DNA from: Buxus sempervirens
Lineage: Eukaryota; Streptophyta; Magnoliopsida; Buxales; Buxaceae
Length of the DNA stretch: 64,000 bases
Reading direction: 5' to 3'
Assembly: GCA_947561395.2 (NCBI GenBank)
Contig: OX387190.1
Span: forward strand, 10,596,858 to 10,660,857
Shown one piece after another: positions 1-64,000 of the stretch; positions within the stretch are counted from its first letter, which is position 1, and each line of letters begins with the position of its first letter. Under the pieces are notes generated by a model. That model was not told where the DNA came from, ran no database searches, and saw only the letters and a list, made by a program, of their open reading frames with translations. The translations under genes and the position numbers were made by a program.

Positions 1-3000
1 TACAGATTGGTGTGAAAAGCAGAAAAACGAAGCATATTATAGAGGACGAGATCAGACGGAGACTAGCAGAGCCTCCACGGGTAGCTGAGGATGATGATCA
101 TTTTGTCTACCCTAGCGGGATCGACACAGAGGCTGAGAGGGCCCAGTATAGAGCAGCACACCATGCATCCCTGGAGTCAGAGTTTGAGCGGAGAGAGATG
201 CAGAGACATGGATTTGAGAGAGGCGGTCATTCTGGGGCTGGTGGGTCGGCTTCTTTGAGGCGTTCTCATTCTACGAGAATGCCTGATTATCCTGTGGACC
301 CTGACACACATAGATCATCAGATGCGAAGCAGAAGAGGCTGAAAGATTCTTGGAGTGGAGGATCAGTTAGAAAGAAGATGGGTAAGTTCATATCTCGGTT
401 CTTCATATTCAACCATATCCCTGCACATGCAACTTCCTCTCCGCATTTTAAGAGTATGGTTGACGTTATTCAGGAGTCTGGGGTTGGAGTCCTACCTCCT
501 ACACCGAAAGAGATCATGGGGGTTTATTTGGATGATGAAGAGAAAGAGATGCTGACATTTATTAAATCTTTGCGTCCATATTGGGAGAGATTCGGGGTTT
601 CAATTATGTGTGATGGTTGGACAGGCCCTACGAAGCTGTCAATCATCAACTTTATGGTCTATTGTAGAGGCAAGGCCGTCTTTTTGAAGTCTGTAGATGC
701 CTCAGATAAAATCAAGGATTCAGAGTACATCTTTGGTTTACTAGAGGAGGTGATCAGAGAGGTTGGGATACATCTCGTTGTACAGATTGTTACAGACAAT
801 GGGAGTGCCTTTAAGAAGGCTGGTGAAATGATACAGGCGAAGTACCCCATATACTGGACCCCTTGTGCTGCACATTGTATAGACCTGATGTTAGAGGCCA
901 TTGGGAAGAGGAAGAGGGTGAAGAAGACACTACAAGATGCTCGGAAGTTGACTACATTTATTTATAATCATAATTATGTGTTAGCGAAGATGAGAGCAGT
1001 ATGTCATGGAGATATAATCAGGCCGGGGATTACTAGATTTGGTACAAATTATATTGCCTTGGATAGCATGCTCCGACACAAGCAAGGATTGAGAACCTTA
1101 TTTACTAGTGAGGATTGGGGTGCTTGCTCTCATAGTCGCACTGAGAAGGGGAGGGAAGTAGAGGATATCGTTCTTCGTGGCAGCTTTTGGGATGGTGTGA
1201 AGGAAGTTGTCGATATATTGGAGCCCATTTACAAGGTGCTACGGATTGTTGATACAGATTCATTCCCGACCCTCGGTTCCATCTATGAGAGCATGAGGGT
1301 GATGAAAGAACAAGTTCAAATTGTCGTAGAGTCGTCCTACCAGTGGGTCCACAAAATCATTGATAATCGTTGGATTAAATCGATGGATCATCCCATACTT
1401 TTGGCAGGTAATTAATTTATAATATTAATTAAGGTTTGTTGATTTTTTTTATACTTATACTTCTTTGATAATGCTAAATTGTTTATTAATTCTCATTTTC
1501 TTTTCAAACACAATAACAGCACATTACTTTAACCCAAAATATCACTACAAGGACAACCTTGGGATGCGCGCAGATATGTGGACAGCTGTGCTGATGGTTT
1601 ATTCCCTCCTCGATCCCAATTCTACCGGGCAGGCAGATTTCGGCAATGAGGTAAATAAATTCTATATAAATAATAAATAAGTGCTCTATCAATTGTAATT
1701 TGGAATCTTTTCCTCAATTTTTACTAAATTCTGAACATGCTCTTGCAGTTGATCAAGTTTAGAGATGCAATGGAATCATTTGGAATGACGACTGCCATTG
1801 CCTCGCGGAGTACGATGATGCCATGTATGTAATTTACTACATTTTGGTAAATCATTTAGAATTTCTAAATTTATTTTATGCTTATTGAAAATCATTACAC
1901 GTTTCAGGCGAGTGGTGGGCCATGTACGGAGCTTGTGCTCCCACTGTGTCAAAGCTTGCGTGTCGGATTCTCGCTCAGACTGCATCCTCATCTGCTTGCG
2001 AGCGTAACTGGAGCACCTTTGCGTTGATTCATACAAAGCAAAGGAACCGGCTGGCCTATCAGAAGCTACAAAAGCTCGTGTTTTGTCACTACAACATGAG
2101 ATTACGAGCGAAACAGCTGGAGATCGAGACACAGCGTAGTAGTGCATATGTTGACGACCTTCTGGACATCCTATGCAGCAACCGGATTGATGAAGACAAC
2201 CCATTCTCAGAATGGGTGAGGACTGCGGAGTTAGACGAGCCTAATGGTGGGCCAAGTTCAGTCGTTGCTCGCGCCACAGCAGAGATGGGGATTGATGTTG
2301 ATGCTGTTATGGAGGAAGAGAGGGGATTTCCTTCTGTTGACTCTTTTGATAGAGATACCAGCGTAGTGCCCCCTTCAGTTTCTACAGCAGCAGCGACGCC
2401 CTCAGTCCCAGTTCAGTCAGTTGAGGGTACAGAGTCTGACTCCGAGGATGGAGATAGTGGCGATGGTGGAGGGTCTGATGATGATGACGACGATGATGGT
2501 GGAGATGATCATCAGGGAGGTGGAGGACAATCACATAGGCCAGGGGTTAGTCCTTTCACTGGGGAGGCAGTGTACACACATGCCACCCAGGACACCCACC
2601 ATGGAGGGCGATACAGTCAGGGTGATCAGTCAGATCCAGAGCCACGTACTTTTCAGAGGCGGGGTAAGGGGAAGGAGAGGATTGGTGCCCAGGACGAGGA
2701 TGAGATGTCTCGATCGTTTATGAGTATGGACATGGAGGGATCTAGCAGTACATCTTCACGTAGTTATGGGGATCAGAGTGGGCAGTATGGAGGATATGCA
2801 TATCCATATCCTGGGTAGTTTCACACATCTGACAGCTATGGGTTATTTGATTTTCCCTCATATCCAGTTGCACCAGCTCCATATCCAGCTGCATACAGAT
2901 ATGGGTATGTCCCAGTGCCAGTGCCAGTCCCAGCTATCCCATATCCGTATGGTTATTATCCTCCACCAGTCGTAGCAGAGGAGGAGGAGGAGGAGGAAGA

Positions 3001-3232
3001 GGAAGAAGATGAGGATGCGGGTGTTATTATTATGAGGGAGTATTATGATGAGTGTCCTCCTGTGGGCTTTATTGTGGATTTAGATCAGGATGAGTATGAG
3101 GAGGTTGTGCGTCGTTACAGAAGTCAGTACGCAGGGCGCACGTCATGGAGGCGATATGTTCACATGCTTGAGAGACGACGACAGCAACAACATCAGCATT
3201 TCCAGCCTTCTAGACATTCTACTTCTTATTGA
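1..3232 (+). CDS. hAT-superfamily transposase gene (DUF659 type), four exons, 5' end outside the window
   Basis: Transposase of a hAT DNA transposon. Reading starts in frame at the window edge, so the N-terminal BED zinc finger is cut off. Exons read as 1-1407, 1520-1650, 1749-1824 and 1908 onward; every junction is GT-AG and keeps frame. Counting from base 12, the DUF659/RNase H-like core has CDGW (Asp near residue 201) and TDNGSA (Asp near 262), then a PCAAHCIDL motif. Exon 4 gives SSSACERNWS, the hAT dimerisation region with its catalytic Glu. An acidic, low-complexity tail follows. A TAG at 2816-2818 stops the frame, yet the same frame stays open for 137 more codons to TGA at 3230-3232, encoding Tyr/Pro-rich, Glu-rich and RR-rich stretches. 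The original protein therefore probably ended at 3232. Apart from this TAG no break is visible, so the copy is young. Domestication is a less likely alternative. Confidence 0.9.
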
Positions 3233-3995
3233 TCTTTGTAGTTTGTACTTTGTAATCTTGTGACTCTTGTCTCTTATCTCTTGACTCTCTTGTAGACTTT
3301 TACTTTGTATTTTGCATTTTTTGCAATTTGTCTTTTTAATTTTTATGATTATTAATCTATGTGCCTATGACTTTGTTTTACACATGTAAGTATGTAACAC
3401 ATGTTACAAAGTGTGATGTAATGTGCTTACAGTTGTAGCCTTGTAATTGTTTATGTTCATGTGTTTGTATTTGACTATTTGTTCATAAATTAGATCAAAT
3501 ACTTACTTATTCTATCTATTTTTACATATAAATTGTATAAAATCATGTCTATTATGTTATTTTAGCTTAATTATGTTTTTTATTTTTAAAACAGGCATTT
3601 CGTCGGCGTGCCGCCAATTTCGGCGAAATGGCCCTTCTGACAGTTTAATTTCATCTTTTTTAATCAAAAAAGGCGTTTCGGCGGCGTGCCGCCGATTTCG
3701 CCAAAAATGCTGTTTCGAGCCATTTCGTCGGAATTTCAGTGAAATTTCGTCAGAATTTCGTTTCGGCCGCCTAGCGGCGCACCCCGAATCACCGAAAAGT
3801 CGATCCTTGGTTAGCACTTCTCCGTTCCCCCATTTCTCAAATCTTCTCCCCCCTTTATCAAATTTTTTGCAATTTGGCACTCAAAATCTTTTTTCTGCTT
3901 CGATTGAAAGAGAAAGAAACCTAATTTTAGGCTTCCTTAGTCACATTTGAGCACTTGGGCGCTTTGAAGGTTTAGACCTCAAGGTTTAAAAAAAA
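3233..3995 (+). mobile_element. 3' flank of the hAT element with GC-rich subterminal motifs
   Basis: After the transposase stop there is an AT-rich 3'UTR-like stretch, followed at 3595-3790 by a GC-rich block of repeated motifs around GGCGTGCCGCC and TTTCG. A perfect 7-bp-arm palindrome lies at 3679-3694 (CGGCGGC-GT-GCCGCCG). hAT transposases bind repeated subterminal motifs, so this block could be the 3' subterminal region. A terminal inverted repeat could not be placed with certainty; CAAGGTTTA at about 3979 resembles the start of the MITE terminus at 62840 but points outward. The block could also be a separate small MITE. Confidence 0.45.
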
Positions 3996-4739
3996 CGTTT
4001 TCTCATGCGTTTAGGGTTCTAATTATTATAGAATTGCATGAAATTTTTTAACATGTTATGTAACAACACCCAATCTATTAATGGATGTTGTTACAATTTT
4101 CTTTTTTTTAAGAAAATTAGAATTTTTTTGAATTAATTCTGACGAAAATTCTTTCAAAATTAAGATAAAATAAATAAAATTAATCTTATATGCTCAAAAA
4201 TAATGTAATATTAGAGGAACAATATATCAAAAGATCTTATAAGTTTGAATAATTTTGGGGACTATAAATATTATTTATTTATTTAACTCGAAAATTAAGA
4301 AACATTTTAATAAAAATTATTAAAATTAGACAATAGAATTAGTAAAAAGGTATAGGTTAATTAGACATTATTCATCAAAAAAAAAGGTCTAGGTTAATTA
4401 TATATGGAGTATGGGCATCCGATCTATTGATGGGTATCAATACTTTTATTTTTATGTAAACAGACTATTTAATTATTTATTTAAAACGAAAAATCATTTA
4501 AAAATAAAAAAAAGTAAAAAAATTTTGTTTTAAGTACATATAATCGAGATAATACTTTGACTACTTTCTTACAAATATTATAAAACTAAGTGCTTTATAA
4601 ACTAATTAAAAATACTGTTAATTTAATTAAAATATTACAAAATGAGGGAAAAAATCAAACAAAAAAAAGTTGACGATTAATACAAAAAATGACATTACAT
4701 TTTTACCACTAGTTGATTATATTTATAGTGACATTCTAT
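3996..4739. other. AT-rich spacer, no gene seen
   Basis: Very AT-rich sequence between the two hAT copies. No coding signal, domain or clear terminal repeat is visible. Confidence 0.6.
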
Positions 4740-4915
4740 TCAACCTTTTGAAATTGACAGGTAGTCTAACAGGCAAGCAGTGGTTCTTAGCAATTGGCAC
4801 TTGTCAGTTGATTTTGACTCCTGAGGCTGAGGCCAAGGCAATTGTCAGTTGGCAGTTGGCAATTAACGATCGATAGTTGGCAGTTAGCAACTGGCAATTG
4901 GTTGTGATTATTCCT
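4740..4915. repeat. cluster of TTGGCA/CAATTG motifs upstream of the second hAT copy
   Basis: Short motifs such as GTCAGTTGGCAGTTGGCAAT, TAGTTGGCAGTTAGCAACTG and GGCAATTGG recur in both orientations within about 170 bp, next to a repeated CTGAGGCTGAGG. The cluster lies just upstream of the remains of a hAT BED-finger region, where subterminal transposase-binding repeats would be expected. That role is inferred. Confidence 0.4.
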
Positions 4916-4999
4916 GAGGACTGAGGCTGAGGGCTAGGGCTATGGTATAGACTATACAATGATGGCATCTACGTCCGATAGTGTAGGTGGTGGTGATTA

Positions 5000-5892
5000 T
5001 GTGGAGTGGAGTGGTGGGGATGGGTGGAGGAATGGTATAGGATAGAGCCATGGACACGATATCAAGGGGATAGGAATGAGATGGTGTGTAATTACTATCA
5101 TCACTTAAAAAATGTTCAGGTGGGCGTATCTAGACTGAGGATGCAGTTGGCACACAACAATAAAGATTTTTTAACTTGCTCGATAGTGCTAGTTGAAGTG
5201 AACAAGCAGATGCGTGATGACCTACAGGGCGACACGAAGAGTAGGAAGGAGAAGCACCTGCAGTAAGAGGTTAGACGGAGGCTATCAGAGCCTCCATAGG
5301 TCCCCTTGGATGATGATGATGAAGAGGACATTGCCTACCCTGCGAATATTGAACAGAGGCTGAGAGGGCAAAGTACAAAGCACAGGATCGTGTATCCCTA
5401 CAATCGGAGTTTGACGAGAGAGAGGCAGAGGTATAGACTTGAGAGAGGTGGTCCCTATGGCAATTGTAGTGGTATGGAGCGTATGAAAGCAAATACAAGG
5501 GGATCAGGTTCTGGGGATGGGACTATCAAGCATTCTCAGTCCACAAGAATGCCAGGTTATCCCTTGGATCCTTCGCTGCACAGATCCTCAGGTTTGAGGT
5601 AGAAGAGCGTGAAGAACATTTCAAGAAGTGGAGGTTTCAAAGAGAAGATGATGAAATTTATATCCCGGTTCTTCATATGCAACCATATTCTAGCAAATAC
5701 AGCCTCATCCCCTTACTTTAAGAACATGGTTGATGTTATCCAAAGTTTGGGGTAGAAGTGGTACCTCCGACCCTAAAGAAGATCATGGGGGTGTACTTAG
5801 AGAATGAAGAGAAGTAGATGCTCGATTTCATTCGATCTTTATGGCCACAATAGGAGAGATTCGGAATTACAATCATGTGTGATGGTTGGACC
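5000..5892 (+). pseudogene. decayed hAT transposase, N-terminal half (relative of the copy at 1-3232)
   Basis: This segment parallels the first hAT copy and extends further upstream, into a BED zinc-finger-like region at about 5078-5190. There VCNYYHHLKN and the following Arg-Leu-x-x-x-Leu-Ala pattern resemble a BED finger with expected metal ligands substituted. It then matches the first copy's RRRL-EPP, STRMP-YP-DP, RFFI-NHI and IMCDGWT segments. A TAA after HLQ near 5263 and further frame shifts mark it as dead. Homology stops at 5892, right after the CDGWT codons, where an LTR-like sequence starting TGTAATATCC begins. The rest of this hAT copy was not found downstream. Confidence 0.8.
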
Positions 5893-6640
5893 TGTAATAT
5901 CCAGATTTTGAGAATTTTAGTGCTTTCCTGTGTTTGAGATAATTTGAATTAAGCTTGAGGCTTTTCTGTTATTTAATGAGTTATATATTGAATTAGTGGT
6001 GATTAATTTATATTAATTAATTGGATGATTTAATTTATTTGTGATTTGTCTCTCTTGTTTTGGATGCAGGATTATTTATATCTCAATTGCAATAATTTCT
6101 ATGAATTATAGTGAAATTTGCGATTTATTGAAGACTTACATGATTTGATATGATTTAATTAAAGTTTATATGTTATTAAATGGTTTATTATGTTTTGATT
6201 GGTTCAGAGCTTTGGAATATGGTTGTTGGGTGTTTTAGAGTCAAACCTTAGGTTATTTTTCAATGTCTAGTTGTGATTGGTTCTTAGGGGTGCAGTACAA
6301 TAGTCTATATAGGCCTATGAAGCACCAAATCAACAGTTAAGTTATTTGAAACCCTTGGTTTGAGTTCAGTCGACAGAAGCCAACTGAAATCTCTCTCCCT
6401 TTCCTTCTCTAATCCTTCTTCTACTCTTCTCCATTTCGGTCCATAGAGAATTGTTCGGAGATTGAGGTTTGTTAGTTCTTGGTGCTAGTAGAGCTGCTGG
6501 TTGAGGCTAGAAGGTAGAGTTTGAGTTGTTAGATTTTGAGTTGCAGTAGCAGCTGCTCTTGGATCTGAAAACAATTGCCCCCACCAACAGCCAATTCTCT
6601 GTGATCATATCCCAAAACATATTTCGCGCACCTCCCTTGC
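5893..6640 (+). mobile_element. LTR fragment inserted in, or joined to, the second hAT copy
   Basis: Starts TGTAATATCCAGATTTTGAG, close to the start of the reverse LTR ending at 28464 (TGTAAAACCCTGGAATTTTG). A TATA-like TCTATATAGG lies at about 6311, followed by a pyrimidine-rich leader, the layout of a plant LTR promoter. The right boundary is not clear and no target-site duplication was found, so this is a fossil fragment. Lineage cannot be assigned. Confidence 0.5.
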
Positions 6641-6654
6641 AGGTAAGGGCCCAA

Positions 6655-8256
6655 CACGGGGTGCCCAGATCCTCCAAAAATCAAGAGAATAATATACAAG
6701 TGTATCTACAGGGAATAAAATGGTCTGGTCTCACAAGAAAACGCTGCCACTACCGAGTTGGGATGTAAACAGTCACTCGTAAAAATGACTTTGGAGTCAG
6801 AGTGAGGGTAATAGGTTTGATTACAATTTGAGAAAGCCCGTAAACACCAAAATTTCCCAACCCGAGGTTAGTTACTCTAAGGCTTACATGTAGCCTAAAA
6901 TGAGTTTAATTCAACACTGGCTTGCACAAAAAAAAGGGAACTAAATCTGATGTCAATTAAGGTTTACTTCACACATCCAGTCTGTTAAGACCGGATTGGG
7001 TTTTTTCTGCAGTATTTGATCTAACACACTGATCAGGCCCTTTTTGGTCAACCTTTCATGATGCACCGGGTCCCCATTGATATTGGTAAATTACAACATA
7101 AATAATTACTTGAAGTTGGTTTCCATCAAATCAAATGGAAGATTACTCATGTATAATGTCCTATACAATGTATAGAGACTTATCTGTCTGTTCATTTGTA
7201 GAAGAGAATATTCAATTAATTTCATTGAACCAATGAAATACATTGGGCAGATCTGTATACAATGACTGGATCTAGTCTGTGAGACTGGATGAACAACATC
7301 AATATTTAGGCAATACAGAAAATAGCAGGTGAAACATGTCACAAATGATTTGATTGATTCAGTATGGAAAATTAAACAATCTAACAGATCGATTAAGATT
7401 TAATCTAATCAAATTGACTTGTAAAATCAGGGATGCAGAAATTTTATCATATGGAGATTTATCCCATCTGATAGACCAGTTAAGTATAAAATAGAAGAAC
7501 CAAGTCTATCAAGCCGGATACAGTGTCTTACTATTGGACATTCAGGGAAATAGCAAAATAGCTTCTATTAAATTAGAAACATTCAGCATGTATTCATTCA
7601 AATCAGAGATCAAATTACAGAATGAGAGGATTAAAATACAGAAAAATGCCTGGAAATCTGTAAAGTTGGAAGCCCTTTAATAATGATTAATTGGCTCCTT
7701 CTCTATCATGATTGTCCCTCTCGCTCTCTCTAAAATTGATTTAGAAGGTTTAGGGAGCAGAGATTTACAGAAGATTGTGAAAAGGTCCATGAGCATCTGG
7801 CTTGGCAGACCAGATGTGCCACACCAGCCAAAAAGTTCTAGAATCTCCCTCATTGTAAGTCTCAAATTTATAAAATCTGGCTGGTTTGTGTGGGCGGCCG
7901 CCAGGGGAGGGGGCAGGGCGGCATCAGGCTTCACAGGCCAGAGGAGGGACATCACTTCTGTGACACCGGATGTGCACATCCAGTTCCTCATGCCGGATGT
8001 GTCCCCAATATTTACAATCTTGCCATTTTCACAATTTTTCTCCCTATTTCTTGATTTTAAAACCTTCTTAAATGCAATTTTCTTCATTTCTTTCAATTTA
8101 TGGGTTTATTCAAATGTAATTTAACATTTTGAAAAACCATTTTCAAGATTTTACATCAATTTCAACCCTTATCTCCAACTTTTGGAATTTTCTTCTGCTT
8201 TTTGGCATTTTTCAAGCTTTCTTGGGTTAATAAAATGCAAATTTGGGTGCCTAACA
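6655..8256 (-). mobile_element. LTR of Tat/Ogre-like type, reverse orientation
   Basis: Read on the minus strand the sequence begins TGTTAGGCACCCAAATTTGC at 8256, much like other LTR starts in this window (TGTTAGCACC, TGTAAGCACC). Toward its far end lies GCTGCCACTACC at about 6745, resembling the gtcGCCACTgcc motif that the other LTRs carry near their 3' ends. Short inverted motifs built on CCGGAT/ATCTG recur inside, for example ACCGGATGTGCACATCCAG near 7962. The left boundary and target duplication are uncertain. Confidence 0.5.
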
Positions 8257-8379
8257 CATACCTAAAACTGTTTTCACCCAATCTAACTTAGATCCAACCA
8301 TATTACTCATCCATCACTATTTACAACTCAATATAGTAATAAGTTATCAGTTCTATCTTCAGTAATCAACTCACAACAA

Positions 8380-9720
8380 ACGCCTCCAAATTGTCTCGTT
8401 TGTAGGTGCCATCCATTTTGTTTTAAATGATTCATGTGCCCATAATTATCATCATCATCATGAGCCAGTTCCAACCAAAGTAGGGTCAACACAAATCTTG
8501 TCTCTCCATCCCACTCTATCAAAAATCCTATCTTCAGTTAGTCTATGTTTTTGTAAGCCTTAAGTTATACACTCCATCCATGTATTTTTTAGGTCTTTCT
8601 CTTGTTCGTTGAGGCCCTTTAATATGCATACCTGCACACCTTCTTACAGGTGCATCTCTAGGTCTCCGCTTTACACGACTAAACCATCTTAAACCTCTTC
8701 CACGTCATCCCTAATGCATGCTATGTTTAATTATTTTCAAAGTCTTCAATTCTTATTTTGTCTTTCTTAGTTTCCCACAAGTCCATCTTAGCATCCTCAT
8801 TTCAATAACAATCATCTTATGAATAATTTTGATTCTTTGCCGCCCAAAATTCTGCACCAGACAACATAGTTGGTACAATTACTGTCATAAACTTGCCCTT
8901 TAATTTAAATAGAACACGCTTATCACACAAAACCCTAGAAGCACCCCCTCCACTTAAGCCAACCAGCTCTAATTCTATGTGCAACATCTTCATCAATTTT
9001 ACCATCTTTTTGTACCATTAATCCAAGATTAAAGGGATATCCTGATTGTCTATTCTAATAGTTTCATTAGTTATATTGTTATTTGTGTTAAATGGCATTT
9101 GATATATTCAATCTTCTGCACGGCTTATTTTAAAACCATTTGATTGTAAAGTGTCTCTCTGCAATTCTAGCTTAATATTTACTTCTTCGCTAGTGTGACC
9201 CATCAATACTACATCATCTGTAAATAACACACACCAAGGCACCTCATCTTGAATATGACTCGTTAACTCATCCATAACTAATGCAAAAGGACAAGGACTA
9301 ATAGTTTCCCCTTGATGCAAACCTATCTTAACCAAGAAATCAGTTGTCTCACAGAGTTGAGGCTCCCTCATACATATCCTTCATTGCATCAATATATCTC
9401 ATTGGTACACCTTTTTTTTACAAAGTCCACCAAATTAATTCTCTTGGAATCCTACCATATGTTTTTTTCTAAATCAACAAAAACCATATGCAAATCTTTT
9501 TTCCTTTCTCTAGACTTTTCTATTAACTGTCTAAGTAAAACTATAGCTCCAATAGTGAATCTTCTAGGCATAAATCCAAACTGGGTTTTAGTCACTATAG
9601 TTATTAGACTTAATCTATGTTCAATCACTCTCTCCTATAATTTCATAGTGAGACTCGTAAGTAAATGATTTTTATGCTCATAATTCTACCAACTGGATAG
9701 ACATTGGCAAGCTCAAAGAA
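8380..9720 (-). mobile_element. RTE-clade LINE fragment, reverse transcriptase and C-terminal part
   Basis: On the minus strand the reverse-transcriptase motifs appear in order from high to low coordinates. They are VFVDLEKTYGR at about 9490-9460, IGLHQGETISPCPFALVMDE at about 9320-9260, and LFTDDVVLMG (FADD box with Ala to Thr) at about 9230-9200. Downstream are LCDKRVLFKLKGKF and MLSGAEFWAAKNQ at 8950-8830, then an FVLTLLWLELA tail ending in a short CAT trinucleotide run at 8452-8462. These match plant RTE-type endonuclease/reverse-transcriptase LINEs. The 5' end is missing (normal LINE truncation) and the frame is broken several times, so it is dead. Confidence 0.8.
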
Positions 9721-10121
9721 CTGGTATAGTCCATGATTTATAATAATCATAACCCATCTTACTTCCTACAATTTTATGGAAAAAAAAATTTAAAGTGTGG
9801 AACAAATGCACAAAAACTGTCTTATGTTAACATTTGTCTACGAAAGCCGAACATCAAACAATAACATCTCCTTGGAGCTCCACAAAATTGTGAAATCTGA
9901 CTTAAGTATCCAAACATAAAGAAAAGGAGGAAGGAAGGCATCTATAAGTCCTGACTTCAGAATTCATAATTTTTATTAATATCAAGTAATTCTAAAAATT
10001 AATCAAAGTCATGAGATTGAGATTTCAGCACTTTTATAAGAAAAGGTAAAAACAAAATATTCTTCTAATTCCTATGAAAACAAAATTAGTTCAAGAAATA
10101 TGGAAGTAATGCATTAACCAA
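9721..10121 (-). other. intron-like sequence downstream of the FAM32A-like coding exon
   Basis: AT-rich sequence following the GT donor at 10122-10121 (minus strand). No further coding exon of the gene is recognisable here. Confidence 0.5.
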
Positions 10122-10122
10122 C

Positions 10123-10271
10123 CTGTTGAAATATCGTTTTCAGTGACTTGAGACATTTGATCGTGCTGCTTCTTGTGTTTCTTCTTCTTCTTAATCGCGC
10201 CTGCCTTCACGTCCAAAGCTTTCCCCTTCAGCTTCAGCTTGCCATTGACAACATTCTCATAAGCAGACATC
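10123..10271 (-). CDS. FAM32A-like: FAM32A-like protein, first coding exon only
   Basis: The minus-strand exon starts one base before ATG (10270), after an AG acceptor at 10273-10272, and ends at 10123 before a GT donor. It encodes 49 residues plus one base, opening MSAYENVVNGKLKLKGKAL, then DVKAGAIKKKKKHKK. This is the conserved N-terminus of the plant FAM32A family: small, lysine-rich nuclear proteins (the human member is a spliceosome/nucleolar-associated factor). The family C-terminus, normally ending in an EHYDIPKVGPG-like motif, was not found in the 10 kb downstream on this strand. Either the next intron runs past the left window edge or the gene is truncated. The start is supported by the family pattern and by the 5'UTR intron acceptor immediately before the ATG. 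Confidence 0.85.
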
Positions 10272-12968
10272 CTACAAGCAGAAATCAAAGCAATTTGGTA
10301 TATTAGAATGTGGAAAAGACAATTACATATAGATGATTAGCGTAAGTGATAAATAAACACGAGAAAGGAGCCCCGATTATCTTTAAAATTATTTACATCC
10401 AGATTGCTTTCCCAAATAGGATTTGGAAACTTGCATATAATGATTCAAACAAAGACAAAAACAAAAATATAATAAAATAAGAGGCTATAACCATGACCTA
10501 ATTAATGTCAAAGGTGAAATAGGGACAGCTCATTGTTAGTAAAGGATACCAAATGCATGGAGAACTGCACCCAGGTTAAAAATAATCCAGGAGAGATTTA
10601 GATTTTCAATCACTAGAATTAAATCTAAAAGTTCCAATGTTTTTTTATGAGCCGAAAAATTCTACAACCATCCTTGTACAGCCAGCAACAATTGCTATAT
10701 TGCATATTATTATATAATGCCCCACATGGGTTCTTAATTAGAGAAAATGACTCTTAGACCATCATATACTAATAGCATACCATAAGAAACATATTGCATG
10801 AGCATTTTGGGAACCTTACCCTGCCTACCATTGGCATTGCATGCATTGTTTTTCATAGACATTTAGCTTTCAATAGATTGCCACCAATTGTGTAACATAT
10901 ATCTTGTACATCACTCCCTAATGGAATAATGCTAATATGGATTAAGCCTCAACCCCTAACTCTCTCCCTCTAGTCAGATAGCCTATCATGAGAACATAGT
11001 ACATAAGACTTTTGAGAACCTCATCCTCCCTACCATCTGGCGTTGTACATAACTTTCTCATTAACTCATAGCTTTCAATCGATTGCCGCATCTTGTATCA
11101 CTCCCTAATGGAACAATGCTAACATAATCTCTCTCTCTATCTCTCTCTCTCTCTCTCAATGTGCATGTCTGCCCCACCCTCCTCCAAATAGTGCCTAGCC
11201 ATACCAGAAAATCATCATTTCATGTGTCTTCTTGAACTGGGTATGCTCATAATGCTGTTGTAACAAGACCTAAACTGCAGGATTCTTATTGCATCATATA
11301 GCCAATAGGTAGCAACTTCCTGAATTGGGATTATGTCAATTTACATTTTCAGCTCACCAAATTTGTTAATAATTCAAATAGAAGTATCTAAATTTGAAAA
11401 CTGATTTGCTTAAATTGCTTCACAATTTGATAAATCTGACCTTTCCCAATTTTTACCAATTGTAAACAAATCCCAGGTATTGGACCATTGCAAGTTAGCA
11501 AGTGATTTTGGCTGATAACAACATGCACGTCTACCCTATTGAATATTTTGCTGTTGCTTTTTTAATTGAGACAAGGGATGATAGCCTCCTGTAAGTCCTG
11601 CCAAAGCAATTTCCCAGGAGGGGTAGACCAGCAATTGAACTATATTTTAACATATTATGCAAAGTGGCAGTGTCCAGGCCGCTTTCTCATGCTGTTAGCT
11701 ATAGGCTTTTACCATCACACCAAGTGTTATTTTATTGTTTGGCAAAGGCATCTATTAAATTGTATTTCAGTTTGTAACTTTGATTCTTATTTAGTGATTT
11801 GCACATCACATAGATTATTTCTGTCAAGCCAAAACAATTTTAACAGTTTCCAACATGATTCTGTTTTAAAACATTTCCTAGGTATAACATCACTTCTGTG
11901 ACTCCACTCCTTTGTGCCTTAAATTGTGAAAAACAACCACCATTCTTATGTTCATTTCATATGTTTCTGACATCAGAAGATATGGTTGTTATTAAGTCTC
12001 AATTTCACAATTTAGCTAACCTACTAAGCCAATGATGTATTTGTTTTTCATCTCTTTTGACACTTTGGTTGTCTGAATGCCATTCAAACATTTATGGCAA
12101 ACAACTTATTGTCCATGGTCAGAATGATAAGAGAGGAACTCAAAAAATTAAAGGAAAATTTGCAAAATTGAAAACATGCAATTGTGCATTATCAAACCTA
12201 GAGGAAAAGAAAAGACAAGGAGAAGGAATGACAGCCTGAATCTTACCTCTGCTTGTACAAGGAAAAATAAAACAGTACCAAAAAAGATACATGTGAGTTA
12301 TTGTGCTAGAAGTAAGATATAAGAGAACATATTCGTAAGACACCTTTGCAAAACAGTCCAAAATATTTAAGCTCTCTCGGTGTGGAACAATCCAGCTATA
12401 TTTAAATGCAACTAATTAGTTCAGATGTGGAAATTCAAAATGAAACGTCACTTTTGTCATACCAAGAAGGTAGAATCAAAAAGCCAAACTCTTTGTTCTA
12501 CAAATTGATACAAGAGCCATATGTCATTCAAATGACTGTAAAATCAAAAAAAAAAGAAGAAGAAAAAGGGAGAATAACTGGACATCCAGAAAGCATAGAA
12601 GCAAAAAAGAAATCTTGATAATTATAATCAACGATCAGAAAACTTGGCTGATATGCATTTTTCCCAATCAAACGCAACCGAAATTAAAATACAAAGTTAA
12701 CAAATGGAAAGAGAAATCAAGCATCAATAAACTGCCATGGGTACTATTTAATTTCATTGAAATCACTGAATGATCACAAAAGCAAAACGATAACCAGAAA
12801 GAATATAAGAGAAAGACCATGAACGTGAATCGAGGGCATGGAGTGAACACAAAGGAACAGTACCAGAGTACAACCAAATACCTAAGAGATGGTGACAGCA
12901 AGAGCTCGAATCTATGGAGAGGTTAAGATTAGTGTTAAATCTGTTGAGAGAGGAAGTAAGGGATATAC
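10272..12968 (-). other. 5'UTR intron of the FAM32A-like gene
   Basis: The donor is at 12968-12967 (CACAG/GTATATCC on the minus strand) and the acceptor at 10273-10272 (GCTTGTAG). A second good donor (GCAGAG/GTAAGA) near 12245 suggests an optional extra UTR exon. A CT microsatellite lies at 11127-11157. No coding sequence is recognised inside. A 2.7-kb leader intron is plausible for a plant housekeeping gene, but the exact pairing of sites is inferred. Confidence 0.55.
11127..11157. repeat. CT microsatellite
   Basis: A nearly pure (CT)n run with a single TAT interruption, inside the 5'UTR intron of the FAM32A-like gene. Confidence 0.95.
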
Positions 12969-13260
12969 CTGTGAACAGATTAACGATCCGATTTGAGATG
13001 AAATAGATATGGAAATAGCAGCGATCGCTGTGAAACAGTTGGGACGATTGCTGGGACGTAATGCCTCGAGGGATTTGCACTGAAAGAGATTTTTGCACAA
13101 CCTGGTACTTTCGTTTCTGGGAGGGGAAAGACGAACGACAAAACATATCAAATTTCTGATTTTAACGCTGCGATCAGCCACAGACATGGGGTGGCAACGG
13201 GACGAGTTTCTGTAGACCCGACCCACCCAATAAGTGCCTAAACCCTAACCTTCCCCTGTG
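12969..13260 (-). promoter_or_regulatory. 5'UTR exon and start region of the FAM32A-like gene, with telo-box
   Basis: GC-richer sequence ending in the GT donor at 12968. The forward strand carries AAACCCTAA at 13240-13248, the telo-box motif common near the start sites of plant translation and ribosome-related genes. No clear TATA box was seen. The transcription start probably lies around 13150-13230. The boundary of the upstream transposon (13274) is only tens of bases away, so the native promoter beyond this point has been displaced. Confidence 0.5.
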
Positions 13261-13273
13261 TGTTAGTAATGGG

Positions 13274-16200
13274 TAGGGCTGTCAATGGGCCATATCCTGA
13301 TCCAATTACGTCCGATTTTGATTAAATTTATCCAATTTAATGATCTTTCTCTGAATAAATGTTCAATGGATCAAATATAGATCCAAAGATTATATCCATT
13401 TAATAATTAGATTCGGATCTTATTGTATCTGTCCGATAAAAATCCGATTAAATTTAGGCCTCGATTGGTTCAATGAATTGGAATTAAGAATTATAATTCC
13501 AATTCTAATTCATCAAGAATTGGAATTGGGTAGAATTGAAATTATTGTGATTGGATGACAAGAGAATTGAAATTTGGAATTACAATTCCATAAAGAATTG
13601 ACTTAAAATCCAATTCCACTGATTGGATGAACTTATGAAGAATTTATTTGTATAATTCCCATGTTAAGCTACATTTTGATAACACCCATTAGAAAGCTGA
13701 ATCCTTAAAGATGATAAGCTACATTTAAAGTTGAAACAAGTCCCTAACAAGTACTCATCCATTTCATAAGTCCCTAAAAAATTACATAGTTCCAAATTAA
13801 ATATGGAATGATACACAAGCAAAAGCTTCTATAAGAATTTTTAAAATCAGCTACATGCATGAGGGAGGCATGCTATGACCCCATAGATCTTGTTAAAAGG
13901 AGAGAATCAATGATGACACTCTAACAATGGTGAACTATTTTTATCCAAATATAACTATGACCAATATAGAGCATGTAACTAGTAAAAAAGAATACTACTA
14001 CATGATACAAATTTTTAACTAAGCTATTCTATTTTATAGGTCAACAAGTAGGTAGGTTGCATTATTGTGCATTAGTGCTTAACATGGTTTTCAGATCAAT
14101 TCCATAGGAAACTCATGTGTAAGGCATAAGGAAACTTAAAATATTTATTGGACCATCAGCAGAGGCAAAGAACTCAATGTTATAATAGAACGTTAGTAAG
14201 AAAGTTTAAGAAAGAAAAACCATTTGTTGTGAACCACTTCTGAAGTTTCAAAAATATCCTCACATTGTTTTCAGCATCAAAATGTCAGCGAATGTGCATG
14301 AAATTAAAGCCACTATAACTAAAGGGAAAAAGGTTTTCTAAGTTCCATGCAAGTAATTATGAATAGAATAATTTGTATCCTGTCGGGACATATGAAAACA
14401 ATATTAGCATATAAAATGAACTTACCGTAAAGAGATTTTAGTAGTTCTCGATTAAACAGTAAGTTAATAACTTAATAACAATGAAAAATCTGTAAGTAAT
14501 TTTACAGAGTTGTTTTAGTACATTGCATCCCTGTTACTGATTAAAACAGCATTCATTTTGACCTCACATGAAATTAAGAAAAAGGAAATAGAGAAATCAT
14601 AAAAAAATTAGTTACTGACTTTTAATCAACAGTCTATTTGTCATGCCCTTAGTAGTTAAACATTATCATTCCTTTATAGGTTGAATTATCTCATTATTTC
14701 TACTTATACAAAGGAAACGTGGTCTCAAATGTCTCCAAAGATTTACTTTAACTTGATATTTCTAATATATTTTATCAACTTAACTTTGCAGCTACCAATA
14801 TTCACTCAAACCATTATTTTTAGACTAATATAGAAGCTAGAAATTTTTAAAAATAACATGACTTATGAAAATATTTCATATAAAAAACTAATGTAAAAAC
14901 TTTGTTGAAGACACTTTGTCCCTAGTTCATTGCAATTTGCCAATTCCATCCAACCAGACAAACTAAATATTAAGTCAAGTAGTCAAGTTCAAATATCAAT
15001 CAATATCAGCTTTCAGCAGTTAATTCACTCATGAGGTTTTGGACCACTAGCTCTACATTTCCTACCCTACAGATTTCCTACTGCAAGAATAATCCACAGA
15101 TTATTAAAAATAATAACAAAGACCTCTTGTTCATATTTAAACAAATCAGATCTTATGCATGTAATCCTGATCTAAACCTGACCCAACCCAACCTAACCCT
15201 CAGTGGCCTGAATTCAAACAACCCTGCCTAACTCAAAGTTCCATGTTACCTTGAATCTAGCGTAGTGTTGAGAAACTCGCTCAGGATTTGCTTGGATACG
15301 TCAACCTAAAGGATGGGTTCAATTGATTAATAGGAAAACCATCTCTTCTCAAAGTGTTTCTTTGATCACTTCCCACTTAACCAAATCTGTTTACTTCTAT
15401 TGATAGCAAGCTGTGACCATAGATATACTGATGATCTCTACACATCCAAATCTACATCAATGTCTAAGTAACCACCATATAAAGAACCGAATCAACATAT
15501 GTATCCCAGAATAGTTTAGCCTGAGCACAACCATTATGTGAAAAAAAAAAAGCAAAAGTTCAGACTGATTCTCAGTCCACCCATGACCCATGCAAGGACC
15601 CTGTTTCAGGAGAGGATTTACCAATTTCAAGTCCTTATCTCAAAAGGTTTAGCCACAACAAGAAGCAGCACAATGTCCTGAACCATATGTACAGTTTCAA
15701 TGAATCAAGAAAATGCACTCTGAGTAGATACAGGGAACACGGTCTGGTTTGAAGAACTCAAATACACAAAGAGAGTCAATTCATCAAACACATAGAATAC
15801 ATAAAAGAAACATGTTAGACACATACTTGCTAATATATAAAATCAAATAACAAATAAACTCTACAAGTGGAATTGCCTCGTCTCTTGCAATTGTTCAGAG
15901 CGGAGAAGAGGGGAGATGACCTGCACGGTCACTTGTCCCCATTACCTCCTCCCAAATCACCGAGAAAAAGGGGTGCAGGTCATCTGCCCCCATTAAAAAG
16001 AGAGAAGGGAGGGAGGGAAAAAAAAAAAGGTCGCAGATGGGTCTGTACAGGGCAAGACCGAGAGAGAAAGAATCAAACGAGTGACCGGATTTCTCATCCT
16101 TTGTCTACGCCGCCAGCGATTAAGGAATGAAGTGCACAGGTTCAAGTTATTGGAAGAAAGAGGGAGAGAGGGAGAAGAAGTGTACATACCTGCAACCAAG

Positions 16201-16837
16201 AAGGAAGTCGATAAGCTCTCGTTCTCTGCAGCACCACGAAACGTGAACGAAGAAGGAAGATGATAGGCTTCCGTTCTCTGTTCTCTGCAACACCACAAAA
16301 CGTGAAGGAAGAAGGAAACGTGAAGGAAGAAGGAAGAAGGAAGAAGGAAGAAAGGAGCAGGAATTCGGTAATTTTAGATATAGCGTAAAAGGCAATTCCA
16401 CAGATTTAAGCGACAATTTTATTTTCAATTTAAGAAACTCTAACCAATAAAAAGAATTGAAATTGAGAACCCAATTCCAATTCTTATCCCTAATTCCCTG
16501 AATCAATCGGGGCTTAAGGTATGATTGAAATTTTTAGAATTTTATAAGAGTGTTTAAATAAATAAGCTAACATACTATATAAGTAAATAAACTAACATCA
16601 CTATATGTGAAAGTAGCAGATTTAAAAAAGGCAAATTTAATCGGATTTTTAACCAAATTCAGATATTTAATCGGATTCGAATATTAATTGAATTCGGATA
16701 CGGATTTATAATCATATTCGGATTCGGACTCAATAATAAATATGAATGATCCGTCGAATATTTAATTGGATTTGGATATCCTACAACCTATTCGAATCTT
16801 GGTGGATCGGTCCAAACCCGACCCATTTACACCCCTA
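13274..16837. mobile_element. hAT-type non-autonomous element, split by a PIF/Harbinger-type insertion
   Basis: The terminal inverted repeats are TAGGGCTGTCAATGGG at 13274 and, on the reverse strand from 16837, TAGGGGTGTAAATGGGT. Both are classic plant hAT MITE ends. The inside has the usual repeated GGAT-TCGGAT/ATCCGA-type motifs. Without the nested insertion the element is about 500 bp. The flanks share TAATGGG, but an exact 8-bp target duplication could not be fixed. It carries no transposase. Confidence 0.8.
13457..16513. mobile_element. PIF/Harbinger-type element, about 3 kb, no recognisable transposase
   Basis: It is bounded by TTA on both sides (13454-13456 and 16514-16516), the target duplication of PIF/Harbinger elements. 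Inverted ends are GGCCTCGATTGGTTCA and, on the reverse strand, GCCCCGATTGATTCA, continuing into GGAATT-rich subterminal sequence on both sides. The right third has a purine-rich, 5'UTR-like stretch on the minus strand (about 15870-16370). No PIF transposase or Myb-like partner could be recognised. It is either a large non-autonomous element or one whose genes have decayed beyond recognition. Confidence 0.7.
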
Positions 16838-17189
16838 GACTAATGGGGGGTGGGTTGGGTTGACCCGATGTTTTTAAATAGAATATAATCAATTGATAAT
16901 ACATTTATTCACTAAATATGTATGTTTTATAGTGATAAATATCGAATTGATATTTTAAATATGTAAAAATACTTTTTAATAGTCTAATTTCGGGTTTGGG
17001 GTGGGTTGGGCTAAACCCTAACCTGCTTTTGACAATACCAAATCCTAACCATTAGGAGCAGGGAGTTAATGCCCCATTGCCATCTCTGGTCATTGTGAAT
17101 ACTAAAAATTTTTAGATTTCAATCAACTAGAAACTTATTAATTTGCTAATTGTAAAAAATTAATGTTTGGCAAATACACAAGTGAAGTA
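16838..17189. other. intergenic spacer, nothing recognised
   Basis: AT-rich sequence with GGGTTGGGTTGACCC-like stretches, but no gene or complete element. Confidence 0.5.
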
Positions 17190-17974
17190 CTTCATTATCA
17201 CAATATCAAATTCTGGTCCATAGGAAATGAGGCTGGTTTACATGCCAAAAAGCCTGAATCAGACAATATTTCAAGAGCATACTTTCTCTGTGAAACTGTA
17301 ATGCCTTTTGTGGAACGAGCAATCTCAAGACCAAGAAAGTATTTCAAAGGCCCAAGGACTTTGAGCTTAAATCGGGAATGAAGAAATCTCTTTAAATCAT
17401 CTACAGCAGCTTCATCATTACTGGTGATGATTATATCATCTACATAAACCAGTAATGCAATGAATGAATTATTTTTCTGTCGAGTGAACAAAGTGTGATC
17501 AGCTGAAGATTGGATAAAACCATGAGCTATCAAAGCAGATGAAAACTTTGAGAACCACTGTCTTGATGCCTGTTTGAGGCCATATAAAGACTTATTCAGT
17601 CTGCATACGAACTGAGAGCTAGTGGAATTAGCTCAAGCAGAAGGTCGAAACTCCCCCTGAGCGGATGATGCCTTCGAATTGCAATGAAATCCAGGAGGTA
17701 AATACATGTACACCTCTTCTTCTAAGTCTCCATGCAAAAATGCATTGTTGACATCCAATTGATGCAAAGACTAGTTTTTGGATGCAGCTATGGCTAAGAG
17801 AACCCGTATAGTGACTAACTTGGCAACAGGTGAAAATGTTTCTAGGTAGTCCAATCCTTCTTGCTGTGTATAGCCCTTAGCAACTAATCTTGCTTTGTAT
17901 CTTTCCACAGACCCATCTAATTTATATTTGATCTTGTAAACCCACTTACATCCTACAGCTTGTTTATTGGGAGG
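17190..17974 (-). mobile_element. Copia fossil 1, reverse-transcriptase part
   Basis: Minus-strand Ty1/Copia reverse-transcriptase segments include [20 protein letters not shown] near 17960-17900, [11 protein letters not shown] (the YVDD catalytic box) near 17450-17420, and [11 protein letters not shown]. The 3' end with RNase H and the 3' LTR is not present. The element is broken at several points. It continues beyond the nested LTR, at 20752. Confidence 0.9.
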
Positions 17975-20751
17975 TGTAGACACCCCAAAATTGCACGATT
18001 TTTGATAAATCTTGAAGGAGAGATATTTTATTGGAATTTTCAATTCTTTGCATTGGGTTTGAGGTACTTAACCCATTTGAATCCAAAGCCGTAAAGGAAA
18101 AGGCCCGAATTCAATCTTTTGTGCAAAGTCAAACTTTTTCCGGTTGAATTTTGTTGACTTTTGACCCAAGAAAATGAAATATTTTTTAAAGCCAGATTTC
18201 AAGATAATTTTTCCCGGTAATCAGGTTTTTAGCCATGTTATTGCATAAAAGAATTTTTTGAGATTTTAAATCTTGGCGAATACCTTGGTTTTAACATATT
18301 GAACCTTTTTTTCCAGACCTGAAAAATCGGAATTTTGCCTAGAACTGGAAAGTTGACTTTTTATTCACTGGGAATTTGGGTCTGGAACTATTTTTAATGG
18401 ATTCAAATGGGGGGTGTTTGCTTATTTACATGTAATATCTTAAGTAAATGGAGATTAAAAAATACGAGAACATTTACTCAAACGATATTACATGTAAATA
18501 AGTATTGCCTGTGTTAAAATTTGGAAAAAAGGCTTTTTTCCTTGTATCCGGCAACTCAGGCCGGATACAAGTACATTTCTTTGGATCCGGTGACAAATAC
18601 CGGATACAAGCAGTACTTAGTGTATCCGGTATTGTATACCAGATACCTTAAGGACCTTGTGTATCCAGCCTGATATACCGGATACGCAAGTTTTGCTCAA
18701 AATTAGGGTTTTCCGAGAGAAATCACTTGTTACCATTATGTCCCTCATTAAATGAGGGGAAATCTCGGAAATAACCTTAGGGTTAAGGTTGGGGGGTTCT
18801 AGACATTAAGTTGTGTCTACCAATGACCTTAGCCTTTGCCTATAAATAGGAGACTCCTCCTTAAGCAAATGGGACTCAACTCTTGTTTTGAATTCTCGCA
18901 AAGAAGAACTCCAGGAGAAGAAGAAAACCGCTGCGGAATCGCCTCCAGAACTCAGGTAAGCCTCAACTTTTCTTTTTATTTTCTGTCTTTACATTCCTAG
19001 ATCTAGATCTCTTCTTCTACCTTTCTGTAGAATAAAGCCTTGTTTGTATGTGTGGAAATCCTTCCCCGGCTCAAAGTATCTCAAGACTCCCCTAGCCGTA
19101 AAACGTGAAGGCGGATCTAGGAGAAACGAGACTGGGGATTGACCCTAGTGCTAGAACCCATGTAGCATAAGGCCTTTTTGATTGATTGTAAACCGTTCCA
19201 TATTCAAAGTACCCTTGATTATTTCGAAGATCCGTGTTTAACGGGGAGAGAGAACAGAGGGAAACGATAATGGAACGGAACCCTAGGCTATGCTAGAACC
19301 TATTTTGTTGAATCTATATGCATGTGTATTAATATTGTTTGGTTTTTCACTCTTGCACACATATTACACTTTTTTTGGTGAATAGGCTCACATTTGGGGA
19401 TTTATTACATTCATTGTGATAAATCTCCAATAAATGGCCTCAATCAAATTCTGGAGTGTTTTAAAATATTTTTCAAAGGTTTTGGATTCATCTCACACGG
19501 ATCACACACATTTTATCAATTTTCGGATTTGGTTTTCTTCAAAAGTGGCTTAGCTTGACAGCACCTGTACCCTTACTTCGGACGCCCATAACTTCATCAT
19601 CCGGATGAATTTTGGGGCGATTCCAGAACCATGGGAAAGGTGAGGCTGTCTAGTTTATGTCCACCAAATTTCATAAAGTTCCATCAAACGGATTTTTGAC
19701 ACCTCTCTGTCGAAGTTAAGTGGACAGTTCAGGTTCAAGTACAGAACTTGTCACTTCGACGGACCGCCATGTGTTCGTTTTAAGTCCGATTCGAGTGATT
19801 TTTATTTCTGAGTACTCCTTCATGAGTCTATTTTCAAATTCAGTTGGTTTCATAATTTTTGGATTCCATTTGAATTATTGGTAGCCGATTTACTCAGAAC
19901 TGTTCATTTGTACTTTTCTGGGTAAATCTGTGATCTTCGGGGCCTGTTCGGGTGACCACCCAAGGCACATCCGAAGGGATTTTTGTATGAGGCTAGTTTC
20001 TATGGAAAGATGGCCATACAAACTTCAATCACACCAAAGTTCGTAGACTTCTATGTAGTGGATTTTTCTAGACAATTCTCCAAAGTTGCCCACTTATCAC
20101 TTTTAAAAATCCCCAGCAGCAATTTCAAAGGAGCATAACTCCTAGGATTTTTATCGAAATGAAGTGAAATTTTGTATGAGACTCTTATTTATCCTAATCT
20201 TTCAAATGGATTTGGTTTGGTTCAATTTAGAATTGGATTTGAATGATTTTAAGGCAAATGGCATACTTTTTACCAAACTTCCCGGATTTGATTTAACTTG
20301 GTTTTGAGCAACTTGTGCTTTGATTTCCACCTTTTTAATGTTCCAGAAATGATATTGACATAAAAGGAGAACCCGAAATTTATTTGGGTTCTCATGTGAA
20401 GGTATCATACATTTGACCTTTTTCAAGGTTTCTCATGATTTTTAGCAAGCTTTCTTACTTTGTTTTTTGCATGAACATACACTTGGCAACCACTTCGTGT
20501 GGATGAATGGGGGTGCCTAACACCTTCCCCCGTTCATAATCTAATCCCCTTACCCATCTCTGGATTTGATTTTCAAGTAGGGTTATTTTTATCCTAGAAT
20601 TTGTCTTTTGGTTATCTTTGCTTATTTTTGAACTCTTTGGTGTCCATTCTCACCCCAAAATCATGAATGGTGGCGACTCTCCATTTTTTGCGTTGAGCCC
20701 ATGTGTTGACGGAGGGAAGATCATTCCGGTGATTTTTTCCCATGTCTCACA
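17975..20751 (+). mobile_element. solo LTR (2.8 kb) inserted in Copia fossil 1, target duplication GGAGG
   Basis: Begins TGTAGACACCCCAAAATTGC and ends CATGTCTCACA. It is flanked exactly by GGAGG at 17970-17974 and 20752-20756, and Copia coding sequence stops and resumes at these points. A TATA box (TATAAATA) is at 18841-18848, followed by a leader with GAAGAAGAAAACC. Near the 3' end it has GGGTGCCTAACACC at about 20510 and TGGCGACT at 20671-20678. Size and motifs fit Tat/Ogre-type LTRs. No internal region is present, so this is a solo LTR left by recombination. Confidence 0.85.
18541..18690. repeat. array of palindromes upstream of the LTR TATA box
   Basis: CTTGTATCCGGC (18541-18552) and GCCGGATACAAG (18560-18571) form perfect 12-bp arms. 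Three further GTATCCGG...CCGGATAC-type units follow to about 18690. The array lies about 150 bp upstream of the TATA box at 18841. Confidence 0.9.
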
Positions 20752-23700
20752 GGAGGTAAGTGAGTTATAGTCCAAGTTTTATTATCTTCCAAGGCTTTAA
20801 TCTCATCAACCATGGCATCACACCACTGAGTATGTTGAATGGCTTGTCTAAAAGATGTTGGTTCTTTTTGGGAAGAAATGGACAGTGTAAATGCTTTATG
20901 AGCACAAGAAAGATTAGAATATGATAAAAAAGAAGATATTGGATATTGAGTACCTGAGATAGAACCTTTACTCAAAGAATTAGATGATGAAGTGGCCTTT
21001 GCAGCATTAGCTAAGTTACAATGGTAATCTTCAAGATATGATGGATTTTTGTGAACTCTAGTGGATTTTCTAATTTTAGGCTGTGGATTTACTGAATTTT
21101 GCGGAGAAACATTTGGAACTGGTATGTGAGTTGGAACTGGTATGTGTGTTGGAACTATATTATTTGTGGGTTCATTCATGGAGTTGGGAATAATATCTTG
21201 AGCAATTTGATTTGTAGAAGATGTGAATGTATCAATAGGAATAAGATCATATGTTTGAGGAACTGGTATGACTACTGACTGAGTGGAAAGATCATGCCCA
21301 ATTTTGAATGGAAAAACAGATTCTCGAAAAATGACATCTCTAGATAAGAAGATGGCATTTGTTTCTAAATCATAGAGTTTGTATCCCTTAGTGCCATATT
21401 GATATCCAAGAAAAACACAGGGATGAGCTCTAGGTGCAAATTTAGAGCGATTATGAGATAAGGTTGATGCAAAACAGAGGCAACCAAATACTCTAAGATG
21501 AGAATAATTTGGTGATTTTGAGAATAAGACCTCATATGGTGTTTTATTGGATAGTAGAGGAGAGAGTGTTCTATTTATTAAGTACGTTGCTGTGAGAACA
21601 CATTCACTCCAGAATACAAGGGGTAAATTTGCATGGAATCTAAGAGATCTTGCCACATTTAAGAGATGTTGGTGTTTACGCTCAACTACACCATTTTGTT
21701 GAGGTGTAGCAACACATGTTTGTTGATGTAAGACTCCTTTAGAAGAATAAAATTCTGGCATATCAAACTCAGCCCCTCTATCAGTCCTTATAGTTTTGAT
21801 ATGAATATCAAATTGTGTCTCTATGAGTTTAAAAAATGACTGAACTAGAGAGCGAGTGTCAGATTTATTTTTCATTAGATATACCCAAGTGCAACGTGAG
21901 TGATCATCCACAATTGTAAGAAAATATCTAAAACCAGTGATTGACTCAACATTGAGGGGACCCCAAATGTCACAATGTATCAAGTCAAAAATTTTATTTC
22001 TGATGGAATGACTAGTATTGAATGGCAATCTTTTTATGTTTTGCCAATGGACAGATATTACAATTGAAATTTGAAGGAGTATGTATATCAGGCAACAACT
22101 TTTGTAGTGTTTGAATCTTATTAAAAGAGGGATGGCCTAGCCTAAAATGCCAAAGATCAAAGGAAGAAAGATTTACAGCAGAAAAAACACTAGAATCTAT
22201 AATAGATGCTTGCAACAAATATAACCCAGCTACTTGTTTAGCCACTCCAATCGTCTTCCATGAGTGTAGGTCTTGTATGAAACAAGAATGAGAAAGAAAC
22301 AGAAAACAACAAGAATTTTCTGTGAGCCTTTTGACTGAGATGAGATTAAAAGAAAAAGATGGAACATACAGAACATTATGAAGAACTAATGAGTCTAATA
22401 GTTGTATAGTTCCAACATGTGTGACGGGGACACATGTTCCATTTGGTAACTTTACTAAAGTGTTTATAGTAGAGGTAATTGTAGTGAAATGTGAAATAGA
22501 ACTGACCATATGATCAGTAGCACCACTATCAATTATCCAGGAATTTGATTGCTTAGAAACAAAATCAGGTGAATTAATCATACCTGATAAACTCAAAGAG
22601 TTTGAAGCAGAAGATAAGTTGCTCATAGCATTCATTGCTGTAGGCTAAGTTGTTTGTGACGAAGGCTGTAGGAAGGAAAGAAGTTGCTGACATTGTTCTT
22701 TGGTGAAAGGGAATTGAGGAGCTGAATCTGAAGCCATGGATGCTTCATCAAAACCAGTGGAAGATAATGAAACTTGATGTACAGAAGATGTTTTGGTTCT
22801 TGGATTCTTAATTCTCTTACAAAAGAAATTGTAGCTAGTGTCATCAGCACTCCAGTTGCTGAAGAAGTTTGGAGGAATCTGAAAACAAGAATCACTCAAG
22901 GTAATGGTCCTAGCCTATTTCAACTCAAGAAAGATCTCGCTTCATTAGTTCAAGATCAATCTTCAGAAAGTTCCTATTACACGAAATTGAAAGCTATATG
23001 GGATGAGTTTTCCACTGTGAAACCAATTCCCAGTTGTTCTTGTAATCCGGGTTGTTCTTGTGGAGCTTTAAAGACTATAATTGATCAACATCAAAAAGAA
23101 TATGTTGTTCAATTTTTGATGGGTCTAAATGACTCTTTTACACACATTCGTGGCCAAATTCTATTAATGGATCCAATGCCATTCATTGACAAAGTTTTAT
23201 CCCTTACTTTACAAGAAGAAAAGCAATGAAAGGTGGTGGGATCATCTTTGATGACTGAAACTGCTGCTTTGTTCAGCAAGAATGTTAATGTTCCTGGCAC
23301 AATGCTCAAGAATTATTAGAAGCAACGTTCTAAGCCAGTTTGTACTCATTGTGGTCTCACTGGGCATACAGTTGATAGATGCTACAAGGTACATTGATCA
23401 ATTATAGTCTTAAAAGCTCTACAAGAACAGCCCGGATTACAAGAACAACTAGAATTGGTTTCACAGTGGAAAACTCATCCCATATAGCTTTCAATTTCGT
23501 GTAATAGGAACTTACTGAAGATTGATCTTGAACTAATGAAGTGAGATCTTTCTTGAGTTGAAATAGGCTAGGTCCATTACCTTGAGTGAATCTTGTTTTC
23601 AGATTCCTCCAAACTTCTTTAGCAACAGGAGTGCTGATGACACTAGCTACAATTTCTTTTGTAAGAGAATTAAGAATCCATGAAAGGACCATGTTATTGC

Positions 23701-23985
23701 AACGAAACCACAGAATATACAGTGGATCAGATTGATTTTGAGGTCGAGAGAACGTTCCATCCACAAACCCCGTATTGTTCTTGGCATTGAGAGCTGTCAA
23801 CATTGATCTGCTCCAAGTATAATAGTTCTCACCATTCAAAGGTTGAGAAACCAAGATTGAACCAGGGCTTTCTCCATGATGAAGAAAATAAGGATTGGAA
23901 AAATCCTCTAGAACAGAGTTGTTTGCAGATGCGGAAGAACTCATATCAAAGAAAAAAAATCAGAACAAAATAAGCTTTGATACCA
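20752..23985 (-). mobile_element. Copia fossil 1: gag, protease, integrase and primer site
   Basis: Minus-strand Copia parts, read from high to low coordinates. The primer-binding site TGGTATCAAAGC is complementary to initiator tRNA-Met (23985-23974). Gag begins at 23944 with a NYYTWSRSMLTALNAKN-type start. Protease carries WIIDSGATDHM near 22530. The GAG-pre-integrase HFRLGHPS and the integrase core ([29 protein letters not shown]) lie at 22150-20760. The gag part is rearranged and contains an inverted repeat (separate entry). The element is broken and old. Confidence 0.9.
22793..23700. repeat. inverted repeat within the gag region of Copia fossil 1
   Basis: The gag stretch around WILNSLTKEIVASVIST occurs twice, in opposite orientations: on the plus strand from about 22793 and on the minus strand from about 23700. 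The two arms run toward each other over roughly 270 bp and are nearly identical. The plus-oriented arm also carries the following gag part and a zinc-knuckle-like CTHCGLTGHTVDRC near 23340. Near-identity suggests one family and a recent inverted copy. Confidence 0.85.
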
Positions 23986-24178
23986 TATCAAAATAAGAAG
24001 GAAAGATTTGCAAGAAAGCAAAGAGAAATATTGGAGAGAAAAATGACGAAATTGTATTGTCTTGATTCTTCTTTACATGAGACAGATCTCTATTTATACA
24101 CATTGATAGCTAATTATCATAACAGAGACCAACAGACTAGCTAACTAACTAACAGAGAGACCAACAGACTAATAACAG
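23986..24178 (-). mobile_element. probable 5' LTR of Copia fossil 1 (approximate ends)
   Basis: It lies next to the tRNA-Met primer site. On the minus strand it carries TATAAATAGAG near 24118 and could begin TGTTATTAGTCTGTTGG at about 24178. TGTTAG/GGTCTCTCTG motifs repeat in its first part. It is short (about 190 bp), as in some Copia lineages. The start is not proven because no second LTR or target duplication is available. Confidence 0.5.
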
Positions 24179-24359
24179 AATAATAGATTGATTTGTCTTT
24201 ACTGAATTTTGACTTATAATTTAATACACAAACCAACTATTTAACTTCATTAGTATGATAATTCACAAAGAAATCAAATTATTTTAGTTAGTTTATCATG
24301 TTGGTCATGACAAACATAAATATAATGAAGCCTTAAGAAATGATAGAATTAAATAGTAA

Positions 24360-24545
24360 ATTCAACCTTAATATTTATATTTAGGGTTGAAAGGTTACAC
24401 GTTATTTTCTTGTTAATAGCATTCTATACTTAGCTGTTTTCTTGTATCTAGCTTTCTATATTTGAGAGATTTCTCCATGATTTGTAACGTATATATAACC
24501 TTGATTTACAATCGGTTTGATATATAGGAAAATCCTTTTTTCCCA
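24360..24545 (+). mobile_element. Copia LTR-like fragment
   Basis: A stretch with TTTGTAACGTATATATAACC and a downstream GATTTACAATCGGTTTGATA resembles the transcribed part of short plant Copia LTRs. There are no boundaries and no coding part. Confidence 0.3.
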
Positions 24546-24838
24546 TTTGACTATTTGTTATATTTTTGCGGGTCCCACCTGTGGGTGGTGTGCGTCCCAT
24601 ACGTGGGTGACCCAACCCACTTTAAGATGCCTAGTATGAATGGGCCAGGTGATTAAAGATAGAGATGGAGTGTAGGTGAGAATCCAAAATCTATATGGGA
24701 CTCTATCATTTGCTTTCTCTATAAATAGCACCCCAGGGCTCCCTATTTGTGTGATCATTGTCATTCGTGAGAAGGAATTAGAGCCCAGAGAAGAAGTGTT
24801 TCAACCTGGATAGAAAGATCCTCTATACGTAGAGCAGT

Positions 24839-24897
24839 GATTCTATCCTAGAGGATCCTGTTAATCAAGATTCTATCCTAGAGGATCCTATTAATTT
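24839..24897. repeat. 30-bp tandem duplication
   Basis: A unit starting GATTCTATCCTAGAGGATCC occurs twice head to tail (24839-24868 and 24869-24897) with one internal difference. Each unit contains the palindrome ATCCTAGAGGAT. Confidence 0.9.
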
Positions 24898-25736
24898 GTT
24901 CATCAGGTTCTCTAGAGACGTTGGTGTCACAGATATTTATCTAAAATCCAACATTTGTGTCATAGCTAGTGTTGATTACATCTTGTCAAGTTTTGGAATC
25001 CATCTTCACGGGATATAGATTTTCTATGTGAAAAAGTTCCACTTTGAATACGAGGAAGATGGGTGTCTATATTTTCTTGAAAAAATGAAAGAAAATCTGT
25101 TGCCAAGCATCCAAGAAGATGACTAGATGTTCATGGTTACCCATACTCGTCACCTAGGCACTGGGGGTCCCCTGGATGCACCATAACGGCCAACAAGGCC
25201 TAAAAGGCGTCTGGGCGGAACCAGGCTTGCTGCCCAGGCGCCTTGGATTACCTATAGGCGCTGGGCGAGCATAAAAGGAGTGGCCCAGGCCCAAAATGCC
25301 CAGGTGCTCGGGCAAATTGGGCCAACGACTGACTCCGCGCGCCTGGCTTGCGCGGCCCGTGCATGTGTGCAACAAGCCCCTGCGCCCAGGCACAGGCGTG
25401 CGATCGCGCGTGGGTCATGGCCCAGGCGCATTTCAAGCGCTGACGGGCCAGATGCCCCCCTGGCAATGCCCCGCCCGGGTGCGTAGCACCGACTGTACCC
25501 ACTCGCGGCCCATAGCCCACGTGCAACAGGGTCCGCGGCCCAGAGCGCCTAGACCTGTGGAAAAGAGAGCGCGGGGCGCGCCCATAGGCAAGCGCCCGGG
25601 CCCTGAGTTCCGCGTGCACACGACCTGGGCTTTGGCCCAGCGCGCCTGGGAAAAAGGCCCAAGCGCTTGTGTGTGTGCCGGGCTAGGCCTAGTGCCTGCC
25701 AGGAAGCCAAGCGCAGCCCCAAGCACCCGGGCGTGA

Positions 25737-25833
25737 CCCAGGTGCACCCTGGTGCAGCACAGTTGCACCCAAGTGCACCCAGACGCACCTAGGCGCACCC
25801 AGGTGCAGCCCATATGCGTCCAGGCATGCCCAG
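25737..25833. repeat. 10-bp GC-rich tandem repeat, consensus CCCAGGTGCA
   Basis: About nine consecutive units of 10-11 bp can be read: CCCAGGTGCA, CCCTGGTGCA, an 11-mer ending TTGCA, CCCAAGTGCA, CCCAGACGCA, CCTAGGCGCA, CCCAGGTGCA, and two more diverged. The wider GC-rich block upstream (25140-25736) carries scattered CCCAGGCGC and CCCAGGC copies, suggesting it grew from the same unit. Confidence 0.9.
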
Positions 25834-26320
25834 ATGATATTTTGGCCTTGTGGGGTCATTCCAATGTGCTTAGGCACTTGAATTGAGGGTATTACGCATG
25901 ATTTTGGCCTTTGTGGATATATATAAAGCATAGGTGATTACCTCCTTAGGTAAACTCCTTGGCATGACATCTGTAGCACAAGTGATCACCAATACAAAGC
26001 TAAAGCCCTAGGTGAATTCCCTGGCATGAAAATGAGGCCGATAAAGTACCCTTTAAAAGTGTTTTGTGTACTCACATTCTTGTTGTGTACCTAGAATTTT
26101 GGCATAATCATATGTTGATTGTATATTGTCAAGTGGTAATGAAAACTCCTTGTAGGATTTCTATGAAATTGTAGGATTGATAGTAAGATAATAGTCCTTT
26201 ATTTCTGGAAACGATTTCACACAACAGCCTAGGCCCTGTGATGTTTTCGACCCGGGATTTAGGATAGTATTTTATTGTTTAATTTAGAACAAATTCTCAA
26301 AATTTCATTATGTGTATATG

Positions 26321-26715
26321 CATATTGAACATGTCTCGTAATGTGCAATCTTTTGTAACAATGATAATCACTTCAAAGCAAATTGTTGTTGATCTCAACA
26401 AGGGAGAGAAACTTGATTGGAAGAATTATGATATGTGGCACAGGAAGATCCAGTATTTGCTTGAAGAATAGGACGTGCTTGAAACCTTGGCCCACAGCTT
26501 GACTTACCCTCAAGAGACCGAGGGAATATCTACAGGCCAGCACCAAAGGAATGAGAAGGCTTATTTAGCCTGGCCAAGAAAGACCGATGTGCCCAATTCA
26601 CCATGCTCAATAGCATGCACAACGATCTCATTGGCGAGTTTGAGGGTTATATGACAGCCCAGGACATGTGGAATGCCTTTCGCCTTGCATTCACAGGAAC
26701 TTCAGCCACCAATTT
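26321..26715 (+). mobile_element. Copia fossil 2, gag N-terminal part
   Basis: Plus-strand Copia gag: IVVDLNKGEKLDWKNYDMWH at about 26380-26440, then RKIQYLLEE and, in a neighbouring frame, YMTAQDMWNA-like sequence near 26655. These match UBN2/gag of the Copia group whose protease and integrase lie at 28.5-36.3 kb. It is broken by several changes and by an LTR insertion to its right. Confidence 0.8.
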
Positions 26716-26719
26716 ATTA

Positions 26720-28464
26720 ACAAACAAAAGTAAAGAATAATTTTATAAACCAATTTTTTCATGCTAGGAGAAAACCAACACAAAATATCCACAATTGGTT
26801 TGCAGTTGTTGTTTACTCTGCAGATCTGATTCTAACTAGTTAATTTAAATGCTAAACCTGATCTAATTTGTAGGGATTTAATATTCATGCTCTATATCAC
26901 TAGAAAGATCTATGAGTCTAGTTTCTAACACAACAAACGGTTTGTAATTTGAAGTTTCCTACAGGAAGTTATGGCCGTTTTACTACAGGTGGTTAAAACA
27001 GCCGCAAAACACAATGGACGGAAACCATCAATGTTTCTTGCAAGGTTCTGAGTTCCACTCGATCCTAAACCACTTTCATTCAACTACCAACACCCTAGAC
27101 TAAATTTCAAACCATTTATATGAATTTTTACGCAAGTATGCTAAGCCCTCGCAACCCACCGAAATTTTAGACTACTAACCTCATCTTAAGTTTCTCTAAC
27201 AAAAGATAGCCTAGACCAGTTTCATTTTCTCAGCCCCATTTCTGAAACCTAAAAGCAGTATTTTCCTTATCCAAATCAAACCTAGAATCGTAACCTAAAT
27301 ATAAATCCCATCACAAATAAGAAACCATATTCGTACCAAGAAATCCCTTTACATTCTGTCTGCACTCATCAAAATTTAATTCAAAGACATCATATGATCT
27401 ACAGCACTCCCATCGGAACCACTTCCTAAATATTCTTGATCAAATTACTACAACAGGATCACTAACATATTCGAAACTGATTACCCAAAACAAACATGCT
27501 TCATTACCAACAACATCCAACAAGGTTGGTCACAAGATTCCTTGGCAAATTAGCATCTTAAAACAGTATATTAACCAAACAACAAATCGACCCACATTTT
27601 ATGATTATCTCGTCATCAACAAAATAGTTTGGCAGAATTTGAAGAACAAATTTCTCACAATCAAGTTAAGAGATTCACATGAACAAATTTCTCCCAATCT
27701 GGAAGTAGGATAAACAAGATTTGATTTTTCTACTAAGCTGGTCGAACCCTCATGTCTAGTTGCAGGTTCAAATTATACTCACAAGCCAAAAACAAAAAAC
27801 AAGATATGGGCATTTTTTTGCAAACCGTAATCGATCAGAAGCAATCAAACCAACAGTAATTGAAACGGCAATCAATCGAACCAAACAATAATTGCTCAAA
27901 CAAACAGAAATAGAAGAAAACGATCAAACAACAGTCGATTAAACGAGAAAAATGCTACTTACCTAAATCGCACAGCCCAATCGCCCAGAACAAAACAGAA
28001 CCCTCTCACGCACGACCAAGATGGAAGAATCTCTCTCTTCCTCCTCCTCTTCTTCTCCTTCTCATTTTTTTTCCTCTTCTGCGTTTTCTTCTCCTCACGA
28101 ATGACCGAGAAGGACAGACCTTGCTTCCTCTTTTTCTCTTCTTCTTCTCTTTTTCTTCTTCTTTCTCCTTTCCTCCTTCGTCCCCTGCTTTTGCGATTTC
28201 CCTTTTTTTTTTTCTTCTTCTAACCCTAATGCCCCATTCAGATGAAAGAACCTACGGGTTCTTTCATCTAATAAAATGTTATATTTATTATATCTTTTTT
28301 TTTCATTGGTCTGGTTGAACTAGTTTAATAAATTGAACCAAGCCCATTAAACCCCTAACCTAACCAACTCACCCAAACCAATTGATTTGACTAAATTGTA
28401 AATCATCTATTTGTTCTTACTTAATATATTTAATCTTTATTAAAATTTTCTCAAAATTCCAGGG
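26720..28464 (-). mobile_element. reverse LTR inserted in Copia fossil 2 gag
   Basis: On the minus strand it begins TGTAAAACCCTGGAATTTTG at 28464 and runs about 1.7 kb. It has a purine-rich leader (28010-28220 reversed) with a splice-donor-like TTTAG/GTAAGT near 27960. The start resembles the fragment at 5893. The right edge against Copia gag is sharp; the left edge near 26720 is approximate and no target duplication could be matched. No internal coding part is seen. Confidence 0.55.
28240..28269. repeat. perfect palindrome with 13-bp arms
   Basis: AGATGAAAGAACC (28240-28252) and GGTTCTTTCATCT (28257-28269) are exact inverted copies with a 4-base loop, inside the reverse LTR. Confidence 0.95.
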
Positions 28465-29222
28465 TTTTACAAGATCCTAGCAGTTTTGAGATCCTTTTTC
28501 TGATTCTTGGGAGCATATGAAGCTTATGATGGCGCACAATGAAAGTATTAAGACTTTCATCGATCTATTATGTCATCTAGAGCTGGAAGCAAAGAGGTGA
28601 GCTGCAACGTCTGAGCCGTCTATTTATTTAGCTGAACCAGTGCAACATAAATGTTATAAACCTAAGCTCAAGCGCGGAGACAATGTCTAGAATCAAGAAG
28701 ATAAGGATCCGAACTCTACGAGGTAGGCTGGAAGAGGAAAGCAATGCCGAGGCAAGTGAGGAAAGAAAGACATCTCAAAGATCAAGTGCTTCAATTGCAA
28801 GAGCTTTGGCCATTTCGCTTGGAATTGTCTTAAGCATAAGGAGCAAGCAAGCACATAACGAGAGATCGAAGAGGGGTTCATAGATTATAGGTGATTACCA
28901 TTTGGAAGTTAGAAGGTCTACATGGGGAACAATTCAAATGTGGATGTGCTTGGTGTTGGCAAGTATCCACTCAAGACATGAGAAAATCAGTCGTTGATAC
29001 TTCATGATGTTCTCTATGCTCCAGAGATTCATCGTAGCTTGGTCTCAGTAGTTGAATTAGCTAGGCTTAATTTTGATGTTTCTTTTAGTAAGGATTCCTT
29101 TGTTATTAGTTTTGGTGGTGTAATTGTTGCTAAAGGGGTTGTGAAGGATGGATTATGTTGTTTGAATACAGTTTCAGACTTTAATTCTTCTCTCCATTTG
29201 GCTAATTCTAATGTAATGTGAC
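28465..29222 (+). mobile_element. Copia fossil 2, gag end and protease end
   Basis: Plus-strand parts are a gag C-terminal HNESIKTFIDLLCHLELEAK-like stretch near 28540, a Lys-rich zinc-knuckle region at 28680-28850, and LLHDVLYAPEIHRSLVSVVE at 28995-29055, the conserved end of Copia protease. Broken. Confidence 0.8.
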
Positions 29223-31645
29223 TGTTAGCACCTGATTTTTGCACCCCCAAAATAAAGAAAAATGAAAAGACAAACTAAAAGTCAAACCCTGAGGGGGTCA
29301 AAAATTGACTTTTTGATTCAAGTAAATTTGGCCATCAAACTTCAGCTCATTGAAAAGAGCGTTTCGACACGATTCCAACGCAACTGAATTTGCTGGAATT
29401 GGAGTCCAGGTGAGAAAGATATGAGCTGGTCAAACTTTTGGGGAGCAAAAAGTTGACTTTTTGCTCGACCCCAATTCAACTGCCAAACTTGACCCCAGTG
29501 GACAGGTGGTTCCGAGCCGGTTCCAACAACACTAAATTTGCTGAAATCGGACACCGGATGAAGAAGTTATGAGCAGTTGAAGTTTCAGAAAAACTGCCCA
29601 TGTGGCAAAAAAGGCAGCAAAAATGGAATAAACCAATAAAGTAAATAAGATAAATGTGTTTAATAATATTTTAATAAAGAGAATCTCGCTTTTTAATAAA
29701 ATAATCGAAAAATCGAATAAGAATCTTGCAAAAAACCAAATTGAATAAAGGTTTGAAATCCAAACATTTTAAAAACGTGCTGGACCGTATTTGATTTACG
29801 GGCAGGGCATGCCCGTATTTGAAATACGGGCAAGATTCTGGAAGGAAACACGCGTCGCTGTACGGCGGGACACGCATCCCGTACGGCCGAATCTGCGATA
29901 ATTGCAAATATTCGTTTTTCGCCCGTACTTGAATTACGGGCAAGGCACGCCCGTACTTGAATTACGGGCAAGGCATGCCCGTACTTCAAATACGGGCACA
30001 AAAATTTTGCCTATAAATAGAGAGGCCACCCCCCTCATTTGAACAAGCCCTCTCCTCTCTGGCCTACCCCCTCTCCCTCCTGGTGCTCTCCACGACCAAA
30101 TGCTGCCCAACCACCACTACTCCTAACCTAAAATCTTTTTCATACCCAAATTACCCTTATGTTATAAGACTACCCCAAAACCATGCCCAAGTATCCTGTT
30201 TACCCCTCATTGATCAAAGTCATTTAACCAAGTCTAACCAAACCCTTCCCAATTCATCCCAACAAACCTTGAAGGACGCGGAAGCGCTGCCGGCTTTCTC
30301 GGAGAATCCAGACATCACAAATCTAGGCTTAATAGTGTGGTAATGATCTTAATAACTCTTTTCTTTAAATATACATGTGAATTCCTTCATTTAAGTGATT
30401 TTGAAATCCTTTTTTAATACCTGATTACTAATCAACTCGTTTTGTTTTGATGGAATCCTCTACACAAATGAGCCATATTCCATGAAATAAAGGATGGATT
30501 CAAAGAACACTAAAAATCTAATATTTTGATTAATGGTGTTTGCAAATACAAAAAAAAAGGGAGTTTGTTCTCTTTAAACTTTCCCCTGTAAACTCCCTTT
30601 TTCATGCTGGAATTTGGTTACTAATAACCAAGAGGGGGACCAGTTGCTTTAAGAAGAACAGAAGACGGAAGAAATGGTTTTATAAGCCAAATGAAAGAAA
30701 TGTGGAACCTGGAAGGAAAGCAGAAGCCCTGTGGATGTTACCAGAAGACCCAGAAAAGCCACGGAACTGATCCAGGTTGAAATCGGCGGCAAACATGTGA
30801 AACAAGTCGCGTCCGTAAACTCAGGCCGGTCCAGCCTGGACCGTGTTTGATTCACGGACAAGGGGGACCGGAATCCATTCACGGGCAAGCGAGACCGTAA
30901 AGAAAATACGGGCAGATGTAAAAATAATGTAAAAAGTGTAATTTCTTGGTTCGGTTGGGCCTGACCCGGCCTAAGCCGGCTTGAACCACTCCCTTAAACC
31001 ACTTGGGCTATATTAAGCCCATTTTTGGACTTTGGGCCTAGATAGGCCCATCAAGATCCCTTTGGCCCACTTGTGGGGCCCACTTTTGACTGGTCCATAC
31101 CAGGCCTGTTTTCAATAAACAGGCCCAAGACCATTTGACTCTTGGCGAATGGGCCAAATCCAAGCCCGCTAAGCCCATGGAATTTGTAAATAAATAAGAT
31201 AACCAAATGGGTTACCCAATAACCCAACTGGGCCCAAAGTCCAACCATGGCAGCCCACGGGTCTTCCAACGGGACCCGGGTCCGACCCACTCCACTTAAA
31301 TCAACGAAAAGATAAAATCAAATAAAAGGGACCCACACCTCCAAAGGGCCCCGCCAGACCCAATAAGCAGCATGCTGGTCTAGGAAGGGTGAACTTGACT
31401 CAAAAAACCAGGGAGACCCGAGGGACCCGTCAAACCAACGGGGCGGACCGGGGTGTCTTTAGGACTTCCCCGGATCGTAACCGAGGACTTAGCTAGAATT
31501 CTGAAAAGCCGCAGACCAGACTTAGACCCGATTAGGGCAAAACCGTGTCTGTCTGTACTCTCAGGCAGTGGCGACTTTGAATGTCCCGAGGCACGCACCA
31601 AAGGTGCGCCCGGTGTGCGATCTAGGCCAGGTTTAGGTGCGCACA
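29223..31645 (+). mobile_element. solo LTR (2.4 kb), target duplication GTGAC
   Basis: Starts TGTTAGCACCTGATTTTTGC and ends GGTGCGCACA. The flanks are GTGAC at 29218-29222 and 31646-31650. A TATA box (TATAAATA) is at 30012-30019. GTGGCGACT occurs near 31568, as in the other large LTRs. No internal region. Its start and palindrome core match the minus-oriented LTR at 48375-50905, so the two are one family. Confidence 0.9.
29785..29997. repeat. palindrome array ending just upstream of the TATA box
   Basis: A 21-base palindrome with perfect 10-bp arms (GCCCGTATTT-G-AAATACGGGC) lies at 29811-29831. Three units at 28-bp spacing follow at 29921-29941, 29949-29969 and 29977-29997, built on GCCCGTA...TACGGGC. 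The last unit ends 14 bases before TATAAATA. A looser group with the same CCGT/ACGG theme is at 30815-30905 in the downstream part. Confidence 0.95.
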
Positions 31646-31867
31646 GTGACATCTCAGTTTTTATTATGGTATGCTAGACTAGGCCATATTGGCCAAGATA
31701 GATTGAATAGGTTCGCTCGAGTAGGTCTTTTGGAATCACTCATCAAAGTTAATCTTCCTCTTTGTGAGGATTGTCTGGTAGGGAAGTCAAGTAGAAAACC
31801 CTTCGACAAAGCAAATAGATCAACTGAACCCTTAGAACTAATCCATTATGATGTGTGTGTGTGTGTG
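31646..31867 (+). mobile_element. Copia fossil 2, GAG-pre-integrase segment
   Basis: WYARLGHIGQDRLNRFARVG, then LCEDCLVGKSSRKPF and LELIHYDVC: the conserved zinc-binding pre-integrase and start of the integrase core, plus strand. It ends where the next LTR inserted into a GT-rich stretch. Confidence 0.9.
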
Positions 31868-32375
31868 TGTAAGCACCTCATTTTTTCACCCCTCAGAAAA
31901 CCAGAAATGAAAACCCTAAAAGACACGTCAAACCCTAGGGAACAGAAATTGATTTTCTGATCAAACTTGAATTAACTACCATACCTTGTCCTAATGGATA
32001 GAAAATCGCAACACGATTCCAACGCAATTGAGTTTGCTAGAATCTAAGTCCAGATAAAGAAGATATGAGTAGAACAACCTTAAAGGTAAAACTGTAAATA
32101 AATGCAGAAATCATGTCCACGTAGTAAATGTGCAAGTCACATTTGCTAAGTGGCAAATTAAAGGACAAAATCAGAATAAGACAAAACACAAAAGCAAAAT
32201 ATCTTAAATAAAATAATATTATTTCATATAATATCTCATTTTAATTGATTAATAAATTAATAAAATAAAAAATTCGGATTCTCTCATTTATGAGAGAAAT
32301 CCCACTCATTGCAGCCAAATAGGAGAGAGAAAGTAAGAATCTAAAAAGATTTAAAAATAACCAAAATTTAATTTC

Positions 32376-32401
32376 GGTTATACATAAAAACATGTATAAC
32401 C
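32376..32401. repeat. palindrome with 10-bp arms, upstream of the LTR promoter
   Basis: GGTTATACAT (32376-32385) and ATGTATAACC (32392-32401) are exact inverted copies. A second palindrome on the same GGTTAT core lies closer to the TATA box: AGCATAACC (33361-33369) with GGTTATGCT (33384-33392). Confidence 0.95.
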
Positions 32402-32414
32402 AAAATATAATTTC

Positions 32415-33233
32415 TAGAGCTGTAAATCTAGCTCGGACCGCCCAACCCAACCTGAATAAGAGCCTGAAGTGAGTATTGAGTTTGGGTCTGGGTTTGGGTT
32501 TGGGTTGGGTTTCATTTCTAGCCTGAAGTTGAGTTTGGGTTGGGCTTGGGTTCAAGTTATACAACCCGAAATTAATGTTGACATATATAGATATATGTAC
32601 ACGTTATATATATATATATAAGTGAATATTTATTTGTATATATATGCATCATTGTTTTCTTTTCCTTTTATATTGTCATTGTATTTATGCAAACAACTAT
32701 TAAACATAAATTATTAACATGTGATAATAAATTTATGAATTTTGTCGAATAAATAATTTTATACTCACATACATATACATATATGTTACAATGAATGTGA
32801 TATTTGAGAGCACATACTCTACAAGAAAGATTGTGCAAAACCACAAATATAGTGAGCTAGTATTATATTTTAAAAATTTTAAAGAAGTAAATTAATTAAG
32901 TGTTTTTTTCCCAAATTCAAGGGACAAATCAAGAGGAATTTGTAATATTTGTATTTATAAAAAACAAACATAAAAGCATGTTGATAGACGATTTAATGAA
33001 TGATATTCCAACATTTTGTAATTATAAAAAAAATTCAAAATCTTACATTTTGTTTGGGCCAACCCGAACCCAGCCTGAACTCAAACAATAACAAACAATA
33101 ATGTTTGGGTTAGATTTGGGTTTAGTGAGTTTGGGTTAGGGCGGGTCAACGACGATTTTGGGCTAGTAAATCCTAGATTGGGTTGAGCCCAAACTCTCAT
33201 AACCCAACCCAACCCACCCTACATACACCTCTA
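32415..33233. mobile_element. hAT-type MITE nested in the solo LTR, 8-bp target duplication ATAATTTC
   Basis: The ends are TAGAGCTGTAAAT and, on the reverse strand, TAGAGGTGTATGTAG. Exact ATAATTTC direct repeats flank it at 32407-32414 and 33234-33241. The inside is AT-rich with GGGTTTGGGTT-type subterminal repeats. No coding capacity. The exact duplication shows it inserted after the LTR. Confidence 0.93.
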
Positions 33234-34633
33234 ATAATTTCGGTTCAGAGCTTTTTTCCTAGATTTTTGTATCATGATTCTCTGTGCGAATCTCTAACAC
33301 AAATCATGTTGATTTGATGTTAATGTGATCGAAATTATATTTCAGTCACAAGTGAAAAATAGCATAACCGAACTGTGTTTTTTGGTTATGCTATTTTTTC
33401 CTATATAAGGGAAAAAGCAACTCATTTCTAGGGGTTCAGTGATTTTTCTCTCCTCTAACCTCTCTCTTCAACCCCCTCCTCACTCCCTAAGCCTTCTAAC
33501 CCCATCAAACCTCTCCAAATCATCACCCTACCCTTCTTCTTCCACTTTAACCAAGAGGAACCTGAGAGAACACTTGGAGACTTGAAGAGGGAGTGTTCCA
33601 GCTCTTGTCCACACCTCAAGGGACCTCCAAGCACTCTCAAGAAGTTGTTCCTCTTCAAGATGAGTTTCCCTAACACTTTTTATGTAACATATGTGAGATT
33701 TAGAGTGAATGGAGCATATTTGAGCATCTCATGATCTTCTAGTGTTAGTTTATTGCTGTTCTCATCTTCTTTTTTCCATTTTCCTTAACTCTTTCTCTCA
33801 AGAGAGAACTCCCATGGTAAGGGGATGTGAAGGTGTCAAATGGGAGATTGAGAGATGGGTTAAAGTCCCCAAAAGTCTCATTTTAATGTCTCTCCATGCT
33901 TGCCTTCTTATTATCATTCAAGGAAGAGTTTGTTCTTCCCTCCCTCATCCAATGTATCCTATAAATCCCTCACTTCCCCTTCTTCACTAGTTTTTATAGC
34001 CCTTCTTAGCACTCTTTTGAGATTGTTATATTCCTCCATGAGGTTGGTTTGCATGGTTTACCATTCTTAACATGTGCGCATGGGAATGCATATCACACAC
34101 ACTCATACACTGATTTGGATGACCTCAAAGCATGCCTTCCCTTTTGTATAATGTGCCATGAGGAAATATGCCTAGTTTCTTCCTTTGAGGCTTTGTTAGT
34201 AGTCCCTGGGTACACTCCATATTGCACGCACACACATGTGTATTTCCAGCATGTTTACCATATTCAATACCTTGTTTTTTTAGTGAAGTTTGCTTGCTTT
34301 GTGCGGGCATGAACATGATATGGCTGGATGTGACCTAGACTAAGGCCAATTGGGCCACTTTCTCTTACTCTTCCCATGGAGAAGGAAAGGTAGTCTAATA
34401 CAGGGAAATGAGACACTCAAGGTCTCATTTCAGATCTAGGATTTCATCCTAAAGTGGGGCGGGAAGGCCCCTAGCCTCATCCCCTCCCATCCCTTGCTTT
34501 AAAATCAAGTTCAATAGCTCAATTAGGATCAAATCCCCAATTCCAAACCACTGCGAGCCCATAGAAACCCTGGTTACCTTTAAGAACCGGTGAGCCCAAT
34601 CTCCCTCCAAAAATTGCATTTTTGTGATTTTTT

Positions 34634-34666
34634 ATGCTTGACCGAAATCTTAGTTCGGTCAAGCAT
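34634..34666. repeat. palindrome with 13-bp arms in the downstream part of the LTR
   Basis: ATGCTTGACCGAA (34634-34646) and TTCGGTCAAGCAT (34654-34666) are exact inverted copies. CCGAA and TTCGG motifs continue to about 34725. The ACCGAA core also occurs in the upstream palindrome at 33366-33372. Confidence 0.95.
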
Positions 34667-35897
34667 AATTGTGTACATAGCCGAAATTCAATCTAGGTTG
34701 ACCGAACTATGTTTTCGGGCAACCTGGAAAAATTACAGAAATGCAATCTTTGGCTTTTTACTTAATTCTTAATCCTTTTTTTTATTTATCAAATTAAGCA
34801 TATCCAGAAGGGTTTTTGGTCAACCCATAACCCTTGATGGGCCTTGGGTCCAGTGGGCCCAAATTGAATACCAGTGGGCCTTCCAATGGGGCCCCACTCC
34901 TTCTGACTAATACACTTGACTAAAATAAATAAGACAACACATAATAAAGGGCCATACTCTTCGATGCTCAGTTAAGGGCCAACATGAAGCATGCTTGGAT
35001 AGTTTTAGATGGTTTGGCCATGACCTAGGGTTTGGGCCTATCGGGCCCTGTCTCTTTCAAAGAAAAACCCGTTTATCAAAAAAGGAGGGATATATATCCC
35101 TTACTGACAAAAGACTTGGGTTTTCAAACCTAAGCCTAGGAGATGGGCCCCAAGCCATCCCTAGCCCAATTGAGCCAAGTTAAAGCAAAGAAAATAAAAT
35201 CAAAGGAAGCCATAGTAGGGCCCACCTTGAGGACCCGCAAATCATCCAAGCCCACTAAAAGGCATAAACCTTAATCCTAACCTCTTTTAACCTTAACTTA
35301 ATAAAATTAATCAAACTTAACCAAAACCCTAAAGGGCTTTTAGGCTTAGATTAAGCCCACAAAAGGGACATATGGGCTATACCTTAGCCTATCTGGGATT
35401 CCGCGGGCCTTCCACCGGGGCCCGCCCAATCAGATTAAGATTACTTAATGAAGAAGATAAAAACAAATAAGGGGACCTACACCACTCATATGGTCCCCAC
35501 ACAGACTTAGATCTACGAGTGCATATCTGTTTAAGACGGTTGAGACACAATCAGTTGACTCTATTGAAATTAACTAGGATGACCCATGGGATCCGTCACC
35601 CAATTGGGCGGACCAGGGTGTCTATGGACTTCCCCGGACCGTAACCGAGAACTTATTAGGAATCTCAAGCCGCAGACCACCTAATAGACGAACACTAGGC
35701 ACCCAAGTGTCTGCCTGCACCCCATCAGACAGTGGCGACTCCCCATTCCGCATTTCCTTGTCCCAATCCCGAAGGCACGCAATCTTTCGTGCTTTTGCCA
35801 GGTATCACGTCAGGAACCATTAATCCTTAAAGAAAACACGCACTCACGCGCACCTTCCAAGATCCTAGTATGCGGCCCATGGATCGACGCGCGCACA

Positions 35898-36328
35898 GTG
35901 TGGACCAATGAATGTCAAATCTTGGCAAAGGGAGTCCTATTTCATCACATTAATAGATGATTACATGTGATATGGATATGTTTTCTTGATCTCGAGTAAG
36001 TCAGAAGCATTAGATCGCTTCAGGCGTTTCTTGGCTGAGGTCGAAAATCAATTAGAAAGGCATGTTAAGTACTTAAGGACCAATAGAGGTCGCGAATACT
36101 TATTTGAGCTTGTCCAGGAGCTCTGTGAAGAAAAATGAATCCTGAGGTAGTTAACGAAGCCAGGAACTCTACAACAAAATGGCATTGCAGAAAGGAGGGA
36201 TAAAACTTTGCTGGATATGGTGAGGTCAATGATGGTACCTTCGTATAAGCTTTTGGGGAGATGCATTAATGACTGTAGCTTATATCCTTAACCAAGTTCC
36301 TACAAAGTCAATTCCTCTTATTCCGTGT
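35898..36328 (+). mobile_element. Copia fossil 2, integrase core part
   Basis: Plus-strand integrase core: ITLIDDYM near 35960, YGYVFLISSKSEAL, KYLRTNRGREYL near 36080, and [18 protein letters not shown] near 36190, ending in [13 protein letters not shown]-like sequence. Reverse transcriptase and 3' LTR are not present to the right; another repeat begins at 36329. Confidence 0.88.
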
Positions 36329-36684
36329 AAGACCCCAAATTTTTGGATAATAATTAAGGCATAAATAAATAAAAAAAATAAGGGTATAAATAAAGTGGAA
36401 ATAAAAGAGGAGAAACTTATAGGATTAAGAATTTTAAAAATAAAAGAGAATTTTGAAATGAAATCAATTTAGGAGGATAAAAGGGTATTTTAGTAAATTC
36501 CAAAAGGACAAATTAATAAATTAAATCATTAGATAATTAATACAATTGGAAAATAAAATTTAAAGTTTAGTTGGGTCAGGTTAGAAGTTAAATAGTAATA
36601 AGTATGGCTTAAAAGAAGAAAAAGGGGCAATTTGGTAATTATAATTAATTAGTGGCTTTAATTTGGAGAAAAAGTGACTTAACA
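36329..36684 (+). mobile_element. LTR-like fragment between Copia fossil 2 and the Tat element
   Basis: Begins TGTAAGACCCCAAATTTTTG and could end GTGACTTAACA, about 356 bp, very AT-rich. The start is like other LTR starts in the window, but no target duplication or partner was found. It might equally be the end of a larger deleted element. Confidence 0.35.
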
Positions 36685-38640
36685 GATGTGGTCAAATACA
36701 TGCTTACGCATCCAACAGTAAGCGGCCGGCTCGGTAAGTAGACATTAGCTTTGATTGAATTTGATTTTAAGTATGTACCACTAAAAGCTGTCAAAGGACA
36801 AGCTTTGGCTGATTTCTTGGCCGATCACCCATCCGGTATCCAGGAAAATGAACTAGATATCTCGGTTTTTCACGCCGGTTTCTTTTATTCGGAGTTTCAG
36901 CCATAGACTTCGAAGTTTGATGGGTCAAAAACAGAATCGGCTTCCGAGATCAACATCATTATAATTTCGCCAAGAGGAGAAAGACATGAATATGCATTCC
37001 AACTTAAAGAACAATCAACAAATAATCAAGCAGAGTTTGAGGCTTTGATTATTGGCATGGAAATCTTATGGGAAATGGGTGTTCACACCATTACCATAAT
37101 GGGAGATTCTCAGCTAGTTCTGAAACAAATGGAGGGACATTATAGTTGCAATAGCGAGATGTTAATACCTTTACTAAAAAAGGCAAGGTTTCTGGCCGAA
37201 CAATTCAATCGGGTGGAATTTGAATATAGGCCAAGGAACAAAAATTGTGAAGCTAATGAGCTTGCTCAAATTGCATCAAGCCTCAGGCTTTACAGTTCGT
37301 CTCGAACGGTAACAGTGCAATCTTTACCTTCCACTGGAAAGAGACAGTTTTTGGTAGATTCCCATGCATGTTTTAATCAAACAATACAGCTAGATTGGAG
37401 GAAAGAGATGTGGGAATATCTCCGAGATCCTACTAGCAAGGTGAATAGGGCAGTTAAAAGAAGAGCGGGTATTTACTTCATTTTTGGTGATGAACTATAC
37501 AGAAAGGGTTTCGATGATATATCTCTTCGATGTTTGATTCACTCAGAGGCGATGTTAGTCATGGCTGAAATACATGAAAGAATATGCAGCGCACATCAAG
37601 TTGGTATCAAAATGCGATGGATGTTACGCCGGCATGGTTACTATTGGCTGACCATTTTGAAAGACTGCCAGGCATTTGCAGCCGGTTGTCAAGAATGTCA
37701 AAAACATGGACCAGTTCAGAGGGTGCCATCAATCAATTTACAATTAATAGTCAAGCCATGGCCTTTTCGAGGATGGGCAATGGATTTGATAGGAAAGGTA
37801 TATCCTCCCTCGTCCGGGTTACATAATTTTATCATAGTTGCTACCGATTATTTCACTAAATGGGTTGAGGCTAAACCTTTAAAAAAGGTGGAATAATCGG
37901 ATGTAGTTGAATTTATCAAAGAACAAATCATTCATAGTTATGGCATCGCGAAAACCATTACAACGGATTTCGGCACTGTTTTCATTGGTGAAGCAGTAAA
38001 TGAGTTTGCCAAACAATATGGCATAAGAATGATTCGATCAACTCCTTATTATGCTCAGGCAAATGGCCAAGCAGAGGCAACTAATAAGGTATTGAAAAAT
38101 ATTTTGAGGAAGATGATAGAAGACAAGCCATGAAATTGGTGCAAGCTTTTATCAGAAGCCTTATGGGCATACCAAACTTCTTATAAGACCTCTATTGGAA
38201 CAAGTCCATTTGCCTTAACTTTCGGTCATGAGGCAATTATTCCAATAGAAATCACAGTGAAGTCATTAAAAGTGGCTATTCAGAATAATTTTACACCCAA
38301 AGAATATTTGGAAGCCATGTTGGCAGAACTAGAGGACTTGGAGGAAGTCAGGAAAATGATTCTAAGTAGATAATTGGCACTTAAAGAAAGGGTTGCCAGA
38401 TCGTACAACCGACAGGTCAAACACAAGTCTTTTGCTCAGGGTGATTTAGTATGGAAGACACTTCTTCCAATTGGCAAAAAAGACTTTCCATATGGTAAGT
38501 GGTCGCCCACATGGGAAGGACTATTACGAATTAGTAAGGTAATGCCGGGGGGGGGGGGGGGGGGGGGGGCATATTACATTCAATCACTTGAGAGAAGAAA
38601 AATTCATTAACGACCAGTTTTTAAAGCGGCATTATCCTAC
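36685..38640 (+). mobile_element. Tat-lineage Ty3/Gypsy fossil: RNase H, second RNase H and integrase
   Basis: Plus-strand pol, in order: the RT/RNase H end (VKYMLTHPTVSGRLGK, KAVKGQALADFLADHP); a second RNase H (FDGSKTESASEI near 36920, NNQAEFEALIIGMEI near 37025, MGDSQLVLKQMEGHY near 37100); the integrase zinc finger (H-H then C-C, HQVG...GCQECQ, 37590-37700); and the integrase core (RGWAMDLIGKV, FIIVATDYFTKWVEAK, TTDFGTVF, YYAQANGQAEATNKVLK). The extra RNase H is the mark of the Tat lineage. The 5' LTR, gag and protease are absent here. Broken by several changes. The 3' LTR of matching orientation is at 51963-53117. Confidence 0.9.
38547..38569. repeat. poly-G run, 23 bases
   Basis: An uninterrupted run of 23 G, within the conserved Gly-Gly region near the end of Gypsy integrase. 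Preceded by AATGCC and followed by CATATT. Confidence 0.98.
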
Positions 38641-39412
38641 TCTATGGGAAAATCGCGAAAATCATAACCATCAAGAAGAGAGTTCCAAACAAAACTAAAT
38701 CCCCAAAACTTGGCATTTATATTGCCAGAAAAATTGGCAATGTAAGAATCTCTAAAATGATACGCCGCCAGTTGGACAATGCAGAAGGAACTGAATAAAA
38801 GATTTTTCTTGAGATTTGCAAGATCTCGTTGGTCTTTTTCTAAGAGCATGGTCTAGAAATACCCGAGCCAGTATGTAGGAATTGGCCATCTTCATCTTAA
38901 GTAGGATGCAATAATCAGATGACGCAAAGAAAAAGATGGTAAAGGTAGTGGACGACCGACTGCTAACTATGGTCATCAAGATAATGTTTGAGAACAGAGG
39001 AGCCAACCTAGCCGAGAAGTCACTGGGATTGGGCGAATTGGGAAAATGCCATCTCTCCTTTGAGAAACTCTTCCCTTTTCGCTAACCCCATCTCTGAGAT
39101 GGGGTGAAGAGGGAAAATTTCATTCCCTCATTGGAGGCCGGCGCATGTGCCGGGTATTCTTCTTTGGCCTTCACTGACGCCGTCCCTATGAGGCAGAGAT
39201 ATGGGGAAACCTAGTTTATTTCCTAAGACCTTCTAGTCCAGGCTGAATTATTCGGCCTTGATTGTATGAAAGAACCATGAAGGTTTGGCTTTGGTTGTAT
39301 AAAAGACTAGTGATATAATAAAATTCTTTGATTTCAGTTTTCTTATTTTTATAAGTTATGCCAAGTATTCTATTTTTTAGAAAATGAATATACTAACAAA
39401 ACATGCAATATG
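38641..39412 (+). mobile_element. Tat element, spacer after pol
   Basis: Non-coding part of the Tat element between pol and the nested LTR. It has a CCGGCGCATGTGCCGG palindrome near 39136 and no recognisable gene. Confidence 0.5.
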
Positions 39413-40450
39413 TGTGCGCATGGGTCGCACGGGTAAAAATGGGAATTTGGAGTTGCCACTGCCTGATGGGGTGCAGGCAGACACCTGGGTGCCTATGTTT
39501 GTCTATTAAGGCTCGGTCTACGGCTAGAGATTCTAAGCAAGTTCTCGGTTGCGGTCTGGGGAAGTCCGTGGACACCCCAGTCCACCCCGTCGGATGACGG
39601 GTCCCATAGGTTTTCCTGGTTCTGAGTCAACTCGGTATCTCACTCACACGATTCCTAATCCAGTATTCAATTCGATTAAGTCTGGTGGGACCGCCAAAGT
39701 GGTGTGGGTCCCTTTACTTGTTTTTATCTTTTTTATTATTCAGTGAAGTGAGTCTGATTAGGTGGGCCCCGTTGGAAGGCCCACGGATCCCTTGGTGGGC
39801 CAAGTGTGGCTCACATGTTCCCTTGGTGGGCCTTAGTCTAAACCTGAGAGGCCCTTTGGGCTTTGGTTAAATGAATTGATTTATTTGAAATTCAGGTTTA
39901 AGGTTAAATGATTTTCATGCCAAGTGGGCCGAGATTACTTTGTGGGCCCACGAGTGAACCACACAGATGGTTGCCAAGTGACTTGAGTTATCTTTGATTA
40001 ATCTTTGCCAAAATGGGTCAGGCTTTGGGCTTGGGGCCCTTTACCTAGGCTTGGGCTTGAAAGCCCAAGACTTCCTGAGTTAAGGTTTGAAAACCCTAAT
40101 CTTATTTGGTTCAATGGGCTTAGTGGGCCCGAGAGGCCCTATCCATGGTCTCGGCCAAACCATACCTAAATCTAAGCAACATGCTTCCCAAGGGGGCTTT
40201 GGTAGGCCTCCAATGGTGTGGCCCACTCATTTAGTGAGATTATCTTGATTTAGCAAAATGTAATTTTGTTGGGCTTGGTGGGCCCCGTTGGAAGGCCCAC
40301 TGGAATCAAATTGGACCGGGTTGGTCCATGACCCGTCTTGGGTCTCCGGTTGACCCGGAAACCCCCCTGGTTCATCCGGATTGATAAAAAAAAGCAAGAA
40401 AACAGCACAAGGTCACAAAAGTAACAAAGAAAGGCAATCTGGCAGTGTAG

Positions 40451-40538
40451 CCGACCTGAAGTTCCAGCTACAAACAAAAACCCTTATGGTCGGATACAAA
40501 AGGAACCCTGCTGATCCGACCTGAGTTGTCGGATCAGC
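40451..40538. repeat. palindromes in the downstream part of the same LTR
   Basis: GCTGATCCGAC (40510-40520) and GTCGGATCAGC (40528-40538) form perfect 11-bp arms. GCCGACCTG and GGTCGGATAC lie just before. The ATCCGAC core is the same as in the upstream array at 42150-42360 of this LTR. Confidence 0.93.
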
Positions 40539-42149
40539 ATAGAAAGTGGCATTTTCAAATTTTTACCAGTGGGCTTCGGTTCTTGGGTCTTCTAGGATGT
40601 TCCAGTAATTGTGTGGGCCCACAGTGGTTCAGGAAGATGGGGAAGACCCCATTTCAATATTTTTTGAGATTTTTACAACAAAGCAAGGAGGGGAGATGCA
40701 TGGGAGGTTGCCTCTTCCCCTTTTGGACCATGTGCAATGACTAAACAGGGGCCAAGGGGTCCCTGTTTTGGTTTACAATTCCATACGAAACAGTAAGCGT
40801 AAAAGAAAATGATACAAACTAAGCAAAAGGGGTGCTCAAAACCCAATCCATACTATGACTCAAGGCACTAAACCATACGCCTCCTCATGCCTTATGCAAG
40901 AGGAAAGATGTTAATACAAGTAAATAAACATAGCATGCTTCTAAAGTGGGGAGTGTGTCATCACATGGTGCTTATGCAATCAAAGAGGCAAGCCATGTGT
41001 ATAAAAAAAAAAAAAAGGTGCATACTGTTGAGAAGTGGAACAGCCATTGTAAAGAGGAGAAAGGCATGCTTAACATGACAGAAATAATGCAAAATGAAGT
41101 GGAGGGGTAGCTTGCATGTGCATGGTTGGTGGGTTGGACTTGGGAAGTGTATAACACTTTGGTAAACATGCAATATAATAGAAGAAAGGGCAAGAGGGCC
41201 TGCTGCCATCCCTGGCAGCAGCTCATGCAAGCTAAAACATGGGGGCTACGGGTAAGGGGAGCATGCTTGGTAGTTCCAAAACAGTAGCACAACAGTAAAA
41301 GGGAATGGGGAGCAGGGCCGTGGAGCTATAGGTACACACATATTGGCATGAAGATGCCCACACACAATCTCATGCTAGATTACTTTAAACCATGCAAAAT
41401 GGAGGGCATACCAACATCAAACCGGCAGCATACAAGAAGCATACATCATGAAAACACCAAGGATCTGGGAAGGAAAGCACACACAAAAAGAATACAAAAG
41501 AAGGGATGATGGGGATTACGCAGGGGTACAAAAGATGAAAAAACCAAAAGGGAACATGCTCCCCCATTAGAAACGAAGAGGGAACAACACAATATTTACG
41601 TAAAACAGTAGCCATGAACACTTTAGACCAAGCTTGGGACCCCTCATTCTCTCCTTAATCCGACCAAACCTTCATCTTTACCTTCCAAGAGTAATCACTC
41701 TTAGAGAACCATGAAAAGAGAGTAATGAGAGGAGAAGGATGTGCGCACATACTCATAACAGCATCCTCATAACATGATTAACATCCTTCATGCTTCAAAT
41801 GAGTCAATATTCATATATGTTAAAGAAAATAACCTAAGGAAGCTCATCTTGGGTCTCAAACCTTTGGGGAATGGGTGTGAAGCCCCATTTGGAGCCGAAA
41901 CGGGTGTTGGACAGCACCTCTCCAACAACAGCAACCTTTCCTCCTTCTCTTGCTTGGGTGAGAATGGAGAAGAAAAGAGGAGGGTAGGGGTAAGATGGTC
42001 AAGCAAGGAAGTGTTTAGGTTTGGGGAGCAAGGAGGGGCTCAGGGGAAGGGCCTTCGTGCCTGGAACAATGGAGGGAAGAGGTGGAAGCAAGCCAAGAAG
42101 AGCCAACCCTCGAAATGGGGCTGCTGTTGCCTTTTTATAGATAAATTTT

Positions 42150-42360
42150 TGTATACGGCATTTAATGTCGGATACACTACACTTCCTTTGTATCCGACAT
42201 AAAATATCGGATACAAACACAATTATTTCAAAAATTTAATTTTCTGCGCATATCTGTCAGCGACTCTGCGCGAATCTCGCGGGTAAATCTCTTGTATTCG
42301 GAAATATATGTCGGATATGAAGAAAAGCATGTGTATCCGACATATATGGTCGGATAAAAG
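42150..42360. repeat. palindrome array upstream of the LTR TATA box
   Basis: GTATCCGA (42190-42197) with TCGGATAC (42207-42214) is an exact pair. Similar units lie at about 42150-42177, 42293-42320 and 42332-42355. All use the TCCGAC/GTCGGA core. On the minus strand the array sits just upstream of the TATA box. Confidence 0.93.
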
Positions 42361-42914
42361 CACGATATTTACAGATTTGCCCTTCGACTTGACCGATTTG
42401 ACACTTTTGGATATCCGCAGATTGCCCTCTGCGAATTTTGGTTTAGTCCCTGAGATATTTAGCAAGTTTTTTTTTATTTTTAAAGATTGCCCCCCGAGAT
42501 ATTTTGTTGCGTTTGCGGCCACGTGTGCAGTTTTCGGTTTTGTTGCTTGGTAGCTTCAATTGCTCATAACTTCTTCATCCGAACTCCGATTTGAGCAAAC
42601 TCAATTGCGTTAGAACCGTATCGGAGTCCTATATCCATTGGGATAGGATTAAGTAGTTGATTTGGGGTTTAGCAGAAAGTCAACTTTCGGCTCCCCTTCA
42701 AGTTTGACCGGCCTGCCGATCCTTCATTCGGGCTCCGATTCCAGCAAACTCAGTTGCGTTGGAACCGTGGATTCTCTATCCACTGAGATAAAGCAAGGTG
42801 GTCAATTATCACTTGATCAAAAATTCAACTTTTGTCCCCTCAGGGTTTGACTTTCAGCTAGGGTTTTCATTTTCAGCATTTCCGGGGGTGCAAAAATGAG
42901 ATGCTTACAATATG

Positions 42915-43163
42915 CATTTAAGAAAGTTGAAGTCGACCAACCGGCTAACGACCAACCAGCTAACGAAAGAAAATTAAACATGCCACCTATATGGCACAAA
43001 TCTAGTTAATACCGATGACATGGTATGGTGTTACGAAAAGTTTTTTTAGAAAAGGTAAAAACTTACCTTTCAAATAGTGACTTAAACCTAGCATAGTCAC
43101 TCATGGCCTGTTCCCATATGCACGTCGCCCTCGCCCGCTATGCTTCCATCTCATCCTCGTCCA
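42915..43163. mobile_element. Tat element, spacer before the antisense PMD gene A
   Basis: Short AT-rich stretch continuing the Tat sequence after the solo LTR insertion. It contains a duplicated CGACCAACC-GCTAACGA motif near 42937-42967. No gene. Confidence 0.45.
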
Positions 43164-45855
43164 TCAGCCGGTACAGCAACCATGAACAACTGACATGATC
43201 AACCTCCTTTGAGCCCGAATAGACTCTCTGATATTATCCTCCATGGTCTGCAACAGCGCCAATTCAGAAGAGTTGTTCGAGGAAGGGGCAGACTTTGCCA
43301 AAGAAGCTCTCTTATAAGCAATGTCACGTAAGGTTTCCTCCAGATTGGTTATTTGACGTCGATATCTGAAAGCAACATACACTTCCTTCTTTAGCTCAGA
43401 TTGTCTAGCCAACACATAGTGAAGAGTGTTGACCGCTTCTCTCAACCTTGGAATGGCACTATAAAAATCAAACATGGAAAACAGATGTTCCAGTTCCAAG
43501 GGATACCTGTCCGACCCCACTCCGATGGCACGCCCCAATAGAATCTGTATCTCGTTCACTTCAATGTTCGAAAGATGCTCGGGTTGGCGAAGAACAAGAG
43601 AGCAAAGCCGTTCTCGACCATCAAAATTTGAAAGAAACCCGGGGTGAAGCCCATCTCCAAACTCAGAAAATCGAAGGAGACGCTTTGCTTCCCTAAACCA
43701 TTCCCGAACAAAGCCAAAGCAGTATCAGGAAGATTACGAAACTCCGTCGTTTTGGATAAATGGTCTTCAGGCATAGGATTTTCAGTTGGAGACGATAGGT
43801 CGTCAAAAAGAGCAGCCGAAGGAATATCAGAAGGGAGAGTAGAGGGACTAGCTTCATCAAAATTACAACTAAACACCGGAGGAGTAGGGTTTTCTTGTTC
43901 TGGCAAAGACATACTGGATGGAGAACTAGTAAGGACAGCAGCAGGAATGTCAGCCATGGGAGGATGAACTGAAGAAATCGCAAAATCAAATGGACTAGGA
44001 GGGGCTACCAGAGGAGAAGACGGACCACTACCCGTGGAGGGAACGCAAGTTTCCCATTGGGGACGGAATAGGTTTATATCTTCTCCCCCGCTTGACAAAT
44101 CATCAGCAATTTCAATATGCTCCCCAGGACGCCGAACCTGGAATCTCAGGCTTGAACGAGTGACATAAGTTCGGCTTCCGGAGGGATTGCTAGCCTCCAC
44201 AGTCTTCTTCTTCTTCAACGGTTCACCGGAAGATGGTTTAGTCTTGACAGCAGTCGGTTTCCTTTTGAATTCAGCGCTTTATTCGATCAGCTACCACTCT
44301 CATCACTTGAAATCCATATTCAATGTGAGAATAAGGTAAGGAAGATAAAATCAAATCCGAAGTTATAGATAACATTACCGAGATGTGAAAACTGAGTTTC
44401 AAGAGACGAAGGAATATTTTCTATGCTTCGGGCATCGAAAGAAGAAGGGTGAAATAGTTCGACATAAAATTCCATGTCATGGGAGATTAGTTTTGAGTAA
44501 AACTGATCCCACGACAACCGGAATGAAGGCTCGGCATCAGCAACCTGGAGTGCGGCAACTGCGCGGAATCTGTTGACAAGGTTTTGAAACTGAGAAGTAA
44601 CAGCAACAGAATACAAATTGCTAATGGTTGGCTTGGATGTTCCAGGAGGGTCATTGATAGAAGGAAAGTTAACAATGGGAATGCCCTGACCATAACCCAG
44701 CTGCCGACTGACGAAATTCGGCAAATAGACTTCAACTCCTTCTCGCCGAGAAACAGGAGGAGTAGCACGGTTATATAGGCCAAAAGGGACTTCCCGGGCC
44801 ATGAGAAGACTTGTAGCAGTGTAGCGGAGATGATCGGGAGATGCATGAGTGGACTCATAAAAAGGGGTGCCGTTGTTTTCATCAAAAGAGAAACGGTAAA
44901 ATGGTGGAGGAGGTTGTTCTTGCATTCTAGTAAAGAAAAGCTCAAAAACAGTTCTGAAAGAAAGTTGCAGGGATATCGCCAAAATCCAAGACCGCCCAGC
45001 ATAATGGAGTTCGGGACGTGGTGAATTTTGAGGCTCGCAAAAGACACCGGGAAAGTATTCATAGAACCAAAATTGAAGAAACCAGAACGGACCGCCAGTA
45101 TGTGCAAATCGATCAATGGAAAGGTTATATAAACCCCGGTAAACATGGCTGAGGAAAAAAGGGGCTAGAGCAAGACGACGATCTTGGGCAAGAGCAACCG
45201 CAATACCAGAAAACTCTTTGACCATTTGGCCGAAAGCACCACAGAGTATGAATTGACATATGAACATTAGAAGGAAGGAGCAATTCTCCTACATGGTGGG
45301 CGGAGTATTAGGATCCTCAATCCGTTCGGCACAATAAAAAGTACCGAAAGCAGAACTGGCATGAGTAGTGTCAAAAACCGTGGATGAGAATTAAGACAAA
45401 TGGTGATCTATCTCTTCACCAAGAACATGGAGTCCAGTGATAGAGCAAACATCGAGGATGGTAGGAGTCATGAGACCATGATAGGAGGAGAAAGTATTGG
45501 AACCCCGACACCAAAAAAGCGTGGCTACCCCAAGAAGAATGGGATTGATGGGGATATAGAAAGTGGAGTAAAGAATTAACTCGGCTATGCCGAGACTGAT
45601 CCAACGTTCCATGAAAAATGGCTGCAACCTGGCAACCCATTGGTTCCACTCTACGATATGTCTAGGCCAAGATCGAGGAAGGTAAGGAAAAGCAAGATTA
45701 CCCTAGTTCGAGGGTGTTTCTTCCAAAATCAAATGGGAAGAAGGGGACAGTACATCCGGAACCGGAGTATCAACCAGAGGAGCATAAGGATTGAGAACAG
45801 TGCCTTGGGTACATTCAACAAAGAGGTTCATTTCTTTGAAGTTCTCTTTAGCCAT
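43164..45855 (-). pseudogene. plant-mobile-domain (PMD) gene A, carried antisense in the Tat element
   Basis: Captured host-type gene on the strand opposite to pol. The N-terminus starts MAKENFKEMNLFVECTQGT at 45855. The PMD (aminotransferase-like) follows: FWCRGSNTFSSYHGLMTPTI and DVCSITGLHVLGEE (45530-45400), then LAPFFLSHVYRGLYNLSIDR and GPFWFLQFWFYEYFP (45170-45050), and VYLPNFVSRQLGYGQGIP (about 44730-44680). A Ser/Pro-rich linker spans 44218-43600. The C-terminus (43559-43164) is charged and predicted by eye to be coiled coil. PMD proteins are known as silencing/meristem factors (MAIN/MAIL1 group) and as cargo of mobile elements. The architecture matches PMD gene B. It is treated as part of the fossil; an intact spliced product is not claimed. 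Confidence 0.8.
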
Positions 45856-46222
45856 GATCAATGGAAAACAGTTTAGGAAAAAGCAGTTCAGAAAGAAGCA
45901 GTTCAGGAAGAAGGGAAAACGAAGGTAACGAAGGAGAAAGGACTGCTCGGGAAGGAGGGGAAAATTTGAAATCATTACCGTATTGGGAAGGGTTAACCTA
46001 ATCAATATAGCGGTTATCTGCCCGAGGTAATTGATACGGCGGCTCGACTCTGTGCCATTGATGCATTTCAGATTGACATCAGATGAGCAAAAAGAATGGC
46101 CGATGTAGAAAAGATATGTTGAAATAATAATTTTCGCCGTAAAGAAAGGCTAATATTACTGGCCGTGGCGGTTATTTTGATGGACGTAAGAAAGTTATAA
46201 AATCTTGCAAAGTTAAGAGATT
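45856..46222. mobile_element. spacer between the two PMD genes
   Basis: A short stretch upstream of PMD gene A on the minus strand, so it may hold that gene's own promoter. No firm TATA box was seen. Confidence 0.4.
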
Positions 46223-48374
46223 TCATTCAAATGAAATATTTACAAAGTCTGAATACAATTGGTCAAAAGACTGCTGGACGGACCGTCTCGCGTCCAATAA
46301 CCCGGCTTGACGCAAGGCCAAGCTACGATAAGACTTTGCTTCAACCTCTAAATCACGAGCCGCTTCCTCACATTGGCGCGTTTTTTCCGCCACAGTTCCT
46401 TCATCAATAAGGTTGCTGAAGATAACTTCTTCACGCTGACGTAAAAGGTCAGACCTCTCATTTTGCAGCATCTCAATCTGACGGTCAATATCTGCAATAC
46501 GATCGTCAAACATCCTCAAACGTTGGATCTTCTCAGCATACTGCTGCTCATAGGTATCCCGGTCGGTCTTCAGATTTTTGATAAAATGATACCAGGCAGG
46601 TAAAGAGTGAAATTTATCGATTATCTCTGCTACCTCGGCTGAGCAACGGTCAAAAAACAGTTTTTAAAGTATAAAAGCGGGAAGACTGTGAGAGCACCAT
46701 CTTTACTGAAGAAGGAACTGCGGAATTATTTTGAAGTTCCATTGCCAATTCTATGACATGGTCAAGAGCAGCATCTGAGACTCCAATTATCCCTGGACTT
46801 AGCAGACTAAGAATCTCGGACCGAACAGAATCAAGAGATGACAGAGCATAAGAAGTAATGGACAGGAATTCAGACCTAATGGTGTTCAACAGGTTATCCA
46901 GATACCTAAAAGAATCACCAGTAGATGAAAAAGGTATTACATCGCCCAATACAGATACCGGAGGGATGGTTGAGTGACATCTTCCATTTTGTCTTCATCA
47001 GTCAATGTTCTCACTGGTCCAGTACCTCCTTCAACCCTAGCCATAGAATTTTCCGAGAGGATATCTGTCTTGGTGGGAGCAACAAAAGTGGCCACTCCAA
47101 TAGCCGGGGAAGCAGGTAGAGAGTCTCCTCGCTCCAATTCAACCTCTACAGATTCAAATCCAAAAGGAATGACCGGAGAGGAAGTTTCGTCTAGAGAGCC
47201 ACTGGAGGGGGGAATTAATTCAATATCATCAGAAGACGATGTAGAGGTATCACCATCAAAGCTACCAGGTATATCCTTAACCAAATCAGACGATTGTGGA
47301 GGAATGGCGGGGCCGGCCTTGCTTCATGAAGGAAAAGAAACAACAGGAGCAGTGCTAAGGGGAAAAACGTCCAAGACTGAGGGAGAAAATCGCACCATAA
47401 AAGGTTCCACAGCACCGGTAGAAGGAATAGCCAAACTCGAAGAACTTTCTCCCTGAAAGAAAGCGGAAATTAAGACATTGAAGGATAAAAGGAAAGGAAG
47501 AAATAGAAGATTCACCTCTTCTAATCTGGGACGCTTCGAAGGAGGATTGGGGAGTTGGCGACAGAGTGTCGCTAGCAGAACATCATCCTCAGAGTCTACT
47601 ACTTTGTCCTTATTTTTAGATGACGAAGCAGTAACTGGAGCAATTAGTAACGGTGGAAGAGAAGAAGAAGCTTTCGATTTATTTGCAAGCAAAAGAAATT
47701 ACAATAAGTGACAGGATTCAAAAAAAAGAAAAAAAAAAGAAAAAAGAAAACACACCTTTCTTGTTTGGTGTAAGAAGAGGTTGCAGTAGATCCAACCGTT
47801 GGAGATATTCATTTTTAGAATAAAGGCAAATCTCCTGCCAAGTGGAATCCCACCATATTGAGAAGTCGGAGTGAGTATTGGAAATGGAAGGAAGAAAAGG
47901 TAGACGAAACACAACAGCTGCCTCAAGATACCGAGCTTCAATATCAGCAGCGTCCAAAAGAAAGATGCTTTCCCGATCAAGGGAAGTTTTGACCGAAAAT
48001 AGTCGGTCGAGATCAAAGTTAGGTAGCCCCTGAGTACAGTGAAACTGCGTGCTAACACAATTCGGCAGGTAAACCTCATATCCTAGTTTTTTATTTATGG
48101 CTGTCACAGAATAATTTAAATTTTGAGTCAATAGAAAGTGACCTAGATTAGATGTTGTTTGTTAGTAATTGGATCTATCGTAGAAAGAAAGCAGGTGAAT
48201 CCAAAGAAACCAAAGAAACTCGGAAAGGAGGGTCAGGGTGATGGTGGAGACAAAAGAAGTGAAAACACTCCAGGACAGAGCAATCGACCAGGGCACCCTC
48301 CAGACATGAGTGACCAACGAATTCAAAGGGTGATGGAGGATGAGTAGGAATGAAAAACTGATTTGGAAAGTAAC
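46223..48374 (-). pseudogene. PMD gene B, C-terminal half, antisense in the Tat element
   Basis: Minus-strand segments: YEVYLPNCVSTQFHCTQGLP near 48070-48010, equivalent to VYLPNFVSRQ in gene A; a Ser/acidic linker (47692-46937) with a Lys/Arg stretch PPSKRPRLEE; and a coiled-coil end (RIADIDRQIEMLQNERSDLL, 46510-46430). An intron-like gap with GTGAATC donor and TTTCAG acceptor separates 47519 from 47450. Intron remnants fit a genomic gene captured antisense to the retroelement transcript. A solo LTR at 48375 separates this half from the N-terminal half. Confidence 0.75.
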
Positions 48375-50905
48375 TGTGCGCACCTAAATCTACCTAGATC
48401 GCACACGGGGCGCACGTGGGTTCGTGTGTGCCTTGGGACTTTCGGAGTCGCCACTGCCTGAGAGGTGCAGGCAGAATCGAGAATTGCATATCTGGGTCTA
48501 AGTCTGGTCTGCGGCTTATTAGAGATCTAGCTAAGTCCTCGGTTACGTTCGGGGAAGTCCGAAGACGTCCTGGCCCGCCCCGTCGGTTTGACGGGTCCCT
48601 TGGGTCTCCCTGGTTTTTAGTCAATTTCACCCTTTCTAGACCAGCATGTGTCTTTTTGGGTCTGGCGGGGTCCTCTGGAGGTGTGGGCCCCTTTTATTTC
48701 ATTTTTTTTATTTTTTTACTTAAGTCATGTGGGTCAGATACATGCCTCGTTGGAAGGCCTGTGGGTTGCCAAGTTTGGGCTTTGGCCCAGTAGGGTTATT
48801 GGGCAACCCTATTTTGGTTGGTTTGGGTTATTTAAGCAATTATACATTTTAATGACTTAGTGGGCTTGGATTTGGCCCATTAGCAATTATACAAGGGCCT
48901 TGGGCCCGTTTGTTGAAAACGGGCCTGGTTTGGGCCGGTCAGAGGTGGGCCACATAGGTCTTGGTGGGCCCATTTAGGCCCACGGTCCACAAGTGGGATA
49001 AGAATAGCCCAAGTAGCTCATTGGGTCGGGTCAAGCCTATTTGGGTCAGAGCAAATCCAACCGGGTTCACAAATCACATTTTTTAAGTTATTTTGAAACT
49101 GCCCGCATTTACTATACGGTCTGGCCTAGCCCGTAAATGTAATACGGTTCAGGTCAGATCGTATAGCAAATACGGGCATGCCTGACCGTATAGTAAATAC
49201 GGGCATCCGCTCGATTTTGCATTTTTTACAACAGTTCTCATGGGAGCCGAATTGTTTGTTTGCTCCTTCACTTGCCAGCCACAGTTGGAGATTTACGGCA
49301 TCTTCACAATGATGTATTTCCTTCCCTTGGCCTCCATGTCTTCCTTTCTTCTTTTTATATTTTCCCAAAGAACAAGGTTCTCTTTTCATCATCCATACTC
49401 GTCACCAAGAAGGGAAAGAGGGAGAGAGCGCAGGGTACAAAAAACTTTTGAGGAGGACAAACTCCTTCTTGTTGAATGAGTAGAACATGTTGATTAAATC
49501 ATAATGAAAATTATGTTAGCTTAAATGCCATTTTGTACTTTGTAAATCAACCTCCCTCCCTTTGGTATGGAAATTTCCATCTCATATGAGGTCTCTCATG
49601 ACGTGCCGAAGAAAACAAATAGGTTAGCAGAAGTGTAGTCAAATGAGAAGAGTTAAAACAATTATTCAAACAAGGAGATTTTCATATATGTTAAACAGAA
49701 AGTTACCAGAAGTGTTACCACACTACTACCTTCTTGTCTTGGTGTGTTGTGGTTCTCCGAGAGATTTTGGCAGCGCTTCCGCACTCCCGTTGATTTCCCA
49801 AGATGGGCTTGAAAAAGGGGCTCTCTTACTCCGGGTTGAGAGAGATAAAAGGTGGGGATAGTGGGTAGATTTTGATAGTGCTTCCGCGCTCTTGTTGACT
49901 TCCCGAAATGGGTTTGAAAAAGGGGTTCCTTGCTTTTGGGTTAAACAGGGCTTCAAGTAGGTGGAAAGGGTATAACCTAGGGGTATTTTAGGTATTTGGG
50001 GTTTGGTTTTGAAAGTGGCAGAGCCTGGGCAGGGCTTGGACGAGCAGAGGGCAGAGAAGGAGAGTGGGGGAGCCAAGAAGGAGAGGGGGATCAAAGAAAG
50101 GGATGGGGAGACTAGCCTTGCTCTCTTCTTTTCAAAGCATCCCCCTCCCCTTTTATAGGGGAGGTTGTTTGATGGGCAAGAAAGACTAATTTTTAATTAT
50201 TTTTACTAAAAGTGATTTTTTTTTTATTTTCTACTTATGACTTATTACTTTTTACTTAATGGTTAAGAAAGACTCTTTTGTGAATATTTTTACTTAGGGG
50301 TCAAGAAAGACCCTTTTCATTATTATTTTTGTTTTCTTAAGGGTTAAGAAAGGGGGGCATCCATGTGGCGCAGTTTGCCACGTGGACAGTTTATTTTTGA
50401 CCTAGGGCTGCTCATAACTCTTTCATTTGAGCACCGATTCTGACAAACTCAGTGGCGTTGGAATCAGGTTGAGATTCTCTACCCACTGAGCTAGAGTTTA
50501 GCAGCAAATTCGGGTTTTTTAGCAGAAGTGCTGAGTCGCGCTCCGGAGCCAATTTTGCTCATATCTCCTTATCCGGGACTCCGATTCCAGCAAACTCAGT
50601 TGCGTTGGAATCGTGTTGAGATGCTCTTTCTATTGGTATAGATTTGAGCAGCTGATACGGGGTTTAGCAGAAAGTCGATTTCTGCTTTTCTCATATTTGA
50701 CCAGTCCATAACTTCTTCATCCGGATTCCGATTTATGCAAACTTAGTGGCGTTAGAACCGTATCGGAATCCTATTTCCAATGGCATGAAGTATGGTGGTC
50801 AATTTGTACCCGATCAAAAAGTCAACTTTTTGACCCTCTCAGGGTTTACTTTTAGTTTGACTTTTATTTTCTTCATTTTAGGGGTGCAAAAATCAGGTGC
50901 TAACA
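48375..50905 (-). mobile_element. solo LTR (2.5 kb), reverse, inserted in PMD gene B, target duplication GTAAC
   Basis: The minus strand begins TGTTAGCACCTGATTTTTGC at 50905 and ends GATTTAGGTGCGCACA at 48375. The flanks are GTAAC at 48370-48374 and 50906-50910. The minus-strand TATA box (CCCTATAAAA) is near 50151-50160. GTCGCCACTGCC near 48448 is the reverse of GTGGCGACT. Same family as 29223-31645. Upstream of the TATA box, instead of palindromes, it has tandem TTAAGAAAGACYCTTTT units (50260-50360). No internal part. Confidence 0.9.
49101..49205. repeat. palindromic units in the downstream part of the LTR
   Basis: Repeated units on the core CCCGTA/TACGGG: GCCCGCATTTACTATACGG, GCCCGTAAATGTAATACGG, ATCGTATAGCAAATACGGGC and ACCGTATAGTAAATACGGGC. 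The core is the same as in the sister LTR at 29223-31645. Confidence 0.88.
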
Positions 50906-51733
50906 GTAACAAAAAAGCTAGAATTGAAGGAACCACAAAGGACCCCCAAGATTTTGGAAGTTGTACTGGACAAGCTCTTGCAAAGAGCGATACAAGACGG
51001 ATAAAAAGTAAGGAGCAAAGGCAACTCGGACTTCCCCCATGATAAGTTTGGCTAATTGGGCATATTCCTTAATAACTCCCTCAGCTTTGGGACAAAATAT
51101 GAAATTACAAAAGAAATAGAGAAGGAAATAGAAATGCTCTTTATCTGGTTTATAACAGAACTTGGTACAATCTTCAATATAAGGATGGAAAGAAGGACGG
51201 AGCTTCTTTTCCTTTTTGCCTTTAGGGAACAAGAAATTAAATAGGTCGTGATCCGACATATCGTATCTAACTTCCTGTCCAACTGGAAGAAGACTGGTGA
51301 TAAAACAGATGTCCATCATAGTAAGAGTCATTGGTCCACAATGAAAATTGAAAGTGTTGGTCTAGGCATTCCAAAACAAACAAGCCGCATATAGCATGTT
51401 TGGATGAATAGGGATTCTACGGCAAGAGAAATGGATCATGTCGTAAATACTTGCTGCACGCCAGATATTTGAAGAATGTGGTTCCATACGGGTGACCCAA
51501 TCCACCCATTCAGAATGAAAAGTAGGCCAACTTCTGATAGGAAAACTCCTTTTATGAGGCTCGGTATTGTTGAGAGGCAAATGACCCTTTGTTTTGGCGT
51601 TAGAGAGATCAGCAGGAGCATCTCGAGCATCAAAGAAAGGGTCGACAACTATCTCATGGTTAAAACTTTCAACTGGAAAGTTATAAAGAAGAACGTTGCC
51701 CACCATGCAGAAGAAGGGAGTAAAGAAGTGCAA
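50906..51733 (-). pseudogene. PMD gene B, N-terminal half, antisense in the Tat element
   Basis: Minus-strand PMD core: SEWVDWVTRMEPHSSNIWRA (about 51510-51450), YDMIHFSCRRIPIHPNMLYA, ACLFWNA, then MTLTMMDICFITSLLPVGQE near 51330-51270 and VAFAPYFLSVLYRSLQELVQ with GGPLWFLQF near 51030-50920. It is equivalent to the N-terminal part of PMD gene A, with clearly diverged residues, so the two are old duplicates rather than recent copies. Confidence 0.78.
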
Positions 51734-51917
51734 GTAAAGAAAACAGAATATACAGAGTGAAAGATGAAATGATTGGAGGTGATTTTAAATAGACATCCTG
51801 AAAATCGAAACCAAAAAAACCGCAAGTATCCCAATTGTGGGGCTGTGAAACTAAGCGGTAAAAACTTAAGAAATGACTGTTTACCACAGAAAAATTTTGA
51901 AAAACTAATACCTACGC

Positions 51918-51962
51918 ATTACGCCGATAGATGACGGCGTAAATAAGTAAGTAGGGGGGCAA
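51918..51962 (+). promoter_or_regulatory. polypurine tract of the Tat element, preceded by a palindrome
   Basis: TTACGCCG and CGGCGTAA form an 8-bp-arm palindrome at about 51919-51942. AAGTAAGTAGGGGGGCAA follows, ending at the LTR start. This is the usual second-strand primer position for a plus-oriented element and fits the orientation of the pol segment at 36.7 kb. Confidence 0.75.
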
Positions 51963-53117
51963 TGTTTACACCCGCCATATACCGACATATGAAAGAAAGC
52001 CACGTGGCACCTACACGGATTAGCCTCACCAAGGAAGCCACGTCAATATCTACGTGGGCTAGGACACGTCACCCAAGCCTCGTAAGCACATTCAATGGAA
52101 AACAGTTTTCATGTAGTGCGATGTCATCATCAATACAGGAGTGACGAACAAGGTCATCTAGACAAACAACAACGAGGAACAAGGAAGTTATTGGTTGAGA
52201 TCGTGGAAAGCGGTTGTCATACCCGAACGAGGTGGAACAGATAAATAACTTTCGGAACAGACATAGAGTTCGTGCAAACATGGGTTGGTAAGCAACCGTC
52301 AGAATTCGGCTATAAAAGGCACAATCACGAAGAGCTCACGGACGACCTCCATTCAACCGCAACCGGTTATTATGATTATAACTCGATCATCCGTGATCTC
52401 TATCCAGTATCCTACATCCAAACTGTAGCAAGAAAGGATAATTTAGGACCCCTCTCACTGCTTCTTGTCGCAATGACACTTTAGGTTACTATTTACTCTG
52501 ATTGAAGTAAAGACCCTGCCACTGGCAAGGAGGTTGTGGCTGCCCCTGACTCCTAGTCCTGTACTCCGATTACGGCTACAGGATTACGAGCAGCCGGTCC
52601 CAAAACCATCTTTGGTCGAGTTAGGTGATTATCGGAACATTAGCTAAGTGGTATTCTTGGGTGAACCCCCGAATTAATTTTGTTAACAGACGCCCCCTAC
52701 TTCCTTTCCTTATACTTCAGTTACGGCTATAAGGTCAGGGAAGGCCGGTATTGTCAACCTAGTTGATTTTCTTTTGTTTCATTTCCTTTTGAATTACTTG
52801 AGGATTTGTTGTAATCGACGATTGCATTTCTGGTTACCGATATTTGAATAAAGTACTTTCTTTTCGCCTACTACCGTTTCCAAACACGAATAAGAACCCA
52901 AATGAAGACCAAACCCCTTGTCTTCATTCTTTCGTTTGATCAGTTTTATTACAGGTGACTTGCAATACGGCTAAACCGACGCCGGTTTAAATCCGGAACA
53001 GATGCCCAGGGTTAGGATCCAAACTGAATCATTGTATCAATAGATACTGGCACACCCGCATAAAGACAAATTATCCCCACGACCACGTGTCGAACCCGGA
53101 CCAATTTGGGAGCAACA
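51963..53117 (+). mobile_element. 3' LTR of the Tat element
   Basis: Starts TGTTTACACCCGCCATATAC directly after the polypurine tract and ends TTTGGGAGCAACA. It has a TATA box (GGCTATAAAAGGC) at about 52311 and a GAATAAAG polyadenylation signal near 52847. TTACGGCTA motifs recur at 52570 and 52730. The length is about 1.15 kb. The matching 5' LTR is not in the window, so age cannot be estimated by LTR comparison. Confidence 0.8.
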
Positions 53118-53960
53118 GTTTAACTCTCAAAAGCACAAAATGGATTAGGCTTTAATTTTTACTGATAGGATCTTGAAAACTACTTTGCTGCAACTTAATT
53201 TTTTTGGGTGCATGTTTCATTTAAATTAAGCTTGTGTGAACTCATTTATATGGTTTGCAAAATAGGTTCTTTGTTACGTTGCATATGAAACCATTGAAAA
53301 TATATTTATAACTCTTTTAACAGGTTTATGACTAGTTTGCAAAACAGGTTTGAGCTTAAATCATTAGAAAACAATTTAGTTGCTTGTAAATTACAAAGTT
53401 TGATATTTTAAATGATAAAAACTGAATCAATTCGAACCGATTAAAACCAAATTGGAAAAGAAAATTCGGTTTCATTTTTAGGGAAACAAAATTTAATCAA
53501 TTTCTGTTTTTAAGTTACTAAAACCATAACGGTTACGATTCTGTTTTAGTTGTCCTGAAAACCGAACCAAAATCAAACCGTTACCATCCCTGACTAATTG
53601 CTTGTAAATCAGCAAGCATGATATGGCTGGGCTCAAATTTGAGCCAAAATAGTGACAACTGAACTGATCGGAACTGACTAAAACTAAACCGAAAAAGGAA
53701 AATCAGTCCGGTTCGATTTTTTTTTTTTCAAAACCAAACCAAAACTGAACCGTCAGCATCCATCACCACATGGCCCCGCTAAGGTGGGAAATACTCAACA
53801 AGACCTACGCAGTGACGTGCTGAACTCTACGTTGATGGCTCCCAACTACATACGTGATCATCTGCCATTAAAATTAAAAATAGTGAAAGTAAAACTAAAA
53901 CAGCAGTTCAGTTGTTTATAATATAATAAATATTTACATGACTGCCTTTGCAGCTCCCTT
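53118..53960. repeat. intergenic, remnants of hAT-type MITEs
   Basis: CAAACCGTTACCATCCCTG at about 53575-53593 is the reverse of a CAGGGATGGTAACGGTTTG hAT-type end. A second stretch (53600-53770) has CGGTTCGATTTTTTT and ACCAAAACTGAACCGT of the same style. Matching left ends were not found, so these are partial copies. Confidence 0.5.
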
Positions 53961-54115
53961 CTCACATATTTTACAGATTTGTCATTAGGAAGGGTACAAG
54001 CAACTACCATATTTCATAGAGTTGACGAGGGACAAACGAGGGATATTGGCAAAAATATGAAGCAATTTACACTTTCCCCACCATGTAGAAATCAAGGAAA
54101 ACTTTTAACTACACT

Positions 54116-57100
54116 TCATGGGTTCTTCATCATCCTTTTTGCTTTCCTGGAGAACTCCTTGACTACCATCCTCTCAGAGAATGTTAGGGGAAGTTCCTCA
54201 TCGACAGTCTCCCTTTGATAAAACATGACTCTAGACCCTTGATGAGTTTTTGAGTTGCCTCCACTTGGTTTTCCAGGTGAATCGGGTTCCTCGGGCATAT
54301 CACGATACAAGTGTTTGAGTATGAAAAGAGCTGTATCATTATCCCTCCAATAATTTCTGAATACCAGGTAGTAGTTGTTAATAACAAAAACACAATGTAA
54401 AGTAAGTCCCTTTCAAGCTTTGACATTATCATATAAAAGAAAACAAAAATATCTTCCTAAGAAAATAGATATGTTAACTTACGTATGTGCTCCAAGGGCT
54501 GATATATAAGCATGCTCAAACGTTTTATCCTGCATGATTGATAAAGGAAACTAGAATCATTGAGGAATCAAAATAGCAAGATGACATTCAACACAAAATG
54601 AGATAAATATCAATTAGACTTGGCTAAAAGATTTAGGAAAGCAGTTGGTATGGCTCAAACAATAGGGCATTTACTTTCCAAAAAAGTAGAGATAATGAGA
54701 AAAATGTAAACTTCCACATTACGTATAGGTTGCAGTTGGAACAATTGATTTGGGATGGGGAAACAAATTGAAAACATAGATGCAAAAAAAAGAAAAAAAG
54801 AAAAAAGAAAAGAGATATTGATTTATATTCCCTTCCAAACATTTAGATAATATGAGAAATAGAGAGAAAAGAAATATACATTTCAATGGTTTTTGAACAA
54901 TTTTCAATAGGATCTAATATATTAAATCAAGTTTGGTCCATGTCAATGGGAGCAAAGACAGATAGTAAGCTTTGTTAGAATATTAAAGGAAGTTATATTG
55001 TCATTCTATATTCTGTTTCAAATTCTCTACCTTTTGGGAGAAAAGGGTTTTCATACCAAAAGAAATATTTTTAAAATATTTTCTTCTTAAATCCCTATCC
55101 CTATTTCCAACCAAGCAAAAGAGTGATTTCCCTCTCAAAATCTGAGGCTCCAAGCACAGCCATTTAGACATTTAAAGGAAAGGGACCACTTCACAATCAT
55201 ACCTATAGGTACATAATCTCTGTGTTAGTATGGCTATTCACATCCATACCAAAGATTCAAGGCTTTAATTCAAATCTCCCTACCAATGTTTTAAATACCC
55301 ACAGCTCCACATAAAATCTTATGTCAAACAAATCGCATGTTCCTTGATATTGGCATTCCTATAAGATCTATCAAGCACACGATTCTAAGCAGATAAGGAC
55401 AATTTAATGAAAAAAAAAAATATGGACTCCAGATTAAGAAATTTTTAATCAATAACCAAATGCCTAATGCTGAAAGAGTTTTAATGGTTAACATGAATCA
55501 AAATGAGATGATATTTATAAGGCTTATAATACCTATTTGTTTAACAAGTTATTGATAAATTTTAAGTACACCTATAGATTAGTGGATCCTATTTATTGCT
55601 TGCGTATCACCTGTCAAGAAATATAAACAAATCTTGCATTTATTTATTACAAGATTTCTCATTGACCTTAAATGGTACAATTTTCATCTAATAGGTTATC
55701 TTATATGATCTGGTTTCAAGGCATAACAATTCGAAATTGAACTCCAAAAAATTGAATGTAGATACAGATATATACAATAAAGAGATAATCATAGATATAA
55801 GCATCAAGATGTTACTGAAGGTGGAAATAAATTTGTCTAAAGCAATTAGAGGAGGAAAAAAAAAAAAAAAAAACTGATAGAAGAAAGTAGAATGTTTCTC
55901 AGATTTAGAATCAACTGGACTTTTCAAGGGAATGACATTGGATTCTTTGCAGTAATTCTGGAGTCTTCAAGGGAATGCCATTGGATTCTTTTCAGTATTT
56001 ATTGATGTAGTTTGAAAATTATGCATTCATCAAAGCCATTCGTTGTATCCCATGACTACAAAAATCCAGACTATTGGGTTGACATAAATATTTTAACTAA
56101 CATCACTTGTAGCTTATTGGAGCTGTAAACAGATTTGGAGGATCCTAAACAATGTATCCCCACTTTACCCACCCTGAATTTTACAGCCCAAGGTAGTTGA
56201 GATATAGAGTAGCTCTATTTTTAGGGCCTCTTCTAAGGTGGTGAGACATTGGAGATATGTTAAATATTTTTTGCAGGATGGGAGAGAGGGGAAGAAGAAT
56301 CATCCAGTGAGCTGGGGGAAAGTGTGCCTTAGCAAAAGCAAGGGAGGTTTGGTTTTGAGAACTCTCCAGTTAAAAAGTTCAGCCTCATAAGCGAAGTGGC
56401 TACGGAGATTTGGTGAGGAAAGTGAGACTTAATGGTATAAATTCATCACGAGTAAATACAGTGGTTATAGAAATGGATGGGATATAAATTCTAACATAAA
56501 CAAACGACATTTTAGTCCTTGGAATGCAATTTCTACTTTGGCATCCCATTTTTACACTAGAATTACCCTCCATTCTAGCTCTTCCTTGAAGTTTGGAAAG
56601 ATTTGTGGCGGAGGAATTCCTTGCTTTCCCACAAATATCCAAGACTTGTATTGGACCCATATGTTTTGAATATACTTTCTTGGGGCTCTTCAGGTCTGTT
56701 ATGGAATCTACAATTCCATCATGATCCAAGGTCCTTAGAAATGCATGAACTTGCTCTCATGTTAAAGGATCTTAGTTTGGTAATTATCCATCCTTCAAGG
56801 CCTAATCACTGATAATGGACTTTGTCCCTTCATGGTGCCTTTTCCACCCCTTCCTTTTTCGAGTTCTTGTTTTCTAAATATACCATTGTATGCCCTTTCC
56901 CTCCACATTTTCGTTTGTGTGCCCGGCCCTCATAAAGTGATGGCCTTTGTTTGTACTGCTTTGGATAACATTATTAACAGTCTGGATAACCTTCAAGGAA
57001 GACAAAATTCATTTTTATCTCGCCCAATGTCTGCATCCTATGCCTTGATAGTGGAAAAACAGTGGGCCACATTTTTATACATTGCAAGGTGGTAAGATTT

Positions 57101-60100
57101 TGCTGGTCATATGTTCTAGGTACAATGGGTGTAAGTTGGGTATGGCCTAGAACCTTGTCTGATGTGGTGAAGAATTGGAAGTTTCCCTTTCTTGAAAGGA
57201 AAGGTAGGCTACTATTACAAGCTATATTCTTTTCTAAATTATTAGCAGTGTGGCTAGCTTGTAATAGAAGTATCTTTGAGGGAGAAGAAATTCAGCAAGT
57301 GTGGGTTTGTCTAAGGAATGAAATTATTGGTGTTTCAGCTGTGGAAGGAATGAATTTATTGGTATTTCAGCTGCCCACATTCTCCAAGACTTAACTACTG
57401 TCATGGCTCAACTGATTCTGCTCATTTTCTGTTCTTGCTGCTGTATATTTGGTTTCTCTCTTTTCACTTTTCCCTTCCCCCTTCAGCATATGCAGCCGCC
57501 CATCTCTCATGGATCCCATGTGCGTTGTATCTTTTCTTTCTCTTATTCTTAATCTAATTTTTTTTTAAATTTTTCATCAAAGAAATAATAATAATAATCG
57601 ATAAATCATTCAATCAATCAAAAATGAAATTCCTAATCCTGATTACATGGGGTTGACAATCCTGTTCCACCATCCATAACTATCAAAAATCATATTTTTA
57701 GTCATATTATGCAATATTGAAATCATTTATGCGTAAATCCATCCATGCCTTTTTCAGTCTTCCTTTCACCCTTCTCCATATTTCAAGGAATATCATTCAC
57801 ATATTTTTCATATCCATCTCCATAGGTCTTCACTTACATGCAAAAACCTTCTTAACTTACTTTCCTTTATGTTATCACCTATTTGAGTACTATGTAACCA
57901 CTTTCAGATATGTTTAGTCCTTATCTTCCTAGTCCTCCCACATTCATGTCTATATTTGGATAACATCAAACCTCATCCTCTCCTTATGATAACTCTTTGA
58001 TCCCCAAAATTCTGATCTGTAAATCATAACAGAAATATTGACTTCTTGTAAAACTTTCCTTTCAGTTTGAGTGGATTCATCAATCACATGATACTCTATA
58101 AACACATTCCCACTAAAGCCATTCAACTCCAATTCTACGTCCAAATTCCTTATTAATATCCCTGTCCTTGTAACTAACTAATCCAAACAAAATTGATTAC
58201 TTCTAGGACTCTTTTCATTCTCAACCCTTACTACTCTAACTCTACTGTTATACATATATGCTCCAGCTACACTCCATGTAGTTGGTCTTAGTTTTAACTT
58301 ATTTATAACCTTTTGATTCGAACATCTCCATCCATAAGTCCACTTTTACATTTGCTCCCTCTCTCTCTCTAGTTTGGTCAACCAAAAATATATCAACAAA
58401 CACTCTTGCATATAAGTAGTTAATTAATTCGTAATTAAAGTGAAAATATAAGGACTAATAGCTGACAGTTAATGTAAATATATATATATATTTTTCTGAT
58501 CGGTAATCAAAGGGTAATATTATAAATAATTAGAAAAGATTACATAGTATACAAACTGTGTACCAGTAGAAGAACTATTTACTGGTACACAAACTGTGTA
58601 TCAGTAAATATATATTATTGAAAAATCATTTGTCTCACCACCCAGAGTTCTCACCAGCTAATGCTCCCTAATATGTATATTACACAAAACCCATCAATTC
58701 AACTCTCTTTAGACTCTATCCTGTATTTTTCCATGTCAAACAAAACAACATTAGGGTCTCTCTTCTTCTCTCTAAAATTTTCCACATAATTGTCTAAGTT
58801 TGTCTAAGCAAGAAATGGCTTCAATGCTAAGCCTCCCTGCCATAAGGTCATTTTTCTCAGCATTTACACCATCACTCTATCCTATATGTGCTATAATCTT
58901 AGTTATATGATAAATTGGTACAATCCTAAATATCTCCTTTATATCCATAAGAGATACAACCATGATCTTCTGCCAAGCATTTGGCATTTTTTCAGTCCTC
59001 AAAATTATCTTATATACTTGTTTCAACCATGTCACACCAATCTCTCCCATACCCTTGCACACTTCAATTGGAATACCATCTGGTTCTAAGGCCTTTCCTA
59101 TTTGCAACTTAACTAAAGCTCTCATTACTTTAGGGGAATCACTAATAACCACACTTGAACTTGAATCAAAGATTTATGTGCCTCCAACATCTAATTATTT
59201 TTTAAGATATTCCCTCCTGTGCCTTCACCATTTACTAAAATTTTAAAATATTCCCTCCACTTCTATTTCTTTATCACTTTCTAAGAGTCCCAAATCCTCG
59301 CTTTTAACATATCTAAATCTCCCTGTTCTCTTAATCTTGCAAGTTCATATATGCATTTCTCATCCTTTTTCATACCTGGCTCATTATTAAATTAATCATC
59401 TTTGCTTTTCTTTAGCGTCATTCTTTTTTACACTCCTATAATTTTCTGTCCTCTAGGTTCTAACCCTTTTTTCACTCCCAAGTTGTAAAAAAGCCTTTAT
59501 TCATCAAACTTCTGAACAATATTACTTTTATCACCCAGATTCTTTTTTAGAATGAATTTTACATCTATATTATCCTTGGATCATTTTTCCTCTTCTTTTA
59601 ATTCAATTGGCCATTTAATCCCACATCTATGTAGGATTTAGATCTCATGTTCACTCTTTCATTAGATTATCTTTAAAAACTAATCACTTTTCTTCATTTC
59701 AAGTTCCACCACTTCATGTCTAAATCATTTTCAATATGTTTTCTTCTCTTCCAGCTTCTACATCCACCACTATCAACCTATATTGAGGAAGAATGCTATC
59801 TCGTTGAATGCCTTTGCAATCATTTTGAGTTCCTAACTCATTCCTCCTCAAAAGTAAAAAGTCAATTTGACTCCAATTTGCTTCACTCTTAAAGGTTTAT
59901 AAGAATGTATTTGCTAATACAAGCTTATATGCTTTGAAAACTGAGGGGACTGCTGTCCCCATCTTATTCTTAGGTCCAAATCTTCATCCTCTATGTATTC
60001 TATCATATTAATTTTCCTTCTTTTAATTATATCTATTCTCCCCAATCTCTTCCTTATTAAGGTCTATACATTCCATGAACCAGATATATCCTACTTTCTT

Positions 60101-63100
60101 ATACCAGTTTCTTTACTCCCACTCATCCTATTCGATATAAGAACTCATGCCTACTTACTCCTACATTTAGGCATCATTGCAGCTTGACATTTATGAAAGA
60201 TGCTATATCAACCCTTCCACACTTACTAATACTACTAAGCAAGATTTGCCATGCCAATTTTGATGCCGTCTCACTAAGGGCTTGTGTCGTTTCGTTGAAA
60301 TTTAGCTGGAACGCCGCTCATGCCACTATGGTGAAAAATTCCTAGAAATCTAAAAAATAAAATAGAAGAAATAAAATGTTTATAGACATTGTGTGTGTGT
60401 GTATACCGATATACTATTTTAATATAAAAATTCTTCTATTTTTTATATAAAAATAGATCTATTTTTCTATATAGTTTTTTATAAACGGTTTATTTTTTCT
60501 ATATATATGTCGTTTCTCTTTGAAATAGATTAATGTAATAAAATTTATATATTTTATATATAATAAAATATTCAATCCCATTAGACCTACTAAGGCTGTA
60601 GAGCTTGCTTCTATGCTTGATTGCCTCAAGGACGTGTTCATTGACCAGTCAATTTGAGAAACTAGTGTGCTCGGCCTCCCCTCCAGGGTCTTTCTCTTGC
60701 CAATCTTGCTTCCATTTCCTTCATCTTGTTGGGAGAAGGGGGGGGGGGGGGGGGGGGGGGGGGGCGGGGCGCGAAGGGATCCTCCACCCTCTTTCTCTAT
60801 ACATAGGCTTTGAAAACCTAAAGTTCCTCCTTGGATTAAAGCATTTTTGTGGACGGCTCTTCTTTATAAGATAAACATGGTTGACCGGATTCAAAGGAGG
60901 TGGAAGAGGATGGCAGTATCCCCTCACATTTGCATGTTATGCATAGCGACAGGATAAGAGTATCAATCACATATTCTTGGAGTGTCATTTTGCTTGGGCC
61001 ATATGGGCAAGACTTCTTAGCATCGTTGGGATCTCTTGGGTTCTGCTCAATTCTATCACCCAGATGCTATACTAGTGGCGGTTTAGCGGTCTTGAGACGA
61101 GAGGTCACGTTATGTACGGATTGGCTTTCGATGCAGTTGTGTGGCACATTTGGCTTGAGAGGAATCACAAAATCTTCCAGGATAGAAGGGGAGTGCGGAT
61201 CCTGTCCTAGAGAATTCTATGTCGGTGATTTCCTCGTGGGTGTTTGTTAGACCAGAGTTCAAAGGACTGTCTATTCCTGAGATCGTTAGAGATTGGCATA
61301 GTTGTTGCTTTTTATCCCCTGGTTTTCACATTGGTCAGCAGGATGTTTAGTATGGGGTTTTTATGATATGTATTTCTTGAGTATTCTTGGCGTCATTAGA
61401 GGCCCCATTTCTCATGGGTCCTCTTGACTATCTTGTATTATCTTTTACCCTTTTTATATCACATCTTTCATTATTCATCCAAAAAAAAAATAAATAAATA
61501 AATAAAAATATTCAATCCCCATTAATTTGTTGACTGAACGAGTTGTTTCACGACACCTAACTCCCCCATCACCACCTCCTTTTCGTCTCTCTCAATTTTT
61601 TAACTTCTTTCTTTTTTCCCCCACCTATTGACATGACATACAAACCTTTCCCCTCCCCCCCTCTCTCTCTCTCCCCTCCTCTCTCTTTGCCCCCTCCTCT
61701 CTTTCATTTTTCTAATTCTCTAACACCACTTCTCTCTTGCCTCTCTCTTTTACACCAAGATCATGCTGTGATTGAAGAGAAGCGACACCCTACAATAGCT
61801 ACGCCTCCTCTCCTCTCTCTTTCTTACTCCCCCCTTCCTCCTTTCTCTACTTTCATCAATTTTTTTTCTTCAATTCCCATTTCTCTTTGTTACCGGAGGA
61901 GAAGAGGAGGCTTTGCGTCCTCATGTCTCTATCTCCCTTCTCTCATTTCTCTCTTTCTCTATTCATCTCCTTTATCACCATTTTCATTTTCCTTTTTCTT
62001 TTTCAATGCATTCCTCTGCCATTTCTCTCCACTCCCAACCCCAAGGTGAACATCCCCGTCTACCCTTCTTTCCTTCGTTATCTTTTTGTATTTACCTTTT
62101 TTTTTTTTCTATACAAATTTCCTATGCCATGACATTCATTTTATCCGAAATTTGGTGATTTCGATGGCATTCCTTGCCTGATGTTGAAATCTCTCACCAA
62201 ATGTGTGGCACAAGCGAAAAGTTTCATCCATGTCGTCCAATTCTTTAATCAAGGCAGCCGCTCACCAAAACCACTTGTTTTGGTGCCTCTCAACGACACT
62301 AGCAGAATTTTGCCGGCATGGAAAACCTTGCTACCAAGTTTTGGTGCAGCACATCATTTCTAAAAGACACCCTAGGATTAGATTTAGAAAACTATTTAGT
62401 ATTCATTTCGTAATTGATTTAGCAAAGTATGTCATTAGGAAACAACCTAACGCAGCCCTCCTCTTTTTCCCAAGCTTGGGAGTGAAAAATGCTCAAAAGG
62501 TACGCAAAACGACATTGGCGGAGTAAGTATAAATTTGATAAAATAATTGCAGCAATCTAGTCCTCCCTAGTCTCCCTCTTCACTGTGTATTCAAGTTCCA
62601 TATATTTGAGTCTAGAGAAAGAAAGGCATCTTGAATCTCTCCCACTCTACCACCAAGTGATTGACAATTGGATGTTGAATTTCAAGGAGATAAGCAACAC
62701 CCTAGAGTTCAAAATATCCAAATACCTACAGAAATACATAAGAAAAGAAAATGTTATCAATACATTACCTAACTAGTGCAGGAACTTGTGTATACAGAAA
62801 GAAGGTATGATGAACCTCTCCCACCTTGCCACATGTCATCAGTGTTTACAGTTTCGGCGGCAGGCCCCTGAAATTTCGTTTTTTAGAGGTAGCGATGTGT
62901 TTCTGAGGAGGAAAATCGCTTAATTGCTTCGCTGGCGATTTTTGGCGGCGTACCAACAAAACGGGGGTGGCATGCCGAGCGAAACGGGGCGAAACAGGGG
63001 AGGGAAATGAAAATTTGTTCATTTTTTTATTGGCGAAACGAGGCGGCGTGCCCGCGAAACGGAGTAGCATGCCGGCGAAATATCCCCAAGATCCAAAAAA

Positions 63101-63743
63101 TCCAAAATTTGTCCATTTTTTGCCCATTTTGATTTTTCCACTATTTTGGCGGCACGCCGCAGCGAAATTTCGTTTCGTGCCGCCCATCGGCATCGAAACG
63201 GTAAACCTTGATGTCATAGACAATTGGGTGTTGAGGGGATTACCAACTTTCTCGAGTTCCACTTAAACTATAGCTAAATACGTACAAAGTAATAAAAAAG
63301 GGACAAAAAGGAATTCTCTGCTGCAGTTGGTGACAAGGATTACAAATTAAAGAGTAGGAAAAGGTTGTTGCTCCTGTAGGCATAACATAGGAAAATACAT
63401 AACAAGACAACAAACTGAATAGGCACCATGTTGGCAACAAATTGGTACAAACACTCACCTGAAGAACATAGTCAACTCGGCCTTCTACACTTCCAGTCAA
63501 TTTCTCCATCATAACTGAACCATATGATCTTTCTTCCATTGTAGGGACATTTTCAGCAGCTTCTAAAAGATAAATAATATTTCCAAAAAAAAAAAAAGAA
63601 TAAGGTATCCTGCTTACTTAAAAATTCAAAAAAAAAAAAAAAATATTGAAACTAATGTGAAGGAATCAATGGTTCAAAGGGAAGTTTCTCATACCTTCCT
63701 CATCGCTCTCATGTTTTGATTGACAAGCAGTGAGCACTTTGAT
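54116..63743 (-). CDS. SGR2-like: SGR2-like DDHD-domain phospholipase A1, last four exons
   Basis: Host gene, minus strand, running off the right edge. Exons are 63743-63695, 63562-63459, 54529-54483 and 54356-54116 (TGA at 54118-54116). All junctions are GT-AG and frame is kept throughout. The second reads EERSYGSVMMEKLTGSVEGR then VDYVLQ, the third DKTFEHAYISALGAHT, and the fourth YWRDNDTALFILKHLYRDMP, ending ELPLTFSERMVVKEFSRKAK and MMKNP. This is the C-terminal DDHD region and tail of the plant SHOOT GRAVITROPISM2 family, phosphatidic-acid-preferring phospholipase A1-like proteins of the vacuole/endomembrane system needed for amyloplast movement. Catalytic Ser and N-terminal parts lie outside the window. 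The acceptor of the 63743 exon is the least certain site. The intron between 63458 and 54530 is about 8.9 kb and full of transposons, yet its splice sites look sound. Confidence 0.88.
54530..56199 (-). other. large intron of the SGR2-like gene, first part
   Basis: AT-rich intronic sequence after the TTTCAATCATGCAG-type acceptor at 54531-54530. It contains a poly-A/T stretch at about 55857-55872 and a local repeat (CTTCAAGGGAATGCCATTGG near 55920-55985, twice with changes). No gene. Confidence 0.6.
56200..57595 (+). mobile_element. L1-clade LINE, 3' part, in the intron of the SGR2-like gene
   Basis: Plus-strand ORF2 C-terminal pieces: NHPVSWGKVCLSKSKGGL near 56300, a WLRRFGEE stretch near 56398, an FGKICGGGIPCFP-like stretch near 56590, and the zf-RVT region (GHIFIHCKVVRFCWSYVLG, 57064-57120) followed by WKFPFLERKGRLLL and VWLACNRSIFEGEE. 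A 3'UTR with a CTCTT-rich stretch ends in an AAAGAAATAATAATAATAAT tail at about 57580. It is 5'-truncated and broken in several frames. It is antisense to the host gene. Confidence 0.8.
57650..60170 (-). mobile_element. RTE-clade LINE, nearly from endonuclease to C-terminus, in the same intron
   Basis: Minus strand: endonuclease-end LPQYRLIVVDVE-like sequence near 59790; the reverse-transcriptase start VMRALVKLQIGKALEPDGIP and IEVCKGMG near 59120-59050; LRTEKMPNAWQKIMVVSLMD near 58990-58930; and the C-terminal MDVELELNGFSG region with MIYRSEFWGSK at 58140-57990. Same clade as the LINE at 8380-9720. Heavily decayed. A short AT-rich stretch (about 58400-58660) carries inverted CTGGTACACAAACTGTGT motifs and may be a small insertion. 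Confidence 0.75.
60738..60764. repeat. poly-G run, 27 bases
   Basis: An uninterrupted G run preceded by GGGAGAA and followed by CGGGGCGCG, just upstream of L1 coding remains. Confidence 0.97.
60775..61510 (+). mobile_element. L1-clade LINE, extreme 3' part, with A-rich tail
   Basis: Plus strand: VPPWIKAFLWTALLYKINMV at about 60822, then WKRMAVSPHICMLC, HIFLECHFAWAIWARLL near 60972, and VVWHIWLERNHKIFQDR near 61136. This is the zf-RVT end of L1 ORF2. A 3'UTR follows, ending in an AAAAAAAAATAAATAAATAA tail at 61481. Truncated and broken. Confidence 0.8.
61560..62110. repeat. polypyrimidine-rich stretch
   Basis: About 550 bp dominated by C and T on the plus strand, with CTCTCTCTCT runs. It is open in several frames because of composition only. 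No recognisable gene. Confidence 0.7.
62181..62526 (+). other. unrecognised open stretch in the SGR2-like intron
   Basis: Two overlapping frames stay open here (60 and 107 codons, the longer starting MWHKRKVSSMSSNSLIKAAA). No known domain, no transmembrane segment and no splice context was recognised. It may be a remnant of another element. It is not called a gene. Confidence 0.2.
62840..63210. mobile_element. hAT-type MITE, 371 bp, in the SGR2-like intron
   Basis: The inverted ends CAGTGTTTACAGTTTCG and (reverse strand) CAAGGTTTACCGTTTCG match at 14 of 17 positions. The flanks are ATGTCAT on both sides (62833-62839 and 63211-63217), or CATGTCAT/GATGTCAT if 8 bp are counted, as expected for hAT. 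The inside is packed with GCGAAA, GGCATGCC and GGCGGCACGCCGC (63148-63160) motifs like those 3' of the hAT transposase gene at 3595-3790. No coding capacity. Confidence 0.8.
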
Positions 63744-63879
63744 CTATTCAAACATTGATTGATATGAATTAGAAATTCATAATTCTAGTGTTTGTTTGTG
63801 GTCAATACAAAACCAATGCTATATGTAAATAACATACTTCGATAGGTGACTTGCGAAATGAGAAAAACTTTCTTGGTGA

Positions 63880-64000
63880 CCTATGTTACATGGACTCGGG
63901 TATGAGTATCAGGTGTGGGTATGTGTCTAGGAGTTGGATTCACTTGACGCTCAAAACTTGGGATACGGGTACTTGGTTGAGAAGTGTCCAAAATTTGGAT
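63880..64000. repeat. MITE-like end at the right window edge
   Basis: The stretch from CCTATGTTACATGGACTCGG through repeated GGGTATG/GGTGTGGGTATGTG resembles the start of a common plant MITE with TGTTAC-CGGACTCGGGT ends. The rest lies outside the window. Confidence 0.45.

Follow-up and report, generated by a model that had tools for sequence, protein, structure and literature searches.

Palindromic CCG-N11-CGG Arrays in LTRs of Buxus sempervirens as Candidate Operators for a Retrotransposon-Encoded PMD Protein

LTRs and PMD Genes in the Window

The window, a stretch of 64,000 nucleotides from contig OX387190.1 of Buxus sempervirens, contains five solo LTRs of up to 4.0 kb, each bounded by a 5-bp target duplication, together with decayed retrotransposon genes. 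The first LTR (17975–20751, plus strand; TGTAGACACC...CACA, with GGAGG on both sides) belongs to family T and has copies of ~92–93% identity in loci L001 and L004; upstream of its TATA lies a TATCCGG-type dyad array with a 39-bp period (18541–18686), in which exact CCG-N11-CGG sites at 18548 and 18587 are followed by two dyads that by eye have decayed. Matching arrays hold four dyads in L001, L002, and L004 and three in L003; in the window copy, exact dyads occur upstream of the TATA only. The family A solo LTR (29223–31645, plus strand; TGTTAGCACC...GCGCACA, target duplication GTGAC), of which other members were found, carries an upstream (U) array (29785–29997) with exact dyads at 29785, 29813, 29923, 29951, and 29979, spaced by 28-bp steps inside each group and followed by TATAAATA at 30012; its downstream (D) array (30813–30911) has dyads at 30813, 30841, 30868, and 30895 in 27–28 bp steps, and its CCGTA-like core is partly decayed (symmetry 2, 6, 2, and 3 of 10).

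The family E solo LTR (31868–35897, plus strand; ACCGAA core, target duplication GTGTG) has a U palindrome, AAAAATAGCATAACCGAA...TTTGGTTATGCTATTTTT (33355–33398), that immediately precedes TATATAAG at 33402 and contains no exact CCG-N11-CGG; a second palindrome of the U zone is found at 32364–32413, and the only two exact dyads of this LTR (34642 and 34702) both fall within its D palindromes (34632–34725). On the minus strand, the family B solo LTR (39413–42909; TATCCGAC core, target duplication ATATG) combines U palindromes (42148–42360; exact dyads at 42194 and 42337, TATA near 42139) with the D palindrome TGCTGATCCGAC-N7-GTCGGATCAGCA (40509–40539; dyad at 40516). A further minus-strand solo LTR (TGTTAGCACC..., 48375–50905; target duplication GTTAC) has CCGTA D dyads at 49103, 49131, and 49186 and zero dyads upstream of its own TATA; because of this counter-example within the window, the pairing of upstream and downstream arrays is not universal. 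Between these LTRs lie decayed Ty3/gypsy pol frames (36907–38610, plus strand), with RNase H-like and H2C2 integrase domains assigned by Pfam at 36907–37896 and an integrase-like frame recognized by eye at 37897–38610. Decayed antisense PMD genes (43556–51784, minus strand; Pfam PMD at 44320–45288, PMD-like by eye at 50918–51784) are split by the LTR at 48375, and no symmetric CCG-N11-CGG dyads were found near their 5′ ends.

Six inverted repeats quoted in an earlier note on this DNA (at 18541, 29811, 32376, 34634, 40510, and 42190) are all present and exceed chance expectation. Palindromes with a score of at least 12 number 2, 1, 3, 3, and 0 in the LTR stretches 17975–20200, 29223–31645, 31868–35897, 39413–42909, and 48370–50905, compared to means of 0.025, 0, 0, 0, and 0 in 40 dinucleotide shuffles of each; the non-LTR stretches 1–17000 and 52000–64000 contain one palindrome each, vs. 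0.1 and 0 in 10 shuffles. The proposal that upstream and downstream clusters use one core was borne out for CCGTA in 29223–31645 (five exact dyads upstream of the TATA, four downstream), ACCGAA in 31868–35897, and TCCGAC in 39413–42909; the last palindrome of the LTR at 29223 indeed ends 14 bp before TATAAATA.

Site Grammar and Promoter Placement

In a set of 44 LTRs, seven of which lacked a clear end and were cut at 3000 bases before counting, 238 CCG-N11-CGG sites were found vs. 12.8 expected; neighboring spacings yielded 9 (N10) and 15 (N12) sites. Across the whole genome, CCG-N11-CGG occurs 163,369 times, compared to 40,613 at N12, an excess of ~120,000 dyads; the reversed pattern GGC-N11-GCC is also common (126,325; N12: 105,655) and is no even control, since it is CpG-free. 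TATCCG-N{4,18}-CGGATA occurs 42,420 times vs. 279 for its reversed pattern, and AACCG-N11-CGGTT 19,195 times vs. 1,691. Among the TATCCG-N{4,18}-CGGATA sites listed, 89 of 90 different sites have the N11 spacing, and steps of 39 and 78 bp prevail; the array period is 28 bp in the CCGTA family and 39 bp in the TATCCG family. The fast-changing cores of the earlier note need qualification: the flanks are family-specific, whereas CCG, the N11 spacing, and the array period are fixed. Freely varying cores are ruled out by the recurrence of CCG and N11 in groups A, B, D, and T and in the X/Y promoters. In seven of the 41 LTRs for which a TATA was called, neither zone shows a symmetric CCG dyad; an 11-bp GCGC repeat takes its place in six of them, and L042 lacks both. 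A search of the open-licence literature found no published description of CCG-N11-CGG LTR arrays; PMC6911290 concerns insertion into palindromes, a different subject.

An exact upstream dyad is present in 30 of these 41 LTRs, and in 24 of the 30 the last dyad ends 15–17 bp before the TATA. The two zones were compared in the same 41 LTRs (L010, L030, and L039 of the 44 had no TATA call); half-site identity between zones is 0.60 inside an LTR and 0.20 between families. Co-variation of the zones, as the earlier note had it, is thus seen within families, but few independent families underlie it: A, B, and AD match and L041 does not, and an exact family-level permutation on half-sites, with only four families, gives p = 0.17. 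Symmetric dyads occupy one zone only in 13 of the 41 LTRs (eight upstream, five downstream), which indicates that whole zones can be swapped or dropped as units as well. An earlier zone test by shared 7-mers (nominal p 5e-05) was set aside as too crude, because its clustering left all but two LTRs single and because L037 holds a second array set.

Association of the Arrays With PMD/DUF7745 Genes

In the A-type elements sampled, L045 and L051, ORF1 between the primer binding site and gag is a DUF7745/PMD gene according to Pfam. In L045 the primer binding site lies at 16, the ORF1 frames start at 1274 (with one internal stop), and gag follows at 4641; in L051 the primer binding site is at 3074 and ORF1 begins at 4384, and the locus ends before gag. 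Dyad arrays are also located upstream of the TATA of separate PMD genes: in the X/Y cassettes they precede all seven PMD genes read, and among 20 X/Y-type DUF7745 hits, 8 are preceded by an exact Y dyad at a distance of 423–426 bp, compared to none of 14 ORF1-type hits (expectation over all 34 hits, 0.03). All four PMD-signature sites within the range of the listed TATCCG arrays have an array starting 421–422 bp upstream; each of these four elements contains four more arrays of the same core, so that a single core is used at all five. For T palindromes near PMD-signature sites overall, the association is weak, with 7 of 38 within 12 kb vs. 3.0 by circular shift (p = 0.047). At L004, a T palindrome seemed to adjoin a PMD gene, but by eye the insertion of the T LTR interrupts the gene itself, and the locus provides no evidence for a PMD link.

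A tblastn search did not find PMD in the interiors of L046 and L047, which have the other LTR end type and an LTR core that was not established; in L048, where a PMD ORF1 is present, the LTR part read has no palindromic dyad. ORF1 and X share the CCGTA core at 33% protein identity, whereas the X and Y PMD proteins are ~72–78% identical and yet have different cores; the core does not simply track PMD relatedness. Comparison of the PMD proteins with solved structures yielded no homolog (0 hits, and one keratin hit at E = 5).

Arm Covariation and Rival Explanations

Arm symmetry was examined in 229 unique dyads from LTRs of families A, A2, AD, B, D, and E and from X, Y, and T sites; arm complementarity is 0.54 in register vs. 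0.20–0.30 when slid, and offsets −2, −1, +1, and +2 are complementary in 193, 135, 169, and 162 dyads, matched by 0 of 500 shuffles, with the proviso for these and the count statistics that copies within one family are not independent. The earlier note had left the choice between a dimeric regulator and RNA hairpins; the constant CCG...CGG at N11, the covarying flanks, the period, and the TATA distance speak for the regulator. Hairpins in the transcript, serving packaging, dimerisation, stability, or as a small-RNA source, could account for several near-perfect 12–15 bp stems with 7-nt loops and for a downstream zone that follows the TATA and should be in RNA. In the X promoters, G.T mismatches indeed outnumber A.C (14 vs. 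8), but over all dyads they do not (149 vs. 194), nor when the downstream zone is taken by itself (58 vs. 86), a lack of G.T excess that favors protein–DNA sites. N11 is moreover kept regardless of pairing among the inner bases, CCG does not vary, and arrays also precede the TATA of separate PMD genes; as the main explanation, hairpins were rejected on mismatch types and fixed spacing, and we regard this reading as very improbable. Neutral tandem repeats, with slippage and conversion producing palindromy as a by-product or fragile-site effect, have a slighter chance still; fixed periods and variable copy number do resemble minisatellites, but slippage would not hold both changing arms complementary, preserve CCG-N11-CGG across families, or fix the last unit 15–17 bp from the TATA.

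A host dimeric transcription factor, recruited by the elements, with PMD genes that simply share promoters of common origin, is a more serious alternative, if an unlikely one. Promoter position and DNA-site grammar would suit any dimeric factor, LTR families B and T have the TATCCG core in common although their ends differ, and the mosaic zones look as if sites had spread between elements. On the other hand, one conserved factor does not readily explain several family-specific flanks, nor the use of one core at all five arrays in the four TATCCG elements; to our knowledge, no plant factor with CCG-N11-CGG sites has been described. On balance, we lean toward the palindromes being operator arrays to which a dimeric protein binds sequence-specifically, probably the PMD protein that the element itself encodes.

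Proposed Operator System

The sites, their grammar, placement, and covariation, and their co-location with PMD genes are established by the counts above. Each candidate operator would consist of two half-sites of ~8–10 bp (NNNNN-CCG-NN), spaced as CCG-N11-CGG, in which CCG and spacing stay constant and the surrounding, family-specific bases change on both arms together. Such arrays are placed right before the TATA of LTR promoters, in many cases a second time further downstream within the LTR, and before PMD/DUF7745 genes encoded by the same or related elements. PMD could be made from the LTR promoter, given that ORF1 precedes gag in the sampled A-type elements, or from separate PMD genes that have array promoters of their own; the protein may then act back on the same arrays and regulate or protect its own family. 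We infer PMD as the binder from these associations, and likewise the sign of its effect, which could be activation or anti-silencing, or else repression. A broader proposal seems to us about evenly balanced between holding and failing: a class of plant LTR retrotransposons may possess a self-encoded operator system, in which PMD proteins would be dimeric regulators at every element promoter, in the LTR as well as at PMD genes, and each family would drift toward a half-site specificity of its own. Such a system would be the retrotransposon equivalent of VANC/VANDAL, and the motif system of the host proteins MAIN/MAIL1 might have arisen from it.

Comparison With Known Systems

The elements resemble Ogre/Tat retrotransposons in their long LTRs and in an extra PMD-type ORF, which here follows the primer binding site and precedes gag (PMC6317226; PMC9289625). 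PMD is carried by 57% of Ogre elements, and the pertinent passages assign this ORF no function; the text contains neither "palindrom" nor "inverted repeat" (PMC6317226). Long LTRs are typical of Ogre, and its primer binding site is antisense to tRNA-Arg (PMC9289625). Among these features, the PMD-type ORF in the Ogre position is present in L045 (where gag was seen) and L051, and 20 of 40 loci have long LTRs of 2.3–3.7 kb with an end motif and a perfect 5-bp target duplication. The candidate primer binding site TTGGCGACTCTGCTGGGGAC follows the LTR end at 160 and 141 places.

VANDALs are DNA transposons, whereas the hosts here are LTR retrotransposons and the candidate protein is PMD, a putative binder assigned to DUF7745/PMD by Pfam. 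In Arabidopsis, the transposon-encoded VANC protein binds a short motif that is arrayed in non-coding DNA of its own family; families differ both in the motif and in the specificity of the protein, and motif sets change jointly by tandem repeat formation (PMC5735166). Family-specific motif arrays in non-coding element DNA are found here as well; the VANDAL motif described in that source (YAGTATTAY) is one-sided, in the same orientation, and of demonstrated binding, in contrast to the two-sided promoter dyads of fixed spacing in Buxus. Also in Arabidopsis, a specific promoter motif is found in genes that depend on MAIN/MAIL1, PMD proteins of transposon origin (PMC7156037; PMC9899485); there, the motif belongs to host genes, the relevant passages describe no dyad, and motif recognition by PMD is raised as a possibility. 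Retand elements have antisense TRP28 ORFs between pol and the 3′ LTR that were suggested to be DNA-binding element regulators (PMC11963269); the antisense genes are a likeness, but the domain is TRP28 and the parts of that study seen propose no target site, while PMD genes here stand beside candidate sites. A DOWN motif example of the MAIN/MAIL1 system, CATGCAGTTT, matches three half-site-like stretches of the D-family U arrays in L041 and L025 at 9 of 10 positions, a weak, post hoc resemblance; no 9/10 matches were found in seven other sequences checked. A 2025 Nature Plants paper reportedly deals with PMD protein–DNA motif modules.

Significance

For the PMD ORF of over half of Ogre elements, the arrays offer a concrete candidate DNA target. 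If the proposed system is real, LTR retrotransposons, which make up most of the DNA in many plants, would operate transcription switches of their own, each family with its own code, and the motif of the domesticated PMD proteins MAIN/MAIL1 would gain a likely origin; an arms race among element families, or with the host, would become readable as changes of code. The array system has the appearance of a self-made, fast-changing switch, by which each family may control its own copies.

Palindromic Dyads in the LTRs

The six palindromes that the earlier note had quoted were all recovered in the window LTRs, letter for letter; palindromes scoring at least 12 were practically absent from shuffled LTR sequence, and each of two non-LTR window stretches contained one. 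Five LTRs, their borders defined via 5-bp target duplications, look like solo LTRs: 17975-20751 (GGAGG), 29223-31645 (GTGAC), 31868-35897 (GTGTG) and, on the minus strand, 39413-42909 (ATATG) and 48375-50905 (GTTAC). By eye, from frames and Pfam matches, the window also contains a decayed Tat-type element, split by two later solo-LTR insertions, in which antisense PMD (plant mobile domain, DUF7745) genes (43100-51800, minus strand) lie downstream of a plus-sense pol (36907-38610); these decayed PMD genes have no symmetric dyads in front. Elsewhere in the window, a plus-strand frame at 1889-2818 combines a hAT-family C-terminal dimerisation domain with a long acidic stretch, and a 292-bp inverted repeat (22797-23088 / 23394-23684) has copies 96% identical and about 300 bp apart.

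The window lies on contig C12 of a 676.5-Mb genome in which matches to the LTR start motif TGTNAGCAYCTNATTTTTNCACCCC number 1897 + 1959; 40 loci, picked from the first 100 places among the matches listed (all on contig C1), were surveyed together with four window LTRs. End motif and perfect duplication identified 20 of the 40 fetched loci as solo LTRs, and seven LTRs without a clear end were trimmed to 3000 bases. Two palindrome zones, upstream and downstream relative to the TATA box, recur across these LTRs with differing cores. Copies within a family have common descent, so families (A, B/T, D/Y, E, X) count as independent support and individual copies do not.

A tally of CCG-Nk-CGG over the 44 LTRs, with k running from 0 to 40 and expectations taken from 30 shuffles, peaks at k = 11 with 238 sites against 12.8 expected; the second-highest spacing, k = 39 (101 sites), lies one 28-bp step beyond it. 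Family A sites (CCGTA core) follow 28-bp steps and family B sites (TATCCGRC) 39-bp steps. The same LTRs contained CGG-N11-CCG (123 vs. 13 in shuffles) and CGG-N22-CCG (40 vs. 13), and further spacings were in excess as well, among them CGG-N3-CCG (68 vs. 12.6) and CGG-N6-CCG (52 vs. 12.5). Genome-wide, CCG-N11-CGG has 163,369 sites and CCG-N12-CGG 40,613, an excess of approximately 120,000; the reversed patterns, which contain no CpG, have 126,325 (N11) and 105,655 (N12). The longer patterns that include family flanks, TATCCG-N{4,18}-CGGATA (42,420 vs. 279) and AACCG-N11-CGGTT (19,195 vs. 1,691) far exceed their reversed forms.

Distance to the TATA box was measured in 30 LTRs, each of which has an exact upstream dyad. 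The exact dyad closest to TATA ends 15-17 bp ahead of it in 24 (families A, AD, B, D) and is 45-117 bp away in the remaining six. Two LTRs of family T have gaps of 170 and 209 bp.

The earlier note had described, for three LTRs, a core common to both zones, and such agreement holds as a rule. A TATA box was called in 41 LTRs, of which 29 have symmetric dyads upstream and 26 downstream (both zones 21, upstream only 8, downstream only 5, none 7). Half-site identity between zones was 0.596 within the same LTR, 0.592 with other LTRs of its family and 0.201 with other families; a family-level permutation with four families gave p = 0.17. Cores agree between zones in families A, B and AD, while locus L041 combines an upstream AACCG array with a B-like downstream array, and five LTRs (48375-50905, L023, L032, L027 and 31868-35897) have downstream dyads only. 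In 48375-50905 and L023, the upstream zone (LTR positions ~520-750) carries TCTTTCTTAACC(C/A)(C/T)TAAGT or a close variant instead of CCG dyads, which may represent another operator type. Zones thus usually agree yet are also exchanged. By eye, downstream dyads of families A (29223-31645, L005) and B share the spacer ACTCAG with the upstream array of T, with differing arms.

A related LTR group (L006, L009, L026, L029, L038, L040) is without symmetric CCG dyads; these are replaced by GCGC-centred 11-bp direct repeats (GCGCCCACCTG type), many in the downstream zone, and 11 bp turns up again as the spacing unit. Four of the six (L009, L026, L038, L040) have palindromes close to the TATA box. L042 has neither symmetric CCG dyads nor 11-bp GCGC repeats; its upstream zone (~760-1090) consists of tandem repeats with TATAATGCATA...CTAGGACATCCACTTTCC.

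Dyad Arrays at PMD Genes

Separate PMD genes of types X and Y are approximately 72-78% identical to each other over aligned parts, and 33% identical to ORF1, the PMD frame between primer binding site and gag. CCG-N11-CGG dyads precede all seven PMD genes read in X/Y cassettes. They stand directly in front of six (four dyads at gene 2 of L049, three at L050, and 3, 4, 4 and 1 at L052-L055); the companion PMD gene of L049 has two, about 1.2 kb before its ATG. Promoter cores are CCGTA (X) and AACCGYAC (Y), and dyad-to-TATA gaps at X genes are 24 bp (L049, L053) and 52 bp (L052). On contigs C1-C3, judged by position alone and among 100 of 464 pattern sites listed, the exact Y pattern lies 423-426 bp upstream of at least 8 of 20 X/Y-type DUF7745 hits and of 0 of 14 ORF1-type hits; misses among the former are expected because X genes have another core.

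TATCCG arrays on C1 recur in a layout spanning approximately 20 kb, whose middle array was taken, post hoc, as a putative PMD promoter. A PMD codon signature has 1136 + 1152 sites; among the TATCCG sites listed, four signatures fall within range, all on the minus strand, and in 4 of 4 the middle array starts 421-422 bp upstream. Relative to the signature, these elements carry further arrays of the same core near -15, -11, +4.5 to +5.0 and +5.2 to +6.3 kb; the outermost are presumably LTR arrays, and the array near +4.6 kb would, by analogy with L049, be a second PMD promoter. The four elements are probably copies of one family.

TTGGCGACTCTGCTGGGGAC follows the LTR end at 160 + 141 places. In L045 and L051, elements with family A LTRs, ORF1 matches DUF7745 and PMD; it extends over 472 residues to the locus end in L051, with gag expected beyond, and consists of two frames with a stop between in L045, with gag further on. 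According to PMC6317226, 57% of Ogre elements carry PMD, so these elements are probably Ogre-like. PMD was not found in the interiors of L046 and L047, which have another LTR end type, and the part of L048 read has no palindromic dyads. A first look at the genome yielded 5,751 DUF7745 candidates, of which 118 were scored.

Proposed Dimeric Recognition and a Candidate Factor

The earlier note had offered a dimeric regulator or RNA hairpins as explanations. A set of 265 dyads drawn from chosen LTR families, from promoters of PMD genes and from T loci (229 unique, 134 of them family A) shows complementary arms: the flanks score 0.54 in register, falling to 0.20-0.30 after a slide of 1-2 bases, and offsets -2, -1, +1 and +2 were complementary in 193, 135, 169 and 162 of the 229, with several pair types and values equalled by 0 of 500 shuffles. 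Hairpins would tolerate G-U pairs, and there is no sign of such tolerance: G.T mismatches number 149 and A.C 194 (55/78 upstream, 58/86 downstream), which argues against the RNA reading, although X promoters alone show the opposite (14 vs. 8). Inner offset +4 did not covary (109 vs. 118 shuffled), and the half-site is therefore about NNNNN-CCG-NN.

A dimeric protein would read two such half-sites 14 bp apart; its candidate sites would be the arrays that adjoin the TATA box in promoters of LTRs and of PMD genes and whose flanks are specific to the family. Co-location and the literature on distant relatives suggest PMD as the candidate array binder. At their ends the PMD ORFs have, by eye, a charged and helix-like segment which could serve dimerisation. 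An Arabidopsis DOWN motif example, CATGCAGTTT, matches half-site-like stretches at 9 of 10 bases in a post hoc comparison (LTR positions 402 in L041, 595 and 647 in L025). Judged from sequence, the array layout is the trace that an autoregulated, element-encoded factor would leave. Its effect on transcription could be activation, anti-silencing or a copy-number brake; the first two would fit VANC (PMC5735166) and the loss of expression of certain genes in main/mail1 mutants (PMC7156037), and the brake is equally possible.
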